Positions 1 to 64,000 of a stretch of DNA of 64,000 nucleotides are shown one piece after another (position 1 is the first letter of the stretch; each line of letters opens with the position of its first letter). This stretch comes from Lachnospiraceae bacterium. GTDB lineage: Bacteria > Bacillota > Clostridia > Lachnospirales > Lachnospiraceae. Location of the stretch: contig JAAZZQ010000056.1 in assembly GCA_014239155.1 (NCBI GenBank), forward strand, positions 124,001-188,000, in the 5' to 3' direction. Under the pieces are notes generated by a model. That model did not search any database. It saw nothing but the letters and a program-made list of their open reading frames with translations, and was not told where the DNA came from. The position numbers and the translations under genes are program-made.

Positions 1-3000
1 TTCCCAACTTTTATAAGAACCATCTGACTTTTGTACAATACTCTTAATATGATTGATGGACTTCTGCACTTGATCTGACGCCTGTGTCAACTCATCAATT
101 GCGTCATCAATATTGGTCTTAGATGTATTGACTGCCTGTTCTTTGTTCTGTTTCTGAAAAGAAATATTCACTGTGCAAGGTGCCTTTGACAACTTAGTAA
201 TATCAAATTCATAAAGATAGGAACCACTCTGTTTTCTGGAAACAGACAACTTTTTGCCGTCTGCATCTGTGACTTGAATGCTTTTGACCGTATAGGAAAC
301 GCTTGGCTTCGCTGTAAGAGTCACCTTTCCCTGTGCATTGCCTGAGTAGGTAGCGTCACCGCTAAAATTGGACTTCAATACAATGTCAATTGGTTCAAAC
401 AGCGCTATAACTTCCACCGCTTTATCTGGCATTATAAAAGAATATCGTTTTCCATCACGCTCAAGACTTGGTGTCTCTCCATTTACTGTTATCTGGCTAA
501 GAATATAACCATTGTTTGACACTGGCGTCACATAGACTTTATTTCCCGCCTTAGCACTTGAAATATCAACCGCTACAGATCCGCCAGTGCTGGATACTGT
601 TGTAATATTGTAGGTAGTGCCAATATCCGTTGAAGTATCTTCCTTTTTTACAAAAGTAACAAAAGCAATATATTTGTTTGGGTCTGTATTTTCAAGTTTT
701 ACAACATACTTATAAGTTTGCTCACTCTCTCCCTTTTCCAACCCACTTTTAGGAATCTGGTCAGACGATATTGTGTTTGCGGAAATGTTATCCCCTAAAT
801 TAAACATAGACTCTTGTGTTTCAAGTTCCTCGACAAAAGCATTCTCCGTCCCAAAAGTAGTTTCTTCCGCTTCCTTGTCGGTTAAACTTTCACTGCTATC
901 CGCACTCTCTGTCTCTAATGTATCCCCACTACTTACTTCAAGAGACTCCTCTTGACTGCTGTCTGTACTTTCTATCTCTGCAATATCTTTGTTATTTTCC
1001 TCTGAAGACTCTTGTTCATTATGGTTCGTACTCTCTGTCTCTAATGTATCTCTACTGCTTACTTCAACAGGCTCCTCTTGACTGCTGTCTGTACTTTCTG
1101 GCATTGATTCATTATTATTTTCTTTGTCTGTAATCGTCTCATCTTGCAGATTCACATCTGAACTTACATCGTTTTCCACGGTGTCATCCCCTGATACTGC
1201 TCCCCCCGGAAGCTTTTGGAATTCCAGTGCAGCTTCCTCTGAGACATCATACCCTTCTTCTGGTACAATTGTAATTGTATAGCTAACCCCGTCTGATGCC
1301 TTTGTGGCAGTTACTGTTCCTCCAACATTGGATTCCGCATAAATACGTCTGTCCGAATCACTATCATACTGATATTGAAACAGTATTTCTACCTCTGCAT
1401 CAGAGTCTGGCATTGTGAAACTCCACTCATTCGCATCAGAATTGCTCTGCGTCGGTGTAACTTTACTGCCATTTATCCGCATTTCCTTGTACTGATAATT
1501 TGGTCTTGTTGTAATATGAACTGTGACATTCTCTCCTGCCGCAGCGGTGTTTCCTCCTGTTATATACGCGGTTCCGCCGGTTCCCGACCGAACTGTAATC
1601 CGATGTACCGCCGCCGCAGTTTTTGTAAATACTGCCTCGACCACTGTCGATATATTATCTTTTATATCTATCTGTCGGTCAAGTGTTATCTCATGATCTG
1701 CTGTCACAGTCCCTGAATAAGTGCTTCCATTTACTTGAAAGGAATCAAACTGGTATCCCCCAGAAGCAGATGCCTTAAAAGTCACCTGATTGCCATTTTG
1801 CGTTGTTGTGACATGTCCGCCTGCAGTTGACTTTACAAGAAACGCTCCCTTGTATACAAACTCCGCTTTTATCTTGACATTTGCTTTTGGCATTACAAAA
1901 GTATACTGATCCTCCCTGTCACTCACGGTCGAAATCCCAATCTTTTTTCCTTTTTTGTCTGTCACAGTTAAGGAGTCCTCTTTTAATTGATACCCCTCAT
2001 CTGGTTTAACAGTGATAATCACTGTATCATTCGCCGCCGGATTGGCACTGTCTGTTGTAACTGTTCCGCCGACTGTTGAAAGCAGCGTAAGTCGACTGTA
2101 ATCCATCTCATTGTATGAGGAATCGTCTAATTTTCCAAGAACATCCAAATCTTTGGTCAACTGTTTTGCCACATCATTTAGACCATTCATCGCCTTTCCA
2201 GCCTCTGATACATTGTCTAAAATATCTGGAAGCAAATCAATTATATGTTCCATACGTCCTGTAACAGAATTGATTTCCGCTACATTATTATCGGTAAAAT
2301 CTGTAATTTGTGTGACAAGTTCATCTCCAGAATCAATTGCACTGTCTGCATAAGACTGCATTGTATCCACATCACGCTTAATCCCATCTCCTGCCGCATC
2401 CATATCATCAATTGTCTTTTCCACCAAATCATGCAGCTTATTGATTGCATTGCGCAACGATTCTGCTTCGTTAATTTCAATATATGGTTCCATCTGTCCC
2501 ACAATACCGCCAATATCCTTGCGACCATAGACGGTACCCTGATTTGCAGAAAGTGATATAATACCAGACTGCCGTCCAGCAATACCGCCAATATTATAGC
2601 CTGTATGTTCGTATCCTACTGTGCCGTGATTGGTGCACCGCGATATTATACCATCAGAAAAGCCTGCAATACCCCCCGTATCAACACCACTATATAATTC
2701 ACTGTCCTCGTACGCCGTAAGACTCTCAATAATTCCTAACCCAGTTCCCATCTCATCATCTTGTGCAACCCATGCGCTGTCATCATTGATACCTGCTCTG
2801 TTTGTACAGTAATTTAGTGCACCATGATTGATACCCACAACGCCACCTGTTGAATAATAACCAGTAATCCTTCCTTTTACAGAGCATCCTGCAATAGTTC
2901 CTGTACGCTCATTAATGCCAGCAATTCCACCTACGGTATCGCGTCCGCTCACAGTTCCTTGAAATACACAATTTTTAATTGTACCGTGATTCACTCCCAC

Positions 3001-3438
3001 AATACCGCCAATACATTCCTGTTCATTTTCAGAAGTAATATCGCCCTTTAATGTTAAATTTTGAATAACACCATCTCGTTCTACATAGCGAAATAGCCCC
3101 ACAACATATCCGTCTCCCTGACAGTCAAACCCAGAAATTGTGTGACCAACACCATCAAAAATGCCGTTAAATACAGGAATGCTGCTAATTTCTATCCCCG
3201 TAAGGTCAATGTCTGTCTTTAGGCTGACATACTTATCTTTTGACCATGCGTCAAGAAAACACTTTGATGCGAAGTCTGCAAACTGTTCTGGTGAGGCAAT
3301 GTCAATCCGTTCATATTGAATCTCATCAGAAGCACTTGACGCTTCCTTTGTTTGCTCCGCGGCCCTAACGTTATGTACTGGAATCATACTGACTATCATG
3401 GCTGCTGCCAAAGCCAGTGCTAGGATTTGCTCACACAT
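1..3438 (-). CDS. Secreted GLUG / InlB-like repeat protein (C-terminus beyond the window)
   Basis: Exported surface or secreted protein; about 1,146 codons are visible without a stop and the C-terminus lies beyond the left edge. Seen: an Ala/Ile/Met-rich signal-like segment at residues 1-26; six GLUG-type motifs (GGIVG, GGIAG, GGVVG) at about 140-315, a family thought to form beta-helical repeats; a helical heptad-like stretch at about 325-450; then beta repeats ending in strands such as YTFVMP, WSFTMP and YSFIMP, as in divergent InlB B-repeats; an acidic Ser/Glu linker at about 755-865; more beta repeats; and a helical end. The ATG at 3438 is preferred because AGAAGG lies 9 bases upstream; an ATG at 3447 overlaps the preceding gene. 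It starts 1 base after the RND exporter gene, so the two are almost certainly co-transcribed and perhaps functionally linked (inference). Ligand unknown. Confidence 0.85.
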   Translation of the reverse strand, partial: MCEQILALALAAAMIVSMIPVHNVRAAEQTKEASSASDEIQYERIDIASPEQFADFASKCFLDAWSKDKYVSLKTDIDLTGIEISSIPVFNGIFDGVGHTISGFDCQGDGYVVGLFRYVERDGVIQNLTLKGDITSENEQECIGGIVGVNHGTIKNCVFQGTVSGRDTVGGIAGINERTGTIAGCSVKGRITGYYSTGGVVGINHGALNYCTNRAGINDDSAWVAQDDEMGTGLGIIESLTAYEDSELYSGVDTGGIAGFSDGIISRCTNHGTVGYEHTGYNIGGIAGRQSGIISLSANQGTVYGRKDIGGIVGQMEPYIEINEAESLRNAINKLHDLVEKTIDDMDAAGDGIKRDVDTMQSYADSAIDSGDELVTQITDFTDNNVAEINSVTGRMEHIIDLLPDILDNVSEAGKAMNGLNDVAKQLTKDLDVLGKLDDSSYNEMDYSRLTLLSTVGGTVTTDSANPAANDTVIITVKPDEGYQLKEDSLTVTDKKGKKIGISTVSDREDQYTFVMPKANVKIKAEFVYKGAFLVKSTAGGHVTTTQNGNQVTFKASASGGYQFDSFQVNGSTYSGTVTADHEITLDRQIDIKDNISTVVEAVFTKTAAAVHRITVRSGTGGTAYITGGNTAAAGENVTVHITTRPNYQYKEMRINGSKVTPTQSNSDANEWSFTMPDSDAEVEILFQYQYDSDSDRRIYAESNVGGTVTATKASDGVSYTITIVPEEGYDVSEEAALEFQKLPGGAVSGDDTVENDVSSDVNLQDETITDKENNNESMPESTDSSQEEPVEVSSRDTLETESTNHNEQESSEENNKDIAEIESTDSSQEESLEVSSGDTLETESADSSESLTDKEAEETTFGTENAFVEELETQESMFNLGDNISANTISSDQIPKSGLEKGESEQTYKYVVKLENTDPNKYIAFVTFVKKEDTSTDIGTTYNITTVSSTGGSVAVDISSAKAGNKVYVTPVSNNGYILSQITVNGETPSLERDGKRYSFIMPDKAVEVIALFEPIDIVLKSNFSGDATYSGNAQGKVTLTAKPSVSYTVKSIQVTDADGKKLSVSRKQSGSYLYEFDITKLSKAPCTVNISFQKQNKEQAVNTSKTNIDDAIDELTQASDQVQKSINHIKSIVQKSDGSYKSWE
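904..1099 (-). repeat. Direct repeat inside the Ser/Glu linker of the GLUG protein
   Basis: Bases 904-973 and 1030-1099 are near-identical 70-base units offset by 126 bases (42 codons). Each encodes an acidic segment beginning ESTDSSQEE and ending DTLETES; the copies differ at only a few residues (SLEVSSG versus PVEVSSR). This looks like an in-frame duplication in a flexible linker and is a likely site of length variation. Confidence 0.85.
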
Positions 3439-3439
3439 T

Positions 3440-5932
3440 TTATGCATCCTTCTCACCTTCTTCTTTCTCTATCAGTTCCTTTAAGCTGCTCCCATTATCC
3501 TCACGCATCTCAAGCTTGCCCATATTAACAAACAGATTGGCATCACCGCGCACAAGACCATGTACTTCACCAATAATTGTACCATTAATCTGTCCTTGCA
3601 CTCTGCCGTCAACGCGCATTAGACCACTCGCGCGCTCCATTTTTAGTGGAATGGACACTGCAAAGGAAGTTCTGTCTATAATCTTCTCACCGAGCAACAA
3701 AATCTGCGGCAGCACAAACATTACAGTAAAAATCGAGAGAATTGTTCCTCTGCCCAAACACTGACCGATGCCGCAAACCGCGCCATCAGAAGACATCTGA
3801 CCAATAAAGATTCCTGCCAGCGCAAGCATTGTGCCCGAAGTGACTATTGTTGGAAATGCAAAGTTCATTGTCTCAATAATTGCATCTTTCTTTGACATTT
3901 TATCCTTGATTTCCAAGAATCTACCCGAGATAACAATTGCATAGTCAATGTTGGCACCCATCTGAATAGAAGAAACAATCATCGCGCTCAAGAAAAATAC
4001 ATTTTTCTGTTCCACAGAAGGGAAAGAAAAATTCACCCAAATCACGCCCTGAATCACTGCAATTAAAAGCACTGGCATACCCGCTGACATAAAGGTAAAT
4101 AACAGTACGACCAAAACGGCAAGAATCGAAACGACATTGACTACAGTATTGTCCCGTTGAAATGTCTTGTACAAATCATATTGGCTGGTTGATTCTCCAG
4201 GAACCAACACTTCTGCCTTGTCATAATACTGCCCTGCAATCTCGTGCATCTCATCCAAAAAGGCAAATGTCTCCTCCCCTTCTTCTGGTAACGTCAAGTA
4301 AATCAGCATACGGCTGTAGCGCTCTCCCTGCAATTGATCTAGTGCAATTTGCATCTTGGTGTGCGCATCTTCAAGCGTCTCCATCAAATCATCATCCAGT
4401 GTGACATACCCCTCATCCACTTCATCATACAAAAACATAAAAATATCGATTAGCGGAACACTATAATTGGAAAAACCATTGACAATCTTGGCGTAATTCT
4501 CATCATTTACAGCATACGCCATATACAACAGCTCTGCAATCTCATAGTCAAGCTCCAAAAGCTCTGAGAAATCTCTAGCAGTCAGCTTGTCAGTCAACAT
4601 ATAACCATCCATTGCCTCTGTATTGGCAAGTCCCTGCGAATGGTCTACTTCTGGTCTTGCATCTAATTCTTTTAGCAGTTTCCTTTCCTTCTCATAATTT
4701 CCAGCCGGAACGACAAGCGCCACAAAGTTTTCAGCGCCAAAGCTTTCCTCAATCATCTCATCCACAATCATTGCATCACTCTGAACAGGTGTTTCAAGCT
4801 GTGTGTAACCATACACATAAGGGCAATGTGATTGGATAATATAAGCCCCCACCAACACAACAACAAACAAGGGCGGAATAATAAAACGTGTCTTGTAAGC
4901 AAACTTTCCAACAAAAGGGATATCTGGAATAAAACTCTTGTGTTTTGTCTTATCCATCGCCTTGCCAAAGAGCATAATTAACCCCGGCATCAGCAAAAAT
5001 ACTGCGAGTAAACTTAGTAAGATTGCTCTAATTAGACAAAGTGCCATATCACTTCCTATTCCAAACTGCATAAACATCATAGCAATCAGTCCGCCCATAG
5101 TCGTTAACGAGCTTGAAAATATTTCTGGAATCGCCTTGCTGAGCGCAACAATATCCGCCTCTCGAATGCCAAGTGTTTGGTGTTCTTCCTTATAGCGATT
5201 ACAGAAAATCACCGCATAATCCACTGACAGCGCAAGTTGTAATACGATCGTAACCGAATCTGAGACAAAGGAAATTGTTCCCATCATAAAGTTTGTTCCT
5301 TTGGTTATCAGTGCAGCCGAGCAGAATGTCAAAAGTAAAACTGGCACTTCCGCCCACGTCTGCGAGGTAAACAGCAAAACAGATACTACCACAATTGCAA
5401 CTAACACACTGATTACCGACATCTCTTTTGCCAACTGTTCCGCTGACGCATCTCCCATAGCAGTTGATATGTAGGTATCATAACCTTCTAGTACACTCCG
5501 GACCTCATCTAGCGCCTCAAGTGCCCTGTCATCTGTCTCCTCATAACCAAATGTAATGCTGTACAATGCTGAAAAGTTGTTGTAATGCTCCTTGGAATTA
5601 TCAAAATCCAGCATAATAATACTGTTCAATTCCTGCAATTCCTGATAAATTTTATCCGCCTCTTCATAAGGAATATTTGTCACCATTACTTTTGCGGTGC
5701 CATAGGTGATAAACTGTTCCTCCATGCGGTCCAATCCCTGACTTGTCTCCGTCGTATCCGGCAAATATGCCGAGAGCGCATTCTCCACTGACACCCAGTT
5801 CATAGAAAACACGGAAAAAATCAGTGCAATTCCGAACAGCAGAAAAAACAAATTGCGTCTGTCAACGATAAAGGTGGCGATTTTAATCATAAATCCGCCC
5901 TCCTCACTGCTTTTTTTGGATTGTTCGTCCAT
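3440..5932 (-). CDS. MmpL/RND-superfamily exporter
   Basis: 830-residue polytopic inner-membrane transporter of the MmpL/hydrophobe RND type. Seen: one N-terminal membrane helix, a large external loop, a block of about five helices, a second loop, another helix block, and the family Asp-bearing helix in each half (SVDYAVIFCNRY near 240 and NIDYAIVISGRF near 645), the proton-relay position in RND proteins. The last ~75 residues form an unusual soluble tail with alternating Gly/Val/Ile strands (VDGRVQGQINGTIIGEVHG) resembling bactofilin-type beta repeats. The ATG at 5932 follows GGAGG by 8 bases. It is the first gene of a two-gene operon with the secreted GLUG protein, behind a good promoter and a TetR-like palindrome. 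Substrate unknown; a lipid, glycolipid or peptide is possible. Confidence 0.9.
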   Translation of the reverse strand: MDEQSKKSSEEGGFMIKIATFIVDRRNLFFLLFGIALIFSVFSMNWVSVENALSAYLPDTTETSQGLDRMEEQFITYGTAKVMVTNIPYEEADKIYQELQELNSIIMLDFDNSKEHYNNFSALYSITFGYEETDDRALEALDEVRSVLEGYDTYISTAMGDASAEQLAKEMSVISVLVAIVVVSVLLFTSQTWAEVPVLLLTFCSAALITKGTNFMMGTISFVSDSVTIVLQLALSVDYAVIFCNRYKEEHQTLGIREADIVALSKAIPEIFSSSLTTMGGLIAMMFMQFGIGSDMALCLIRAILLSLLAVFLLMPGLIMLFGKAMDKTKHKSFIPDIPFVGKFAYKTRFIIPPLFVVVLVGAYIIQSHCPYVYGYTQLETPVQSDAMIVDEMIEESFGAENFVALVVPAGNYEKERKLLKELDARPEVDHSQGLANTEAMDGYMLTDKLTARDFSELLELDYEIAELLYMAYAVNDENYAKIVNGFSNYSVPLIDIFMFLYDEVDEGYVTLDDDLMETLEDAHTKMQIALDQLQGERYSRMLIYLTLPEEGEETFAFLDEMHEIAGQYYDKAEVLVPGESTSQYDLYKTFQRDNTVVNVVSILAVLVVLLFTFMSAGMPVLLIAVIQGVIWVNFSFPSVEQKNVFFLSAMIVSSIQMGANIDYAIVISGRFLEIKDKMSKKDAIIETMNFAFPTIVTSGTMLALAGIFIGQMSSDGAVCGIGQCLGRGTILSIFTVMFVLPQILLLGEKIIDRTSFAVSIPLKMERASGLMRVDGRVQGQINGTIIGEVHGLVRGDANLFVNMGKLEMREDNGSSLKELIEKEEGEKDA

Positions 5933-6066
5933 AAAAATCCTCCATTCTTACCAAAATCTGCGAATTTGGGCGTAAGCACAAATTTGCCGTGCAAAAAATT
6001 TATTTTTCACACTATTTTCTCTCCTTTAATAACCATACCATCGCTATATCATAAATTATCCTTATG
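5933..6066 (-). other. 5' leader of the RND operon
   Basis: About 130 bases between the predicted transcription start and the RND start codon. I see a short weak stem (GCAC...GTGC near 5976-5992) and the GGAGG ribosome binding site just before 5932. No open reading frame or recognisable riboswitch. Confidence 0.4.
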
Positions 6067-6072
6067 CCGTAT

Positions 6073-6101
6073 AGTATAGTATATTGTCTTTGTTTTTTCA
6101 A
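6073..6101 (-). promoter_or_regulatory. Sigma-A-like promoter of the RND/GLUG operon
   Basis: On the minus strand TTGAAA (6101-6096) and TATACT (6078-6073) are separated by exactly 17 bases, close to the housekeeping consensus. A second overlapping TATACT lies at 6083-6078 but has only a 12-base spacer. Nothing else upstream of the RND gene is as good. Confidence 0.75.
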
Positions 6102-6102
6102 T

Positions 6103-6119
6103 AATGACTTATGGTCATT
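6103..6119. promoter_or_regulatory. TetR-like operator palindrome next to the -35 box
   Basis: AATGAC-TTATG-GTCATT is a perfect 6-base inverted repeat with a 5-base centre, abutting the -35 hexamer of the RND promoter. TGAC-N5-GTCA palindromes are typical targets of TetR/AcrR-family repressors that control RND pumps. No regulator gene lies in the window, so the binder is unknown. Confidence 0.5.
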
Positions 6120-6146
6120 TTATTATTTTATTGTTTCTTTAGAAAT

Positions 6147-6177
6147 AAAAAAGGAACTTTATACAAGCTCCTTTTTA
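6147..6177 (-). terminator. Intrinsic terminator at the end of the glycan locus
   Basis: Arms AAAAAGGAACTT (6148-6159) and AAGCTCCTTTTT (6165-6176) pair over 12 bases with one mismatch and a 5-base loop. On the minus strand the stem is followed by a T-rich tract. It lies about 95 bases past the stop of the last glycosyltransferase gene, as expected for the end of the leftward transcript. Confidence 0.75.
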
Positions 6178-6180
6178 TCT

Positions 6181-6262
6181 ACTTGGGCGTCCAAATGAAG
6201 TATGTCAGCAAGGCTAACAGACGCCCAGCGCGCAAATAGGGAAGATGAACGTCCCCTGCTCG
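6181..6262 (-). repeat. Structured repeat D1 (degenerate)
   Basis: Read on the minus strand from 6262, the first 30 bases match the start of element D2 at 63791 in about 22 positions (CGAGCAGGGGA against CGAGTAGGGAA, then the shared ATCTTCCCTA). The rest holds a TGGGCGT/ACGCCCA pair (6184-6190 and 6221-6227) around a smaller GTTAGC/GCTGAC stem. It starts 11 bases after the last gene of the locus, while D2 lies at the opposite end in inverted orientation. Confidence 0.55.
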
Positions 6263-6272
6263 ATTATTTGTT

Positions 6273-7355
6273 TTATAGTTGACTTAAATAGTCTTCCCAT
6301 TGTTTGTTTACTTGTTCTGGTGCCAACATCTCTGTAATCTTGTGCGCATTCTCGCGCAGTTTCTGCTCAAAATCTTTGTCTTCAAAGATTCTGCGAAAAG
6401 CATCAGCAAGCGCAAAAGCATCTCCAACTGGTACAAGCAGGCCATTAACACCATGTTCAATCAGCGCTGCTGGTCCTCCGCAGGGGCAGTCTGTAGCAAT
6501 CACAGGAATTCCAAGTGCCATTGCCTCCATAATGGAATTTGGCATACCCTCTGTGTTGGAAGTCAATGTAAAAATTCTAGCCTTTCCAATCCTATCCGCA
6601 ATATCATTTACATTCCCTGGCATAGAAACCCTATCTGTCAGCCCCTTCTCTGCAATTAATGTCTCCAACTTTGTACGAAGCGCTCCTTCCCCATAAATCA
6701 CTAATTTTACGGTTGGATATTCCTCTGCAATTCTACCAAAAGCATGAATGAGCATGATATGATTTTTGTTTTCGTCAAGTCTGCCTGCTGCCACAATCAA
6801 GTCCTCTCTATTGGCACAGACTTTTCTTCCTATAAATTGTGGATTGAGTGGATTTGACAAAATAACACTTTTTCTTCGGACTGCCCTTGGAAAAAACTGA
6901 CTTGCCTGTTCTGTCTGAAGGATAACGCCATCTGCAAAGCGGAAGACAATTTTTGCAATAGACTGCATAAATTTGCCCTCATATTCCATTGTTGGCTCCC
7001 CTCTTACAGAGACAGCTACCTTTATTGGCAAAAATGCTGCCGCCGCCACTGCCATCAAATTATTCTTTCCAAGGAACGATAAAATCACGTCTGGTCTGTA
7101 TGTCTTCCACAGTTTTCTAAGTGTGTGAAACCGAACACAAAAGTTTCGGATTCGTCCTCCTTGAAGCATGGATTCATCTGGCTCTGAATACACACGATGT
7201 ATCTTTGGAGAAATACTATATTCTTTGTCCCTTTGATATTGCGTCACAAGAATCACATCATAATTCTGTCGCAAAAAATATTCTGCCAGATTTACCATGA
7301 CGCGCTCAGACCCACCCTTTTGCAGCGAGCTGATAAATAAAATAATTCTCTTCAT
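6273..7355 (-). CDS. GT4 glycosyltransferase
   Basis: 360-residue GT-B retaining glycosyltransferase (group 1/GT4), cytoplasmic, extending a lipid-linked glycan. Seen: the N-terminal glycine loop KGGSERV at 13-19, the sugar-nucleotide domain entry VAAGRLDENKNH near 190, and the C-terminal E-x7-E type motif in TEGMPNSIMEAMALG near 270, followed by CPCGGP. It closely resembles the product at 9260-10375 (shared ILSNPLNPQFIG/ILNPIDEKFIG segment), so the two are likely paralogs adding similar sugars. Last gene of the long transcript, 15 bases after the AsnB-like gene. Donor and linkage cannot be read from sequence. Confidence 0.9.
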   Translation of the reverse strand: MKRIILFISSLQKGGSERVMVNLAEYFLRQNYDVILVTQYQRDKEYSISPKIHRVYSEPDESMLQGGRIRNFCVRFHTLRKLWKTYRPDVILSFLGKNNLMAVAAAAFLPIKVAVSVRGEPTMEYEGKFMQSIAKIVFRFADGVILQTEQASQFFPRAVRRKSVILSNPLNPQFIGRKVCANREDLIVAAGRLDENKNHIMLIHAFGRIAEEYPTVKLVIYGEGALRTKLETLIAEKGLTDRVSMPGNVNDIADRIGKARIFTLTSNTEGMPNSIMEAMALGIPVIATDCPCGGPAALIEHGVNGLLVPVGDAFALADAFRRIFEDKDFEQKLRENAHKITEMLAPEQVNKQWEDYLSQL

Positions 7356-7370
7356 AGATAAAACCCCGGT

Positions 7371-9257
7371 TTAAACTGAATGTATATAGGTTCTATACCA
7401 CTGTTGAAAAACAAAGAATGCCCACGCGACCTTTGAGTAATTTGCACCGGAAGCTGGTCCCTGATCCCCTGTTCTAAGATATTCACTAATAAATGCATGT
7501 ACATACCGGGCATCAAAAATTTCTTGTTGCTTTAGATATGCTACGCTACACATATCCTGTAACGCTTCTCTTAAAGGTCCCCGCATCCACTTGTCAAGCG
7601 GCACGCCAAATCCTACTTTTGGTCTGTCAAGCAGCTCTCTTGGAATATAATCGTAAGCGATATCTTTCAAGATACGCTTTTTCACGCCATTCGCATATTT
7701 ATAGTCATGTGGCAAGCGATAGGAATATTCCATCACATTGACATCAAGAAGAGGACATCGTGCCTCCAAAGAATATTTCATAGAAGCCCTGTCCACCTTA
7801 CACAAGATGTCCCCGGGCAGATACGTCTCCTCATCTAACAACATTCTGCGCGCCTGCCAGTTGCTTTCCTGATATTTAGACTCTATTGGAAATTTGAATG
7901 GCACACCACTCTCCAAAAGCATTCGGTCAATCACCTTCATATATGTTCTTCCGCCAATCTGTGTCTTGGTCTGCGAATCATGATTTCCTGCCACAACTTG
8001 GACTCGAAACGGAAGACGCTCAAAAAGTCCCAGCGCACGAAACGGTGGAAACTGGCAGACACCATAAGTCATACGTCCAAGCAAATCCAATTTCTGCGCC
8101 TGCGCTACATTGTCATAAATATTATATCCACAAAAAAATTCATCTCCCCCGTCACCAGAGAGCACAACTGTGACATCCTTTGCCGCAAGCTTTGCCACCA
8201 ACATAGATGGTATCTGGGAACTGTCTGCAAAAGGTTCGTCATAGTATTTTGGAATACTATCCACCATGTCAAACATAGACTTTTCATCTATAAAAAGTTC
8301 TGTATGTTGTGTTCCAAGATGTTTAGCAACTGCCTTTGCATACTTTGCCTCATTGTATCGTTCTTCTTCAAAACCAATAGAGTATGTCTTGACTGGCTCA
8401 AAGCTGACCTCCTGTGCAATCGCTGTAACTAGCGAAGAATCATAGCCTCCACTCAAAAAGGCCCCCACTGGCACATCTGCAATCATACGCTTTTTCACAC
8501 TGTCTTTTAAAATCGCTCTAAGTTCTTCTTTTGCCTGCTTATAGGAAAGAACCATCCCCTGCTTTTTTGTACGATATACTGACGCAATATCCCAGTATTT
8601 GTGTTTTGAGAACTTCCCTGCCTGAAACTGAACAATCTGCCCAGGTTCCACTTTATACACATTCTCAAAAACAGAGTCTGGTTCATTGATACACTGCTGA
8701 TACAGATATCGTTTTATTATATCTTTGCGAATATTCTTAGGAAAATTAGGGTATTCCATAATTGGTTTTAGTTCCGACGCAAAGACCAGATTGCTGCCAT
8801 CTCTCCAGTAATATAGCGGCTTCTTGCCAATTCTATCCCGCACAAGAAAGAGTGTTCCTGTCTCTCTATCATAAAGAGCAATTGCGAACATTCCCTGAAA
8901 CCGATCAATACATGCAATGCCCCATCTTAAATATGCCGCTAAAATCACTTCCGTGTCACATTGGGATTGAAACGGATACGCTTTTAGTTCTTCTCGAAGT
9001 TCCAAGAAATTATAAATCTCTCCATTATAGACAATCACCAATCTATTGTCACAGGAATGCATTGGCTGGTGACCAAGCATAGACAAATCCAAAATGGAGA
9101 GACGCCGCTGCGCTAATCCGACTTCGTATCCATCTTTTCCGGCAAAAATCTCCTCTCCGCTGTCATTGGGTCCTCGATGATACATGGTATCATTCATCTG
9201 TTTCAATTGATTTGTTGTTATGCTTTTTGTTGAAATAAATCCACATATTCCGCACAT
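7371..9257 (-). CDS. asnB: Asparagine synthetase-like glutamine amidotransferase (possible sugar amidase, WbpS-like)
   Basis: 628-residue two-domain enzyme. Residues 1 to about 215 are a class II glutaminase with the processed catalytic Cys2 (MCGICGF); residues about 240-600 are the ATP-pyrophosphatase synthetase domain with the SGGYDSS loop near 268. It transfers ammonia from glutamine to an ATP-activated carboxylate. Canonical AsnB makes asparagine, but homologs of this length in O-antigen loci (WbpS of Pseudomonas aeruginosa) amidate uronic acids. The window also encodes a TviB-type dehydrogenase and a C4-epimerase that would supply UDP-GalNAcA, and this gene sits between two GT4 genes, so a sugar carboxamide role is favoured (inference). 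Starts 2 bases after the next gene upstream (9260). Confidence 0.88.
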   Translation of the reverse strand: MCGICGFISTKSITTNQLKQMNDTMYHRGPNDSGEEIFAGKDGYEVGLAQRRLSILDLSMLGHQPMHSCDNRLVIVYNGEIYNFLELREELKAYPFQSQCDTEVILAAYLRWGIACIDRFQGMFAIALYDRETGTLFLVRDRIGKKPLYYWRDGSNLVFASELKPIMEYPNFPKNIRKDIIKRYLYQQCINEPDSVFENVYKVEPGQIVQFQAGKFSKHKYWDIASVYRTKKQGMVLSYKQAKEELRAILKDSVKKRMIADVPVGAFLSGGYDSSLVTAIAQEVSFEPVKTYSIGFEEERYNEAKYAKAVAKHLGTQHTELFIDEKSMFDMVDSIPKYYDEPFADSSQIPSMLVAKLAAKDVTVVLSGDGGDEFFCGYNIYDNVAQAQKLDLLGRMTYGVCQFPPFRALGLFERLPFRVQVVAGNHDSQTKTQIGGRTYMKVIDRMLLESGVPFKFPIESKYQESNWQARRMLLDEETYLPGDILCKVDRASMKYSLEARCPLLDVNVMEYSYRLPHDYKYANGVKKRILKDIAYDYIPRELLDRPKVGFGVPLDKWMRGPLREALQDMCSVAYLKQQEIFDARYVHAFISEYLRTGDQGPASGANYSKVAWAFFVFQQWYRTYIHSV

Positions 9258-9259
9258 AC

Positions 9260-10375
9260 TTAATCTGCCCTTCCTTTCGGAGTTATAATCTCCTCAATAT
9301 AGTCTTTCCACTCCTCAAAAATGCGTTGCGGAGAAGCCATCTGCCCAATCTTTGCTGCATTCTTTCCAAGCTGTCCCGCCAGCTTGCGGTCCTCAATCAA
9401 TCTATTTATCGCTGCTGCTAGGGCATCTCTGTCTCCAACAGGAACAAGCAGACCATTCTTTTCATGCTGAATGACCATACGTGGTCCTCCCGGCGGGCAG
9501 TCTGTGGACACCACCGCAAGCCCTAGTGCCATTGCCTCTAATACCACATTGGGCATCCCTTCATAGTCAGAGGAATACGCGGCTAAAGCTGCGTTGCGCA
9601 TATCCTTTTCCAACGCGCTGCTGCTCCCCATCAACTGTACATATTCTTCTGCATGAAGGCGGCAAATTGTATCCTCCAACTGCTGCTTTGTCCCGTCAAA
9701 AGAGTCTGGACCATAGATTCTAAGTATATAATCTGGGTGCGTTTGATGTACCATTGCAAAAGCATTGATTAACAAGCATTGATTCTTAAAGTCCACCAAC
9801 CGCCCAGAATGGACCACAACTGATTCCCGCTCTTCGGGTATCTCATTTCCAATAAATTTTTCATCAATAGGATTTAATATGATTCTGGAATTTCTGCGCA
9901 CATATTCTGGGAAAAAATCCCGCTGCTGCTGCGTCTGAAATACACAGCCCGCAGCCCGCCGAAAAAGAAATGGTATCTGTATCTTGTCTGACAAAAAATC
10001 ATAATATCCAATTGGATTGATACGGACTGATATCAACACAGGCAGTTTCATACCAATTGTCGCTGTGAGCGCCCTGTAATTGGCTTTGCGTGCAAAAGCA
10101 ATCACAATGTCAGGTTTTACTTTTTTTAAGAAACGGCGGAGATTAAAAATGCGATCCAAAAATTTCTGAATGCGACTGTGTTGTTCCTGTTTTGCGTCAA
10201 GCCCCACATGGACACGCTTCACCCGCGAATGTATCTCGTACTCGTCTTTCCCTTGCCATTCTGTCGCAATATACACTTCATATCCATGTTCTGCAAACTG
10301 ACCTGAAAGAGTTGCAACCACACGTTCTGCACCGCCTCTTTCCATACAATTCAAATGAAAAACAATCCGTTTCAT
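9260..10375 (-). CDS. GT4 glycosyltransferase
   Basis: 371-residue GT4 enzyme. Seen: MERGGAERV N-terminal glycine loop near residue 11, VVHSGRLVDFKNQ at the start of the donor domain, and YEGMPNVVLEAMALG with the E-x7-E pair. The open frame extends to 10435, but the ATG at 10375 is chosen because the family N-terminus (MKRIVFHLN) begins there, GAGGA lies just upstream, and it follows the preceding stop by 5 bases rather than overlapping it. Close paralog of the GT4 at 6273. The neighbouring AsnB-like gene suggests action on an amidated or uronic acid glycan (inference). Confidence 0.88.
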   Translation of the reverse strand: MKRIVFHLNCMERGGAERVVATLSGQFAEHGYEVYIATEWQGKDEYEIHSRVKRVHVGLDAKQEQHSRIQKFLDRIFNLRRFLKKVKPDIVIAFARKANYRALTATIGMKLPVLISVRINPIGYYDFLSDKIQIPFLFRRAAGCVFQTQQQRDFFPEYVRRNSRIILNPIDEKFIGNEIPEERESVVVHSGRLVDFKNQCLLINAFAMVHQTHPDYILRIYGPDSFDGTKQQLEDTICRLHAEEYVQLMGSSSALEKDMRNAALAAYSSDYEGMPNVVLEAMALGLAVVSTDCPPGGPRMVIQHEKNGLLVPVGDRDALAAAINRLIEDRKLAGQLGKNAAKIGQMASPQRIFEEWKDYIEEIITPKGRAD

Positions 10376-10380
10376 ATTCC

Positions 10381-11757
10381 TCAACCTTTTCTGCTGTTCC
10401 AGTACTGATACATTTGGAAAAGCATAATCCACCATGCCTGATAAAACAACCCTGTATTATATAGCATATAGCGCATCTGGCAGTAAATGGTCAGTGATGT
10501 AAAGCAGACATTTACCACAATTGCCAGCAACACAATCAATGCAAACTCCACCGCCTTTGTAAGACCGCCGCCATATCTGCGTGCCAACATCACAAGATAA
10601 AACGCCGTTATCCCATAAAATAAATACAAAAACAATGCTATCCAATTTAATAGACGGTGAACTTTTAACACTGTAGTAATCAATCCGTGAATCACATTGC
10701 AGGCAAAAAGTCTAATCAATTCTGGTACAGATGGCATTAAAAGGTTCCGCATCATACTCCCTGCAATCCGGTTATAGTCTGCTTCCCGATCCGACTCGGC
10801 AACACCCCGCGCCTCCTGCTGATCTCTTATCACGACCATAACAATATCAAATTTAATTCGATCATACGCATTGCTATAATGGTCCTCAATAGCCTGCCAC
10901 CCTTTGCCGGCATAAGCAATATTATATTCCTTTTCGTCAGCGCGCTGCATAATTTCCAGGAATAGTGCTCTGTTGTCCGCATCTTGAATATACGATGCCA
11001 TCTCTTTATCCGCAAGGTATAATTCTGTTCCAAGAATAAAACTTGAATCCCCTGTATGCGGCGCAAATTCTCCCCGCACCATCCAATTGTATCCACAATC
11101 GACAAGTCTTGTGCCTGCAAGCACAATCACACAGGTGAGCAATCCCGAGACAACAGCCTTTTTTATGCTTTCCTTCCTGCAATAAGAAACCAAAACCACT
11201 AAAAAAAGAATTACCAATGTAATTAACATTTGTTTTCGAATACTAATTAATATAACAGACCAAGCAATTGCTCCTGCCAAACTTTTTTTATCTCTCCGAA
11301 ACCAGACGCCAAGAATACACAAAAAATAAAAAACCCAGAGCGAATACGCAAGCCCTTCTGTCTCAATACTATTGAAATAACTGCATCTTCGCTGTGCCAC
11401 AAATCGATTTAAAAGCGTAATCCCATACTGTATTATAAGGATTCCTGCACTGCCAAACCAATTTAGCGAAAACATCTGTGCAAGAACTCTCGTTATGGCA
11501 CACGCCGCTACCGCAGCAATAACACACTGACCAATCACAGCTACATGAAGACCAACTTCTGCTCCAAAAATCCCCCGAAGCAACCATAAATATAGACAGT
11601 ATCCTGGTTCTCTATCACTTTGCATCTGAATATAAGACGGTGCATCCTCTGTCATAATAATACCATCAAACAGATACCAGAAAAGATAAAACGCCAAACT
11701 GACCAGAAACAGAATCACAACTACTATCCGCTCTCGTCTTTTTTGCTCCTGCTTCAA
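10381..11757 (-). CDS. Polytopic membrane protein, GT-C-like (paralog of 16854-18284)
   Basis: 458 residues, about ten hydrophobic helices, with a long extracytoplasmic loop (about 205-330). I do not recognise a named family. It shares an unmistakable pattern with the protein at 16854-18284: REPGY in the first external loop near 50, an S-x-IR-x-Q segment, GYN plus LY(L/V)AD in the large loop, and (N)VC then RYM(L/I)YN at the C-terminus. A short acidic first loop followed by many helices fits GT-C glycosyltransferases or O-antigen polymerases, but no catalytic residues can be assigned. TTG start at 11757 behind GGAGG; the gene lies between two GT4 genes. Confidence 0.75.
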   Translation of the reverse strand: MKQEQKRRERIVVVILFLVSLAFYLFWYLFDGIIMTEDAPSYIQMQSDREPGYCLYLWLLRGIFGAEVGLHVAVIGQCVIAAVAACAITRVLAQMFSLNWFGSAGILIIQYGITLLNRFVAQRRCSYFNSIETEGLAYSLWVFYFLCILGVWFRRDKKSLAGAIAWSVILISIRKQMLITLVILFLVVLVSYCRKESIKKAVVSGLLTCVIVLAGTRLVDCGYNWMVRGEFAPHTGDSSFILGTELYLADKEMASYIQDADNRALFLEIMQRADEKEYNIAYAGKGWQAIEDHYSNAYDRIKFDIVMVVIRDQQEARGVAESDREADYNRIAGSMMRNLLMPSVPELIRLFACNVIHGLITTVLKVHRLLNWIALFLYLFYGITAFYLVMLARRYGGGLTKAVEFALIVLLAIVVNVCFTSLTIYCQMRYMLYNTGLFYQAWWIMLFQMYQYWNSRKG

Positions 11758-11768
11758 ACGATCTCCTC

Positions 11769-12953
11769 CTAATCTGTCAAATCTGTCTCAATCAACTCTC
11801 GGATTCTGCACAGATATTGTTCCATGCCAAACGTTTCTGCACGTTTTAGGGCTGCCTCCCGATATGTTTGATATTGCTGTTCATCTTCCAATAGTGTCTC
11901 TAACTCCATCGCAAAACGCTGCTCCTCCTCAGTAAACCGCTGTGCATCCATATCTTTCTGTCCATGAAAGATACCTGTAAGAATCCCATAGTCTGCATAA
12001 AATGTCTGACTATCGACCATACACTGTTCATACTGTTCGTGCAAAATTTCTGCCGGACCTGTAAGACAATTTGCGCTTACGCAAGGAATTCCAACTGCCA
12101 TTGCTTCTATTAAAGCATTGGGAAATCCTTCACTTTCTGATGTCAATGCATAGACATCTGCCTTTCTTAAAAAAGAAAAGGGATTTGCCTGTACTCCTGT
12201 AAACAAAACTGCCTCCTGCATACCAAGCTGTTTGGCAAGTGTTTTGTAGGAACTGTAATCCCCCGCCCCTATAATCATTAACCGTGTCTCTGGCAAATGC
12301 TTCCTTACCAAATGTACCGCCTTAATTAAATGCCAAAACCCTTTAACATCATGTTCCCTGCCCATAGAGGCAATCAATTTTCCGCTCCGTGCAAAAAATG
12401 TGTCAAATTCCTTTGGTGTCCGCTGTTTCGACTGCGCTCGAATCTGTTCAATGTCACAGGGATTATAGACTGCAGCGGACCGTTTGGGTCGAAATTGTCT
12501 ATCAATCTGCTGCTCCATGATTCGCGTACAGCTAATCACTCTGTCCGCAAGCCGACAAACCAGTTTCATAGCAGTTTTGTTACTTAAAGCGCCATATCCT
12601 CGAATGCCTGCCCAAGTAAAATCTTTTTGCTTGGACAATACATTTACAAGATTTGCTGTCGGTCCAAAACTGTAGCTTAACTGGATATCAAACTGTTTTT
12701 TTAACTGTTTTACACGCCTCACTCTCCGCAGAACATTCACTGCCTTTCCAATCCTGCCATCTACCGCACCAAGCTTTAAGTCCGTCATATCAACTCCAGA
12801 CACATCATAAATCATACCTGTTGTATTAAATACCACTAAATGAACAGCATATTCTTTTTTTAAAAGTTGTGCAGTAGTTGCGCACACACGTTCTAATCCG
12901 CCTTGGTCAAGCATGGGAACAATCAGCATAATATGCTTTTTCTTATTTTCCAA
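11769..12953 (-). CDS. GT4 glycosyltransferase
   Basis: 394-residue GT4 enzyme with DQGGLERV near residue 17, IASMGREHDVKGFWHLI at the donor-domain entry, and SEGFPNALIEAMAVG carrying the E-x7-E motif, followed by GPAEIL. The frame opens with TTG at 12953, 1 base after the preceding stop, with only a weak upstream Shine-Dalgarno; an ATG at 12929 is an alternative. Embedded in a tightly packed block with the FemAB-like gene upstream and the GT-C-like gene downstream. Specific sugar unknown. Confidence 0.88.
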   Translation of the reverse strand: MENKKKHIMLIVPMLDQGGLERVCATTAQLLKKEYAVHLVVFNTTGMIYDVSGVDMTDLKLGAVDGRIGKAVNVLRRVRRVKQLKKQFDIQLSYSFGPTANLVNVLSKQKDFTWAGIRGYGALSNKTAMKLVCRLADRVISCTRIMEQQIDRQFRPKRSAAVYNPCDIEQIRAQSKQRTPKEFDTFFARSGKLIASMGREHDVKGFWHLIKAVHLVRKHLPETRLMIIGAGDYSSYKTLAKQLGMQEAVLFTGVQANPFSFLRKADVYALTSESEGFPNALIEAMAVGIPCVSANCLTGPAEILHEQYEQCMVDSQTFYADYGILTGIFHGQKDMDAQRFTEEEQRFAMELETLLEDEQQYQTYREAALKRAETFGMEQYLCRIRELIETDLTD

Positions 12954-12954
12954 A

Positions 12955-13740
12955 TTAGTTCACTCTCTTCATTTTTTTCATTGCTGTAACCGCAAGCTTT
13001 CCTAATTGTGTATTGCCTGCAAAAACATTGTAGTAAGTTATCTTCTCCCCGCCAAACTTTAGCTTAAATGCATCTATTCCATTGGGATTCTCAAAATCTG
13101 AAATACCACCCCAGTCATAGCGAAGCACACCCTTTTCCTTAAAATACTTCATATCCTCCCAGTGAAGCTTTTTGTTTGCGCGCCCTATTAGATTTTGGTC
13201 AGCGCTTTCTTCCCGGAAGCAAGAAGCCGAATGGAGAAGCCTTGTGTCATATGCATCACAGATATAAGAATGAAAAACAATTGGTTCATTCTGTCTCCAC
13301 ACCGCAGAAAAACAGATATTGCCCGTCTCCAGATATTTTTGTACTGCTGTCAGATTAAATTTCTCCACAATCCCTTTTGATTGGTACATCTTTTCATAAA
13401 TATCTGCAAAGATACTCAAAATTGTTTTGTCCGCCGCAATGTCAGCTTTTTTATAAAAACGAATTTCAATGTCGTCCCGCTCGCTTCTTCTACACTCATA
13501 TCGTACATTTTTATTGATTTCAGCAAATATCTTGTCCTCGGGCAAGGTTAAGTCATTCATACAAGTGTGATACTCCTGCCAGCCTCGAAAACTGCCTTTT
13601 GTCTCCTCAATAGGCACCCCATGAACAAATAAAATATCTGCATTTCGTCTCTGTCGCAAAAGCTCAGAAATGCTCAATGCATTTGGATACCAAATCTGAT
13701 TCACTGTTAAAAATTTTTTCCGATATGAAGTATCTATCAT
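12955..13740 (-). CDS. FemAB/GNAT-fold acyl- or aminoacyl-transferase
   Basis: 261 residues. The pattern is that of FemAB/BioF2-like GNAT-fold enzymes: ADILFVHGVP early, a central NKNVRYECRRSER segment like the NlRR-type helix of Fem proteins, and the C-terminal signature LRYDWGGISDFENPNGI followed by FKLKFGGE. Fem enzymes add amino acids from aminoacyl-tRNA to lipid II, while related polysaccharide-locus proteins acylate amino sugars. Given its place among glycosyltransferases, transfer of an acyl or aminoacyl group to an amino sugar is most plausible (inference). The ATG at 13740 follows an AAGGGAAG tract; structured repeat A1 lies 28 bases upstream. Confidence 0.75.
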   Translation of the reverse strand: MIDTSYRKKFLTVNQIWYPNALSISELLRQRRNADILFVHGVPIEETKGSFRGWQEYHTCMNDLTLPEDKIFAEINKNVRYECRRSERDDIEIRFYKKADIAADKTILSIFADIYEKMYQSKGIVEKFNLTAVQKYLETGNICFSAVWRQNEPIVFHSYICDAYDTRLLHSASCFREESADQNLIGRANKKLHWEDMKYFKEKGVLRYDWGGISDFENPNGIDAFKLKFGGEKITYYNVFAGNTQLGKLAVTAMKKMKRVN

Positions 13741-13768
13741 GTGATTTCTTCCCTTTCCTCCATAATTT

Positions 13769-13914
13769 ATTACTATTCACGGTCTAGAAGACCACTTATA
13801 GCAACAATTCGGGCGATATTTCAAGTTTTGCCTCGCAAAAATCGCCCCTCACTTCTCAATCATGTTCTCACGAAACGCGCAATTTATGCGCATTCCTACA
13901 CCGTGAAAAGTAAC
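13769..13914 (+). repeat. Structured repeat A1 (146 bp, terminal inverted repeats)
   Basis: Ends ATTACTATTCACGG (13769-13782) and CCGTGAAAAGTAAC (13901-13914) are near-perfect inverted repeats. Inside are GGTCT-AGA-AGACC, a strong hairpin GGGCGAT...ATCGCCC enclosing TTTTGC-CTC-GCAAAA, and GCGCA-ATTTA-TGCGC. About four in five bases match element A2 (28337-28482) over its full 146-base length, in opposite orientation. No reading frame of interest. Confidence 0.85.
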
Positions 13915-13920
13915 TATAAT

Positions 13921-15060
13921 TTACCGTGTCACAGCCCCCGGTGGATTTTTGCCACTCATATAAAAAACTTCCATTTCTGCTGCAAGCTTTTGCACATCAA
14001 AATCCTTTTCGGCAATCGCAGCGCGCATATCCTCCCGCACTAGCGCCTTTTTGCTGTTTCTCATAACTTCGCTTGCCCAGCTTGCGGCAGACTCCTCAAT
14101 GCTCTTATAAGTAACCAACTCTGTCAACGCTGCCTCTTTTGTAACCTTGTCCGAAACAAGACACCGCAGTCCAGATGCCTGCGCCTCCACCACGCTCCCC
14201 GGAAGCCCCTCGAACAATGATGGAAAAACAAAATAGTCAAAAGCCTGATAATATCGCTCCACGTCAAAGCTATTACCCAAAAAGCGAACCCTTCCTGCCA
14301 ATCCTAACTGGTTCACTCTCTCCTGAATCTTTTGTTTTAATTCGCCCTCTCCAATGAGTACCAACGCCGCATCGTCACGTATTTTACATAGTTGCACAAA
14401 AATATCAATTAGATAGTTATGATTCTTCATAAAGCTAAATCTGCCAATATGTCCTATGACAAAGTTATGGTCAAGTCCTAATTCCTTACGCACCCGCTGC
14501 CGCACTTCTTCCTGAAAGGCAAAACGCTGCACATCAATTGCATTTGGAATTGTCCGTACTTTACCTGCCTCAATCCAGTTTCTGCCATAGACTGCCTCCG
14601 CCGCCTCAGCAGAGCAGGCAAAACAATAATCTGCCTTATATTTTAGTGAACTACGCAGTATCCTTGTCACAAACCCTTTTAACCCGCGGTCCACACCAGC
14701 ACTCCGCGCATGTGCAATTGTCATAGGGATTCCCGCCTTTTTTGCAATTGGCAGATAAATTGCTGCAGTACTTGTCATATGTCCCTGTACAGCCACAAAC
14801 TCTCTATGTTCTCCAAAAAATCTGCGAAGTGCCTTGCGATAAGATAAGTAATTGATTACCCGAAACCGTGGAACATGGTAAATTCTACCTCCAAGCTGCT
14901 GTATTTCTGCATCATATTGACCTTCTTTGTCCGTGTGCACCAGAAAATCGAACTGCACCTTCTTTTTGTCCATTGCCCGGTACAGCTCCATCACCCTGCT
15001 CTCCGCACCGCCAAGATTTGTTGTCCCTAGAACATTTAATACTCTTACCGGATTTGTCAT
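13921..15060 (-). CDS. GT4 glycosyltransferase (EpsF-like)
   Basis: 379-residue GT4 enzyme similar in pattern to EpsF-type EPS glycosyltransferases: NLGGAESRV at 15-23, HARSAGVDRG in the acceptor domain, GHIGRFSFMKNHNYLID at the donor domain, and PSLFEGLPGSVVEAQASG with the E-x7-E pair. ATG at 15060, 25 bases after the DUF2334 gene. Its stop lies 7 bases from repeat A1, the only sizeable gap nearby. Likely adds a HexNAc or hexose to the lipid-linked repeat unit (inference). Confidence 0.9.
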   Translation of the reverse strand: MTNPVRVLNVLGTTNLGGAESRVMELYRAMDKKKVQFDFLVHTDKEGQYDAEIQQLGGRIYHVPRFRVINYLSYRKALRRFFGEHREFVAVQGHMTSTAAIYLPIAKKAGIPMTIAHARSAGVDRGLKGFVTRILRSSLKYKADYCFACSAEAAEAVYGRNWIEAGKVRTIPNAIDVQRFAFQEEVRQRVRKELGLDHNFVIGHIGRFSFMKNHNYLIDIFVQLCKIRDDAALVLIGEGELKQKIQERVNQLGLAGRVRFLGNSFDVERYYQAFDYFVFPSLFEGLPGSVVEAQASGLRCLVSDKVTKEAALTELVTYKSIEESAASWASEVMRNSKKALVREDMRAAIAEKDFDVQKLAAEMEVFYMSGKNPPGAVTR

Positions 15061-15085
15061 AATTTTTCCCTCTAACTTTATCTTC

Positions 15086-15862
15086 TTAGAATTCTTTTTT
15101 TGGGTTCTTGAAGATTCTTTTCCCGCTTACCAGTATATATTTTGTCAGCGCCATTGCGTACTCTGCTGTTTTCTCAAGTACCCCGCGCTTGTGTGCCTCA
15201 ATCACCATCAATTCTGCGTAGGAAATTAATCTGTCCTTGTATTTTGCAAAAAGTTTTTCATAGCGCTCAAAATCTTTATCATTCATAGTATTGGAATGAA
15301 CCACAAACGTGGTGTAACCACTGTTTTTTTTCAGGCAACTGTTCTGTCTGTATGAAATTGGATAAAATATTATGCCCCTCCAAAGATAGGGTCTTTCACC
15401 AAAACCGTCTGTCATTTTAGAAAATCCTAGTTTCCGTAATGCCTTTATGGTATTACAATCAAATGAATGTGCAGGTGCCATAAATATCTCTGTCTCAATC
15501 CCATGTGAAAGAAGGATATCTCTGCCGTACTTTAGTGCTGCATACTGATTCTCATACCCTGTTCCTGCAAATTCTGAGAGCCTATTAAGTGGAAAACACC
15601 CCATCTTTTTTGTGGTATAAACATGTGTTACCCCATGTTGTGCAACACACCAGCCCTCATTTTGCAAACTCTTAATATACCTCCAAAAATTCTCTGCTAA
15701 AGTTGATTCTGCGGTGTCAATATGAAGATTTCCATCCTGATTATCCGGCACCACCCCTATAAGTGGCTTAATCTGATACAAATCGCAAAGTTCCTTAAAT
15801 CTAAGAAACTTTTTCCAATCCATATCAGGTGTAATATCATCCATTCTTATGCTGATTTTCAT
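15086..15862 (-). CDS. DUF2334 polysaccharide deacetylase-like protein
   Basis: 258 residues with the NodB-like/DUF2334 layout: N-terminal metal-site motif RMDDI at 5-9, the HGVTHVY His pair near 77, and the MAPAHSFDC segment near 130, features of carbohydrate esterase family 4-like enzymes. No signal peptide, so a cytoplasmic action on a sugar nucleotide or lipid-linked glycan is suggested. Its start overlaps the end of the epimerase gene by 4 bases (ATGA), a sign of translational coupling. Role as N-deacetylase is inference. Confidence 0.82.
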   Translation of the reverse strand: MKISIRMDDITPDMDWKKFLRFKELCDLYQIKPLIGVVPDNQDGNLHIDTAESTLAENFWRYIKSLQNEGWCVAQHGVTHVYTTKKMGCFPLNRLSEFAGTGYENQYAALKYGRDILLSHGIETEIFMAPAHSFDCNTIKALRKLGFSKMTDGFGERPYLWRGIIFYPISYRQNSCLKKNSGYTTFVVHSNTMNDKDFERYEKLFAKYKDRLISYAELMVIEAHKRGVLEKTAEYAMALTKYILVSGKRIFKNPKKEF

Positions 15863-16857
15863 AGATTTTCCTTGTACCAGTCAATTGCAAGTGCAATTCC
15901 CTGCTCAAAGTCAAACTCCGGCGCATATCCTAGTAGCTTTCTCGCCTTGGAAATATCAGCGTTAGAGTGCTTGATATCTCCTGCGCGGTCTGGTCCAAAC
16001 TGTGGTTCCACTTCCTTGCCAAGCGCCTTGCACAAATCATAATAAATATCAATTAGGTATTCCCGCCCGCCATAAGCTATATTAAACGCCTCTCCTGCCA
16101 CATCACCTGACGCAAGACACGCCTTAAGATTCGCCTCAATCACGTTGTCAATATAAGTGAAATCCCGCGACTGCTTTCCATCTCCATTGATTGTAGGTAC
16201 TTCTCCATTTAATAACTGTTTAATAAATTTGGGAATTACTGCCGCATAAGCACCATTCGGATCCTGTCTGCGACCAAATACATTAAAATAACGAAGCCCA
16301 TAGGTATCTAAATGATAGAGCTTCTTATAGAGTTTTCCATACTCTTCGTCTGTGCGCTTTGTAAGTGCATAGGGTGAAAGCAAATTTCCTTCCTGCCCTT
16401 CTTTTTTAGGCAGTACGGGGTGATCTCCATACACAGAGGAGCTAGATGCATAGACAAATTTTTTCACACCATTCTGCCTTGCCGCCTCCATCATATTTAG
16501 AGTCCCCATAATATTATTCTGTTCATAAAACAAAGGCATCTCAATACTTCTTGGAACAGAACCCCACGCTGCCTGATGCAAAACATAATCCACACCTTTG
16601 CAAGCTTCCATACAAATATTGAAATCTTTAATATCTCCCTTGAAAAAGACATAGTTCGGCCGGTCTACAAACATCTGTACATTTTCTTCCCTTCCTGTGG
16701 AAAGGTCATCCAGACATCGCACTGCATACCCCATATCTGTTAATGCCTCACATAAGTTAGAACCAATAAATCCCGCTCCACCTGTCACAAGAAATGTGCT
16801 ACCTTTGTCAAATTTCAAATCCAAATATCCCATATTGAACTTTAGTTCTCCTCTCAT
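15859..16857 (-). CDS. UDP-N-acetylglucosamine/glucuronate C4-epimerase (WbpP/TviC type)
   Basis: 332-residue extended SDR. Seen: NAD site GGAGFIGSNL near 27, the ALHQAAWGSVPRS-type segment (VLHQAAWGSVPRS), catalytic YALTK near 168 preceded by SSSSVYGD, and the loop PKKEGQEGNLLSPY characteristic of WbpP-like epimerases for N-acetylated substrates. It interconverts UDP-GlcNAc(A) and UDP-GalNAc(A). Together with the TviB-type dehydrogenase two genes upstream it should supply UDP-GalNAcA. The ATG at 16857 overlaps the preceding stop in an ATGA junction, and its own stop overlaps the deacetylase start. Confidence 0.88.
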   Translation of the reverse strand: MRGELKFNMGYLDLKFDKGSTFLVTGGAGFIGSNLCEALTDMGYAVRCLDDLSTGREENVQMFVDRPNYVFFKGDIKDFNICMEACKGVDYVLHQAAWGSVPRSIEMPLFYEQNNIMGTLNMMEAARQNGVKKFVYASSSSVYGDHPVLPKKEGQEGNLLSPYALTKRTDEEYGKLYKKLYHLDTYGLRYFNVFGRRQDPNGAYAAVIPKFIKQLLNGEVPTINGDGKQSRDFTYIDNVIEANLKACLASGDVAGEAFNIAYGGREYLIDIYYDLCKALGKEVEPQFGPDRAGDIKHSNADISKARKLLGYAPEFDFEQGIALAIDWYKENL

Positions 16858-18284
16858 TTCTGTTTTATTCCTATCAGCTCCCGCAGTTCCAAAAATCCCG
16901 CCATATAAAACAATGGCAAATTATAAATCATATAGCGCGAGGTGCACTGTATCATCAGTGCTGTCGCACATACATTTCCTATAATTGTAAGCAGCACAAC
17001 TGCCATAAAAGGTGCTGCCTGACTTCCTCTATCACTTCTAAAAAGCTTTATTGTCAACATCACAGCTGCTAGATAGACAAGAACAGCATACCATGCCAGC
17101 AAAAGATTTTCATAGGAAACAGTTCTCACAAATCCCAGCGCAGTCACACTCATATAATTACGCAGATAACGCAGCAGAACCTGCGGCATCAGTGCCGCGC
17201 TCAACTTTTCTGCCACCTGATCAACCGCTGCCATCAGCTCCTGATAGTGCTCGACAGAAAGCCCTTGCGTCTGTATTAGAAACTGCTTTGTTGGCTCCGC
17301 AAAGTATGTGAAATTCAATTCATCATGACACTGCTCATGATGCTTGGCTCTGTTTAACAGCCCCGGCGACGCATACTTATAATTCATTTTGCTCGCATCT
17401 GCACTGTCATATATCTCATAGAAAAGTGTTCTTAACGCGTCGTCTGCAATTGCTTCTCCATCTTCGCGGTCTGCCACATACAGCACATTGGCAAATGACA
17501 TCGCCTTTCCAGAAACAGTCTCTATAAAAAGTCCCTGTTCTAAAAAATTATACCCGCGAATAAAAATACTGCGCGCAGAAAATGCAATAATAATCACTGC
17601 CAAAGCAGCAATCAAGCCCTGACGTGCAATATTTTCTGCGAGCACAAACGTGTTTCCTTTTTCTGTCGTCTTGTTGGTTTCCCAAATCCCATTTTTCACA
17701 GCTAGAGCATAAGCCACAAGAAACCAGACAATAAACAATACCATTATCTGACCGCGAATCATCGACAACAGGAAAAACCACCCAATAGTACAAAAACTTT
17801 CACGACTTATCGCCTTCCCTGCCTCCATCATCTTTAGAAGACTTACAAATGCCAGCGGATACAAGGAGAACAAAATTCCCTCTGTCATAAGAGCATTTGT
17901 CAACACAAGATGCGTGCTGGAAAAAAATGGAGTCATCAGATGTGGTATCAATAAAATTACTGTAAATAATAATGACTCTGGCAACCGCAACGAAAAACGC
18001 TGGCGCATAAAAGTGAGAACCATACTGTTTGCCACAACCGCCAGCAGATTTTGTAACGCAATTAGTATCCAGTAATGCTTTTGGGGCGCTAAAAACCTTA
18101 ACAACTGAATTAACAATGCATATCCTGGCTCTCGCATAACCATCTGATTTTCATGCTGAAACGTATCTCCGACATAAATTGGTTCTCCTGTCAAAAACAA
18201 AATTCCAAAAAACAAGATAAAGATAACGGCGGGGATAAAATCTGTTTTCTTCTTCCTCATTCCTCTGCTTTTTACAGCCTCCAA
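16854..18284 (-). CDS. Polytopic membrane protein, GT-C-like (paralog of 10381-11757)
   Basis: 476 residues, about ten hydrophobic segments and one long external loop. Same arrangement as the protein at 10381-11757: MREPGY near 50, MIRGQ in an early helix, GYNFLEQG and LYVADRED in the large loop, LMPQ before a late helix, then [11 protein letters not shown] and SRYMIYN at the end. Sits between the dehydrogenase and the epimerase genes, which suggests a tie to the hexosaminuronate branch. Starts with TTG at 18284 (AGGA 6 bases upstream), overlapping the dehydrogenase by 13 bases; an ATG at 18260 is an alternative. Function not recognised. Confidence 0.75.
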
Positions 18285-19588
18285 TATATATATCCTGCGT
18301 CAATATACGCCTTTTTATCCAAGATTCCTTTTAAGTCCGTTAGTACCTTTGCCTTGCCATTCTTGGCATAGAGCGCATTCAGCGCCGTCATATCAAGCGA
18401 TTTGTACGACTCATGTGCCACTGCAAGAATCACTGCATCACAGTCACAAATCTCTGCCATCGGGGTAAATTCGATTCCATAAAGCCGTTTTGCCTCATCG
18501 GCATCTGCATTGTCATCTGCCACCTGCGCTACGATGCCATATTCCCTCAACTCATTATAAATATCAATAATCTTGGTATTTCTCGTGTCTGGGCAATTCT
18601 CTTTAAACGTAAAACCAAGAATTGCTACCTTTGCACTCTTTACAGGAATATCTGCCCGAATTAAATTTTTTACTAAATTTTCTGCTACATATTTTCCCAT
18701 ATCATCATTGATACGGCGCCCAGAGAGAATAATCTGCGAATGATATCCAAGTTGTTCAGCCTTGTAAGTCAAATAATAAGGGTCCACCCCAATACAGTGA
18801 CCTCCTACAAGTCCCGGCTGAAAATTTAAGAAATTCCACTTTGTCCCCGCCGCCGCCAGAACAGACTTTGTGTCTATACCCATCTTATTAAAAATAATCG
18901 AAAGTTCATTCATAAAGGCAATGTTAATATCCCGCTGACTGTTCTCAATAACTTTTGCCGCCTCCGCAACCTTGATGGACTCTGCCCGATACACACCTGC
19001 TTCTACCACAAGTTCATACACATGTGCAATCTCATCCAGCGTTTCCTCATCCATACCAGACACAATCTTCGTGATGGTTTCCAGACGATGCACTTTATCT
19101 CCCGGATTGATGCGCTCCGGCGAATAACCAATCTTAAAATCCACACCGCATTTTAAGCCGGACTCCTTTTCTAGTATTGGCACACAGACCTCCTCTGTAA
19201 CCCCCGGATATACAGTGGACTCAAACACAACAATAGAACCTTTAGAAAGATTCTGCCCCAGAATACGGCTTGCTCCCTCGACAGGAGTCAAATCTGGCGT
19301 ATGATCGTCATTAACAGGGGTTGGAACCGCCACAATATGGAACTTTGCTTCTTTTAATCTATGGGGGTCTGTGGTAAACTCCACTGTTGTACTTTTAATC
19401 ACTGCATCGCCCACCTCGTTTGTGGGGTCCACGCCAGACTTGTAGAGATTAATCTTTTCCGCATTGAGATCAAATCCTACCACTTTAATTTTTTTTGCAA
19501 ATGCGACGGCAATTGGCATTCCTACATAGCCAAGCCCAACCAATGACAATTTCTCTCTCCCACTTACAATCTCTTCATATAAACTCAT
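18272..19588 (-). CDS. tviB: UDP-N-acetylhexosamine 6-dehydrogenase (TviB/WbpO type)
   Basis: 438-residue member of the UDP-glucose/UDP-ManNAc dehydrogenase family. Seen: Rossmann [13 protein letters not shown] near 18, the dimer-helix segment, and the active-site Cys in [16 protein letters not shown] near 268, preceded by [16 protein letters not shown], typical of TviB/WbpO (UDP-GlcNAc or UDP-GalNAc 6-dehydrogenases) rather than Ugd. It oxidises C6 to the carboxylate in two NAD-dependent steps. With the WbpP-type epimerase it should make UDP-GalNAcA, the probable substrate of the AsnB/WbpS-like amidotransferase. Starts 2 bases after the GT4 gene. Confidence 0.92.
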
Positions 19589-19590
19589 TT

Positions 19591-20691
19591 TTAAGTATAC
19601 TCCTTTCCTGCACCCTGTATTTCTTCTAAATAAGCCTGTACCACTTTCCTTCGGTCAAATTCCCGCTCCATTTTTTCTCTTGCACGTCTTCCCATCTGCA
19701 CACGCTCCGCATAAGGAAGTTTGATAAACCGAACAACAGCATTGTACAGTGCTTCCCAATCTTTGGGCGGAAATCCAAATCCAGTTACCCCATCTTCAAA
19801 GCCTTCCTGACACCCCGGAATGTCCGTCGCTAAGACAGGTCTGCCACTCGCCGCCGCCTCAAGAATCACATTTGACATTCCTTCGTGGTAGCTTGGCATT
19901 AGAACCGCGGATGCTTTTTGATAAAATGGGGTGATATTCCTTTGATATCCAACAAGTTGCAAGGCACCGCTTGCCTGTGCGCGTGCTATTTTCTCCTTGT
20001 AATTCTCCTCATAGTTGCCCACCAGTTGAAACAGCACTTTCGGATATTCCTTATGGATTGCCTCCGCTGTATACAACAACTCATCAATCCCTTTCTCCTG
20101 CATAATCCTACCAACATACAAAAATATCATGCGCTCCTCCTCTAAAGGATATTCCTGAACACAATGTCTGTCAAGATTTACCCCAGATCCTGACACCAAC
20201 CTACTCTTTTTGCCATGAATATGAAACTGCGCAAAAATCTTTTGATTCCCTTGATTTTGAAAAAAAATACACGCCGCGTTCTTTAGTGCAACACGATAGA
20301 GTATTGTCACAATCTTTTGTATAGCCCCGCCATTTTCAAATGCAGAACCAAGTCCAGTAATATTGGCAATATAGGGTACTCGCTGCAAGCGACAACAAAT
20401 ATTTCCATAAATGTTAGGTTTAATTGTGTACGTGAGAACTATCATTGGTTTGATGTGACGAATCAATTTCCAATAGCTGCATAAAAGTTTTAAGTCGCGC
20501 GCTGGATTGACACCGCGTCTGTCAATTGCTGTATGATATACACTACAGCCTTCCTCCGCAAACTGTGGCACTTTCTCCTTGTCTGGAAGGCTGATATGTA
20601 CCTCATACACTTTCAACAATTCTAAAATTAATTCATTCCGAAAATCATAGAGTCCGCTTGCAGAATTTGCCAAAATCAATATTTTATTCAT
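19591..20691 (-). CDS. GT4 glycosyltransferase (PglA-like)
   Basis: 366-residue GT4 enzyme resembling PglA/WbpT-type transferases: N-terminus [29 protein letters not shown] and ITGLGSAF in the acceptor half, [16 protein letters not shown] near 195, and [21 protein letters not shown] near 270 with the E-x7-E motif. PglA-like enzymes add the second sugar, often HexNAc, to the undecaprenyl-PP-linked first sugar. Its position next to the ATP-grasp, PglC-, PglE- and PglF-like genes fits that role. The start overlaps the ATP-grasp stop by 4 bases. Confidence 0.88.
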
Positions 20692-21677
20692 ATTGGCGTT
20701 TCCTTCTTTGGCTCCTGTGCATCTAATAACATAATTTCACAGTATTTCATCATCACCTGATTTTGTGGATAAGGTGCTGTCCTAACTGGATTGGCAATGC
20801 CCAGAAGATTATTTTTAATCAATGTCATATGGTCAACGCCACAGGCATATGCATGTGGATAACCTCCTCCAAACCGAGGATTTACCTCCGAGAAATAATA
20901 CACTCCATCCTGCTCAAACAAGTCAATATCAATCTGACCCACAAAACCATTCTCGCGGACAAACTGTGTGATTTGACTATTTAGATTGGCGTCAAAAAAG
21001 GATATCGCCTTATCTGTCTCACCGGCGCGCATCACCAACTTCTTTTTGGTAAAAATAGATACCACTTCCTTGCTCACCAAATCAATATAGACGTCTGATC
21101 CAATTTCCTGTCCTGTCATATACTCCTGTATTATCATCTCCTCGCCGTGAGAGAATAAAAATGCGGCTGTCTCCCGGTCCTGCGCCTTTGCAATCTGTAT
21201 GCTGGCGCTGCCTTTCATCGGCTTGACAAACACAGGAAAGGCAATCTCACCCTGATTGAGCGCGCTGTCAAAATCCTCCCATAATGCATATGTCTTTACA
21301 CAGGGATAGCCATGCTCTCTCATCCAACAGTACAGCTCCCACTTATTCAATGAACGCTCACACAGCGCATAATCTGAACCAATTACAGTTACCCCCAGCT
21401 CTGCAAACTGATTTTTGTGTGCTGCAATCAATGACAATTCTGGGTCAATAAGCGAAAGCACCCCTGTAATTGATTCCTTTTTACAAATGTCATATAAAAT
21501 ACCCAGATATCCTGGCTCCGTAATGCGCGGTACAATATAATAGGCATCTGCCTCGTACAATGCAGGTGCATAGGGGCTGCAGTCCGTACAGATTACGCGA
21601 CCTTCCTTTCCAAATGCCTCCCTAAAATATTGAACAACTTTGTTTCTTGTCCCACAGCTTAAGATTAAAAGATTCAT
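20688..21677 (-). CDS. ATP-grasp carboxylate-amine ligase
   Basis: 329 residues, ATP-grasp fold of the carbamoyl-phosphate-synthase-like type: preATP domain with LSCGTR, KPMKGSASIQIAKA nucleotide loop near 155, and the metal-binding FSEVNPRFGGGYPHAYACG near 272. Such enzymes join a carboxylate (often an amino acid) to an amine via an acyl-phosphate. It lies inside a pgl-like set (aminotransferase, initiating phosphotransferase) that lacks a PglD acetyltransferase, so it may acylate the 4-amino group of the first sugar with an amino acid. That role is inference; the fold assignment is firm. Overlaps both neighbours by 4 bases. Confidence 0.85.
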   Translation of the reverse strand: MNLLILSCGTRNKVVQYFREAFGKEGRVICTDCSPYAPALYEADAYYIVPRITEPGYLGILYDICKKESITGVLSLIDPELSLIAAHKNQFAELGVTVIGSDYALCERSLNKWELYCWMREHGYPCVKTYALWEDFDSALNQGEIAFPVFVKPMKGSASIQIAKAQDRETAAFLFSHGEEMIIQEYMTGQEIGSDVYIDLVSKEVVSIFTKKKLVMRAGETDKAISFFDANLNSQITQFVRENGFVGQIDIDLFEQDGVYYFSEVNPRFGGGYPHAYACGVDHMTLIKNNLLGIANPVRTAPYPQNQVMMKYCEIMLLDAQEPKKETPI

Positions 21678-22324
21678 GTCTCCACCTCTCTTTTTTCGGC
21701 TTCCGCCTTCTGTTTTGCCTTTCTAATTTCAGCAAAATTACCCTCTGCCTGATTGGTATCCACCACAATATCCTCATGAACAAATACCTTTCGGATTGTC
21801 AAAAAAAATATTTTTATATCAAGTGTAAATGTAAGTTTTCTTACGTATTCTACATCTGTTGCAAACCGTGTATCCCAGTCTAGCAAATTTCTGCCACGCA
21901 CCTGTGCAAGCCCTGTCAACCCGGGTCTGACAGTATGGCGAAGACTTTCCTCCTTTGTATAATATGGCAAATAGCTTACAAGAAGCGGACGCGGACCAAT
22001 CAAACTCATATCTCCTTTTAAGATATTCCACAGTTCAGGAAGCTCATCAAGGCTAGTCGCCCGCAGCATCTTTCCAAACTTCGTCAGTCTGACCGCATCT
22101 GGCAGCAATGCACCGTCCGCATCGTGCGCATCTGTCATTGTTCTAAATTTATAAAGCCGAAAAATTTTCTCGTGATATCCGGGTCTGTCTTGATGAAAAA
22201 TAATTGGTGCGCCAAGCTTTATGCGGACAAGCACTGCGACTACTAACAACACAGGGCTAAGCAAAATGAGCGCCGTGAGAGATATCAAAATATCCAACAG
22301 CCGTTTCATATATTTTCGATACAT
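21674..22324 (-). CDS. PglC-like undecaprenyl-phosphate sugar-1-phosphate transferase
   Basis: 216-residue monotopic phosphoglycosyl transferase. Seen: one N-terminal membrane hairpin (about 8-32), KRLLDILIS, the LYKFRTMTDAHD loop, catalytic-region SLDELPELWNIL (Asp-Glu pair) near 97, MSLIGPRPLL and the RPGLTGLAQV segment. It transfers a sugar-1-phosphate from a UDP sugar to undecaprenyl phosphate, starting a lipid-linked glycan. Short length without the N-terminal Wzx-like helices matches PglC/WcaJ-CTD enzymes using diNAc-bacillosamine-type sugars, in keeping with the adjacent PglE/PglF-like genes. A second initiating enzyme lies at 57120. Confidence 0.92.
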   Translation of the reverse strand: MYRKYMKRLLDILISLTALILLSPVLLVVAVLVRIKLGAPIIFHQDRPGYHEKIFRLYKFRTMTDAHDADGALLPDAVRLTKFGKMLRATSLDELPELWNILKGDMSLIGPRPLLVSYLPYYTKEESLRHTVRPGLTGLAQVRGRNLLDWDTRFATDVEYVRKLTFTLDIKIFFLTIRKVFVHEDIVVDTNQAEGNFAEIRKAKQKAEAEKREVET

Positions 22325-22338
22325 CTTATCAGCTCCTA

Positions 22339-23499
22339 TTATTTTCCAAATAATTGTCTCACAATGCCAATTATTTTTTCCATATTCACTTCTGTATTTT
22401 TAATGTCACTTGGCAGACACACGCCGCGTGCAAAAATATCTTCGCTGACACTTGTGTCGCTCTCATTGTGGTTAAAAAAGTCACAGGCAGAAAATACAGG
22501 CTGTAAATGCATTGGTTTCCAGATAGGACGCGACTCAATATTTTCTGTCTCAAGCGCATCCATCACCAAATTCGGTGTCACGCTACTGCCTTCTTTTATT
22601 GTCATACAGGACAGCCAGTTATTTGCCTCTCCCCGCGGATTTAATGGATTCATTGCAATTTCATCCATATCAGCAAATGCTTCTTGATATCTGGCATAAA
22701 TTGCCCTCTTTAACTGCACATGTCTGTCAAGATGCATTAACTGTCCCCTGCCAATTCCTGCAAGGACATTGCTCATTCGGTAGTTGTAACCAATTTTTGA
22801 ATGTTGGTAATGCCTTGCCGGGTCTCTTGCCTGTGTGGAGAGCGTCCGCGCCTCCTGCACAAGCGCCTCCTCCTTGGAAACAAGCATACCCCCGCCGGAA
22901 GTTGTAATAATTTTATTTCCATTAAAAGAATAAATCCCAATTTGCCCAAAAGTTCCCGTATGTTTTCCATCATATGTAGAGCCGAGCGACTCTGCCGCAT
23001 CCTCAAGCACTGGCACATGATGCCTTTGACAGATTTTTAGGATTTCATCCAATTTAGCTGGGGTTCCGTACAAATGTACGACAACAACCGCCTTTGGGGT
23101 AGGATATTTTTCAAATGCTTTCTCCAATGCGCGGGGAGACATATTCCAAGTATCAGGTTCTGCATCAATAAAGACAGGCTGCGCCTTCTCATATACAATT
23201 GGATTACAGCTTGCCGAAAAAGTAAGAGACGACACAAACACAATATCGCCTTGCCCTACTCCCAGAAGTTTAAGTCCTAGATGAATCGCCGCCGTTCCGG
23301 AACTTAATGCCGCAGCATACCCACATTTTGTATATGCCGCCATCTCTGTTTCAAAATTGTTGACATTTGGTCCCAAAGGCGCCACCCAATTTGTATCAAA
23401 TGCCTCCGCCACAAAGCGCTGTTCGTCCCCATGCATAGTAGGACTAGACAGATAAATTCTCCTTTTGTCATTCATTGTATCATTTGCTATCGTACTCAT
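22339..23499 (-). CDS. DegT/DnrJ aminotransferase (PglE-like)
   Basis: 386-residue PLP-dependent sugar aminotransferase. Seen: SSGTAAIHLGLKL near 65, the VVVVHLYGTPAKLDEI segment, VLEDAAESLGS with the PLP-contacting Asp, and SFNGNKIITTSGGG with the Schiff-base Lys near 190. It aminates a 4-keto-6-deoxy sugar nucleotide, probably the product of the adjacent PglF-like dehydratase, giving UDP-4-amino-4,6-dideoxy-GlcNAc. The frame extends to 23532, but the ATG at 23499 is chosen for its GGAGGGG 7 bases upstream. The 31-base repeat E1 lies just upstream. Confidence 0.9.
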   Translation of the reverse strand: MSTIANDTMNDKRRIYLSSPTMHGDEQRFVAEAFDTNWVAPLGPNVNNFETEMAAYTKCGYAAALSSGTAAIHLGLKLLGVGQGDIVFVSSLTFSASCNPIVYEKAQPVFIDAEPDTWNMSPRALEKAFEKYPTPKAVVVVHLYGTPAKLDEILKICQRHHVPVLEDAAESLGSTYDGKHTGTFGQIGIYSFNGNKIITTSGGGMLVSKEEALVQEARTLSTQARDPARHYQHSKIGYNYRMSNVLAGIGRGQLMHLDRHVQLKRAIYARYQEAFADMDEIAMNPLNPRGEANNWLSCMTIKEGSSVTPNLVMDALETENIESRPIWKPMHLQPVFSACDFFNHNESDTSVSEDIFARGVCLPSDIKNTEVNMEKIIGIVRQLFGK

Positions 23500-23532
23500 A
23501 ATACCCCTCCTTTTCTGTACCCTTATATTCAT

Positions 23533-23563
23533 CTAACTCCCATTCGCCCACTTTTGCAGACAC
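23533..23563 (-). repeat. Short intergenic repeat E1
   Basis: This 31-base block matches 46331-46361 in 27 positions (shared core GCGCCCACTTT/TCGCCCACTTT within CTAACYCCCAT...GCARACAC). Both copies lie just upstream of a start codon in the same orientation relative to the gene. No clear hairpin; function unknown. Confidence 0.5.
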
Positions 23564-23603
23564 GCAAATCAAAATGGTGAAATCTCTCATTTTACTCTAT
23601 GTT

Positions 23604-25472
23604 CTACGACATATCATCACTTTTCGGCGAATAAGTTGGCACAATTTCTTGTATCAAAGAACGCACATCATCACATTCACTTTCTACTGCGCGCTTTAAG
23701 TTGTTAAGCTGTACATAAAACAACGGCTCATCAAATTCAATCGGTCGACCTACATGAATTAGCTTATTTTCAGTATCCATAAGACCTTCCTCACGCATCA
23801 AAAGTTCTTCGTACAATTTCTCGCCCGGTCTCAAGCCCGTAAATTCTATTTTAATGTCTTCATCTACCTTATATCCAGAGAGTCGTATTAAATTCTTTGC
23901 AAGATCTAGTATTTTAACCGGCTCGCCCATATCCAGCACAAAGATTTCTCCCCCCTTGGCGTAGACACCAGCCTGAAGCACAAGGGATACCGCTTCGGGA
24001 ATTGTCATAAAGTAACGAATTATATCTGGATGGGTGACTGTAACCGGACCACCCGCCGCAATTTGTTTCTTAAACAGTGGGATTACACTTCCATTGCTGC
24101 CTAGCACATTTCCAAAGCGAACCGCCACAAACTCGGTGTCATAATGACGATTGTAGGTCTGTATCACCATCTCACAAATTCGCTTGCTCGCCCCCATAAT
24201 ATTCGTAGGATTTACCGCCTTGTCTGTTGAGATAAGCACAAATTTCTTGACGCCATTTTGCACAGCGGCCTGCGCGGTCTTCCAAGTACCAAATACATTG
24301 TTCTTAATCGCCTCATTTGGACTGACTTCCATCAGCGGCACATGTTTGTGCGCCGCCGCATGATAGATAATATCGGGATGGTACTCCTCCATTATATGAT
24401 TGATTCGATTTGTATTTCTCACAGAAGCGATTAGCACTACCAAATCAAGGTTGGGATACTTATGCTTTAATTCCTGTTGTATCTCGTAGGCATTGTTCTC
24501 GTAGATATCAACAATAATCAATCGCGCAGGCTTATGTCCTGCAATCTGTCGGCAAAGCTCACTTCCAATGGAGCCGCCTCCGCCTGTCACCATAATCGTC
24601 TGATTCCGGACATAATTTAAAATAGAATCCAAATCAACCTTAATTGGATCTCTACCAAGCAGGTCTTCAACATCCACATCTCTTAACTTGCTGACATTGA
24701 CCTCGCCGTTCACAAGCTGATAGATACCCGGCAGGGTCCGCAACTTGCAGCTTGTTTCCTTACAGATTTCTACAAGTGCTTTCATAGTTGCGCGGTTCGC
24801 TGAAGGTATTGCAATAAAAATCTCATCAATACCATATAGTGCAGCGTACTCCACAATTCTATCACGACCACCTACAATTTTGATGCCTTGTATAAATCTA
24901 CCCCATTTTCCCTCGTCATCATCAATAATGCACTTGATTGTCATTGTGCTGTAACTACTGTTTGTAATCTCCTTAATCACTGTATTTCCAGCATCGCCAG
25001 CACCAATAATCATCACGCGCGTACCATTTTTCCGGTTCTGTGCCTTGTGACGCATACTGCGCATAATCCGGTAAGAAAAGCGTGTGCAGGTGGTAATTCC
25101 TGTCAATACCAACGCGTACATAAAATAGTAACTTCTGGGAATTGAATATTGCATCAACTTTATTCCAATAAAATCAAGAATCGCACTTAGAATACAGGCT
25201 GCTAAAATATTCTGCACTTCTGCCGTACCCGCAAACGCCCACAGGCTATGATACAATTTAAAAAAATAAAACACAATTAGGGTTATCACAACATTGGCTA
25301 TCATAAAATTCCATGCCGAACTTAAATATACTTCTGGAATATCCCTATAGTTTAATTCAAAGCGAAACCACAATGGTGCAATGCTTGCAATGCATACCGT
25401 CATAATATCCAGTATCACAAGCACAACCCTTCTCTGCAAAAGTTGTACATTTATCTGATTCAACAATTTCAT
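23604..25472 (-). CDS. Membrane UDP-HexNAc 4,6-dehydratase (PglF/CapD family)
   Basis: 622 residues: four N-terminal membrane helices (about 10-125), a CoA-binding-like Rossmann domain (IIGAGDAGNTVIKE near 150), then the catalytic extended SDR domain with MVTGGGGSIGSELCRQ near 272 and the STDKAVNPTNIMGASK region near 395, where this family replaces the usual Tyr by Met in Met-x3-Lys. Such enzymes convert UDP-GlcNAc to the 4-keto-6-deoxy sugar, the first step of bacillosamine or related diamino sugars. The ATG at 25472 is preferred over a longer frame: AGGAG lies 8 bases upstream and it follows the preceding stop by 4 bases. Confidence 0.92.
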   Translation of the reverse strand: MKLLNQINVQLLQRRVVLVILDIMTVCIASIAPLWFRFELNYRDIPEVYLSSAWNFMIANVVITLIVFYFFKLYHSLWAFAGTAEVQNILAACILSAILDFIGIKLMQYSIPRSYYFMYALVLTGITTCTRFSYRIMRSMRHKAQNRKNGTRVMIIGAGDAGNTVIKEITNSSYSTMTIKCIIDDDEGKWGRFIQGIKIVGGRDRIVEYAALYGIDEIFIAIPSANRATMKALVEICKETSCKLRTLPGIYQLVNGEVNVSKLRDVDVEDLLGRDPIKVDLDSILNYVRNQTIMVTGGGGSIGSELCRQIAGHKPARLIIVDIYENNAYEIQQELKHKYPNLDLVVLIASVRNTNRINHIMEEYHPDIIYHAAAHKHVPLMEVSPNEAIKNNVFGTWKTAQAAVQNGVKKFVLISTDKAVNPTNIMGASKRICEMVIQTYNRHYDTEFVAVRFGNVLGSNGSVIPLFKKQIAAGGPVTVTHPDIIRYFMTIPEAVSLVLQAGVYAKGGEIFVLDMGEPVKILDLAKNLIRLSGYKVDEDIKIEFTGLRPGEKLYEELLMREEGLMDTENKLIHVGRPIEFDEPLFYVQLNNLKRAVESECDDVRSLIQEIVPTYSPKSDDMS

Positions 25473-25476
25473 AAAG

Positions 25477-28221
25477 TTACTCCTGCCTCCCGGCTCTTTG
25501 ATTCCGCGGTTGTTTCTCTCTGTGTGGCACCGCACTATCCTTGTAATCCCGCATTAACACCACCTGAATTAATATAAAACTAAACCCCGGCGAAATACAC
25601 GGATGATAAGTCCACTCTGTCAAGCTTTCAAATCCAAATACAACCACTAGTGCAAATGGTACAATTAACATTATATACTCTTTCCCATATTTTAGATAGA
25701 GACAAATCGCCCTCCAAAGTGTCAGCACACACAGAACTAAAAAGACAACACCAGCTATCCCGCCAAAATTATAGGCTACCTGCAAATAGGAATTATGTGC
25801 GTGCGCATACTCTGAACCACTTTGGTCCTTTGGTCCCATTTTAGGATGTCCTCGAAGCGTTATTGCCTTCCAATAATCCTGAAAAATCGTAAATCTTCCG
25901 TTAGAAATATCTGTTTTTGTGGTTGCATTCTCTTCTATATTATTATCTACAGCCCGCCTGTCAAGACCGGCAAGTCCAGCGCCTATAAAGGCAAGTTCTC
26001 CTGCCTCCTCCAATTCAAGCCCCTTTGTTTCATCCTCTATTGCTGTATCGACTGCCACGCGCTGCATTTGTGTTTGAAAACGTCCAAACAGTGTGTCAAA
26101 AAAACGGCGCACAGTCATATATTTATCCGAATCAATCGGATCTCCTTCATAAATCATAAAAGATTTATCCTGAAATTCAATATCATAACGCACAGGCTCA
26201 TTGACAACTGCTGGAATCATTCTCACTGCGGTAAACACCATAGGAAAACTGACAAGACAAGCTACTGACAAAATGCCAAACTCTGACAAAATCCTTCCAA
26301 TCTTCTTGTGGTATGCAACTGCACTCAACGCTACAACTGCAATCAGTGTCACTGTCACAGTAAGAAATGCTGTCCTAGACATTGTAAGCAAGATAAACCC
26401 CATCACACATGCTACTACAAAGTACTCTGGGCAACAATACCACACGTATCTCTTTCTAAGCTTTAGCTTTCCATACAACTTCGCCAGCGCAGCGCCAAAT
26501 ACCACTGCAAGATACATGCCAGTGCAAGCCACGGTATGAAATATACCGCCATAACGGTATACCATCCAGTAATGATGCGGTCTGTGCATCAGACAAAACA
26601 ACGTCACCAGCGCAAAACTAACAAAAATACCATTACAAAAATTATTTAGAAACCGATTTAATTTTACCAGTGTATTGCGCGTAAAAAAATATGCCACAAA
26701 CGGTAAAGTTGCTGTGAAAACCCACATTTTTTCAAATCGGTATAAAATCATCAATGCACCAAACAGAACCCACAACACAACAAATAGGGTCTGTTGTTTA
26801 TTTTGCGTAATTTTATGGAGAATATGAACTGAATTTCTTTTTTTCAAATTCGATCTTCTTACAGACAAACACTCCAGTAAAATGGCAATTAGCAAAAGCC
26901 CCCATGTCAGGACAACTCCACAAGTAAGACGCGCAAGCAGCAATTCCTTGTCATCTGCCCGCACAATGTTGCAATAAAAGACGGAACCCACAATTCCTGC
27001 AGTTAACCATACTGCACTGATTGCATTTACAAATCGTCTCTCATGGTAGTTCATCAAAAATGCAATCGCTAGAAAAATAAGCATCCATCGTGTATTGGTG
27101 TCATGAAAATAATTTCTGTCTGCGTTGGCATACTGACATAATGCATAAAACAACAAGCCAAAGCTTACTGTCTGAAGATAATTGTGCCACACAAGACACA
27201 TTTTTTTCCCTGCAACGAGTTTGGAGTCCTTCTGTCGGAAATAAATTTTGGAAGAACGCATCAAAAAACCTACAAGCCACAGTTCAGCCACCAAAATGCC
27301 CGCCAAAAAAAAGAGTCTGTCCCATATTTCCCCACCAAAACAATTGAACACCACCGCAAAGAAAATTAACACAACAGCGGCTAGTAAACTTAAAACACAA
27401 ATTCCAATGCGCACACACTTCCAAATTTGGTCTGTGTACTCCTCCAAAAAACGATCATACAACCATACCAACACAAGCGCCAAACAATAAATTGCCAGTG
27501 CCACAAATATCACAGCCAGTTGACGCACTATAATCCCCACTGCGCTCAACGGTTTCGCATAATCAAAATCGGCGACAAGACTTACTTCATCATTGATAAT
27601 TCCATCAATATAGAGCGTACTGTTCTCTGATTGTCCCAGCGCCATATTGTCTGCCACAGGCAGCCAATATGTGGCATGACTTGTCTCTTGCACCAAAATC
27701 TCATAATAATAAGACTTCCCTATCTCCACATCCAGATTAGGTGTCGCTGTTAAAAACCCTTTTTTTTCAATTGCTCTGCTGTCTACCTCCTCCTCATAAA
27801 TACAGGAAAAAGATTCATTATACAATCGAAATAAAACACTCTCGGCACCACCAAATCCTTGTTCGATTCTGCAATTTAAATATAGCGTGATGTGTTCTAT
27901 ATGAGTATCTGCAAAAAAAATTGTCTGAAGTTTTTTGTCTGCGGCAGTAAATTGTTCCTCTGCGCTTCCTGTCTTTGCAGTTCCCTTATAGACTCCTTGC
28001 CGTGATATTGTATGGTTTTTTACAACCCCCATTGGAAAGATGCGTACAAGAAAAATAAATGCAACTGTCACAATCACAATCTGAATCACTGCATTTCTCT
28101 TCGCGTAATTCCTAGTAAAACTGCTATCGGAAAATGTATGGTCGATAATCTCATGAAAGAACGCATATAAAAATGGGATTATACCGTTTTGTTTTGATTG
28201 TCTGTTACTATCCAAGCCCAC
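25477..28221 (-). CDS. O-antigen ligase/polymerase-like membrane protein (Wzy_C family)
   Basis: About 914 residues with many membrane helices. N-terminal quarter has one helix and a beta-rich external region; the middle has a long run of helices; near 790-860 is the Wzy/WaaL-type block: a large external loop, then GSEYAHAHNSYLQVAYNFGG (conserved His/Asn) and two more helices. This family polymerises or ligates undecaprenyl-linked glycans outside the membrane. The frame opens at GTG 28278, but a promoter -10 box overlaps that codon; GTG 28221, with AGAAGGG just upstream, is preferred. A short out-of-phase ORF (ATG 28252) overlaps this start. The unusual length suggests an added accessory domain. 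Confidence 0.82.
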   Translation of the reverse strand: MGLDSNRQSKQNGIIPFLYAFFHEIIDHTFSDSSFTRNYAKRNAVIQIVIVTVAFIFLVRIFPMGVVKNHTISRQGVYKGTAKTGSAEEQFTAADKKLQTIFFADTHIEHITLYLNCRIEQGFGGAESVLFRLYNESFSCIYEEEVDSRAIEKKGFLTATPNLDVEIGKSYYYEILVQETSHATYWLPVADNMALGQSENSTLYIDGIINDEVSLVADFDYAKPLSAVGIIVRQLAVIFVALAIYCLALVLVWLYDRFLEEYTDQIWKCVRIGICVLSLLAAVVLIFFAVVFNCFGGEIWDRLFFLAGILVAELWLVGFLMRSSKIYFRQKDSKLVAGKKMCLVWHNYLQTVSFGLLFYALCQYANADRNYFHDTNTRWMLIFLAIAFLMNYHERRFVNAISAVWLTAGIVGSVFYCNIVRADDKELLLARLTCGVVLTWGLLLIAILLECLSVRRSNLKKRNSVHILHKITQNKQQTLFVVLWVLFGALMILYRFEKMWVFTATLPFVAYFFTRNTLVKLNRFLNNFCNGIFVSFALVTLFCLMHRPHHYWMVYRYGGIFHTVACTGMYLAVVFGAALAKLYGKLKLRKRYVWYCCPEYFVVACVMGFILLTMSRTAFLTVTVTLIAVVALSAVAYHKKIGRILSEFGILSVACLVSFPMVFTAVRMIPAVVNEPVRYDIEFQDKSFMIYEGDPIDSDKYMTVRRFFDTLFGRFQTQMQRVAVDTAIEDETKGLELEEAGELAFIGAGLAGLDRRAVDNNIEENATTKTDISNGRFTIFQDYWKAITLRGHPKMGPKDQSGSEYAHAHNSYLQVAYNFGGIAGVVFLVLCVLTLWRAICLYLKYGKEYIMLIVPFALVVVFGFESLTEWTYHPCISPGFSFILIQVVLMRDYKDSAVPHREKQPRNQRAGRQE

Positions 28222-28268
28222 ACCCTGCCCTTCTAAAGATTCCTGGTAACATTTTCCTTCGCGTTTAG

Positions 28269-28297
28269 AGTATAGCACATTACAAATATGAATACAA
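28269..28297 (-). promoter_or_regulatory. Internal sigma-A-like promoter upstream of the ligase/polymerase gene
   Basis: TTGTAT (28297-28292), a 17-base spacer and TATACT (28274-28269) on the minus strand. It lies about 40 bases past repeat A2 and before the module from 28.2 to 6.3 kb. Its position excludes the GTG at 28278 as the start codon. Confidence 0.6.
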
Positions 28298-28336
28298 CAA
28301 AAGCTTTCCTTTACTGTGATTTCTGCGGTAAAGTAT

Positions 28337-28482
28337 GTTACTTTTTACGGGGTAGGAATGCGCATAAACTGCGCATTCCGTGAGAATATGATTCAGAAAT
28401 GAGGGGCAATTTTTGCGAAGCAAAACTTTTAATATCGCCCCGAATCGTTACTATGGGCGGCTTCCATGCCGTGAATAGTAAC
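28337..28482 (-). repeat. Structured repeat A2 (146 bp, terminal inverted repeats)
   Basis: Read on the minus strand it begins GTTACTATTCACGG and ends CCGTAAAAAGTAAC. Internal hairpins: GTTACTAT...ATAGTAAC, then GGGGCGAT...ATTGCCCC enclosing TTTTGC-TTC-GCAAAA, then GGAATGCGCA-GTTTA-TGCGCATTCC. Full-length match to A1 in the opposite orientation. The first 54 bases are translated as the end of the preceding glycosyltransferase. Confidence 0.88.
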
Positions 28483-29412
28483 GGGAGTATTGTCTGTTTC
28501 CTCACGGATTACATACTGTGGAGAATTGTTGATACTGATATAGATTCGCCCAATATACTCTCCAATCAATCCTAACATAATCATAAGCATACCACCAATA
28601 AAAACAGTTGCCGCCATCAGAGAGCTAAATCCCATTGGCACCGCAGGGTTTACAATTTTTTTAATAATCGTATAAATCCCATATAAAAATCCCCCGACAG
28701 CAAAGGTAACTCCTGTGATGGTGGCAATCCTTAGCGGCAGTATAGAAAATGCCGTAAACCCATTAAACCAAAGCGCCATTAACTTCTTCATTGTATAACC
28801 AGAAGCCCCCACTTCACGGCTTCTGTGCTGCACAGGAACATTGGTAATATTTCTTGTAGAGCGCAACACTAGACCAATAATATAAGGATAGCTGTTCTCA
28901 TATTCCAACATACTGTCAACTACAAACCGCCTTGCTGCAAAGTAGCTGGTCAAGTGCAAGTCTTTCGGTTTCCCAAGCATAATCCTTGTCATAATATCAT
29001 TCATCCAAGTGCCAAAATTGCGAAAGGCACTATGCTTTTTATTGTCATAGCTTGCATAGACCACATCACTACCATTCTCTATGCCATCTATCAGTTTTCC
29101 TACCTCATCTGCAGGCGTCTGTCCATCGTCATCTAGGCACACCACAATATCTCCGTCTGCCTTGCGCAACCCCGCCATCAGCGCCGCGTGCTGTCCAAAG
29201 TTCTTTGCCAAGCTAACTCCTGATATATTATTATATTTTTGGGCAAGTGCGGTGATTACCTCATAAGTATCATCAGGCGAACAGTCGTTTATTAGAAAGA
29301 TATCATACTCATACTCCTTCATAGTCTGCATCGTCTCTCTTATTTCCGCCACGACTCCCTCAAGAGTCCTTGCGCTCCGATAGCAGGGAATGACAAAACT
29401 TATTTTACTCAT
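28429..29412 (-). CDS. GT2 polyprenyl-phosphate glycosyltransferase (GtrB/ArnC-like)
   Basis: 327 residues. The GT-A domain has VIPCYRSARTL, LINDCSPDDT and the DXD-type CLDDDGQTP near 92; two C-terminal membrane helices at about 230-300 give the GtrB/dolichol-phosphate-mannose-synthase-like form. It would move a sugar from its nucleotide to undecaprenyl phosphate for external glycan decoration. Odd: family homology stops near YVIREE, and the last 17 residues and the stop come from repeat A2 (from Val-Thr-Ile-His-Gly onward), an insertion-derived tail. The polytopic protein at 30004 is a possible partner that uses the lipid-linked sugar (inference). Confidence 0.9.
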   Translation of the reverse strand: MSKISFVIPCYRSARTLEGVVAEIRETMQTMKEYEYDIFLINDCSPDDTYEVITALAQKYNNISGVSLAKNFGQHAALMAGLRKADGDIVVCLDDDGQTPADEVGKLIDGIENGSDVVYASYDNKKHSAFRNFGTWMNDIMTRIMLGKPKDLHLTSYFAARRFVVDSMLEYENSYPYIIGLVLRSTRNITNVPVQHRSREVGASGYTMKKLMALWFNGFTAFSILPLRIATITGVTFAVGGFLYGIYTIIKKIVNPAVPMGFSSLMAATVFIGGMLMIMLGLIGEYIGRIYISINNSPQYVIREETDNTPVTIHGMEAAHSNDSGRY

Positions 29413-29435
29413 CTTGATAATTCCTTTTCTTTGTT

Positions 29436-29987
29436 CTACAGTTCCTTACTAGATGGATTGATTGCACCAAAAAAAATTAGGTCCTCATATTTTCCGTCCA
29501 GAAACAATTCCTCCCTAAAATACGCCTCCTGCACATAGCCTGCCTTCTCATGCATACACACACTTGCCCGATTGTACGCCAATACTCGCGCTGCTACCTT
29601 GTGTAGCCTTAATTGCTCAAAGGCATATTGCAGCATTAGTTTTGCAGCCTCTGTGCCAATACCCTTTCCATACGCCTGCTCCTCTCCAAGAAAAATACCT
29701 TCCTCCGCCTTTTTATTCTGCTCCTCAAAGTTTTGAAGATAGACACTGCCAAGGGGCATCTTGTCTTCATTTCTACAAATAACAAACTGATGTACGTATC
29801 CTCGTTCTACTTTATTTTTTAGCCAGTCTAAATGCGCCTCCCTAGAAAGAGGAATCCGATAAATAAAATTTTTTACTACATTCTTATCGTTTCTCCATCT
29901 TACAACCCTATCTGTATCGGCAGCGCAAATTGGCCTTAAATAAATTTGTGCTCCCTCTAAAATCAAATCTTTTCTCAATGGCTCCAT
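29436..29987 (-). CDS. GNAT N-acetyltransferase
   Basis: 183 residues, RimJ/RimL-like GNAT fold: LRPICAADTDRVVRWRND at the N-terminus, EEGIFLGEEQAYGKGIGTEAAKLML with the acetyl-CoA Q/YGKGIG loop near 100, and VLAYNRASVCMHEKAGY near 145. Two genes upstream lies an rffA-type aminotransferase, so the probable substrate is the 4-amino group of dTDP-Fuc4N, the reaction WecD performs in enterobacteria (inference). ATG 29987 is chosen over a longer frame because AGGAG lies 7-8 bases upstream and the longer frame overlaps the preceding gene. Confidence 0.85.
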   Translation of the reverse strand: MEPLRKDLILEGAQIYLRPICAADTDRVVRWRNDKNVVKNFIYRIPLSREAHLDWLKNKVERGYVHQFVICRNEDKMPLGSVYLQNFEEQNKKAEEGIFLGEEQAYGKGIGTEAAKLMLQYAFEQLRLHKVAARVLAYNRASVCMHEKAGYVQEAYFREELFLDGKYEDLIFFGAINPSSKEL

Positions 29988-30003
29988 AAAAATCTCCTCT
30001 GTC

Positions 30004-31872
30004 TTATAGTTGTTTGACTGCCACGATATCAAATGCGTGTGTACCAGACGCTGTCTGAACTTGGTCAACAGACTCCGTGCACACAGCCATGCCGCGCTTT
30101 TTGTAATATTGTATCAGCCAGTCTAGTTCTTGGTCGGGCTTTACCACAAAATATGCCTTTGTCGCATTTCGTCCTTTGGGATTGTACAATGCATTTTGAA
30201 TATCTTTAAAATGATGTCGCTCCAGTTTCCGTCTTGCCAGAGGACTTTTTGCCGCCCACCCACCGCATATATCAAAATTTTTATAAAAACCGCTTGTAAA
30301 TATTTTCTCCGAATAAGGAGTTCCCTGATAAGAGGTAGAGGAATACACATCCACGATATAATAATTATTTCCATTTTTTCGGCAATAATCCATCAATGCA
30401 ATCCAGCGCGCATCTGCCTGTGCTCTGTTTTGATATTCACTGTGCACACTCTGAAGATTTCCCACAGACACTACAAGAAATCCTACAGTACATAAAACAT
30501 ACAAGATATACTTTACTACCTTGCTGTCTTTCTTAAAAGAATTATCACAGATTACGAACGCAATAAGCATCACGAATTCCAACATTAACAGAGGGATTGT
30601 GACACGGTCTGGCAGCCTGTCCACCATATATAAATACAACCACAAAACTATCCGAATCATCAAGAGACACACAACCTTAAAAACTGCAAGCACACGCCGT
30701 TTTCCTGTTGCTGGAATGACACAAACTGCAAAGTACAACAGATACAGAACCAGCACCGCCATGCGAACTCCCAGCCCCGCTGGAATCCCCAAATCAGGTG
30801 TTTGACGCAAAATGGCACTCCTTACCATCTGTAAATCTTTTAAAATTTGATTTCTATACAGCCACAATGCCTCCCGCACACTGTTTTTGCTGACAAAGCC
30901 AAATGTGTTTTTCAATCCGCTTCCATAACTGGAAGTTTGAGCACTCTGTTCTTGATAATTGACAATCGCTTCCAACCTCCATGTGTCAATCGATTCATCC
31001 AGAGCAAAATTATAGTTTTCAAGCAGCGTGTAAGATTCCTGTGACAATCCAATCGACTCATAAAATTTCTGGTTGTCTGCGTAATCAGGTAATCCATAAA
31101 AATCATATAATTTCGTCCGAGCATTAAAAAAGCTCCGAAAGTTACTCCACTCGCTTTCCTGATATGCCACCAAATCTACACAATATGCCGCTGCCATACC
31201 CAAAAATGCTATGCCGACCAGCATCAAATACTTTCTAAAATTCACCGCAGTAAAAAAATATTCCTCCCCGCACCATCGGGCAAGCCCTGCGAGCAGCAAA
31301 AACGGCAAAAGCATCATACAGATTTCTGTCCGAATCAAAAAAGACAGCACAACAAGCAGCAGCGGAATTAGATTTCTGCGGAAAAAAACAGACGGCTTAT
31401 CGGCATTTTTTGCTGTGAGAAACAAAAATACTGCCCCGGCCATACAAATTCCTGCGGTCACACTGTACTGTATCACCACAATTTCTCTCAAAAATAGTCC
31501 AACCGCAAGTGCTGCCTCCACCACAAGCGCCAAAAGCCCCGTTCGCACACGCTGCGCAAGAGACAATAACCTCACAGTAATCAAAAAAATCACACCAAAT
31601 TGACACAGACACAAAAACAAGCCATACCACGGAACCGTTGGAATGGCCCTGTAACAAAGCGCAATGCACCACGCCAGAGGATACAGCATCTGAATACAAT
31701 AACCACTCGGCTGGCCTGTGTATGCCCCTGACACAATATCTTTAATCATGGTGTCATCATTTAGATCATAATAAAAATCAAACTGGGCAGATAAAAGCAG
31801 CGCGAGCGAAAACGTAAAAGTTAGTGCACCACACACTTTTGCTGCCTTTACTCTGGTGCGGTCATCCATCAT
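30004..31872 (-). CDS. Polytopic membrane protein, possible GT-C glycosyltransferase
   Basis: 622 residues with about twelve hydrophobic helices and a C-terminal soluble external domain of about 130 residues. The first external loop has DFYYDLNDDTMIKDI followed by PSGYCIQMLYPLAW, a pattern like GT-C enzymes and glucosyltransferase-domain membrane proteins, with acidic residues after helix 1. The SGY-x4-LYPL run loosely echoes the REPGY loop of the proteins at 10381 and 16854. Together with the GtrB-like GT2 two genes away it could transfer a polyprenyl-linked sugar onto the glycan (inference). ATG 31872 overlaps the rffA stop by 4 bases; a second ATG follows directly. Confidence 0.72.
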   Translation of the reverse strand: MMDDRTRVKAAKVCGALTFTFSLALLLSAQFDFYYDLNDDTMIKDIVSGAYTGQPSGYCIQMLYPLAWCIALCYRAIPTVPWYGLFLCLCQFGVIFLITVRLLSLAQRVRTGLLALVVEAALAVGLFLREIVVIQYSVTAGICMAGAVFLFLTAKNADKPSVFFRRNLIPLLLVVLSFLIRTEICMMLLPFLLLAGLARWCGEEYFFTAVNFRKYLMLVGIAFLGMAAAYCVDLVAYQESEWSNFRSFFNARTKLYDFYGLPDYADNQKFYESIGLSQESYTLLENYNFALDESIDTWRLEAIVNYQEQSAQTSSYGSGLKNTFGFVSKNSVREALWLYRNQILKDLQMVRSAILRQTPDLGIPAGLGVRMAVLVLYLLYFAVCVIPATGKRRVLAVFKVVCLLMIRIVLWLYLYMVDRLPDRVTIPLLMLEFVMLIAFVICDNSFKKDSKVVKYILYVLCTVGFLVVSVGNLQSVHSEYQNRAQADARWIALMDYCRKNGNNYYIVDVYSSTSYQGTPYSEKIFTSGFYKNFDICGGWAAKSPLARRKLERHHFKDIQNALYNPKGRNATKAYFVVKPDQELDWLIQYYKKRGMAVCTESVDQVQTASGTHAFDIVAVKQL

Positions 31873-32999
31873 ACGTGATAGAACTCCTTCACTTTACTAA
31901 CAATATAGTCCACTTGGTCCGATGTCAGCGCATAAAACATTGGCAGACGCAACAAGCGTTCGCTCTCCCGCGTCGTATACACATCCTCCCCCGAAAACCG
32001 TCCAAACTTAAGTCCCGCAGGCGCTGAGTGTAGCGGAACATAGTGAGATACAGCCATAATACCATTTTCCTTTAAAAATGTAATTAACTGCGTGCGCTCA
32101 TCCAAATCTTTCGTCTTAATATAATACATATGCCCATTGTGCACACAGCCCTCTGGCACAGTTGGCAACTCTAAAACTCCACGCTCCTGAAGAGGGCGCA
32201 ACAGCGCATCATACTGTCTCCACAGCGCCAAACGCTTTTGTGTAATGATATCAATCTGCTCAATCTGAGCCCAGAGATACGCTGCATTCATATCACTTGG
32301 CAGATACGACGAACCATAATTCATCCACCGATATTTATCAATTTCCCCTCTGTAAAATTGAGAGCGATTTGTCCCTTTCTCCCGAATAATCTCGGCCTCG
32401 CTAATATATTTTTTATCCTGAATGAGCAGTGCACCGCCTTCTCCCATACTTAGATTCTTGGTCTCATGAAAAGAATAACAGCCAAAGTCTCCAATTGTGC
32501 CAAGCGCCCTCCCCTTGTAAGTCGCTGCAATTCCCTGCGCTGCATCCTCTACCACAAAGAGGTGGTGACGTCTCGCAATCTCCATAATGGTATCCATCTC
32601 ACACGCCACCCCTGCATAATGAACTGGCAAGATCGCCCTTGTCCGCTCTGTCACAGCCTGCTCAATCAAAGTCTCATCTATATTCATAGTGTCAGGACGG
32701 ATATCGACAAACACTGCCTTTGCGCCGCGCAGCACAAAGGCGTCCGCAGTGGACACAAAAGTGTAAGAGGGCAATATCACCTCTTCTCCCTCCTGAATGT
32801 CAATTAACAGCGCCGCAAGCTCGTTTGCCTGTGTGCAGGAAGGGGTCAGGAGACACTTTGTAGTACCTGTTTTCTCCTCAATCCATGCACTACATCGCTG
32901 TGTGAACGGACCATCCCCACAAATTTTTTGATTTTCGACCGCTTGCCTAATATATTCCAATTCCCTGCCTGTAAATGGTGGTACGTTAAAATTAATCAT
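31869..32999 (-). CDS. rffA: dTDP-4-amino-4,6-dideoxygalactose transaminase (RffA/WecE)
   Basis: 376-residue DegT-family PLP enzyme matching WecE/RffA along its length: MINFNVPPFTGRELEYI start, TPSCTQANELAALL, VVEDAAQGI with the PLP Asp, and CYSFHETKNLSMGEGGALL with the Schiff-base Lys near 177. It aminates dTDP-4-keto-6-deoxyglucose to dTDP-Fuc4N. RmlA and RmlB, which make the substrate, are not in the window. The frame opens at ATG 33011, but the family N-terminus begins at ATG 32999. A promoter lies 57 bases upstream, so this gene starts a sub-transcript. Confidence 0.93.
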   Translation of the reverse strand: MINFNVPPFTGRELEYIRQAVENQKICGDGPFTQRCSAWIEEKTGTTKCLLTPSCTQANELAALLIDIQEGEEVILPSYTFVSTADAFVLRGAKAVFVDIRPDTMNIDETLIEQAVTERTRAILPVHYAGVACEMDTIMEIARRHHLFVVEDAAQGIAATYKGRALGTIGDFGCYSFHETKNLSMGEGGALLIQDKKYISEAEIIREKGTNRSQFYRGEIDKYRWMNYGSSYLPSDMNAAYLWAQIEQIDIITQKRLALWRQYDALLRPLQERGVLELPTVPEGCVHNGHMYYIKTKDLDERTQLITFLKENGIMAVSHYVPLHSAPAGLKFGRFSGEDVYTTRESERLLRLPMFYALTSDQVDYIVSKVKEFYHV

Positions 33000-33055
33000 T
33001 TTGATAACCATGCCTTTCCATAATTTCCGAAATCTGGTAAGCTATTTCTCGCTTT

Positions 33056-33084
33056 ATTGTACTCTTTTAATATGATTTTGGCAA
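33056..33084 (-). promoter_or_regulatory. Internal sigma-A-like promoter upstream of rffA
   Basis: TTGCCA (33084-33079), 17-base spacer, TACAAT (33061-33056) on the minus strand. It lies 29 bases downstream of the truncated repeat A3 and about 50 bases before the rffA start codon. Confidence 0.6.
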
Positions 33085-33112
33085 GGTTTTGGCATTAATA
33101 TGCATTTATTTC

Positions 33113-33172
33113 ATTACTATTCGCGGCATAAAAGGCGCTCATAATAACGATTCGAGGCGACATTAGAAGTTT
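33113..33172 (+). repeat. Structured repeat A3 (truncated)
   Basis: ATTACTATTCGCGG and the following bases match the first ~60 bases of elements A1/A2 (ATAATAACGATTCGAGGCGA against ATAGTAACGATTCGGGGCGA). The match ends at GTTT, where the reading frame of the 33163 gene begins. Its TTAGAAGTTT supplies that gene's Asn-Phe-stop. Confidence 0.75.
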
Positions 33173-36015
33173 ACAAACACGCAATACTCCTCATTCTGAA
33201 AACACTGACTATAACCATTTTCCCTAACAAATTCCAAAATCAATTGATATTTCTGAAACGCTAGTCCATCTGTCCGCATTTCATGTTCTATCGCTGTGCG
33301 CCCCAATATAATAACAGGTGTTTTTTCCAATGCGGTCTCATTAGACAGTTCTTCAAGTTCCTTTTTTAAAATCTCTATACTGTTTGAATCCAAATCTGCC
33401 CACGTTGTATAAATAGCAGGTGCCATGTCAAACAGATATGCCAATGCCGGAATATTTCCATATAATATCACTTGTTTTTTATTTAATTCATTCTGATATA
33501 AATATGCATCCAACTCCTGCAATGCGGCTGCCTTGTCGGCTGTCGTCCGCAATCTGGTTCCTTTGCCACTGCATTGCAGTTCTAATTGCTGTCTATCTCT
33601 GTATGCCTTTGCGTCGTGAAACACAAAATTAATTCCAAACAGAATGCTTTGAACAGCCACACATACAAGCACCATTCCAAATACCAACCGAAATGCAAAA
33701 CCCGTTGTTTTTACACAATAGCTGTTTTTAAAAGCCTTATATGCCATCAATATTGAGACAGGCATTATTAGAAAAAGGTTGTTGATAATTGGATAAAGCC
33801 CATTGTTGCTCCCCAGTGGCGTAACCAATATGATACTGGGCAAAAACACCGCCCACAACCGTAAATCGTGATTTATTTTAGGATTTATTAAACACCAAAT
33901 ACACAGACAAAATACAATTAACAAATAGATTGTTGCCCACTTGTACATACTAAAATATTCTGTATAATTAAAATCAAACATTCCTCGACCATAACAGAAA
34001 CGCAGAAGTACTAGAAACAAAAATGAATAAAAAATTTCAAGTACACGTGTTACTTTGAGGGACAATGTTTGATTTCTTTCAAGTTTTTTGGCAAAATAAA
34101 AGCCAATCATACCTGCAACCATAAATCCAGCAAACAATAACAGCCATCCACTATACTGGGCATAATCTCCAAACATTGCATTGAGCATTGCGGTCGGCTT
34201 ATAATCCGACGCCTGTTCAGTCATGCCAAACAGCGCAGCAATCATTTGCGGATATGCATCCACCCCATAACGCACGGCGATAACCGCCAACGGCACAAAC
34301 AACCCTACCAAATAGCCGCCAATACAGTACAAAGTATATAAAACAAGTTGACGCAGCCAAGTCTTGTCATTTTTGCGCTTCCAAAAACAATTACACCACA
34401 CAGGCAAAATCAATGCCATATAAGTAATATTTGGCATTCTAACAGCAACACAAAGCCCTAAGATAACACCTGAAATAATAAAATTTTTCCTTTTTCCATC
34501 TAAGATTGCTGTATACAAAGCAAGCACTGCGATTGTCATCGCTAAATAGCCAAGATAATGATACAAAATTACAGGAGGAGCCCAACAAAGAGACAGTGCT
34601 GTCAACTCTGCCACGAACAACGCAATCCCCATCCATCGCTTTCCTTGTCCATAGCGTCGCCAAAAGAACAGATAAACCCACGCTGCCACACCTCCAATTA
34701 GCAGACCACAATATAAATTCATACCAATCCAATAATCTCCGCCCGGAAGCTTTGACAAAAACACGCCTGTCACATTTGCCAGATAAGTTGCCAGTTTCCA
34801 CATTGGATTCAATGTGTCAAAAAAGCGATAATTGCCAAGCGCATAACCCGCATCCATAATATCTAGTCCTATGAAGGCATGGCGCAATGGATAGATCAGC
34901 AAAATCAACATTGGAAGAATCGTCCTACTCCCTTTTTGTCGAATCCACTCGATAACAGTGCATACCAGATACACAGCCAGCACACTGCAAACCATATGCC
35001 CTAGAAATGCCATTACAGAATTGTCTGCCTGTGCCTCACAGTGCAACCATTTTGGCCATACATAGCGGATATTGATATGCTCATGAATAAGATAGACACC
35101 AAAAGCTGCCCCCGAAAACAATTCAATCGGCTTACGAAACCTCTCCAAAAAAATTCCTGCCTTGCCCGACTCCTTTTTACCCTCCGCAAATAGCAAAAAC
35201 AACCCCACTGCACCTGTATAGCAAAACAAAAAATTATATGTGTAACCATACTGTATCATTTTTCCAAGGCTGCCTGTTCTAAGATAGATTGCACGAATTA
35301 GAAAAAAAGAAAAAAAGACTGCCGCCACGCTGCCAAAGTACAAGGCTGCCGCTGTCCACTTGGCATAAAGCACAGAGATTCCATAGCGTCTTAGATATGC
35401 TCCTGTCAGATAGAGAACCACAAACCACAAGCTGTCATAACCATACTTGTCCCACGGAAGCTGCATAGGAATCACTGTCTTTGACACACTAAATACCAGT
35501 AAAAATCCCAGCAGCAGATATTTTGTCTCCCGCTGATTCAAACGGGAAATCCCCGCATTAAGAAAGGGCATTATCAGGCAAAGAATTACATAGGACGACG
35601 CAAACCAATAATGTTCTGTCACAATCGGAAAACAATACGAAAAAAACTGATAGAGATCAAACTCCTGCACACCAATAATCAGCGCACCACACCCAAAAAG
35701 CATGGAATAAAAAAACACTTGTTTCCATATTTTTAGAGGTTTTCTTAGCACTTTCCAAAAGGTCAGTTCCTTCTCACTTCCCCCACTTTCATATGCATCC
35801 ATGCCAAAGTATCCACTGATAAGCACATACACGTTAACCGCCACAATACAGAACGCCTCAATTAACCATGCCACGTAGCCAGTCACAGTCATATCGTTCC
35901 TTGCAGGATCACCAAGGATTTCTCCCTTGCTTAGATAATGCAAACTCACAATCATCAACATTGCAATAATGCGTAGCAGCTCATAGTTTAACTGCCGCTT
36001 TTTTTCTGTTGCCAT
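33163..36015 (-). CDS. Acyltransferase-3 / GT-C-like fusion membrane protein
   Basis: About 950 residues, two membrane modules. Residues 1 to about 365 are an acyltransferase-3 domain: NYELLRIIAMLMIVSLHY with the catalytic-region His, NVYVLISGYFGMD, HYWFASSYVILCLIMPF and a late VYLIHEH; such domains O-acylate sugars with acetyl groups. Residues about 365-950 form a second polytopic module: GLDIMDAGYALGNYRFF in its first external loop, about eleven more helices, then a soluble C-terminal region with LYGNIPALAYLFD, as in GT-C-like proteins. The fusion is unusual. ATG 36015 is chosen because GAGGGAG precedes it; an upstream GTG (36039) overlaps pseG. The final residues and stop derive from repeat A3. 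Confidence 0.8.
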   Translation of the reverse strand: MATEKKRQLNYELLRIIAMLMIVSLHYLSKGEILGDPARNDMTVTGYVAWLIEAFCIVAVNVYVLISGYFGMDAYESGGSEKELTFWKVLRKPLKIWKQVFFYSMLFGCGALIIGVQEFDLYQFFSYCFPIVTEHYWFASSYVILCLIMPFLNAGISRLNQRETKYLLLGFLLVFSVSKTVIPMQLPWDKYGYDSLWFVVLYLTGAYLRRYGISVLYAKWTAAALYFGSVAAVFFSFFLIRAIYLRTGSLGKMIQYGYTYNFLFCYTGAVGLFLLFAEGKKESGKAGIFLERFRKPIELFSGAAFGVYLIHEHINIRYVWPKWLHCEAQADNSVMAFLGHMVCSVLAVYLVCTVIEWIRQKGSRTILPMLILLIYPLRHAFIGLDIMDAGYALGNYRFFDTLNPMWKLATYLANVTGVFLSKLPGGDYWIGMNLYCGLLIGGVAAWVYLFFWRRYGQGKRWMGIALFVAELTALSLCWAPPVILYHYLGYLAMTIAVLALYTAILDGKRKNFIISGVILGLCVAVRMPNITYMALILPVWCNCFWKRKNDKTWLRQLVLYTLYCIGGYLVGLFVPLAVIAVRYGVDAYPQMIAALFGMTEQASDYKPTAMLNAMFGDYAQYSGWLLLFAGFMVAGMIGFYFAKKLERNQTLSLKVTRVLEIFYSFLFLVLLRFCYGRGMFDFNYTEYFSMYKWATIYLLIVFCLCIWCLINPKINHDLRLWAVFLPSIILVTPLGSNNGLYPIINNLFLIMPVSILMAYKAFKNSYCVKTTGFAFRLVFGMVLVCVAVQSILFGINFVFHDAKAYRDRQQLELQCSGKGTRLRTTADKAAALQELDAYLYQNELNKKQVILYGNIPALAYLFDMAPAIYTTWADLDSNSIEILKKELEELSNETALEKTPVIILGRTAIEHEMRTDGLAFQKYQLILEFVRENGYSQCFQNEEYCVFVNF

Positions 36016-36035
36016 TCTCTCCCTCACTTTCGCAA

Positions 36036-37163
36036 TCACTGTGATAGCAGCAATTCCTTTATCTGTTCTGCAATACGCTGTGCTCCTTTTGCATCAATCA
36101 GTTCTTTTTCCTGTCTGTATAAACGCTCTCTGTACTTTTTGTTCTGAATGCAGCGTCTTAGTGTATCTCGTATACGTTCTGCTGTTCTATCAGGCTCTAT
36201 GGCAATATTTCCTGCATTGACAATATTTGTCAGCCTTTCTAGCTCCTTGGCTCCCTGTCTTTGATTTTCAGCAAAATAAAAAACAATCATTGGAACACCC
36301 AGCGCACTCACTTCATAAATTGTGCTTCCTGTTGCTGTTATCACTATATCGCTATCATACAAAAGACTGCGCATATCTTTTATATTTTCATGAATTTGAA
36401 TCTGCAATGTCGTTGCATTTGCGGATTTCTTTTCATAATTTTGATATTTTCGCTTTAATTCCTCTGCAAATTCATTAAAAGGTCCACTGATCAAATGCAA
36501 TGTTATTTCCTGTTCTGTTATCATAGGATCACGCATTAATGCCTCTACAAGCGTAGCTGTTGCAAAATAAGGATCACTTCCTCCTGTGGTGATTGTAACA
36601 TTGCGCACTTGCTCTGCCACACTGTAATTAGAAGGTGTTTGAAATGCCTTGCGAAGCGGCATATAATTTGCTCCCAGCAGAACCTTGCGCGGATACTTAT
36701 TGATTGCCTGACTTTCTGTCTCCGCCGCAATATATTGCGCAGCTAGCCGCGGAGCATAGAGATTATAATTGATCAGCAAATCAACTGGGTACGCCTGCCC
36801 CATATCCTCAAAGCACACTGTTTTCACCATTTTGCTTAGGGCAAAATAATATGTGCTATCTGCCTGATAGCTATCCACCAGCACAATATTTTTATTCTGA
36901 TTTCCTACATTTTTAATTGTAGGTTTTTCCTGAAAAATTGCTTCTAACAGTGGAAGCTCTCCCATCATATCGCAGTAGTCTGTATGCAATACAATCACTT
37001 GAAATCCTCGCTCCTCTATCAAAGAGCGGCACGTTTCATCCGCTAATATAAAAATAGGCGGATGCAAGCAGTCTATCTTTGCTGTTGCCTCCGCAACTGA
37101 CAGGCAGCGCATCACATGCCCCATGCCGATCTTTGTATTTCCGTCCGCACGAATATAAAACAT
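36036..37163 (-). CDS. pseG: UDP-2,4-diacetamido-2,4,6-trideoxy-beta-L-altropyranose hydrolase (PseG)
   Basis: 375-residue GT-B-like hydrolase of the pseudaminic acid pathway. Seen: MFYIRADGNTKIGMGHVMRCL with the catalytic His near 16, ITTGGSDPYFAT near 192, the ATGSTIYEVSALGVP donor-site segment near 280, and FYFAENQRQGAKEL. It removes UDP from UDP-2,4-diacetamido-trideoxy-altrose before condensation by PseI. Longer than Campylobacter PseG by about 100 residues, mostly in the middle. Starts 1 base after the PIG-L-type gene. Last recognised gene of the pse set. Confidence 0.9.
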   Translation of the reverse strand: MFYIRADGNTKIGMGHVMRCLSVAEATAKIDCLHPPIFILADETCRSLIEERGFQVIVLHTDYCDMMGELPLLEAIFQEKPTIKNVGNQNKNIVLVDSYQADSTYYFALSKMVKTVCFEDMGQAYPVDLLINYNLYAPRLAAQYIAAETESQAINKYPRKVLLGANYMPLRKAFQTPSNYSVAEQVRNVTITTGGSDPYFATATLVEALMRDPMITEQEITLHLISGPFNEFAEELKRKYQNYEKKSANATTLQIQIHENIKDMRSLLYDSDIVITATGSTIYEVSALGVPMIVFYFAENQRQGAKELERLTNIVNAGNIAIEPDRTAERIRDTLRRCIQNKKYRERLYRQEKELIDAKGAQRIAEQIKELLLSQ

Positions 37164-37865
37164 CTAGTCAAAACGCCTCCTTACACTTCGCACCAACATA
37201 AACGCCTCTGCACGCTCCATGCCGGCCGTCATACCGCGTGTTTTTGACAAGACATCCATGCCTACAAGACTTCTTGGGTGTGGAAAATTGCAAAGTTCTG
37301 ACACATAACAGTCCATTGCCTGCTCTTTTTTATGATAATAATCTGTAATATCAATAAACACATTGGGGCAAAATGCTGGTTGTGTGCTGTAATCAAAATT
37401 CCACTCGGAAGATGAAAGCGTCTCAAAAGCATAAATTTCTTCAACGCAGTACGTGCCAATTGGTCTTGACGCTGTGAGTACTGCACGCGCAGTATATTGA
37501 TGGTCTACATTTAAATCTCCACTGTAATGTGTATAGAGTACTTGCGGGCGCAATTTGTCAATCATTTGTTCGACTACTTTTACAATATCAAGCAAATCCA
37601 CATGGTCAAAGCGGTTGTCTGGAAAATCAGCAAAAAATACCTCCTGATACCCAATAATTTTTGCACTCTCCAGCGTATTTTGATGCAACTCTTTTACTAC
37701 ATTTTGATCAATATCTTCTCTGTGTCTGCCACGGGAAGTCTGTCCTTCTCCCAAAATTAACGCATAGACAATGTCGCCCTCTGCCACGTGCCTTGCGACT
37801 GTGCCACCAACGCCAAGAATCTCATCATCTGGGTGTGCTGCCACAACCAATACTGTTTTTCCCAT
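37164..37865 (-). CDS. PIG-L (LmbE-like) N-deacetylase
   Basis: 233 residues with the metal-binding AHPDDEILGVGG motif at about 10-21 and the second site THYSGDLNVDHQYTARAV near 130 (His-x-x-Asp-His), both required for Zn-dependent deacetylases acting on GlcNAc-type sugars. Lies between the GNAT-formyltransferase fusion and pseG, so it probably removes an N-acyl group from an intermediate or from CMP-Pse, allowing re-acylation (inference). ATG 37865 is chosen because GGAGGAA precedes it; the longer frame overlaps its neighbour. Confidence 0.9.
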   Translation of the reverse strand: MGKTVLVVAAHPDDEILGVGGTVARHVAEGDIVYALILGEGQTSRGRHREDIDQNVVKELHQNTLESAKIIGYQEVFFADFPDNRFDHVDLLDIVKVVEQMIDKLRPQVLYTHYSGDLNVDHQYTARAVLTASRPIGTYCVEEIYAFETLSSSEWNFDYSTQPAFCPNVFIDITDYYHKKEQAMDCYVSELCNFPHPRSLVGMDVLSKTRGMTAGMERAEAFMLVRSVRRRFD

Positions 37866-37870
37866 CTCTG

Positions 37871-39055
37871 CTATTCCTCCGCCTTGCACCGAAAGATTAC
37901 TTGTGCTGAAAGCTCTTTTTTATCCTCTGAAAGATTGGCTTGCGCAAACTCCAAACGATATGTTCCAAACTCCATAAACGCCTTGGGATAACCTTCTGCA
38001 TCCAGCATTCTAATAGAATCATAAATTTTTTCTATATCCATCTCTGATGTAATCTGACTTTCCTCAGGTTTTCTGCGCTTAAAGATTACTGGCTCTCCCT
38101 CCTGCGGCACAGGTTCTAGTTTTTTCTGATTGCCGCCGTCCAAAAAAAGTGGTATCATCTCTGCAAAAATAATATCTGCACACCGTATAAAAATCTCTTG
38201 CGCGCTGCCTTCCAAAGACAACGTATGTTTCATATACACTGGTCCGCCGTCAAGTTTCTCTGTCATTTTTATCGCTGAGATTTTTGTCTCTTTATGACCG
38301 CGCACTATTAAATTTTGCAAAGGGCTTCCACCGCGCCCATAAGGTAAATCTGTCATATGAAACACAATACATTCCCAGTTGTCGGTAATCTCACGCGGCA
38401 TAATATAAGACCAGTGTGGCAAGAAAATATAATCTGGCTGAAAATTATACACATTTTCTGCGGTAAACTCTTCCTTCTTGGTAAAAATGCGAATATTGTG
38501 CACCCCTTCATACTTTTTTTGTAGCGCCTGCGCGCGCGCAATATTCCATGACTTTATTGTCGCGATAATAATCCGCATTCCATGTCGCCTCCAAACATAC
38601 TCATATTGAATATAATCTTTCTTTGTTATTGGCGTAAATCCGCATTTTTCAAAGACACTTGCAGACGCAAGATTTTCCTGTTTTACCTGCCCAACCAACG
38701 TTATTTCATCTGACATCTTTGCTGTTTCTAGTTTCTGCAAAAGCAACTGCATTAATATCGTTCCATATCCCATTCCGCGAAAATCCGCCGCAATACTGTA
38801 ATCAATAAATGCCTTATCGCCTTCCATATTGAACCGTATTTGTCCTACAGGAATCTTATTATCACACAAAATATATTGTTGTATAGAATCCTTTGTCATT
38901 ACATCTGCAAACCACTTTACATGGTCCGCATAAGGAATCTTCTTTGTATGAAATGCATTTGCGCGGACTACAGAATCATTTGCCCATTCAAACAAAAGTT
39001 CTCTATCTGCTAGACAAGCTTGTCGCAAATACAGATTTGTTTCTAATTTTTTCAT
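37871..39055 (-). CDS. GNAT (PseH-like) - formyltransferase fusion
   Basis: 394 residues. Residues 1 to about 158 are a GNAT N-acyltransferase (LRQACLADRELLFEWAND; YSIAADFRGMGYGTILMQ; NLASASVFEKCGF), the layout of PseH. Residues about 160-394 are methionyl-tRNA-formyltransferase-like: NIARAQAL, the FHMTDLPYGRGGSPLQN active-site loop and EKLDGGPVYM with the catalytic Asp. The canonical N-x-H reads V-F-H here, so the first catalytic Asn is missing or shifted. In a pse cluster this suggests N-acetylation and N-formylation of the 4-amino intermediate, giving an N-formyl pseudaminate (inference). GGGGGGAG precedes the ATG; repeat B1 lies 18 bases upstream. Confidence 0.85.
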   Translation of the reverse strand: MKKLETNLYLRQACLADRELLFEWANDSVVRANAFHTKKIPYADHVKWFADVMTKDSIQQYILCDNKIPVGQIRFNMEGDKAFIDYSIAADFRGMGYGTILMQLLLQKLETAKMSDEITLVGQVKQENLASASVFEKCGFTPITKKDYIQYEYVWRRHGMRIIIATIKSWNIARAQALQKKYEGVHNIRIFTKKEEFTAENVYNFQPDYIFLPHWSYIMPREITDNWECIVFHMTDLPYGRGGSPLQNLIVRGHKETKISAIKMTEKLDGGPVYMKHTLSLEGSAQEIFIRCADIIFAEMIPLFLDGGNQKKLEPVPQEGEPVIFKRRKPEESQITSEMDIEKIYDSIRMLDAEGYPKAFMEFGTYRLEFAQANLSEDKKELSAQVIFRCKAEE

Positions 39056-39073
39056 TTTGTCTCTCCCCCCAAC

Positions 39074-39211
39074 AGTAACAGTTCAGACAAGCTGACCTGT
39101 TACTGCAAAAATCCATTGAAGATCGCCTTTGGCAATGGGATTTTTGCTCTCAAGGCTTATGTTTTCATAAGGTCTTCGCAGGTCTTGCGAAGACCTGTTT
39201 GAACTGTTACT
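39074..39211 (+). repeat. Structured repeat B1 (138 bp)
   Basis: Ends AGTAACAGTTCAGAC and GTTTGAACTGTTACT are inverted repeats. Hairpins in order: AGTAACAG...CTGTTACT enclosing TCAG/CTGA; GCAAAAATC...GATTTTTGC; CTTATG-TTTT-CATAAG; AGGTCTTCGCA-GGTCT-TGCGAAGACCT (perfect 11-base stem). Same order of stems as B2 with different arm sequences. The pseI stop codon (39207-39209) is inside the right terminal repeat. Confidence 0.85.
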
Positions 39212-40268
39212 CCAGATCACAATCTATATCAGAAAAAGATAATGGTGTGCCGCGCTTTAAATCGCGCTTTGCAGTTTGCCCTAATACTTTTTTGTAATAC
39301 TTTGGTTTTAATCCATATGCTGGCCGAATACTTCTAATATTATCTGGTGTGAGCACTTCCCCCGCCGCAATGTCCTGCACCACAAATAAAGACCGCCGAA
39401 AACATGTATTGCTTTCCTCTTGGCTAGAAACACCATAGTGGACTGTTCCCAACGCCTTTTCCACCTCGCGCACTTGACAAACCATATCCCGAAATTCTTC
39501 TGGCTCCATAGAAAAACTAGAATCTGGATTTTTAATAGCACGACTCATACAGAAATGCTTTTCAATTAGGTTGGCGCCAAGCGCAGTTGCAGTTGCAGCG
39601 CTAAACGCCCCCATAGAATGATCAGAAAGCCCCACCGGAATGCCAAATCGTTCCTTCATATCGCGAATCATACACAGATTCATCTCTTCACTTTTTGCTG
39701 GGTAAGCACTTGAACATTTCATTAGCGCAAGCTGTTTGTTTCCTGTACTGTAAATCGCCGCAACTGCTTCCTCAATCTCCTCCAAAGTTCCCATTGCTGT
39801 TGACATAATGATTGGTTTCTGCTTTGATGCAATGTATTCTAGTAAAGGAATATCCACCAGTTCAAAAGAAGCAATTTTGTAAAATGGTACTCCAAGATTC
39901 TCAAGAAAATCAACAGAAGTTGTGTCAAATGGTGTTGAGAGAAAATCTATCCCCACTTTTGCAGCCTCGTCGCAAAGCTGTTTTTGCCATTCCCACGGCG
40001 TATATGCCTTCTGATACAGTTCGTAGAGATTCTCCCCTCCCCAAGTGCCTTTTCCAATCTGGAAATATTCATTCTGACAGTTTATTGTCATCGTATCTGC
40101 TGTGTAAGTCTGTATCTTTACACAGTCTGCACCGGCGTCTTTTGCCACATGAATCAGTTCCAACGCCCGCTCAATACTGCCCGCATGGTTTGCAGACATT
40201 TCCGCAATAATATAGGCAGGGCATCCATCTCCAATAATCCGTTCGTTTATATTAATTGTACTTCCCAT
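39207..40268 (-). CDS. pseI: Pseudaminic acid synthase (PseI)
   Basis: 353-residue NeuB-family synthase: TIM-barrel with PAYIIAEMSANHAGS near 16, VKIQTYTADTMT, MSTAMGTLEEIEEAV, LMKCSSAYPA and EKHFCMSRAIKNPDSSFSMEP, and a C-terminal antifreeze-like SAF domain (SLFVVQDIAAGEVLTPDNIRSIRP). It condenses 2,4-diacetamido-trideoxy-altrose with phosphoenolpyruvate. The signatures fit PseI better than sialate synthase. Its start overlaps the end of pseF by 17 bases. Its stop codon lies inside the terminal repeat of element B1. Confidence 0.93.
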   Translation of the reverse strand: MGSTININERIIGDGCPAYIIAEMSANHAGSIERALELIHVAKDAGADCVKIQTYTADTMTINCQNEYFQIGKGTWGGENLYELYQKAYTPWEWQKQLCDEAAKVGIDFLSTPFDTTSVDFLENLGVPFYKIASFELVDIPLLEYIASKQKPIIMSTAMGTLEEIEEAVAAIYSTGNKQLALMKCSSAYPAKSEEMNLCMIRDMKERFGIPVGLSDHSMGAFSAATATALGANLIEKHFCMSRAIKNPDSSFSMEPEEFRDMVCQVREVEKALGTVHYGVSSQEESNTCFRRSLFVVQDIAAGEVLTPDNIRSIRPAYGLKPKYYKKVLGQTAKRDLKRGTPLSFSDIDCDLE

Positions 40269-40971
40269 CTGCCTTTTTGCTCCTTTCTGCCTGCAAGAGC
40301 TTGTACTTCATTTCTGCAAGCGCCCAATCCTCCAAAGTGTCAATATCCTGCACATATCGTTCCTCTTGTATGAATGGAATCGCATGTTCCATCCAAATTG
40401 CTTTCTGTTGTAAAAAGCGCTCTACATTTAAACAATAAAACTGACCACAATCATGGTAAATCGGCTCTAAATCCTGCGAGCGTTTTGCCATATTCTCCGG
40501 CCATTTGGGTGCAATTTTACCATTGTCAATAATGACACCTCTCTGTGGCGGAAAAGAAAATTTTACAACAGGAATCACACAATCTGCCTGATTTTGCTCT
40601 AAAAGTTGCATTGCTGCGCTTAACGTATCTGCTGTCACAAAAGGCGCTGTGGGATAAATGCAACTTACCGCTTCAAATGTTTTCCCAATCTGTGCATACG
40701 CTGCCAAAACTTCTGCGATTACATCTGCCGTTGTAGCAAAATCATTGGCAGTCTCCGCACTCCGAAAAAATGGAACCTTTGCTCCTGCCTGCTGTGCAAT
40801 CTCTGCAATCTCCGCGTCATCTGTTGACACCATCACTTCCTCAAACAGTTCTGTTTGCAAAGCCGCCTCAATACTATATTCTAAAATCGGTTTTCCCAAA
40901 AATGGCCGAATATTTTTGCGCGAAATCCGTTTGCTGCCGCCCCTTGCCGTTATGATTGCTACACTTTTCAT
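40252..40971 (-). CDS. pseF: Pseudaminic acid cytidylyltransferase (PseF)
   Basis: 239-residue CMP-sugar cytidylyltransferase: ITARGGSKRISRKNIRPFLGKP at the N-terminus (CTP-binding P-loop), VSTDDAEIAEIAQQAGA, YPTAPFVTADTL and the PLQRG-like LED segment near 180. It activates pseudaminic acid as CMP-Pse. Gene order and the neighbouring PseI make the Pse assignment preferable to NeuA or LegF. Lies 19 bases after pseC. The last 17 bases overlap pseI. Confidence 0.92.
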   Translation of the reverse strand: MKSVAIITARGGSKRISRKNIRPFLGKPILEYSIEAALQTELFEEVMVSTDDAEIAEIAQQAGAKVPFFRSAETANDFATTADVIAEVLAAYAQIGKTFEAVSCIYPTAPFVTADTLSAAMQLLEQNQADCVIPVVKFSFPPQRGVIIDNGKIAPKWPENMAKRSQDLEPIYHDCGQFYCLNVERFLQQKAIWMEHAIPFIQEERYVQDIDTLEDWALAEMKYKLLQAERSKKADGKYN

Positions 40972-40990
40972 CGAAATGTCCCTTCCATTT

Positions 40991-42184
40991 TTATTTTTTA
41001 TAATAGTTCACAATCTTTTGCACTGCCCATATTACATCATTCACATCTTTGTCCGTCAAAGAATAATAGATTGGCAGACTCATCATCTCTTGATACAACT
41101 TTTCCGCATTTGGGCATAATCCCTTTTTATAGCCAAGTTTTTCATAATAGGGGTGCCAATACACTGGAATATAATGCACATTGCAATAAATGTTCTCTGC
41201 CATCATTGCCTCAAAAAATCCCTTGCGGTCAATATTGAGCAATTCCGGCCGGATTCGCAGTATGTAGAGATGCCTTGTCGTATCGGACTCCGGAATCTCT
41301 CGCTGCACAAAAAGTTGTGGTATCTGCAAAAATGCCTTGTTGTATTGTTCTACAATCTCCTTGCGCCGCTTGGAAAACTGTGGAAGTTTATCAATCTGAC
41401 TCAATATTAGCGCGCATTGAATATCTGTCAGTCGATAATTATATCCCAAATCAATTTGTTCATGATACCAAGGGCCATGACTTTCATTTACGTAATACGC
41501 TTCCTTTTTTGTAATGCCATGCGAACGGTAGAGCAAAAGCTTTTCGTACAAATCTTTGCGGTTTGTAAGAACTGCGCCACCCTCGCCGCCTGTCACTGTC
41601 TTAACTGGGTGGAAACTAAATATAGTCATATCCGCTATACTGCCAACAGGCTTTCCTTTATACTTTGTCCCAATAGAATGACAAGCGTCTTCTATCAACA
41701 CAATCTCTCTCTTATGGCACAGTGCCATCAATTCCTCTAGCTTGGCAGCCTGCCCCGTATAATCCACTGCTACCACTGCCTTTGTTTTGCTCGTAATCTT
41801 TTCCAGAACGCTTTCTGGATCAATATTATAAGTTTCTGGATCAATATCTGCAAAAACTGGGGTTGCTCCACAGTAAAGCGCACAGTTTGCAGAAGCAGCA
41901 AAGGTAATCGGCGAGGTAATAAGCTCATCTCCTGCACCAACACCTGCTGCCATCGCTGCAATATGAAGCGCCGCTGTGCCATTGCTGCACACAACTGCAT
42001 ATTTTGCTCCTGTCAGCGCGCAGAGTTTTTGCTCAAGTGCTATAACTTTCGGCCCACAGGTTAAATCATTGCTGATTAGGACTTCCTCCACAGCCTTGAC
42101 ATCTGCCGCGTCAATATACTGATGTCCATAAAATAATTTTGTGTCCCGAACCGGAGTGCCTCCGGCGATTGCTGGTTTTTCCAT
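40991..42184 (-). CDS. pseC: UDP-4-amino-4,6-dideoxy-N-acetyl-beta-L-altrosamine transaminase (PseC)
   Basis: 397-residue DegT-family aminotransferase: SNGTAALHIAAMAAGVGAGDE near 67, VVAVDYTGQAAKLEEL, LIEDACHSIGTKY with the PLP Asp, and SFHPVKTVTGGEGGAVLT with the Schiff-base Lys near 192. It aminates the 4-keto sugar made by PseB. Lies 21 bases downstream of pseB. Full length for the family and clearly distinct from the PglE-like and RffA enzymes in this window. Confidence 0.92.
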   Translation of the reverse strand: MEKPAIAGGTPVRDTKLFYGHQYIDAADVKAVEEVLISNDLTCGPKVIALEQKLCALTGAKYAVVCSNGTAALHIAAMAAGVGAGDELITSPITFAASANCALYCGATPVFADIDPETYNIDPESVLEKITSKTKAVVAVDYTGQAAKLEELMALCHKREIVLIEDACHSIGTKYKGKPVGSIADMTIFSFHPVKTVTGGEGGAVLTNRKDLYEKLLLYRSHGITKKEAYYVNESHGPWYHEQIDLGYNYRLTDIQCALILSQIDKLPQFSKRRKEIVEQYNKAFLQIPQLFVQREIPESDTTRHLYILRIRPELLNIDRKGFFEAMMAENIYCNVHYIPVYWHPYYEKLGYKKGLCPNAEKLYQEMMSLPIYYSLTDKDVNDVIWAVQKIVNYYKK

Positions 42185-42205
42185 GATTGAATAATGTTCC
42201 TTTCT

Positions 42206-43201
42206 CTACTCATGAAGGTCTGTCTTTAAAAGTGCACGAATCTGTTCTACAGAAAGCCATTCTGTATTGTTTCCAGAAGAATAGTAAAAACCATCATCTA
42301 CCTTCTTACCACTTGGATTTGGGCGCTTTGACTCCTGCCAGAACATCTGTGGATAGATAATAAAATTCTTTTCATACTCGTAAGTTGTCATAGAGTCTTC
42401 CGCTGTAATCATGACCTCATGAAGCTTCTCACCAGGGCGAATGCCAACTTCCACTGTCTTCATACCCGGCGCCATCGCTTCCGCAAGGTCTGTAATCTTA
42501 AAAGATGGAATCCGGCTGATAAACGTCTCACCACCCTTTGCCTCCTCAAGTGCCTTAATCACAAGCTCAACCCCTTGCGTCAAACTAATCCAAAACCGCG
42601 TCATGCGATAGTCTGTAATTGGAAGCTCCTTAGCACCCTCGTCAATTAATTTCTGAAAAAGTGGTATAATTGATCCACGGCTGCCTGCCACATTTCCATA
42701 TCGCACAATGGAAAAGTTCAAGTCCTTTGTGCCGCAGTAAGCATTGGCAGCAATAAACAATTTGTCCGATACCAATTTCGTACCTCCATATAAATTTACT
42801 GGATTGACTGCCTTGTCTGTAGACAGCGCAACCACCTTTTGAATCCCTGTATTGAGTGCTGCATCAATTACATTCTGTGCGCCATTGACATTTGTTTTAA
42901 TCGCCTCATTGGGATTGTACTCGCACGCAGGCACTTGTTTGAGCGCCGCAGCGTGAATTACATAGTCCACACCCTCAAATGCGCGTTTCATACGCTCATA
43001 ATCGCGCACATCTCCAATAAAAAAGCGCAATTTTTCTTTGTGTTGTGCAAAATCATTTGCCATCATCCACTGTTTGAACTCATCCCGCGAATAGATAATA
43101 ATCTTTTTGGGGTTATAATGTGTTAGCACATACTCTGTAAAGCATCTTCCAAAAGAGCCTGTACCACCTGTAATTAATATTGTTTTATTATCTAATAACA
43201 T
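42206..43201 (-). CDS. pseB: UDP-N-acetylglucosamine 4,6-dehydratase, inverting (PseB)
   Basis: 331-residue soluble SDR dehydratase/5-epimerase: LITGGTGSFGRCFTEYVL near 10, HAAALKQVPACEYNPNEAIKTN near 85, and LSTDKAVNPVNLYGGTKLVSDK with Tyr-x3-Lys near 140. It lacks the membrane domains of the PglF-like enzyme at 23604, as expected for PseB. First step of pseudaminic acid synthesis from UDP-GlcNAc. GGAGG lies 7 bases before the ATG. First gene of the pse operon, with its own promoter at 43313-43341. Confidence 0.94.
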   Translation of the reverse strand: MLLDNKTILITGGTGSFGRCFTEYVLTHYNPKKIIIYSRDEFKQWMMANDFAQHKEKLRFFIGDVRDYERMKRAFEGVDYVIHAAALKQVPACEYNPNEAIKTNVNGAQNVIDAALNTGIQKVVALSTDKAVNPVNLYGGTKLVSDKLFIAANAYCGTKDLNFSIVRYGNVAGSRGSIIPLFQKLIDEGAKELPITDYRMTRFWISLTQGVELVIKALEEAKGGETFISRIPSFKITDLAEAMAPGMKTVEVGIRPGEKLHEVMITAEDSMTTYEYEKNFIIYPQMFWQESKRPNPSGKKVDDGFYYSSGNNTEWLSVEQIRALLKTDLHE

Positions 43202-43234
43202 TTTATTTCCTCCATTTTTGCAAAATCCTTTGAT

Positions 43235-43310
43235 TGCAGGCGTGCGAATCCATAATCTGTCAGCAGAGCTGACTCACACGCCGCAACAAGAATACCAATA
43301 GCATTCTTAA
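43235..43310 (-). repeat. Structured repeat C1 (76 bp) in the pse leader
   Basis: On the minus strand it reads AAGAATGCT-ATT-GGTATTCTT, then GCGTGTGAGTC...GATTCGCACGC enclosing GTCAGC-TCT-GCTGAC. It matches C2 (47431-47506) in 64 of 76 positions, inverted. Changes in the first stem keep it paired (GCC/GGC in C2, GCT/GGT with G-U pairs here). It starts just after the predicted transcription start, so it would be in the pse mRNA leader. Confidence 0.8.
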
Positions 43311-43312
43311 AT

Positions 43313-43341
43313 ATTTTACCATAACTTTCCTTGCCCGTCAA
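43313..43341 (-). promoter_or_regulatory. Sigma-A-like promoter of the pse operon
   Basis: TTGACG (43341-43336), 17-base spacer, TAAAAT (43318-43313) on the minus strand, one of the best consensus matches in the window. It sits between repeat B3 and repeat C1, about 110 bases before pseB. Confidence 0.7.
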
Positions 43342-43344
43342 AAA

Positions 43345-43418
43345 GTATAAGTTTCTCAACCATTACACTTTCCCACGGACTTTGCAGCGCAATGCAAAGT
43401 CCTGTCTGAACCGTTACA
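43345..43418 (+). repeat. Structured repeat B3 (right half only)
   Basis: Matches the right half of B2: TTCTCAACC, GGACTTTGCA...TGCAAAGTCC (10-base stem, loop GCGCAA) and a terminal TCTGAACCGTTAC. The left hairpins are absent. It lies 22 bases past the SGNH-type gene and directly upstream of the pse promoter. Confidence 0.75.
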
Positions 43419-43439
43419 CCAACCTCATTATTATCTTTA

Positions 43440-44804
43440 TTATTCTGGAAAGACAAGACTTGCTGTGACACTGTTTAGAATTTTGTCATACACAATAATA
43501 TTCCATCTGCCGCCCATCTGATAATGATTTATGCCATCAATTAGCACTTGGTTTCCTTTTCCAATTCTTGCAAGTACCAATTCACTTTTCCCGGCTTTTC
43601 TATGGCGAATCCCCTCTTCTTTCCAGGTAATGTCAAGCGCAATCTTGCAATCCTCATACACCCACTGGCGCGTCTCTTTTCCTGTTCCCGCTTTTGTGTC
43701 TGTCACAACAAGAATAAAATTCTTGTCCTCCTGCAACAGCTCAAGACACTCCCTTGCTGTGGTGGCTTCCATATACTCCTTCCATTCTTTTCGCTCGCGA
43801 TACATGCTCGCCATATCCCATGCGTTAGGCTGTGTATCCGTTCTCCTGTCCGGCAACGCATAATTTTCTTTTAGGTATTGTCCCAGATGACTTGTAACTT
43901 TTCTAGCACCAAAATCGTTTAAATGCTCCTCATCTCGAAAGTCTGCTGTCAAGTCAAGCTCCACCACACCATTTTGATAGAGTTCATTGTAATCTACAAA
44001 ACGCACACCCCGCGCATCTGCAAGCGCTTGTATTGCCTCTGTCTCATAACAATGCCAATTCTCTTTAGGGGATTTAAACAATAGCAATTCTGTATTGTTC
44101 TTTTTGCAAAGATTGGCAATCTCATCCAGATAATGAATATTTTCTTCTTCTATCCATGCCTCACCATCAAAAAGATACTCCTGCAAATTAATTGCAGTTT
44201 CTGATACAGATTGTGTCTCCAGATACCCTTTCGTATAGTTTGTCTTATCTTGACCAAAATATGTATAGTCCAGTTTGCTTAACTCTTTCCATCGGCTGTG
44301 ATAGCGAAACACTGGAAAAACATAGGAGAAATATTCTGCATTGACTGCTCCAACGGACTGGTAGATGCATTTAAGCTTGTCTATTGAAAATGGTATATTT
44401 GTCAATCCCCAACGCAACCCTGCCTCATTGATTGTGTGAATACCACCTCCCACCATCATATTAACCTCAAGCGCAACTACTTTTGGTTTCTGTCTCCGAA
44501 ATGCTTCCTTTAAATAAAGCACTGAAATATTCATTGGCTGCGATGAACTGCCAAAATCATACGCGGTAATTCCATATTCCTCATACAATACAATTGGATC
44601 GATTGTACAAAAACTATTGCTGCTGCCAATTACAATTAAGTCAATATCGTTCTTTTTTTCCGCATAAAATCCCTTTACAATCGTTGTGGAATCCCCAATA
44701 AACTTTGCACACACAATCTCATTTGTAACCATTAAAACCAAACTGATCAACACAAAAAAACTAATGACCGCTATCAGTCTGGAAATTATTGTTCTTTTTG
44801 TCAT
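43440..44804 (-). CDS. SGNH-type O-acyltransferase partner (DltD/AlgX-like)
   Basis: 454 residues: one N-terminal membrane anchor (about 8-30), then an extracytoplasmic SGNH-like domain with LIVIGSSNSFCTIDP (nucleophile-Ser block I) near 56, VVALEVNMMVGG, and the C-terminal catalytic DEEHLNDFGA (Asp-x-x-His) near 300. Residues about 330-454 are a beta-rich extra domain. Encoded 20 bases after the MBOAT gene, as in dltB/dltD and algI/algJ pairs, so it likely takes an acyl group from the MBOAT and places it on the exported glycan (inference). Confidence 0.82.
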   Translation of the reverse strand: MTKRTIISRLIAVISFFVLISLVLMVTNEIVCAKFIGDSTTIVKGFYAEKKNDIDLIVIGSSNSFCTIDPIVLYEEYGITAYDFGSSSQPMNISVLYLKEAFRRQKPKVVALEVNMMVGGGIHTINEAGLRWGLTNIPFSIDKLKCIYQSVGAVNAEYFSYVFPVFRYHSRWKELSKLDYTYFGQDKTNYTKGYLETQSVSETAINLQEYLFDGEAWIEEENIHYLDEIANLCKKNNTELLLFKSPKENWHCYETEAIQALADARGVRFVDYNELYQNGVVELDLTADFRDEEHLNDFGARKVTSHLGQYLKENYALPDRRTDTQPNAWDMASMYRERKEWKEYMEATTARECLELLQEDKNFILVVTDTKAGTGKETRQWVYEDCKIALDITWKEEGIRHRKAGKSELVLARIGKGNQVLIDGINHYQMGGRWNIIVYDKILNSVTASLVFPE

Positions 44805-44824
44805 TGTCGCCTCCGGCTATCCCT

Positions 44825-46324
44825 TTAAAACTGAAAATAGATAAACTGTGACGCGTCGTATCCTTCCCCATACACGCCAAATATAAGAACCATCACAAGC
44901 AGCACTGCCACAATTATATATTGTACTGCAAGACACTGTTCTTTTACAATTGCGTCAAACAATTTATGCCTTGCTGCATAACAGGCATCTACAATCAATA
45001 GAATTAAAATTCCAAACAACAGTACGCCTATTTCTTTTCTGTCCAGTCCCAAATAAAATATCGATTCGTCAAACAAAGACCAGACATCAAAATTCTGAAC
45101 CATTCTCTGCAAAAAATAGATTGCATCCTTTACTGTGTCTGCACGGAAAAACACAAAAGAAAAAGCAAATAACAAAAAAGTACAGATACCACGACAGAAT
45201 TGACAGACAAGTGTTTTCCAACGCACGTGAAAAACAGTATCAACCCATTTCCAAAGTGGGTCTAACAAATCTCCTATAATAATATAGATTCCCTGTATTG
45301 CACCCCACACTACAAAATGCCAGCTCGCACCATGCCAAAATCCGCTCGCCAGAAACGTTATTAGGGTATTGAGGTATTTGCGCGGCTTTGAACAGCGACT
45401 TCCCCCCATTGGAATATAGAGATAATCACGAAACCATGAGCTTAATGACACATGCCAGCGCCGCCACAATTTCCGAATACTTGTGGAGAAAAAAGGCGCC
45501 TCAAAATTTATCATAAGCTCAATTCCAAGAACTTTCGCTGCGCCCATTGCAATAATAGAATAGCTTGCAAAATCGCAGTAAATCTGCACTGCAAACAGCA
45601 CACTCGCCATTAAAAGCGCAACGCCATCAAACAGATAGTACACATCAAATACTTGATTAACCAACACTGCTGCGCGGTCTGCAATGACCATCTTCATAAA
45701 AAATCCCCAAAGCATTAACAACAATCCCCGCGTAATTTTCTCAAAACTCCCAATTCTCTGATGCTGCATGTTCTCTATCTGCCACAACAAATTTTTACTG
45801 CGCTCAATTGGACCTGCAACCAACTGCGGAAAGAATGATACAAACAGTGCATATCTTATAAAATTTTTCTCTGCCTTAACTGTTCCACGATATACGTCAA
45901 TTGTGTATCCCAACGCCTGAAATGTATAGAATGAGATTCCAACGGGAAGAACAATCTCCAAGCGAGACTCTTTTAGCTCCACACCAAAGATAGAACTGAC
46001 CATTGCAGCAGTATCATGCAGAAAATAAAAATATTTAAAAAATACAAGCAACGCTAGATTTGTTATAATGGCTGTGATTAAAATAAGCTTACGCTTTGTT
46101 TTGCCCTGCGCCTCTTGCACTTTCATCCGTGCTATAAGAAGGGCACACAAATATGTAATCACTGTTGATGCAAGGATTAAAATTCCATATTTCGCATTCC
46201 AGCTCATATAAAAATAATAACTTGCAAGCAGCAGCCAAAACTGTCGCAATCTTCTTGGCATTATATAATATAATAAAACTACTACTGGAAAGAAGATTAA
46301 AAACTCAAATGAAGTAAACTGCAT
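44825..46324 (-). CDS. MBOAT O-acyltransferase (AlgI/DltB family)
   Basis: 499 residues with about eleven membrane helices. Seen: MQFTSFEFLIFFPVVVLLYY start, the LPVGISFYTFQALGYTIDVYRG block, AGPIERSKNLLWQ, LWRRWHVSLSSWFRDYLYIPMGGSR, and ASGFWHGASWHFVVWGA with the invariant membrane His near 325. These are hallmarks of AlgI/DltB acyl-carrier MBOATs, which move acyl groups across the membrane. Paired with the SGNH gene downstream for O-acetylation of the polysaccharide. Repeat E2 lies just upstream of the ATG. Confidence 0.93.
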   Translation of the reverse strand: MQFTSFEFLIFFPVVVLLYYIMPRRLRQFWLLLASYYFYMSWNAKYGILILASTVITYLCALLIARMKVQEAQGKTKRKLILITAIITNLALLVFFKYFYFLHDTAAMVSSIFGVELKESRLEIVLPVGISFYTFQALGYTIDVYRGTVKAEKNFIRYALFVSFFPQLVAGPIERSKNLLWQIENMQHQRIGSFEKITRGLLLMLWGFFMKMVIADRAAVLVNQVFDVYYLFDGVALLMASVLFAVQIYCDFASYSIIAMGAAKVLGIELMINFEAPFFSTSIRKLWRRWHVSLSSWFRDYLYIPMGGSRCSKPRKYLNTLITFLASGFWHGASWHFVVWGAIQGIYIIIGDLLDPLWKWVDTVFHVRWKTLVCQFCRGICTFLLFAFSFVFFRADTVKDAIYFLQRMVQNFDVWSLFDESIFYLGLDRKEIGVLLFGILILLIVDACYAARHKLFDAIVKEQCLAVQYIIVAVLLVMVLIFGVYGEGYDASQFIYFQF

Positions 46325-46330
46325 ATTTCC

Positions 46331-46361
46331 CTAACCCCCATGCGCCCACTTTGGCAAACAC
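46331..46361 (-). repeat. Short intergenic repeat E2
   Basis: 31 bases matching E1 (23533-23563) in 27 positions, placed 6 bases before the MBOAT start codon and touching the stop codon of the GT2 gene at 46361. No clear hairpin. Confidence 0.5.
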
Positions 46362-47389
46362 TATCCTTTTATATGACGTATTTTGTGGCGGTAAAAACAA
46401 AGTAACTGATAATAAAGTTTAAATTTTAATGGTGATTCCATATGCATTGCCGCAAGTCGTTTTTGTTCCTCATCAAACGCATTCTGATAATAAATATTTT
46501 CCTGAAAATCAGGAAATTCCTGTCGAATGCCCTCCGCAATCTGTTTTAAAAAACTTACTTTGGGATTCTTTACACCAAGCATATACGTAAAAAGTGTATT
46601 CATATAATATAGCTTGGAAAAAGCAAACTCAAATTCTTGTCTGTATGGTTTGTAAATGCCATATCTGCGCGCTTCCTCAATTAATTTTTTTCCCATTAAA
46701 AGCCGCATCTCACACTTTTCTTGGCTAATCTCATGCACAGTGGACAAATCATGCTGATAATAATAATAAAGCGGTTCCTCAATTTTTTCAAAGTGTGTAA
46801 AGTGCAACATCCAAATTGGGGAAGCACAGTTGTCCTCATAGAATGTATTTTCTGGAAATCGCAGTTGATACGTGTCAATGACGGATTTTAAGTAAATCTT
46901 AATCACCATGCTTCCCGGATTCATAACAAGCTTTTTATACCGTTCGTGATCTAATACCCCTGTCTGGTCCATTGTGTTGTTTGGCATTAGTTTGCCTACA
47001 TTCATTGTGTGGGAATCCACCATGCAATAGTCACAGCCCACAACATCCGCCCCTGTTTTTTCCGCCTTTTTTATCAACTTTTTATACATATCTGGCGCAA
47101 CCCAGTCATCGGAGTCCACAAATCCAATCCACTTGCCACGCGCCGCATCAATCCCCTTGTTGCGTGCACCGCCCTGTTTGAGATTCTCATAGGACTGAAT
47201 TACTTTGAATTTCCACGGGTAATTGGATTCATATTCTCTTAGAATCTCCACTGACGCATCCGTAGAGGCATCATCAACCGCAATAATTTCATAATCTGCA
47301 ATTGACTGTTCAATCAGTGAATCTAAACAGAACTTGAGTTTGTTATCCGCTGCCATATTATAAACAGGTACTATGATACTAAGCTTCAT
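46361..47389 (-). CDS. GT2 glycosyltransferase
   Basis: 342-residue GT-A family 2 enzyme: SIIVPVYNMA at the start, IIAVDDASTDASVEIL, GGARNKGIDAARGKWIGFVDSDDW with the DXD metal site near 95, and a long C-terminal region with ENTFYEDNCASPIW near 190, as in EpsJ/WfgS-type enzymes. The open frame runs to 47449, but those extra residues are encoded by repeat C2; ATG 47389 with GGGAG 9 bases upstream is the likely start. Donor unknown. Confidence 0.9.
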   Translation of the reverse strand: MKLSIIVPVYNMAADNKLKFCLDSLIEQSIADYEIIAVDDASTDASVEILREYESNYPWKFKVIQSYENLKQGGARNKGIDAARGKWIGFVDSDDWVAPDMYKKLIKKAEKTGADVVGCDYCMVDSHTMNVGKLMPNNTMDQTGVLDHERYKKLVMNPGSMVIKIYLKSVIDTYQLRFPENTFYEDNCASPIWMLHFTHFEKIEEPLYYYYQHDLSTVHEISQEKCEMRLLMGKKLIEEARRYGIYKPYRQEFEFAFSKLYYMNTLFTYMLGVKNPKVSFLKQIAEGIRQEFPDFQENIYYQNAFDEEQKRLAAMHMESPLKFKLYYQLLCFYRHKIRHIKG

Positions 47390-47430
47390 ATGATTCCACT
47401 CCCTTTCCAATATTTGGCACGACCAATCAT

Positions 47431-47506
47431 CTAAGAATGCCATCGGCATTCTTGTTGCGGCGTGTGGCTCAGCTCGTCTGACATATTACAGATTCGCACA
47501 CCTGCA
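47431..47506 (+). repeat. Structured repeat C2 (76 bp)
   Basis: AAGAATGCC-ATC-GGCATTCTT is a perfect 9-base stem, followed by GCGTGTGGCTC...GATTCGCACAC. It matches C1 in 64 of 76 positions, in the opposite orientation. Bases 47507-47621 beyond it hold a weaker CTGAGTC/GGCTCAG pairing near 47525-47553 and no gene. Confidence 0.8.
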
Positions 47507-47621
47507 CTCTCGGCGGATACTTATCTGAGTCAGCGGTTGCACTCCCACTGAGCCAAAATTGTATTTTACCCGCCAGTTATAGAAGCGCGAATCTTTTCCG
47601 GCTGAGATAAAATTATTTGTG

Positions 47622-49361
47622 TCAACGCTCTTTTATAATCTTACCATCCTCCACCCGAAACACCATATCACACTTTTCAATTGTCTGTAAGCGGTGCGCA
47701 ATAATCACAAGCGTTTTCTTGCCGTGCAGTCTGTTAATCGACTCCATAATTGCCGCTTCTGTATCATTGTCAAGCGCTGATGTCGCCTCGTCAAGAATCA
47801 ATACTTCTGGGTCATTGTACAGTGCCCGCGCAATGCCAATCCGCTGGCGCTGCCCACCCGAAAGTCGAATACCGCGCTCTCCAATACCAGTGTTGACACC
47901 GTCTGGCAAGGTCTTAACAAACGTGTCAAGTTGCGCCTCTTTTAATGCATACCACAACTTGTTGTCATCAATCTCTTCCTCCGGAATCCCAAATGCAATA
48001 TTTTTCCGAATATCTGCATCTAATAAAAAAATCATCTGCGGAATATATCCCACATTGGCAAGCCATTCACGATAGCGTTCTTGAATATCCACATCATCCG
48101 CCAGCACTTTACCGCGTTGCAATTTTAAAAGCCCTAACAAAATATCAATAATCGTTGTCTTTCCTGCGCCGCTTGCACCTACTACACCAATCGATTTACC
48201 AATAGGAAACGAAACTGTCGCATGGTCAAAAATTAGCTTGTCCGAATTGGGATAGTGATATGTGATGTCAGACAATTTCACTTCCCTTGTAACTGGCAAT
48301 TTCTCCTTTGCAACAACTGCATAGGAAATATCTGTGTGCGCCTCGTCTGTCTCCTCGACAAGATTATCACTTACATTAAAGAAAAACGGCTCATTAAAAG
48401 CCATGCTTGTAATCTGATTGTTAATGCGGCTGGCAGCGGGCAATAGACGCATTGCCGCAATCCCAAATGCCGCAAACAGAGAAACCATGCTAGACACATC
48501 TGTTCCCGACACAATCAATACCAAAATATAACCAAGCAGCCCAGCCATACAGACAGTCTCAATCAAAAGCTTTGGCGTATTGTTAAACAGGCTAAACCGT
48601 TCCATTGCCTTTACATAACCTTCGCCAACCTTACAGTATGCTCCAATAAAATACTGTTCGCGCCCTGCAACCTTAATTTCCTTAATTCCCTGTACTGTCT
48701 GAGAAATCCACGCAAACATTGATGCGCCGTAATCCTGATTTTCTTTTCCCGTGCGGTTCATAATTGGCTTAACAATCTTTTTGATTACAACCAATGTCGC
48801 AACCAAAAGCACTGCAATAACCACTGTCATCACAGGGTCCTGCATGGCAAGTGCCACCACAAGAAACAAAGCAACCGTCGCCTCTGAAGCAATCTGTAAA
48901 ACAGCCATAATCAGCGCATACATATTGCTGACATCTGCCGTAATACTGCGCTGGATAACAGAAGTCTCTGCGTTTAAGTAATATTCATATTCCCGCCGCA
49001 CAAAATTTTTCATTAAACTTGACGCCGTTTTAAATTGATTGCTGTACACAAACCGATATAAATTTCTCTGCAAAAAGAACTGGAATACATTTTTTGCAAT
49101 ATATAATATGATTAAAAAAAGAATTGCAAGCACAGAAAATTGCACGGTATCTTGTAAGTGAAACAAGTTGCTAATCTTCTGATAAGTCTCTCCCTGTTCT
49201 AGTGCCACAGGGTCAAGAATCAGTTGTACGACAGCCATTACCATCATCACTGCTCCCGTCTCCAAACCAGCCGATATAATCATCATCACGAACAGCCGCG
49301 CCATAGCGCCTTTTTGTTTTTTGTCCATCAAAATATTTATCTTTTTTAATATTTTAAGCAC
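47622..49361 (-). CDS. ABC transporter, PglK/MsbA-type lipid-linked glycan flippase
   Basis: 579 residues: six-helix transmembrane domain (about 20-310) fused to an ATPase with GASGAGKTT Walker A near 385, LSGGQRQRIGIARAL signature near 490, VLILDEATSALD Walker B and a final AHRL His. The half-transporter form resembles PglK and MsbA, which flip lipid-linked oligosaccharides. No Wzx-type flippase was found in the window, so this may be the only exporter of undecaprenyl-linked units here (inference). GTG 49361 is preferred because AAGGGG lies about 10 bases upstream; the frame opens at GTG 49412 without a visible ribosome binding site. Confidence 0.9.
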   Translation of the reverse strand: MLKILKKINILMDKKQKGAMARLFVMMIISAGLETGAVMMVMAVVQLILDPVALEQGETYQKISNLFHLQDTVQFSVLAILFLIILYIAKNVFQFFLQRNLYRFVYSNQFKTASSLMKNFVRREYEYYLNAETSVIQRSITADVSNMYALIMAVLQIASEATVALFLVVALAMQDPVMTVVIAVLLVATLVVIKKIVKPIMNRTGKENQDYGASMFAWISQTVQGIKEIKVAGREQYFIGAYCKVGEGYVKAMERFSLFNNTPKLLIETVCMAGLLGYILVLIVSGTDVSSMVSLFAAFGIAAMRLLPAASRINNQITSMAFNEPFFFNVSDNLVEETDEAHTDISYAVVAKEKLPVTREVKLSDITYHYPNSDKLIFDHATVSFPIGKSIGVVGASGAGKTTIIDILLGLLKLQRGKVLADDVDIQERYREWLANVGYIPQMIFLLDADIRKNIAFGIPEEEIDDNKLWYALKEAQLDTFVKTLPDGVNTGIGERGIRLSGGQRQRIGIARALYNDPEVLILDEATSALDNDTEAAIMESINRLHGKKTLVIIAHRLQTIEKCDMVFRVEDGKIIKER

Positions 49362-49414
49362 TGATACTTCACCCCTTCGCGTTCCTTGGATATTATCTGC
49401 ACGCCAAACCACTT

Positions 49415-50533
49415 TTATTTATCCGCCATTGCAAGCCCCGCCTTTTTGTTATATGCATGTTTTTCAGGGTCCTCATACGCATCCCAAAAAGATGCGCCAA
49501 GATTTATTTTCTCCTCCACAAAATCCATATTGTTAAGTGCTGTGGTTACAATAGAAACTGCTCTTTTTATGCGGAGTCCCTCAAAAAAATTAAGAACTTC
49601 CACCGGAAACCGCCCGCGAAGCACCACTGCATCTGGACAGAGCACTTCATAGTCAATTGTATCTCTTGGATGTGGTTTTATCAATACTCGATAACCTTTG
49701 CAGTATTGCGCAATCACATCTAGGCAAACCTTTTTCCGCGCCTCCACATCGACTGGATGCGGTTCTGTTAGAAAACAGGCAAACTCCTCACCCTCCTGCG
49801 CAGGTTTTAGCTGCTCCATCAAATGCTCTGCATTCTCAATAAACGTTGCAATCATTAACTTTTTTTGTTTTGGAGTCAGTGCCAACTCTAATGGCTTTCT
49901 TGGCTCTTCGACAAAACGTGGACAATCGGTAGGCACGACACTTCTGTCGTTAATTTCCATATCAATACAATATTTTCCCCAACCATTCATAATAAAAATA
50001 AGATTTTGGCGCGAAAGATAAGTCTTTAAGCGAAAATGCCCGTGGTTTGCCACATAGGCGTCGTCGAGATTTTTAAGACAATCCAATCCATCTTCTACAG
50101 CATGGTAATAAATATGCTTATAATTTAGATAATATCCAATTGGGTCACTGTCACAGAATACATAAATATCTTTATACGCCGCAAAATCAATAACCTGCAA
50201 ATATGGAATCTCACACCTTGCTAACTTTTTTGTAAAAATAATACGATTTATCATGTGCTTTAATATATTGCTATAATTTTTTCTGTATTTTGCAAGCTCT
50301 GGAAAAAAGTCCTCCCGCTTTTCGTCAAGTGCAAAAACTTTATGGAAAATTCCTGTCTTTTCAAGTCTCTCTCCTAGACGTTCAAAGTCCGTCGATATAG
50401 AGCTCAACGCAATATCTGCCTTTTGATATTGATTGGCCGGCGTCTGTCTCACAATCTTCATTTCTTTTAAGAGTGCCACATAGACATGATAAAAAGTATG
50501 GCAAACATATATTCTACTTTTTGTCTTTTTCAT
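49415..50533 (-). CDS. Sialyltransferase-like (GT52-type) glycosyltransferase, candidate pseudaminyltransferase
   Basis: 372 residues. N-terminus KSRIYVCHTFYHVYVAL resembles GT52/LOS sialyltransferases. Two signature sites of bacterial CMP-sialic acid transferases are visible: an acidic EDG motif (YHAVEDGLDCL near 147) and an HP motif (VLIKPHPRDTIDY near 288), followed by a Ser/Thr-rich SIVTTALNN segment. The locus makes CMP-pseudaminate, so this is the best candidate to transfer Pse to the glycan or an acceptor (inference). Repeat B2 lies 20 bases upstream of the ATG. Confidence 0.75.
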   Translation of the reverse strand: MKKTKSRIYVCHTFYHVYVALLKEMKIVRQTPANQYQKADIALSSISTDFERLGERLEKTGIFHKVFALDEKREDFFPELAKYRKNYSNILKHMINRIIFTKKLARCEIPYLQVIDFAAYKDIYVFCDSDPIGYYLNYKHIYYHAVEDGLDCLKNLDDAYVANHGHFRLKTYLSRQNLIFIMNGWGKYCIDMEINDRSVVPTDCPRFVEEPRKPLELALTPKQKKLMIATFIENAEHLMEQLKPAQEGEEFACFLTEPHPVDVEARKKVCLDVIAQYCKGYRVLIKPHPRDTIDYEVLCPDAVVLRGRFPVEVLNFFEGLRIKRAVSIVTTALNNMDFVEEKINLGASFWDAYEDPEKHAYNKKAGLAMADK

Positions 50534-50554
50534 TTATAATCCCTCGCCTATATT

Positions 50555-50693
50555 CGTAACAGCTCAGCCTTCGGCTTCCTGTTACGTGCATCAAGCCATG
50601 CAAAACTACTTCGTAGTGGCTTGATGCTTCTCAACCGCAACACTGTTTTACGGACTTTGCAGTAAATGCAAAGTCCTAGACTGAACTGTAATC
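50555..50693 (+). repeat. Structured repeat B2 (139 bp)
   Basis: Hairpins in order: CGTAACAG...CTGTTACG enclosing GCC-TTC-GGC; GCATCAAGCCA...TGGCTTGATGC (perfect 11-base stem) enclosing CTAC-TTC-GTAG; GGACTTTGCA-GTAAA-TGCAAAGTCC; then the terminal repeat TGAACTGTAAT. Same plan as B1 with different stems. The downstream end of the 50676 gene runs into it. Confidence 0.85.
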
Positions 50694-51890
50694 TATACTC
50701 GCATTTCTAGTATATTGATAGCCTTTCCTTGGCGCAATCAGTGGCGCTGGACTTAGCGGTCCCTCTTTTTCTGGCGTCACACGCCCTTCTATCAATCCCT
50801 CACAAAACCGATAAAGCCTGTCCGCAGCCTCCTTTGGATTCCACAGGTTTACAATTGTATCATACGCGTTCCTTCCCAACTTTTTTTGCAATTCCATGTC
50901 CTGACATAAGGTCAATACCTGTCGCTGAAATTCCCGATAATGCCCTGTTTTATAGACCAATCCATTATTGTTATGCTTTATTAAAAACGGGACTGCCCCA
51001 ATGCCGCTTCCCGCCACAACTGCGCAGGCACTATTCATTGACTCATTTAAAACTGCTCCCCAGCCTTCCAGATAATTGCTGGTAAACAGAAAAATATTCG
51101 CTTCTTCCATAAAACGTCGCACTTTCTGCGGCGGCTGAAATCCATGAAATGTAACTCTGTGTTCCAGATGCCAATTGTGTACAAGTTCTAAAAGTGTTTC
51201 GGCAAGTGCTCCATCTCCGACCATATCCAGATGAAAACAAACGTTTTGTTGTTCAAGAAATCTTGCCACTTTAATCGCATATTCTGGGTGCTTTAACTTC
51301 AAAAAACGCCCTGCCCACAAAATTTGAATCTCTGGTTTAGCACTCTGGTTAAAATGCTGTTTTCCCTCAAACAATCTATCCAAATCATAAGTATTTACTG
51401 CTGGAAAATATCCCCAGACAAACTTTTTTTCTGGATATGCATGAACCAGCGCAAAATCAGACGCCACATAGGCACCATGACACAACAAATAAACTGGTGC
51501 ATTTGCATATTGTGTGTGATCCTCATACTTTTTCTTTCTGCCACGCGGAGAGATTGATTTCCACTGCCCTTCCCGATACAAACGCTCACTGGCACGAATC
51601 ACAATCTTCCCCGCATTTAATCTAGGCTTAATATAACGCTCATCTTCAACGCCTCCAAACACCACTACATCACTGTCCAGAATCAACTTGGCACACTGTT
51701 CTGGCTCCTGATAGAACAGCATAAGATAAGGAATCGCGCGCACTTCACTCCCCCAGCCCATTTTTACGCGTTCCTCTTCCATTGGGGAAGTCTGTATAAA
51801 AGCAAACTCTGTGCCAAGCCTTTGATAGAGCGCGTTCGCCATTGGTATTTGATGATGATTAATATAGTTCGATACAATTGTTAATCGCAT
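50676..51890 (-). CDS. GT4 glycosyltransferase
   Basis: 404-residue GT4 enzyme: NYINHHQIPMANAL near the N-terminus (a family variant with HHQ in place of the GG loop), ILWAGRFLKLKHPEYAI near 195, and TSNYLEGWGAVLNESMNSACAVV near 290 with the E-x7-E pair. Starts within the end of the preceding GT4 gene (32-base overlap). The last residues (after Ala-Ser-Ile-Asp) and the TAG stop lie inside repeat B2. Sugar specificity unknown. Confidence 0.88.
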   Translation of the reverse strand: MRLTIVSNYINHHQIPMANALYQRLGTEFAFIQTSPMEEERVKMGWGSEVRAIPYLMLFYQEPEQCAKLILDSDVVVFGGVEDERYIKPRLNAGKIVIRASERLYREGQWKSISPRGRKKKYEDHTQYANAPVYLLCHGAYVASDFALVHAYPEKKFVWGYFPAVNTYDLDRLFEGKQHFNQSAKPEIQILWAGRFLKLKHPEYAIKVARFLEQQNVCFHLDMVGDGALAETLLELVHNWHLEHRVTFHGFQPPQKVRRFMEEANIFLFTSNYLEGWGAVLNESMNSACAVVAGSGIGAVPFLIKHNNNGLVYKTGHYREFQRQVLTLCQDMELQKKLGRNAYDTIVNLWNPKEAADRLYRFCEGLIEGRVTPEKEGPLSPAPLIAPRKGYQYTRNASIDYSSV

Positions 51891-53169
51891 GATAAATATT
51901 CAAAAGCCTCCTGTAGTTTGTATCTGGGTCATGTGTCCTAAGTGCATGTGCTTTTGCATTTGACGAAAGCGATATTGCAAGTTTATCATCTTCAAAAATA
52001 CGCAAAATAGAATCTTTTAATCGCTTGGGCTTATCCTTTGGATACAGAAGACCATCTTTTCCATCCTCAACCAGATTGTGCACACCGCCGACATTGGCTG
52101 AGACAACTGGCACGCCTAAAAGCATCGCCTCCCCAACAGAATTAGGCGAGTTTTCAATGGCAGATGGACATAAAAACACATGTGATTTCAAAAAACGAGC
52201 ACACATTTTATCAGACTGTAACCGCCCTACAAAACGCACGTGGTCCTCCAATTTATTCTGTTTAATCTGTTTGAGCAAAAACTTTCCATATCCTGAAAGT
52301 TTTATTTTATCCTTAAGGCTGTCATTTGCAGTAATGACATCTCCTGCCACATAGACCACAGTATCTTCAAATTCTTCCAAAAGGTCTGGCAAAATGTCAA
52401 TTACATAATGCAAGCCCTTAATTGGATAATTGCCCTGACTTAAGAACAGAGAGTAGCGCTCAATTTTATCAATACTCCATGTATCATTGTAAAAGTCTGC
52501 GCGCAGTGTCTCATTCATAAAATGATATTTTGCATTGGGCGCAATTTTTTTGGTCATCTCTCTGTCAAAATCTGTCCTTCCAGTGATATGCCCCACCATA
52601 GAGAGCGCTTCTTTTTCGTATTCACCGCGCTTTGCAAACTTTGCCTGTTGTTCAAACAGACCATCTTTTTTCAAAATGTCTCGAAACGTCTTTTTCTTCT
52701 GCACCGAATATGGCAAGTCTGCCATATACACTTCTGCGATTGAACTGCAAAGCCCTTGTATTCCAATTAGCGTGCGCGATGGATGCTGAAATGCCTTCAC
52801 ACAGGCAAGTGTATGTGGATATTCTGTACCAAAAATATGCACAAGGTCTGGCTCAAAGTCTCTTATTATCGCGGCAAGACTTTCCTCCAAAGCAGCATCA
52901 TATTTTTCTGGATGTACTGTATCCTCGCGAAAAATATAATAGTCCACTCCTTGTGCCTTATCCTTCACAAACAGGGAAGTATCTTCTTTTACAAATCTTC
53001 TGCTCTCTGATTCCGGAAAACAAATTGCAAGTGTTATGTCATTTCTGTCCTGATGTGCCATTAATTTTCCTGCAAGACCAGAAAGCCATCCTTCCTTAAT
53101 CACGATTTTCTGCCCCAGACTCTTTGCGATAAACGGGAGCATAATATTACACAACCATAATACTCTCAT
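51859..53169 (-). CDS. GT4 glycosyltransferase
   Basis: 436-residue GT4 enzyme: N-terminus MRVLWLCNIMLPFIA, HIFGTEYPHTLACVKAF, LFLSQGNYPIKGLHYVIDIL near 245, PSAIENSPNSVGEAMLLGVPVV near 345 with the E-x7-E motif, and ANVGGV. Longer than most neighbours because of an extended acceptor domain. ATG 53169 with AGGAGAAGGGG upstream. Hairpin repeat B4 lies between it and the GT2 gene. Confidence 0.88.
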   Translation of the reverse strand: MRVLWLCNIMLPFIAKSLGQKIVIKEGWLSGLAGKLMAHQDRNDITLAICFPESESRRFVKEDTSLFVKDKAQGVDYYIFREDTVHPEKYDAALEESLAAIIRDFEPDLVHIFGTEYPHTLACVKAFQHPSRTLIGIQGLCSSIAEVYMADLPYSVQKKKTFRDILKKDGLFEQQAKFAKRGEYEKEALSMVGHITGRTDFDREMTKKIAPNAKYHFMNETLRADFYNDTWSIDKIERYSLFLSQGNYPIKGLHYVIDILPDLLEEFEDTVVYVAGDVITANDSLKDKIKLSGYGKFLLKQIKQNKLEDHVRFVGRLQSDKMCARFLKSHVFLCPSAIENSPNSVGEAMLLGVPVVSANVGGVHNLVEDGKDGLLYPKDKPKRLKDSILRIFEDDKLAISLSSNAKAHALRTHDPDTNYRRLLNIYHAINNCIELY

Positions 53170-53198
53170 ACAATCCCCTTCTCCTGAACCCTATAAAC

Positions 53199-53242
53199 TG
53201 TAACAGTTCAGCCTTTGGCTTCCTGTTACAAGCTGTTACTAT
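53199..53242 (+). repeat. Structured repeat B4 (left hairpin only)
   Basis: TGTAACAG...CTGTTACA pair perfectly around GCC-TTT-GGC, followed by AGCTGTTACT. It matches the left hairpin of B2, but the outermost pair is T-A rather than C-G (A-T in B1). The stop codon of the GT2 gene at 53226 lies within it. Confidence 0.7.
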
Positions 53243-54050
53243 AAACCACTTTTTTGATTTTATTATAGATTCCTGATAAATGCCGATTTCCTGCAATCGC
53301 ACTTCGCAGCGGCGCCAAGGTCAATAACAAAATCAATCGGTATTTATCAGCTTTTTTTCTACCCATATAGTGTACCACAATCTCGCGATGTTGGCGAGCA
53401 GAACGCTTTTTGTTTTCCCGTGTCTCAGAATAGCCGCCTCCCTCATACGATGCAACCACCACAGGCACATACAAAATCTCTGCCTTTCGCTCATAAAAAC
53501 ACCATAGAAAATGTTCATAGTCTGCTCTTACAGTATACTCTGTTCGATATGCTCTCATGTCAAACATTGTACGATGATAAAAACAAGTCTGATGACAAGG
53601 CACATTTCGATAACAAGTGAAATCATTCATTTGCGGCGATGCATATATCACAGTCTGCTGCGCCTTATGATATAGATTTCCATATACAATATCCGCTTGA
53701 TGTCCCACTCGCCGAAGCTTTTTAATCTCCTCTGTTATTTTTTCTAGCACTTTTGCATGATAAAAACTATCCCCTGTATTTAAAAACAGAAAATATGTTC
53801 CATTCGCCAATGCTACCGCCTGATTCATCGCGTCATAAATGCCTTTGTCTTTTTTGATATGCACATGAAGCCGTGCGTCTGTATACCGCTCTGCAAGCGT
53901 CTTTACAGAACCGTCTGAGGAATCCCCATCTTTTATAATCACTTCATAGTTAGAATAGGTCTGTTCTAAAATACTATCTATTGTATCATAGAGCCGCTGG
54001 CCAGAATTTAGACAAACAATAATAATACTGTAAAAAATTTCTTGTCCCAT
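53226..54050 (-). CDS. GT2 glycosyltransferase
   Basis: 274-residue GT-A family 2 enzyme of the WcaA/colanic-type short form: SIIIVCLNSGQRLYDTIDS, VIIKDGDSSDGSVKTL, AMNQAVALANGTYFLFLNTGDSF near 82 (the DXD is replaced by an NTGD form common in this subfamily), and CHQTCFYHR near 150. Its last residues (Ser-Asn-Ser-Leu) and stop fall within repeat B4. ATG 54050, 24 bases after the EpsG-like gene. Confidence 0.9.
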   Translation of the reverse strand: MGQEIFYSIIIVCLNSGQRLYDTIDSILEQTYSNYEVIIKDGDSSDGSVKTLAERYTDARLHVHIKKDKGIYDAMNQAVALANGTYFLFLNTGDSFYHAKVLEKITEEIKKLRRVGHQADIVYGNLYHKAQQTVIYASPQMNDFTCYRNVPCHQTCFYHRTMFDMRAYRTEYTVRADYEHFLWCFYERKAEILYVPVVVASYEGGGYSETRENKKRSARQHREIVVHYMGRKKADKYRLILLLTLAPLRSAIAGNRHLSGIYNKIKKVVYSNSL

Positions 54051-54074
54051 ACCATTCCATTCCTTCCCTTTTCT

Positions 54075-55262
54075 TTATTTATGCACATAGCGTTGTGTCT
54101 CAAAAAGCCAACTCCGATAAGGAAGCAATCCCACGCCCTCTTGATGTGCCTGTAATAAAAAAACAAAAAAAGAAATTAGACATATTACAAAAAGAATTCC
54201 TTTTACTTTTTTTTGTGTTTTTATATCCTGTATCTGTTCTAAAATAAGTGGAATCATAAATAGCTGGGAAATTCCAAAATAATAGGAAATTCGTGTTACC
54301 ACTGGCAAGAAAGAAAAAAACGTTCCAGTCACAAACGCAAGCAAATTCAAATGTCCATAAAAGCGCAGTTCCGGATACCAACTTTGTGCCACAAGCAAAG
54401 GTTTCAGAGGCTGCTTACGATATTCTTGTCCCACAAAAGCGCGGGAATATAAAAACCAAGCATAAAAAGCAAGAACTGCCAAAGTACGCAGCGTGCCAAA
54501 GAGACTGCCACCGCCTGCTAGATAAATCGTATTTTTATAAGAAGGATACAATACCAACGCAAGCTTTAAAATCACGCCTCTTCCTACAAAACAGACAGCA
54601 CTTATCACCAATCCTGCCACAATCTGCCATTTTTTCCAATTAAGCAAAGCAATCCAGTAAACAGGAATCACCAGCAAGACCGACTTATGAAACAGTGCTG
54701 CCAATCCTATCCAAAATACAAATTTCAAGAAATCTTTTTTTAGAACATATTGAATAGAAAAAAGTGCAATTGATAAAGCAAGATAATATCGAACTGTGTT
54801 AAATGTCTGAAAATATAATCCTAATGTCATAAACAGAAAAAAACTCTGCGAAAAACAAACGCTTTGTTCGACAAATGCTTTTAGGAAAAAAAATAAAGTG
54901 GCAAAAGCAAAGACAGCAAACACCAGTTCGTAATACTCTCCACCGGAAAGCAGATACAGAAACTTTACTAGCCAGTTAAATCCCACCTCTGTCACAACAT
55001 AACCGCCGACATACACTTCATGAGCTGTCTGCGTGTATTGCCAATAATCATTTCCAATGCCAAAACGAAGCGCAGACATTAGAAAAAGTATTACAAAAAT
55101 TGCTGCGAAATATAATCTGTTCTGAAAACTTTTCACTGTCCGCTGTCCACAAATCCAAATGGATTCCCCTGTCGGATATGGCTGTATCTGACATGCCATT
55201 TTACAAGTCACTGCGGTTATGAACAAATAAAACAAAATAGAACATATTCTGTCTGCTGTCAC
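54075..55262 (-). CDS. EpsG-family polysaccharide polymerase
   Basis: 395 residues, about ten membrane helices. EpsG features: LRFGIGNDYWQYTQTAHEV after helix 2, EVGFNWLVKFL near 90, NTVRYYLALSIALFSIQY near 150 and ALFHKSVLL near 188, conserved in EpsG/Wzy-like polymerases of Gram-positive EPS loci. It would polymerise repeat units outside the membrane. A second, unrelated polymerase/ligase-like protein lies at 25477. GTG start with GGAGG 5 bases upstream. Confidence 0.88.
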   Translation of the reverse strand: MTADRICSILFYLFITAVTCKMACQIQPYPTGESIWICGQRTVKSFQNRLYFAAIFVILFLMSALRFGIGNDYWQYTQTAHEVYVGGYVVTEVGFNWLVKFLYLLSGGEYYELVFAVFAFATLFFFLKAFVEQSVCFSQSFFLFMTLGLYFQTFNTVRYYLALSIALFSIQYVLKKDFLKFVFWIGLAALFHKSVLLVIPVYWIALLNWKKWQIVAGLVISAVCFVGRGVILKLALVLYPSYKNTIYLAGGGSLFGTLRTLAVLAFYAWFLYSRAFVGQEYRKQPLKPLLVAQSWYPELRFYGHLNLLAFVTGTFFSFLPVVTRISYYFGISQLFMIPLILEQIQDIKTQKKVKGILFVICLISFFVFLLQAHQEGVGLLPYRSWLFETQRYVHK

Positions 55263-55275
55263 AAAAGCCTCCTTC

Positions 55276-56058
55276 TCACAATCCTTCCACAGATTGAATC
55301 CCTTTTCGCATCAATGCCAACGCATTTTTTCTTGGAATTTCCTGACACATTACTTTTCCATGTGCCAAGATAAATCGCACCGCCATTGGGTAAGCCAGCC
55401 CGCCATACAAAAAGTGATACAGCACCCCTCTATCAATAAAAAACTTGTCTGTATATCCTGCAAACCATGTTGATTCCCGCTCAATTTCTAAGCCAATCTC
55501 AACGGGAATGGCATAGACCACAAGACCATATTTTAAACAGTCTTTCAAAAATAGGCTGTCCTCGCCATTGCTATACTTTGCCCCACCACCAAACAATAGA
55601 GAAAACGTAATGTGTGCCGCATGTAATTTCTCACGCCGCACCGCAAAAGAATAGGTCGGATAACGCCCTGCATTCCACACATGAACCCTGTGATACCGTT
55701 CTGTATGGTAAGTCGCCCGCGATGCGCCCACACGCACATTAAACAGTAAAAAATCCGCCTCTGGGTGTGCCGCAAACGCATCGAGTACGCGCTTCTCATA
55801 CCCCTTATCATAACGAATATCCTCATCAGAAAAGAGCACAATGTCTGCCTCCGCACGCATCAATGCGTTATTTCTGCTAAGGCCAACCCCTTTTTCTTGA
55901 AGTTCATAGCACTGTATTCGCCTGCCATTGTGCATATATTCTTTATAACCAAAATGGTCTGTCTGATTAATAATAATCGCATCACTTTCCAAACCCATAC
56001 GCTCTGCAATTGTTGCAATATCCTGATTGACAGCCGACACTAACACTTGCAGTTTCAT
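55276..56058 (-). CDS. GT2-like glycosyltransferase
   Basis: 260 residues, GT-A fold: LQVLVSAVNQD start, INQTDHFGYKEY, GVGLSRNNALMRAEADIVLFSDEDIRYDKGYE with the DXD-type FSDEDI near 77, and LLFGGGAKYSNGEDSLFLKDCLKYG near 160, as in EpsE-like EPS transferases. Probably adds one sugar to the lipid-linked unit. Lies 13 bases after... and directly before the EpsG gene in transcription order, behind the Wzz-like gene. Confidence 0.85.
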   Translation of the reverse strand: MKLQVLVSAVNQDIATIAERMGLESDAIIINQTDHFGYKEYMHNGRRIQCYELQEKGVGLSRNNALMRAEADIVLFSDEDIRYDKGYEKRVLDAFAAHPEADFLLFNVRVGASRATYHTERYHRVHVWNAGRYPTYSFAVRREKLHAAHITFSLLFGGGAKYSNGEDSLFLKDCLKYGLVVYAIPVEIGLEIERESTWFAGYTDKFFIDRGVLYHFLYGGLAYPMAVRFILAHGKVMCQEIPRKNALALMRKGIQSVEGL

Positions 56059-56098
56059 CGAAATCCCACCTCCTTCCTACGCTCAGCATTACAAAAAA

Positions 56099-57163
56099 CT
56101 ATTTTAAGCCATAATAAATTGCTGTCCAAGATACATTGGCTTTTGTAAGGACTGCACCCGCTATTTTTCCGCCTTGAAGTTGTACAAAATCCATCTCATC
56201 AACTATTTTTTCTCGATAAGTCTGTCCAAATGGAATCACTGCTAGAAACACTGCATTTGTCATTGTCTTTTTATCATGCTCACTATCAAATATCCGAAAT
56301 CGTGTACTGTCAGCAAGACCTTGATTTTGCATATCCTGTAAAAATGCTGCTGCTTCCTCACCACCCGAAGCGTCTATCAATATCACTTCCAAATTGTCTT
56401 GTATTAATATCTGTAAATTTTCAGAAAGCATTTTTAATTGTCTATTCTGAATGGTCCGAAAATGTTTTTTTTCGCAATATTTTGCAAATGTCATACCATA
56501 TACAGACATACCAGTATGTCTTGTAATATCCCTTTTGGTATAAAACACAGACCCTATACCAAAACGAAGCGCTATGAAGAAAACGCCTGCACAAACCGCC
56601 AAAAAACCTCCTAAAAAGGCTGCCCTCCATGTAAAAAATGGAATTTCTTCCTGCACAATCTCCAAGTCATCAATCTTATAAATCCTGTCAAATTCTTCCT
56701 TTGTGGCTCCAAACGTTTCCAGCGCAGTACCAATTGCATTTTTGACAGCTTCTACCTGATTGAAATCCAGTCCACGCACAGTGATTGTCAGATAGCGCAC
56801 ATCTGATAGAATATCGGCGGTTAACATTTTTTGCACTTCATTTCTATCATAGCCCTCACCAAGCTGTTCCATTGCCCTGCCAAGGATTAAATTCGAGGTA
56901 AGCACATCATTCCATGTAAAATCATTATAATGATGTTTTGCCTCTAACTGTCCTTCGGCAAATTGGACACAGTACTCTGTCTCCGACACATAGCATCTTT
57001 CTTGCATCTGTATAAACGCTATAATGAGAGAAAGACCGCTGCCCAAAATGGCACCGGCCACTGCCAGAATGAATAATCTTGGAAGTTTTATTATATATGT
57101 GGCAAATAGCGCCCTGCTGTCAATCCCTGTCTTTTCCACTTTGCTCGCTCTTTTCTCCTTCAT
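56099..57163 (-). CDS. Wzz/CapA-type chain-length protein with degenerate kinase-like tail
   Basis: 354 residues. Two membrane helices (about 28-52 and 176-200) bracket an external domain, the Wzz/polysaccharide co-polymerase layout. The C-terminal ~150 residues look like a BY-kinase (CapB/CpsD) fold: a tyrosine-autokinase-like order of strands (LEVILIDASGGEEA, NAVFLAVIPFGQT, IAGAVLTKAN), but no Walker A P-loop or Tyr-rich tail is visible, so kinase activity is unlikely. It would regulate chain length with the EpsG polymerase. Its ATG lies 44 bases inside the end of the glycosylphosphotransferase gene. Confidence 0.8.
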   Translation of the reverse strand: MKEKRASKVEKTGIDSRALFATYIIKLPRLFILAVAGAILGSGLSLIIAFIQMQERCYVSETEYCVQFAEGQLEAKHHYNDFTWNDVLTSNLILGRAMEQLGEGYDRNEVQKMLTADILSDVRYLTITVRGLDFNQVEAVKNAIGTALETFGATKEEFDRIYKIDDLEIVQEEIPFFTWRAAFLGGFLAVCAGVFFIALRFGIGSVFYTKRDITRHTGMSVYGMTFAKYCEKKHFRTIQNRQLKMLSENLQILIQDNLEVILIDASGGEEAAAFLQDMQNQGLADSTRFRIFDSEHDKKTMTNAVFLAVIPFGQTYREKIVDEMDFVQLQGGKIAGAVLTKANVSWTAIYYGLK

Positions 57164-58556
57164 TTATCTCTTTGGATACATTTTTACTTTTCGCCGCAGT
57201 TGTCTGCCCTGCATTTACGCCCTCTGTACTCTCTGATTGAAACAATATTTTTAGCGTTAAAAGCATTAGTTTCAGGTCAAGCCACACACTGTAATTTTCA
57301 ATATAAAATAAATCTAGTTTTAGCTTGTCATAGGGCGTTGTATTGTATTTTCCATACACCTGTGCATATCCTGCAAGCCCAGCCTTCACCTTTGTCCGAA
57401 AAGTAAACTCTGGCATATCTTCTTGATACTGTTGAATAATCTCTGGTCGTTCCGGTCTTGGGCCGATAAAAGACATCTCCCCACTCAATATATTAAAAAG
57501 TTGTGGCAGTTCATCTATCCGCACCTTCCTAATAAATTTGCCAATGGGCGTAATGCGGCTGTCATTCTTTTCCGCAAGCCTTGCAACACCATCTTTCTCG
57601 GCATCCGTACGCATACTGCGAAATTTTAATATCTGAAATTCTTGCATGTCACGGGTACAGCGCACCTGCTTATAAAATACTGGACCACCATCGTACAACT
57701 TTATCGCTATGGCTGTCACAAGCATAAACGGCGATGCAACAATCATTAACAACAGCGAACAAACAATGTCAATCAGCCTTTTGACCACGCGCTGCTCAAT
57801 TGTCATAGCGTATTCTCGCGTGAGCAAAATTGGTGTGTCAAACAGGTGAAGCTGGTCTGAACCCTTTATCATAATATCTGGAATTTTGGGCATCATATAC
57901 ACTCGGATTCCTCTGCTATAGCAAAATTTTAACAACTTGTTGCGAAGCACTGTGTCCATATCCCACAGTATTACGCCATCATAATCTGTTAAAATCTCCT
58001 GTTCTAGCGCCTGCAATCCGTCACTCTCAAAAGCACATTTCACAATATTGTACTTGTCCTTGCGCGACTCAAATTTCATTAAAATATCTTCTGTCGGCCG
58101 CTCTCCGCTAATAAACAGCAAGTTCTTTGGCGGAAAAAAACGCTGATACAATTTATGGCTGACAAAGGTCCATGCGGCAGCTACAATAATCTGCCCCAGC
58201 ATCATAAGCAAAAGTGGATAAGGTGTGACAAGACCTAGCGACAACAGAGAAATCTGAAAGTAAGAGACAATGTTTGCACACAGTAATGAAATCACCTGAG
58301 AAAAAAATACATCCATTGGTTTGAGATAGCCTACCTTAAGCCCTCCATAGGTCGCTGAAAAGAATAACAGCAATATAAAATAAACGGCTGCCAAAAGCCA
58401 GAACCCTTTTCTATGAAAGCTTCTCCACATGCCGCTCTGCATAATGTCGTTATACACACGCTGCCAAACATAAATATACAAAATTGTCTGAACAAATAAC
58501 CCTACTAACGACAACTGTAATATAATTGTTCTTTTTACTGCCTCTATCCGTCCCAC
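57120..58556 (-). CDS. Exopolysaccharide polyprenyl glycosylphosphotransferase (WbaP/EpsE-like)
   Basis: 478 residues: four N-terminal membrane helices, a CoA-binding-like middle domain (ISGERPTEDIL), a fifth helix (KRLIDIVCSLLLMIVASPFML), and the catalytic C-terminal domain with FRSMRTDAEKDG, VRIDELPQLFNIL and MSFIGPRPERP. It loads the first sugar-1-phosphate on undecaprenyl phosphate for the EPS repeat unit; this large form usually uses UDP-glucose or UDP-galactose. GTG 58556 is chosen because AGGAGG lies 7 bases upstream; the frame opens at 58679 but would overlap the GT2 gene. Second initiating enzyme of the locus. Confidence 0.92.
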   Translation of the reverse strand: MGRIEAVKRTIILQLSLVGLFVQTILYIYVWQRVYNDIMQSGMWRSFHRKGFWLLAAVYFILLLFFSATYGGLKVGYLKPMDVFFSQVISLLCANIVSYFQISLLSLGLVTPYPLLLMMLGQIIVAAAWTFVSHKLYQRFFPPKNLLFISGERPTEDILMKFESRKDKYNIVKCAFESDGLQALEQEILTDYDGVILWDMDTVLRNKLLKFCYSRGIRVYMMPKIPDIMIKGSDQLHLFDTPILLTREYAMTIEQRVVKRLIDIVCSLLLMIVASPFMLVTAIAIKLYDGGPVFYKQVRCTRDMQEFQILKFRSMRTDAEKDGVARLAEKNDSRITPIGKFIRKVRIDELPQLFNILSGEMSFIGPRPERPEIIQQYQEDMPEFTFRTKVKAGLAGYAQVYGKYNTTPYDKLKLDLFYIENYSVWLDLKLMLLTLKILFQSESTEGVNAGQTTAAKSKNVSKEINEGEKSEQSGKDRD

Positions 58557-58582
58557 TGTCCAGCCTCCTGCCCACAATGCAG

Positions 58583-59365
58583 TTAAATCCGTCTCAACAC
58601 AGCCCGAAATGCCCAGAAAAACATACAGTACACACTTTCTGCGACAGACAGCTTCTCCTGTCTGCGATACAGATTCCAAATTCTTTTGACTGCTGTCAGT
58701 TTGTTTGACGACAATGTATCTGCGCTTCTTCTGTACCTTACCAGATTCTTATCAATTCCATATCCCGCACCATGCCTTTTTAGAATCTGCCACCATGCGG
58801 CTGTATCCTCACTTGCAATCTGCGGCATATAAATATCTTCGTCTGGGATTTTCTCTCTGTCAATCATCACTGTGGAAGTAAAAATTGTTGTATTTTTTAG
58901 TGCCTGTCGGTATGTGATACGTCTAGGTACATGTACCACCTTTCCCAGCCCTTCTCCAGACACATCTGCAAATTCATACCCCATAAACACAAAGCCAGCA
59001 TTGGCATTTTCTGTCTGTTGTATGGTTCTTAGCGATTCCAACTCTACAGCAAGCTTATCCGGCAGCCAAATATCATCTGCATCCAAATAACAGATGTACT
59101 GCCCACAAGCCTCTCTGACACCTCTGTTTCTCGCCTCCGCCGCACCACTATTTTCCTTGAGCGACACAAGTTTTATACGCTGGTCTGCGCTGCTTTTTTC
59201 CTGAATATATTCCTGACTCTTATCGCGCGAACAATCATCCACCAACAAAAGTTCCCAGTTTGTATAAGTTTGTGCCTGCACATAATCAATCGTCTGTCGA
59301 ATAAACTGTTCTGCATTGTATACTGGCACAATAATACTTACAACCCCTGCTTTTTTTTCGCCCAT
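58583..59365 (-). CDS. GT2 glycosyltransferase
   Basis: 260-residue GT-A family 2 enzyme: VSIIVPVYNAEQFIRQTID, LLLVDDCSRDKSQEYI, GAAEARNRGVREACGQYICYLDADDIWLP with DXD near 90, and ASEDTAAWWQILKRHG near 185, a pattern like WcaA/TuaG-type transferases. ATG 59365 lies 2 bases after the preceding GtrB-like gene. Likely adds an EPS backbone or side sugar. Confidence 0.92.
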   Translation of the reverse strand: MGEKKAGVVSIIVPVYNAEQFIRQTIDYVQAQTYTNWELLLVDDCSRDKSQEYIQEKSSADQRIKLVSLKENSGAAEARNRGVREACGQYICYLDADDIWLPDKLAVELESLRTIQQTENANAGFVFMGYEFADVSGEGLGKVVHVPRRITYRQALKNTTIFTSTVMIDREKIPDEDIYMPQIASEDTAAWWQILKRHGAGYGIDKNLVRYRRSADTLSSNKLTAVKRIWNLYRRQEKLSVAESVYCMFFWAFRAVLRRI

Positions 59366-59367
59366 GC

Positions 59368-60309
59368 CTAAAACTCTTCCTTTACAAGATATTTGGGCCG
59401 GTCCTTTACTTCCATATACATTTTACTCATATACTGCCCCATAATGCCAAGACAGAGCAATTGAACCCCTCCAATCAGAGAGATAATGCACATCATAGAG
59501 GGCCAACCAGCGACCGGGTCCCCGTAAATTAGCGCTCTGACAAAGATAAAAATCATAAACACAAACGCGACAACGCAAAATAAAATCCCAAATATAGACG
59601 CAATCGACAAGGGCGCTGTCGAAAATGCCATAATTCCATCCAAAGAATATAAAAATAATTTCCAGAAAGACCATTTTGTCTCGCCTGCTGCCCGCTGTAC
59701 ATTTTCATACTCAATCCATTTTGTCTGGTATCCAACCCAACCGAAAATTCCTTTAGAAAAGCGGTTGTACTCCCGCATAGACAAAATCGCATCTGTCACC
59801 TTCCGCGTCATTAATCTGTAATCTCTTGCTCCATCAACAATCTCCGTCTTGGAAATCTTTCGCATAAGCCCATAAAATCTTCTGGCAAAAAATGAGCGAA
59901 TTGGCGGTTCTCCTTTTCTGTCCACACGCCTTGTCGCCACAGAGTCATACCCTTGTTCTATATACTGATACATTTCTGGCAGAATTGCTGGCGGGTCCTG
60001 CAAATCTGCATCCATTAATACAGTAAAGTCCCCTGTCGCCTTCTCAAGCCCTGCTATAATCGCAGCTTCCTTGCCAAAATTTCGGGAAAACGAGACGAGA
60101 TGCACCCGCGCATCTTGTTCCCGCAGCGCTCTCACCGCACGCACAGTTCCATCTTTAGAACCATCATCTATAAATATAAACTCAAACTCCACATCCTTCT
60201 CATGGAAAAAAGATTCCTGTTTCACTGCTTCTGCATAAAAAAGCGGCACACTCTCCTCCTCATTATAACAGGGCACAATAATACTCAACATCTTTGCATA
60301 TGCCTTCAA
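59368..60309 (-). CDS. GT2 polyprenyl-phosphate glycosyltransferase (GtrB-like)
   Basis: 313 residues: LSIIVPCYNEEESVPLFY, FIFIDDGSKDGTV, SFSRNFGKEAAIIAGLEKATGDFTVLMDADLQDPP with DADLQDPP near 95, then two C-terminal membrane helices (about 225-295). Typical of GtrB/CsbB/ArnC enzymes that make undecaprenyl-P-sugar for external side-chain addition or lipoteichoic acid decoration. No GtrA flippase-like gene is adjacent. TTG 60309 is chosen because GGAGG lies 8 bases upstream; ATG 60291 is the alternative. Confidence 0.9.
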   Translation of the reverse strand: MKAYAKMLSIIVPCYNEEESVPLFYAEAVKQESFFHEKDVEFEFIFIDDGSKDGTVRAVRALREQDARVHLVSFSRNFGKEAAIIAGLEKATGDFTVLMDADLQDPPAILPEMYQYIEQGYDSVATRRVDRKGEPPIRSFFARRFYGLMRKISKTEIVDGARDYRLMTRKVTDAILSMREYNRFSKGIFGWVGYQTKWIEYENVQRAAGETKWSFWKLFLYSLDGIMAFSTAPLSIASIFGILFCVVAFVFMIFIFVRALIYGDPVAGWPSMMCIISLIGGVQLLCLGIMGQYMSKMYMEVKDRPKYLVKEEF

Positions 60310-60350
60310 CTGCTTATCCTCCAATTCACTTATCGGACTCTATTGTACTT

Positions 60351-60716
60351 CTATATCAATCCGGCTATCTTCGCTATAACCTCCGTGTTTGTTGGTCTTG
60401 TAGTTCTATTATTATAGCTTTTCTCAAATAATGTTTTAAAGCTTTCAGATTCTTCTGCGTTCCATGCTGTCTCTATCGCATTTCGTATTGCACGCTCAAC
60501 CTGTTTATCTGTAGTATTATAACGCTTTGCCACCTCTGGATACAAACGTTTTGTGACAGCGGTCAAAGTTTCAGGTTCTTGACAGGCTATCAGAATTGCT
60601 TCCCTCAAATAGCGGTATCCCTTCTGTCTCGCCCGAAATCCGAATCTAATCATATGGTATGTAGTTTGTCTGAGGATATCTGCTCTCGAACACTCATCAT
60701 CCATATTTACTTTCAT
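60351..60716 (-). CDS. Stand-alone Spo0A C-terminal DNA-binding domain protein
   Basis: 121 residues aligning by eye with the whole effector domain of Spo0A: MIRFGFRARQKGYRYLREAI (entry helix), LTAVTKRLYPEVAKRYNTT, and the recognition-helix segment VERAIRNAIETAWN, ending RPTNTEVIAKIAG. There is no receiver domain, so it cannot be phosphorylated like Spo0A. It could bind 0A-box-like DNA constitutively and control this locus (inference). ATG 60716 follows AGGA by 4 bases; a GTG codon directly precedes it. It is inside the operon between gmd/fcl and the GT2 genes. Confidence 0.88.
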   Translation of the reverse strand: MKVNMDDECSRADILRQTTYHMIRFGFRARQKGYRYLREAILIACQEPETLTAVTKRLYPEVAKRYNTTDKQVERAIRNAIETAWNAEESESFKTLFEKSYNNRTTRPTNTEVIAKIAGLI

Positions 60717-60738
60717 CACATCCTAATTCGCCAAATTT

Positions 60739-61680
60739 CTATAATCTAGCGTTTCCTGCATTCTCACAAAACCATTCGTAAGCAAGACGGATACCCTCTT
60801 CAAGAGCCACTTTATGAGTCCAACCCAATTCGTGAAGCTTTGTCACATCGGTAAGTTTTCTTGGTGTACCATCTGGCATGTCCTTATTCCAGACAATTTC
60901 CCCCTGGTAGCCAACCACACGCTGAACCGTGTTGGCAAGTTCGCTGATAGAAACCTCCTCCCCTGTACCAATATTGACATGTTGTTCTCCATCATAATGT
61001 TCCAACAAAAACACACAAGCATCTGCCATATCATCCACATACAAAAATTCCCGCAGTGGTGTTCCTGTTCCCCACAATTCTACAGTTGATGTATTCTTTT
61101 GTTTCGCGTCATAAAATTTTCGAATCATTGCCGGCATCACATGGGAACCCGAAAGGTCATAATTATCATAGGGACCATAGAGATTTGTTGGCATACAACT
61201 AATAAAATTATCTCCGTACTGCCGTTTAAAAAATTTGCACATTTCCAGCCCTGCAATCTTTGCGATTGCATATGCCTCATTTGTCTCCTCCAATGGTCCT
61301 GTCAGCAGTGCATTCTCCGGAATCGGTTGCGGCGCCATGCGGGGATAAATACAAGTACTTCCTAGAAACAGCAGCTTTTTTACCTGATAATCATGGCAAC
61401 ACTTAATTACATTGCACTGAATCTGCATATTTTCATAGGCAAAATCCGCAGGCGTCGTATTGTTGGCGTTAATTCCGCCAACTTTCGCCGCCGCAAGAAT
61501 CACTATGTCTGGCCGCTGTTCCTCAAAAAAATCCCAAACTGCTTGTTGATTTGTAAGATCAAGCTCTCTGTGCGTCCTGCCAATCACATTCTTGTATCCA
61601 TTTTTGTCAAGACTCCGCATAATCGCGGAGCCAACAAGCCCTCTATGTCCTGCCACATAGATTTTATCAGATTGGTTCAT
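60739..61680 (-). CDS. fcl: GDP-L-fucose synthase
   Basis: 313-residue SDR epimerase/reductase: [18 protein letters not shown]-terminal NADP site, [27 protein letters not shown], and the catalytic YAIAK near 135, with [13 protein letters not shown] characteristic of Fcl/WcaG. It turns GDP-4-keto-6-deoxymannose into GDP-L-fucose, directly after Gmd. The gene starts within the last bases of gmd (14-base overlap). Confidence 0.94.
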
Positions 61681-62755
61681 CTCTTCCTTCCCTTCTTTGC
61701 GCCCTGTATTCCGCGCATGAAATCCTTGCTGCTGTTCTTAAGTCAGCATCCATCATCATAGAAACAAGCCCCTTAAAATCGACTTTTCGTTTCCAGCCAA
61801 GTTCTTTTTCCGCCTTTGCTGCATTTCCCCATAAAAACTCTACTTCTGCTGGTCGGTAAAACTCAGGGTTGACATCAACAAGCAGTTTTCCGCTTTCCGA
61901 ATCATATCCTTTTTCCTTGACTCCTTCTCCTTCCCAGCGGATTATAATTCCCAACTCACCAAATGCCGCCTCAACAAACTGGCGTACTGTATGTGTCTCA
62001 TTGGTGGCGAGCACATAATCTCCTGGTACATTCTGCTGAAGCATCAGCCACATACCCTCCACATAATCTCCTGCAAATCCCCAATCTCTTTTCGCATTCA
62101 TATTTCCCAGTGAAAGTTTGTTCTGTTTTCCAGCAATAATATTCGCAATAGCAAGGGTGATTTTCCTTGTCACAAAGTTCTCACCGCGCCGTGGCGATTC
62201 ATGGTTAAACAAAATACCATTGCACGCAAACATATTGTAAGATTCCCTATAGTTCACCGTGATCCAATAAGAATACAATTTTGCCACGCCATATGGACTT
62301 TTTGGATAAAATGGGGTTGTTTCACTCTGCGGCGCTGTCTCAGGAAGTCCGCCAAAAAGCTCTGATGTGGACGCCTGATAATATCTACAGTTTCCACCAT
62401 TTACCCGAATCGCTTCAAGTAGTTTTAGCGTGCTCACTCCTGTCGCATCCGCAGTGTATTCTGGAACCTCAAACGACACACCCACGTGGGACTGTGCAGC
62501 AAGATTATAAACCTCTGTCGGTCTAATTTCACCAATAATTCGCATTAGATTTGAAGAGTCCGTCGTGTCTGCAAAATGGAGAAAAAATTTAATTTTATAA
62601 TACTCGGACTGAATCAGATGATCAATGCGCATTGTATTGGATATGCTGTGCCTGCGAATCAATCCGTGCACTTCATATCCCTTTGCCAAAAGAAACTCTG
62701 CCAGATAAGAGCCATCCTGTCCTGTTATTCCTGTAATCAACGCTATATTATTCAT
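61667..62755 (-). CDS. gmd: GDP-mannose 4,6-dehydratase
   Basis: 362 residues: [19 protein letters not shown] near 5, [36 protein letters not shown] and [19 protein letters not shown] with the catalytic Tyr-x3-Lys near 150, then [16 protein letters not shown]. These are diagnostic of Gmd. It makes GDP-4-keto-6-deoxymannose for GDP-L-fucose. GDP-mannose-forming genes are not in the window. A 72-base gap separates it from rfbD. Confidence 0.95.
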
Positions 62756-62827
62756 GTAAACCTTTTTTCCTTTCCAGATCTATCTTCCAATCTCTTCCAT
62801 TTCCCCTTTTAGTATACAGATACTTTG

Positions 62828-63703
62828 TCAATATGACAAGTCCTTTATATATTCTGCAATAGCCTTTTCCCAATCTGCAAATCTGTAATCTGTCGTCAAA
62901 CTTAGCATATAATTTTCAAGCACAGAATACGCTGGTCTTGGCGCAATAATCCCTTTTGCATTTTTGTCATACTGTTCTGTTGTCACTGTCTCAACAATCG
63001 TATGTTTACCAGTAAGTCTATAGATTTCTCTTGTGAAATCAGCCCAGTTTGTAATCCCCTCACAAGTGCCGTGAAAGAGTCCAAAATTATCTGTTGGCAG
63101 CAGATGAACAATCGCCCCTGCAAGTTCGTCGGCACTTGTAGGAGAGCCAAACTGATCGCCTACAACCGTCACGCGATCATGTTGTTTAGACAAACCAAGC
63201 ATTGTCTTTACAAAATTTTTTCCATCGCCATACAGCCATGCCGTGCGGACAATAAAATATTCTTGTGCAAATTCCTTGACAAACTGCTCTCCTGCAAGCT
63301 TGGTCTTCCCATATACTGCCTTGGGATTCGGTCTGTCAAACTCCGTGTATGGTGTACTTGCAGTTCCATCGAATACATAATCCGTAGAGATATGCATCAG
63401 TCGTGCATGGTATCTTGCCGCAGCAATACTTAAATTTCTTGGTCCAATTGCATTAATCTTGTATGCATTATCCACATCTGTCTCACAGCCATTTACATTG
63501 GTGTGCGCTGCACAGTTGATGATTGCAAACGGTTTCACTTCCGCTACAAACTTGTCCACTGCCTCTATATTTGTAATATCAAGCTCTCCCACATCTGTGT
63601 TCACACACTCATATTCTGTGCTGTTTTGATATCTCTTATTGATTGCGCGTCCTAGCTGTCCATTACAACCTGTAACAATTATTCTCTTTTTTCCAAGTAC
63701 CAT
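62828..63703 (-). CDS. rfbD: dTDP-4-dehydrorhamnose reductase (RmlD-like)
   Basis: 291-residue SDR of the RmlD/MAT2B type: VTGCNGQLGRAINKRY near 10, INCAAHTNVNGCETD, MHISTDYVFDG, and YGKTKLAGEQFV with Tyr-x3-Lys near 130. It reduces dTDP-4-keto-rhamnose to dTDP-L-rhamnose. No rmlA, rmlB or rmlC is present here, so they must be elsewhere, or the enzyme acts on another 4-keto sugar. ATG 63703 is chosen; the frame also opens at TTG 63712, which is too close to AAAGGA. First gene after the locus promoter. Confidence 0.9.
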   Translation of the reverse strand: MVLGKKRIIVTGCNGQLGRAINKRYQNSTEYECVNTDVGELDITNIEAVDKFVAEVKPFAIINCAAHTNVNGCETDVDNAYKINAIGPRNLSIAAARYHARLMHISTDYVFDGTASTPYTEFDRPNPKAVYGKTKLAGEQFVKEFAQEYFIVRTAWLYGDGKNFVKTMLGLSKQHDRVTVVGDQFGSPTSADELAGAIVHLLPTDNFGLFHGTCEGITNWADFTREIYRLTGKHTIVETVTTEQYDKNAKGIIAPRPAYSVLENYMLSLTTDYRFADWEKAIAEYIKDLSY

Positions 63704-63761
63704 AAAATCCAATTTCCTTTCCTGTATTCCTTATCTTTTCTCCGAATCCTAAAGACTATTC

Positions 63762-63789
63762 ATTGTAAGGGAAACAAAACATTTTACAA
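63762..63789 (-). promoter_or_regulatory. Sigma-A-like promoter at the head of the glycan locus
   Basis: TTGTAA (63789-63784), 16-base spacer, TACAAT (63767-63762) on the minus strand, about 60 bases before the rfbD start. The -35 box begins 2 bases from repeat D2. No operator or structured leader is obvious after it. Confidence 0.6.
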
Positions 63790-63790
63790 T

Positions 63791-63921
63791 CGAGTAGGGA
63801 AATCTTATCTTCCCTACTCGCCGCGCGACCTACGTGCCACGTTAGTGGCTTATTTCCTCTGCACGGATCTGTGCATAAAATTAGTCCGAAGCAGCTTCGG
63901 ACCAATCTCATTCCCTACTCA
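63791..63921 (+). repeat. Structured repeat D2 (131 bp)
   Basis: CGAGTAGGGAA (63791-63801) pairs perfectly with TTCCCTACTCG (63810-63820), and a second TTCCCTACTC ends the element at 63911-63920. Between lie GCCAC-GTTA-GTGGC, TGCAC...GTGCA and GTCCGAAG-CAG-CTTCGGAC. Same plan as the A and B elements. It fills most of the gap between ptsH and the locus promoter and contains the ptsH stop codon. Confidence 0.8.
63874..63902 (-). terminator. Possible ptsH terminator inside repeat D2
   Basis: GTCCGAAG-CTG-CTTCGGAC forms a perfect 8-base stem on the minus strand 13 bases after the ptsH stop, followed by TAATTTTATG. The short T-tract makes this a moderate candidate only; it is also one of the standard hairpins of the repeat. 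Confidence 0.4.
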
Positions 63922-64000
63922 CCTAAGCCGTCTTCTATGACTTTTACCATAGTTGACAAAGCCTCGTTCTCATCGGAACCATCACAGATAATCTCAATCT
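63915..64000 (-). CDS. ptsH: HPr phosphocarrier protein, C-terminal fragment
   Basis: The last 27 codons of a gene entering from the right edge. The peptide IEIICDGSDENEALSTM then VKVIEDGLGE-stop matches the end of Gram-positive HPr (Bacillus HPr ends with a GADENDA strand-helix and a final EGLGE). HPr is the phosphocarrier of the sugar phosphotransferase system and a carbon-catabolite regulator. The active-site His and regulatory Ser lie beyond the window. The TAG stop (63915-63917) is inside the terminal repeat of element D2. It probably marks the conserved chromosomal flank of the glycan locus (inference). Confidence 0.8.
   Translation of the reverse strand, partial: IEIICDGSDENEALSTMVKVIEDGLGE

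Follow-up and report, generated by a model that had tools for sequence, protein, structure and literature searches.

The window analysed here, 64,000 nucleotides of a Lachnospiraceae contig, contains intergenic repeats that share a hairpin architecture and differ in sequence, raising the question of whether their pairing marks a mobile element or an RNA. A preliminary description, made from the letters of the window, had placed three groups of repeats (A, B and D) in one family under selection on structure, "as in a MITE or a structured RNA". We find that A and B are almost certainly gene-less MITEs of the IS66 family (ISBst12-like), and that D is a separate, terminator-adjacent repeat. Overall, the best explanation, which we consider probable, is that A and B are non-autonomous IS66 (ISBst12-like) miniature transposons, moved in trans, with their pairing preserved in the mobile lineage. 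The copies in the window are listed in Table 1. A1, A2, B1 and B2 had been placed correctly to within 1–2 bases, the extra outer bases given to B1 and B2 being flank, and profile searches recovered the partial copies A3, B3 and B4 as well as D1.

Table 1 Repeat copies in the 64-kb window, with positions in the window
Feature	Position	Strand	Evidence and remarks
D1, diverged D-type repeat	6174–6262	−	Profile E 0.00057; adjoins intrinsic-terminator-like hairpin
A1, full-length A-type MITE, 146 bp	13769–13914	−	Profile E 7e-46
A1 ends, element's own strand			GTTACTTTTCACGG / ATTACTATTCACGG
A1 flanks			AAATTATA / AAATTATG; 7/8 identical
A2, full-length A-type MITE, 146 bp	28337–28482	+	Profile E 1.6e-48; B-only covariance model E 6.4e-7; flanks match at only 5/8
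A3, partial A copy	33114–33172	−	Profile E 1.2e-10; profile positions 87–146
B1, full-length B-type MITE, 136 bp	39075–39210	+	Covariance model E 2.7e-25; flanks match at only 3/8
B3, right half of B copy	43354–43417	+	Profile E 1.7e-13; extended by covariance model to 43307–43417, E 8.6e-11
B2 target duplication, left copy	50548–50555	.	CTATATTC; 7/8 identical to 50693–50700
B2, full-length B-type MITE, 137 bp	50556–50692	+	Covariance model E 8.8e-29
B2 target duplication, right copy	50693–50700	.	CTATACTC; 7/8 identical to left copy
B4, solo hairpin-1 unit (GTAACAG...CTGTTAC)	53200–53231	+	Profile E 0.00019; covariance model 53200–53302, E 9.7e-5; hairpin flanks 2/8, no target duplication directly beside hairpin
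D2, D-type repeat, then hairpin	63791–63880	+	Profile E 6.2e-28

The outer limits of both A and B are GTWAC...GTWAC. The terminal inverted repeat of B is GTAACAGTTCAG and that of A is GTTACTwTTCACGG, with T rather than A as the third base; terminal inverted repeats starting with GTAA or a close variant characterize ISBst12-like members of IS66. The elements measure 136–146 bp and have no coding capacity, ORFs at most overlapping their edges. Each full-length B copy contains three palindromes, in the first of which the left end pairs with a complementary stretch lying further inward. The plan originally proposed (one terminal arm, then the complement that closes it into hairpin 1, a middle hairpin, a hairpin closed by GCA-N5/6-TGC and the opposite arm) occurs above chance in B. 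Because a covariance model built from B copies alone detects A2 (Table 1) and A1 (E 0.0087), A and B are homologous and follow the same plan.

The flanks carry target-site duplications. Across 108 distinct full-length copies, 8-bp flank identity was 0.808, compared with 0.304 for mispaired flanks (z 33.5), and among the duplication lengths of 4–14 tried, 8 alone stood out. The duplication was exact in 40 of the 108 (mean 0.00 with flanks mispaired) and reached at least 7/8 in 68/99 B and 5/9 A copies. With inverted ends, 8-bp duplications and IS66 elements that share these ends, the MITE half of the original alternative proved right for A and B. The outermost pair of hairpin 1 (A–T, C–G or T–A, depending on the copy), earlier taken as structural covariation, was rejected as such, its base lying outside the element in the target duplication. 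Of 88 copies, 37 have this flanking base complementary across hairpin 1, compared with 28.8 in shuffles (~3% of which were as high), which is weak evidence for pairing.

The grouping into one family stands for A and B, linked by the covariance model, but D has to be separated from them. In the window, the B covariance model gave no match at D1 or D2 at E up to 1, and D shares no terminal repeat with A or B. When D2 as previously delimited was used as a query, it gave 45 genome matches, most of them only over the first 90 bases; the right terminal arm drawn for it (~63911–63921) lies outside the part common to other D copies. The conserved part spans ~90 bp (63791–63880) and occurs in tandem units at two loci (L046 and L059), and the hairpins beside D copies mostly resemble intrinsic terminators. 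REP/BIME-like repeats, which depend on a RAYT (Y1-type) transposase for movement, would likewise be palindromic, intergenic and abundant, and the tandem units of D fit such a system as well; for A and B, the 8-bp duplications and DDE-type ends make this origin extremely improbable.

Many further copies are present genome-wide, as anticipated. The host genome contains at least 146 covariance-model matches (150 candidates scored), and 39 and 42 matches were found there with A2 and B2 as queries, respectively. The model also matched in 13 of 16 chosen genomes, and A and B are spread through many gut Lachnospiraceae. A comparison of the B2 region with phage records gave no match; the exact palindrome was present in one contig of a viral-contig collection. 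Literature searches, with most subscription journals and ISfinder outside their scope, returned no paper on these repeats, and the terminal sequence searched as text retrieved unrelated papers only.

The host genome, in an assembly that is 98.4% complete, yielded no match to PF03050 (IS66); no resident partner was thus seen there, and the partner was sought in relatives. When 30 IS66 loci were scanned for inverted ends of at least 11/16 combined with an exact 8-bp duplication, two elements emerged, L239 (16/16) and L225 (12/16), both with A-type ends. Scanning by the same exact-duplication rule also returned L404 (11/16), which is without GTWAC ends, and one further match that was spurious, on masked bases. 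For B, a 520-aa IS66 ORF (PF03050, E 6.5e-18) of Lachnospiraceae bacterium CE91-St56 (L400) lies between GCAACAGTTCAGACGG and GTAACAGTTCAGACAG. Three copies of TAATTGGA are arranged around this element and an adjoining 105-bp MITE with the same ends; the exact duplication encloses IS and MITE together, the left end of L400 is mismatched at one base, and its right end is followed by an additional C before TAATTGGA. A transposase gene with matching terminal repeats, which the preliminary description had suggested looking for, therefore exists in relatives, in L239 and L225 with ends of A and in L400 with those of B, but was not found in the host genome. The ISBst12 group is distinguished by having one transposase ORF and lacking TnpA and TnpB; L400, L239 and L225 have one long ORF each (520–582 aa), but smaller open frames lie upstream of it, such as one of 136 aa in L239. 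More broadly, GTWACWNTTCA[CG] within ~160 bp of IS66 ORF ends points outward in 21/140 cases and inward in 1/140, with some loci overlapping.

Two perfect B ends surround a 118-aa IS66 remnant at locus L234, where the duplication is absent (3/8); these searches found no intact element in which both B ends are perfect. The L234 fragment matched as protein in 18/299 genomes of the family and as DNA in 5/38 genomes of the genus, neither search reaching an autonomous element with perfect B ends. Among the collected loci, no element with B ends and a duplication of at least 7/8 exceeded 283 bp, the 280–283-bp cases being two tandem copies, and an IS66 HMM gave no match over the loci gathered from repeat searches. 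We infer that related IS66 elements would supply the DDE transposase that moves A and B in trans, recognizes their GTWAC... ends and leaves 8-bp target duplications.

The stems themselves covary strongly, as originally claimed. When 18 stem pairs were scored over 93 distinct B copies, Watson–Crick pairs filled 1590 of 1661 ungapped cells, compared with 314–476 of 1674 with partners slid. Another alignment, of 61 copies, showed changes on both sides at 17 of 21 pairs, a level reached by 0 of 500 shuffles. One interpretation is a structured regulatory RNA: the elements would be transcribed in mRNAs and their fold would work at the site, in mRNA stability, termination or attenuation. The covariation of three stems agrees with this, as does location at gene ends, the upstream ORF ending −27 to +11 bases from the element in 31 of 68 tandem cases. 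However, G–T is not commoner than A–C among stem mismatches (20 versus 29; 15 versus 11 when counted by transcript sense), compared with 13 versus 5 in tRNA acceptor stems from the same loci, a crude control (22 tRNAs, Fisher p 0.03). Orientation to genes is also mixed in the 68 tandem contexts, with 29 sense and 39 antisense; as sense is only slightly rarer, a role in either orientation is still conceivable. Young copies (loop divergence <6%) lose pairs at a neutral rate, with a stem/loop rate ratio of 1.02 and a wide interval of 0.27–1.69, and Rfam at the gathering threshold gave no match in the window. A regulatory RNA is accordingly unlikely, and the proposed selection on structure is not borne out if it is taken to act on an RNA folding at the individual sites. 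The lack of a G–T excess, the mixed orientation and the neutral loss in young copies instead suggest that pairing is preserved in the moving lineage rather than at the insertion site, which we regard as likely.

The age of the copies points the same way. Young copies contain 55 broken pairs and 1 compensated pair, whereas 73% of changed pairs are compensated in copies at 30–50% divergence. As changes on both strands preserve pairing over long divergence but not in young residents, pairing would either matter in the copying lineage or be restored there, in the DNA itself. Renewal could occur by mutation instead of selection: in quasipalindrome correction, template switching rewrites one arm of a palindrome from its partner. 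The near-perfect Watson–Crick pairing with few wobble intermediates fits this process, as do the better pairing of hairpin 1 than of the terminal repeats (98.1% versus 91.8% of pairs kept) and the joint change of whole arms (41 distinct arm pairs of hairpin 3 and 42 of hairpin 2 among the 93 copies). Yet the balance of broken and compensated pairs in the youngest copies shows that resident copies are not corrected rapidly, and fixed lengths together with conserved TCTCA and ACGG linkers (by eye) suggest constraint beyond the palindromes. We therefore consider it rather unlikely that template switching, in place of selection, keeps the pairing. That pairing is kept because it helps transposition can be put forward tentatively: hairpin or cruciform formation might help to juxtapose two ends only ~137 bp apart.

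Short palindromes of 28–32 bp, equivalent to hairpin 1, also occur alone. An earlier, broader set of solos had a duplication of at least 7/8 in 13 of 49 cases, and several of the others were pieces of longer elements, so exact palindromes were used for the duplication test. These comprised 75 palindromes from six genomes, out of 134 places listed or counted (G359, 9/9; G360, 14/14; G361, 9/9; G363, 31/31; G366, 3/3; G364, 9/20), with G362 (0/7) and G365 (0/41) left out. In 34 of the 75, a duplication of at least 7/8 lies directly at the palindrome ends (mispaired mean 0.09); 24 sit in a longer element with a duplication of at least 6/8, and 15 lack a duplication of that quality around either the palindrome or a longer element. 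Two solos of the host genome, L363 and L369, have 8/8 duplications. Length is constant within a genome, and identical units are found at different targets.

The duplications directly at the palindrome ends, the constant length and the identical units at different targets would be expected if the palindromes transposed as units. However, the genomes with solos also hold longer copies that share their first hairpin (24 of the 75 palindromes lie in such elements; R1 matches in all six genomes), so that deletion between direct repeats accounts for the solos, and the duplications of solos are less often perfect than those of longer copies (8/8 in 22/36 versus 20/24), as if older. Transposition of solos as units thus seems improbable, and we take them to be, in all probability, deletion remnants: loss of the stretch between two direct CTG(AA)CTGTTAC-type copies, one at the hairpin-1 end and one at the right terminus, would leave a solo. 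A bolder proposal, which we think has little chance of being correct, regards the palindromes as two head-to-head terminal repeats with 3–8 bases between them, mobile as the smallest transposons known. A cruciform would then present both end duplexes to the transposase with their tips meeting at the junction; in longer elements, the hairpins would likewise join the ends without bending ~100 bp.

A and B are abundant mobile repeats of a main gut-bacterial family and form a group that apparently has not been described before. An intergenic repeat can covary strongly without being an RNA gene; here, G–T versus A–C mismatches and the comparison of young and old copies point to the DNA and to the lineage that moves. 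If hairpins do aid the transposition of short DNA, or if 30-bp palindromes do move, this would bear on the minimum size of a transposon. For annotation, the TAA in the GTAAC end serves as the stop codon of some ORFs. Among the 68 tandem cases, 7 show an overlap of 4 bases between ORF and element, and B1 is an example in the window, the NeuB-family ORF at 39207–40268 (−) having its TAA stop inside the right terminal repeat. A glycosyltransferase ORF (28429–29412, −) terminates 54 bases within A2, and an ORF at 50676–51890 (−) terminates 17 bases within B2.

Correia/NEMIS, RUP and BOX elements are small intergenic palindromic repeats of high copy number. A and B are similarly small, intergenic, palindromic and numerous, and have 8-bp duplications and IS66 partners established. 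In solo LTRs and in nearly precise excision of Tn10, deletion between direct repeats leaves a short remnant within the original duplication. By analogy, a solo palindrome may be such a remnant; it differs in being a single MITE hairpin, and its deletion origin is our interpretation. Bacterial MITEs such as QMITE2 are described in a review (PMC10969869) as short and intergenic, with terminal inverted repeats, 7–9-bp direct repeats and transcripts predicted to form stable stems. A and B resemble them in size, location, inverted ends, direct repeats and stems, but have internal stems that covary when tested over 93 and 61 copies, and solo 28–32-bp forms with duplications; the term 'IS66' is absent from the text of the review (PMC10969869). 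The closest likeness is to the ISBst12 group of IS66. For ISDge4 of Deinococcus geothermalis, an 8-bp repeat is reported together with the ends GTGACTACTCAGCA / GTAACTGCTCAGCA (PMC12898284). Its GTAAC-type end GTAACTGCTCAGCA corresponds to GTAACAGTTCAG and GTTACTTTTCAC here, the 8-bp repeats agree, and the longer relatives of A and B encode an IS66 DDE transposase. The three hairpins are not visible by eye at the ends of the whole elements L239, L225 and L400, whereas A and B, at 136–146 bp, encode nothing and contain three palindromes.

The eight bases flanking A and B repeats are often duplicated, so these repeats are transposons. When the bases directly outside the GTWAC ends of all full-length A or B copies in the fetched loci were compared, after removal of duplicates, 8-base flank identity was 0.808, against 0.304 for mispaired flanks, and was exact in 40 of 108 copies; among flank lengths of 4 to 14 bases, only 8 stood out in this way. 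Duplications of at least 7/8 surround 5 of 9 A copies and 68 of 99 B copies. In the window, flanks match at 7/8 for A1 and B2, 5/8 for A2 and 3/8 for B1. A and B form one group: R1, a covariance model built from 61 B copies alone, matches both A1 (E 0.0087) and, along its entire length, A2 (E 6.4e-7). B copies of 152-170 bp with an extra inner hairpin of 15-18 nt, for example TGGCTTATAAAGCCA, were also seen (L019, L028, L029, L031, L055, L098, L364-L366), with duplications present there too. Some ORFs next to an element, for instance the one ending at window 39207-39209, take their stop codon from the TAA within the element's GTAAC end; ORF and element overlap by exactly 4 bases in 7/68 tandem cases.

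Further copies genome-wide, anticipated in the preliminary description, were found: R1 has at least 146 matches in the 4.57-Mb host genome (150 of 1612 candidates scored). DNA queries, with 40 candidates scored for each, gave at least 39 (A2), 42 (B2), 39 (B1) and 45 (D2, as delimited in that description) matches. The window, part of one host contig, belongs to a region of surface-polysaccharide type: the 10 ORFs tested include glycosyltransferases, NeuB, RmlD and a polysialyltransferase-like product. Of 16 genomes searched with R1, picked mostly for carrying the repeats, 13 gave matches and G027, G036 and G048 gave none. An exact match to the hairpin-1 pattern was present in 24 of 60 relatives: in 24 of 36 genus members, a count that includes the host, and in 0/24 genomes drawn from the order's other families. 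When reversed, the pattern occurs in none of these 60. Among the matches listed from named genomes, the B hairpin-1 pattern is carried by Lachnospiraceae and other Clostridia. An Rfam search of the window reached no family at the gathering threshold.

GTAA-like ends with 8-bp repeats pointed to IS66. Two papers support this, describing 'GTAAGCG' ends with 8-bp repeats (PMC11946415) and ISDge4, of the ISBst12 group, with ends GTGACTACTCAGCA / GTAACTGCTCAGCA and an 8-bp repeat (PMC12898284). The IS66 transposase domain PF03050 has no match in the host genome and is present in 18/38 genomes of its genus. One genome of that genus, G010, is apparently Lachnospiraceae bacterium COE1, as its PF03050 positions match those in the genome that holds L126. 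Scanning 30 PF03050 loci for an exact 8-bp duplication and inverted ends gave two elements, L239 and L225, both with A-type ends (Table). For B, the corresponding loci are L234 and L400 (Table). In L400, TAATTGGA precedes the IS66 element, recurs behind it after one extra C, and appears a third time behind the MITE that sits directly behind the element. At IS66 ORF ends, GTWACWNTTCA[CG] points outward in 21/140 and inward in 1/140 (74 loci, some overlapping). Judged from these sequences, the transposase moving A and B probably belongs to the IS66 family.

Putative partner elements and other repeats
Feature	Position	Length	Ends	Duplication or remark
L239 IS66 element		2323 bp	GTTACTTTTCACGGGT, alike 16/16	exact 8-bp duplication
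L225 IS66 element		2251 bp	GTTACTGTTCAC, A-type	exact 8-bp duplication
L234 IS66 remnant			two perfect GTAACAGTTCAG (B)	no duplication
L400 IS66 element (Lachnospiraceae bacterium CE91-St56)		1886 bp	GCAACAGTTCAG / GTAACAGTTCAG	
L400 MITE	2389-2493	105 bp	16 bp, matching adjacent IS66 element	same target sequence
Direct repeat, window	901-1004, 1027-1130	104 nt		80% identical, 126 nt apart
Inverted repeat pair, window	43232-43312 / 47429-47509	81 nt		84% complementary, 4.1 kb apart; no match to A, B, D profiles
D repeats, window (also L039-L068)	6174-6262, 63791-63880	~90 bp		end beside terminator-like hairpins

Covariation supports the earlier proposal that stems remain complementary while differing in sequence. 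In a 61-copy alignment, 95.5% of cells in 21 pairs are paired and 17 of the 21 pairs have changed on both sides; covariation scores 0.295 there, against 0.117 after shuffling and at most 0.074 for slid partners. Hairpins 2 and 3 together have 18 pairs, and over 93 distinct B copies 1590 of their 1661 cells are Watson-Crick, against 314-476 for slid partners; the remainder are G-T (20), A-C (29) and other (22). Arm pairs are varied (42 different for hairpin 2, 41 for hairpin 3), and pairs are kept at 98.1% in hairpin 1 versus 91.8% between the two element ends.

Selection on structure as RNA at each site, one way to read the earlier 'MITE or a structured RNA', would be expected to leave more G-T than A-C mismatches in the transcribed strand. 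Counts are 15 versus 11 in the sense of flanking genes and 20 versus 29 over the 93 B copies; a crude control on acceptor stems of 22 tRNAs, many pairs misregistered, gave 13 versus 5. Orientation in 68 tandem contexts is mixed (sense 29, antisense 39). In copy pairs with loops less than 6% diverged, stems and loops differ equally (ratio 1.02, interval 0.27-1.69), and 1 compensated base pair stands beside 55 broken ones. Among changed pairs, the compensated share reaches 73% once loops have diverged by 30-50%. The mixed orientation, the free decay of young copies and the overall G-T count thus do not bear out that reading. Pairing decays freely in young copies and is present in old lineages, and therefore probably belongs to the copying lineage, where it may help transposition or may be restored by template switching.

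The hairpin-1 palindrome also stands alone. All 8 named genomes searched contain exact GTAACAGTTCAG-N-CTGAACTGTTAC palindromes. Among 75 of 134 counted places, sampled from six genomes, 34 have a duplication of at least 7/8 right at the ends of a 29-32-bp unit, 24 are part of a longer element with a duplication of at least 6/8, and 15 have neither. The 34 include 22 perfect (8/8) duplications; mispairing the flanks gave 0.09 such places on average and never more than 1. Solos with 8/8 duplications include 28-bp forms in L120 and L189 and, among 15 host stretches fetched, two of 29 bp (L363 and L369). A bold reading is that 30-bp units move themselves. The element's right end, however, recurs as the right half of hairpin 1, so that deletion between these direct repeats would leave exactly such solos, and among duplications of at least 6/8, perfect ones make up 22/36 for solos versus 20/24 for longer copies. 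This geometry and the less perfect solo duplications favour deletion products.

The D repeats, previously joined to A and B, do not belong with them on present evidence: no terminal repeats common to D and A or B were found, and R1 had no match at D in the window. D is a separate kind of repeat. Its copies have ~90 bp in common and are tandem in L046 and L059. Of 30 D copies, 27 could be placed, and in 22 of these the 45 bases that follow have a folding energy of -12 kcal/mol or below (mean -15.2, versus -5.4 kcal/mol for random stretches); most such hairpins are terminator-like, and in L066 the hairpin is that of D. D perhaps inserts behind intrinsic terminators.

Our literature search found no paper describing these repeats. 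MITEs as a kind are already known, but in the literature searched, IS66-type MITEs that keep several hairpins and also have solo forms appear not to have been described.
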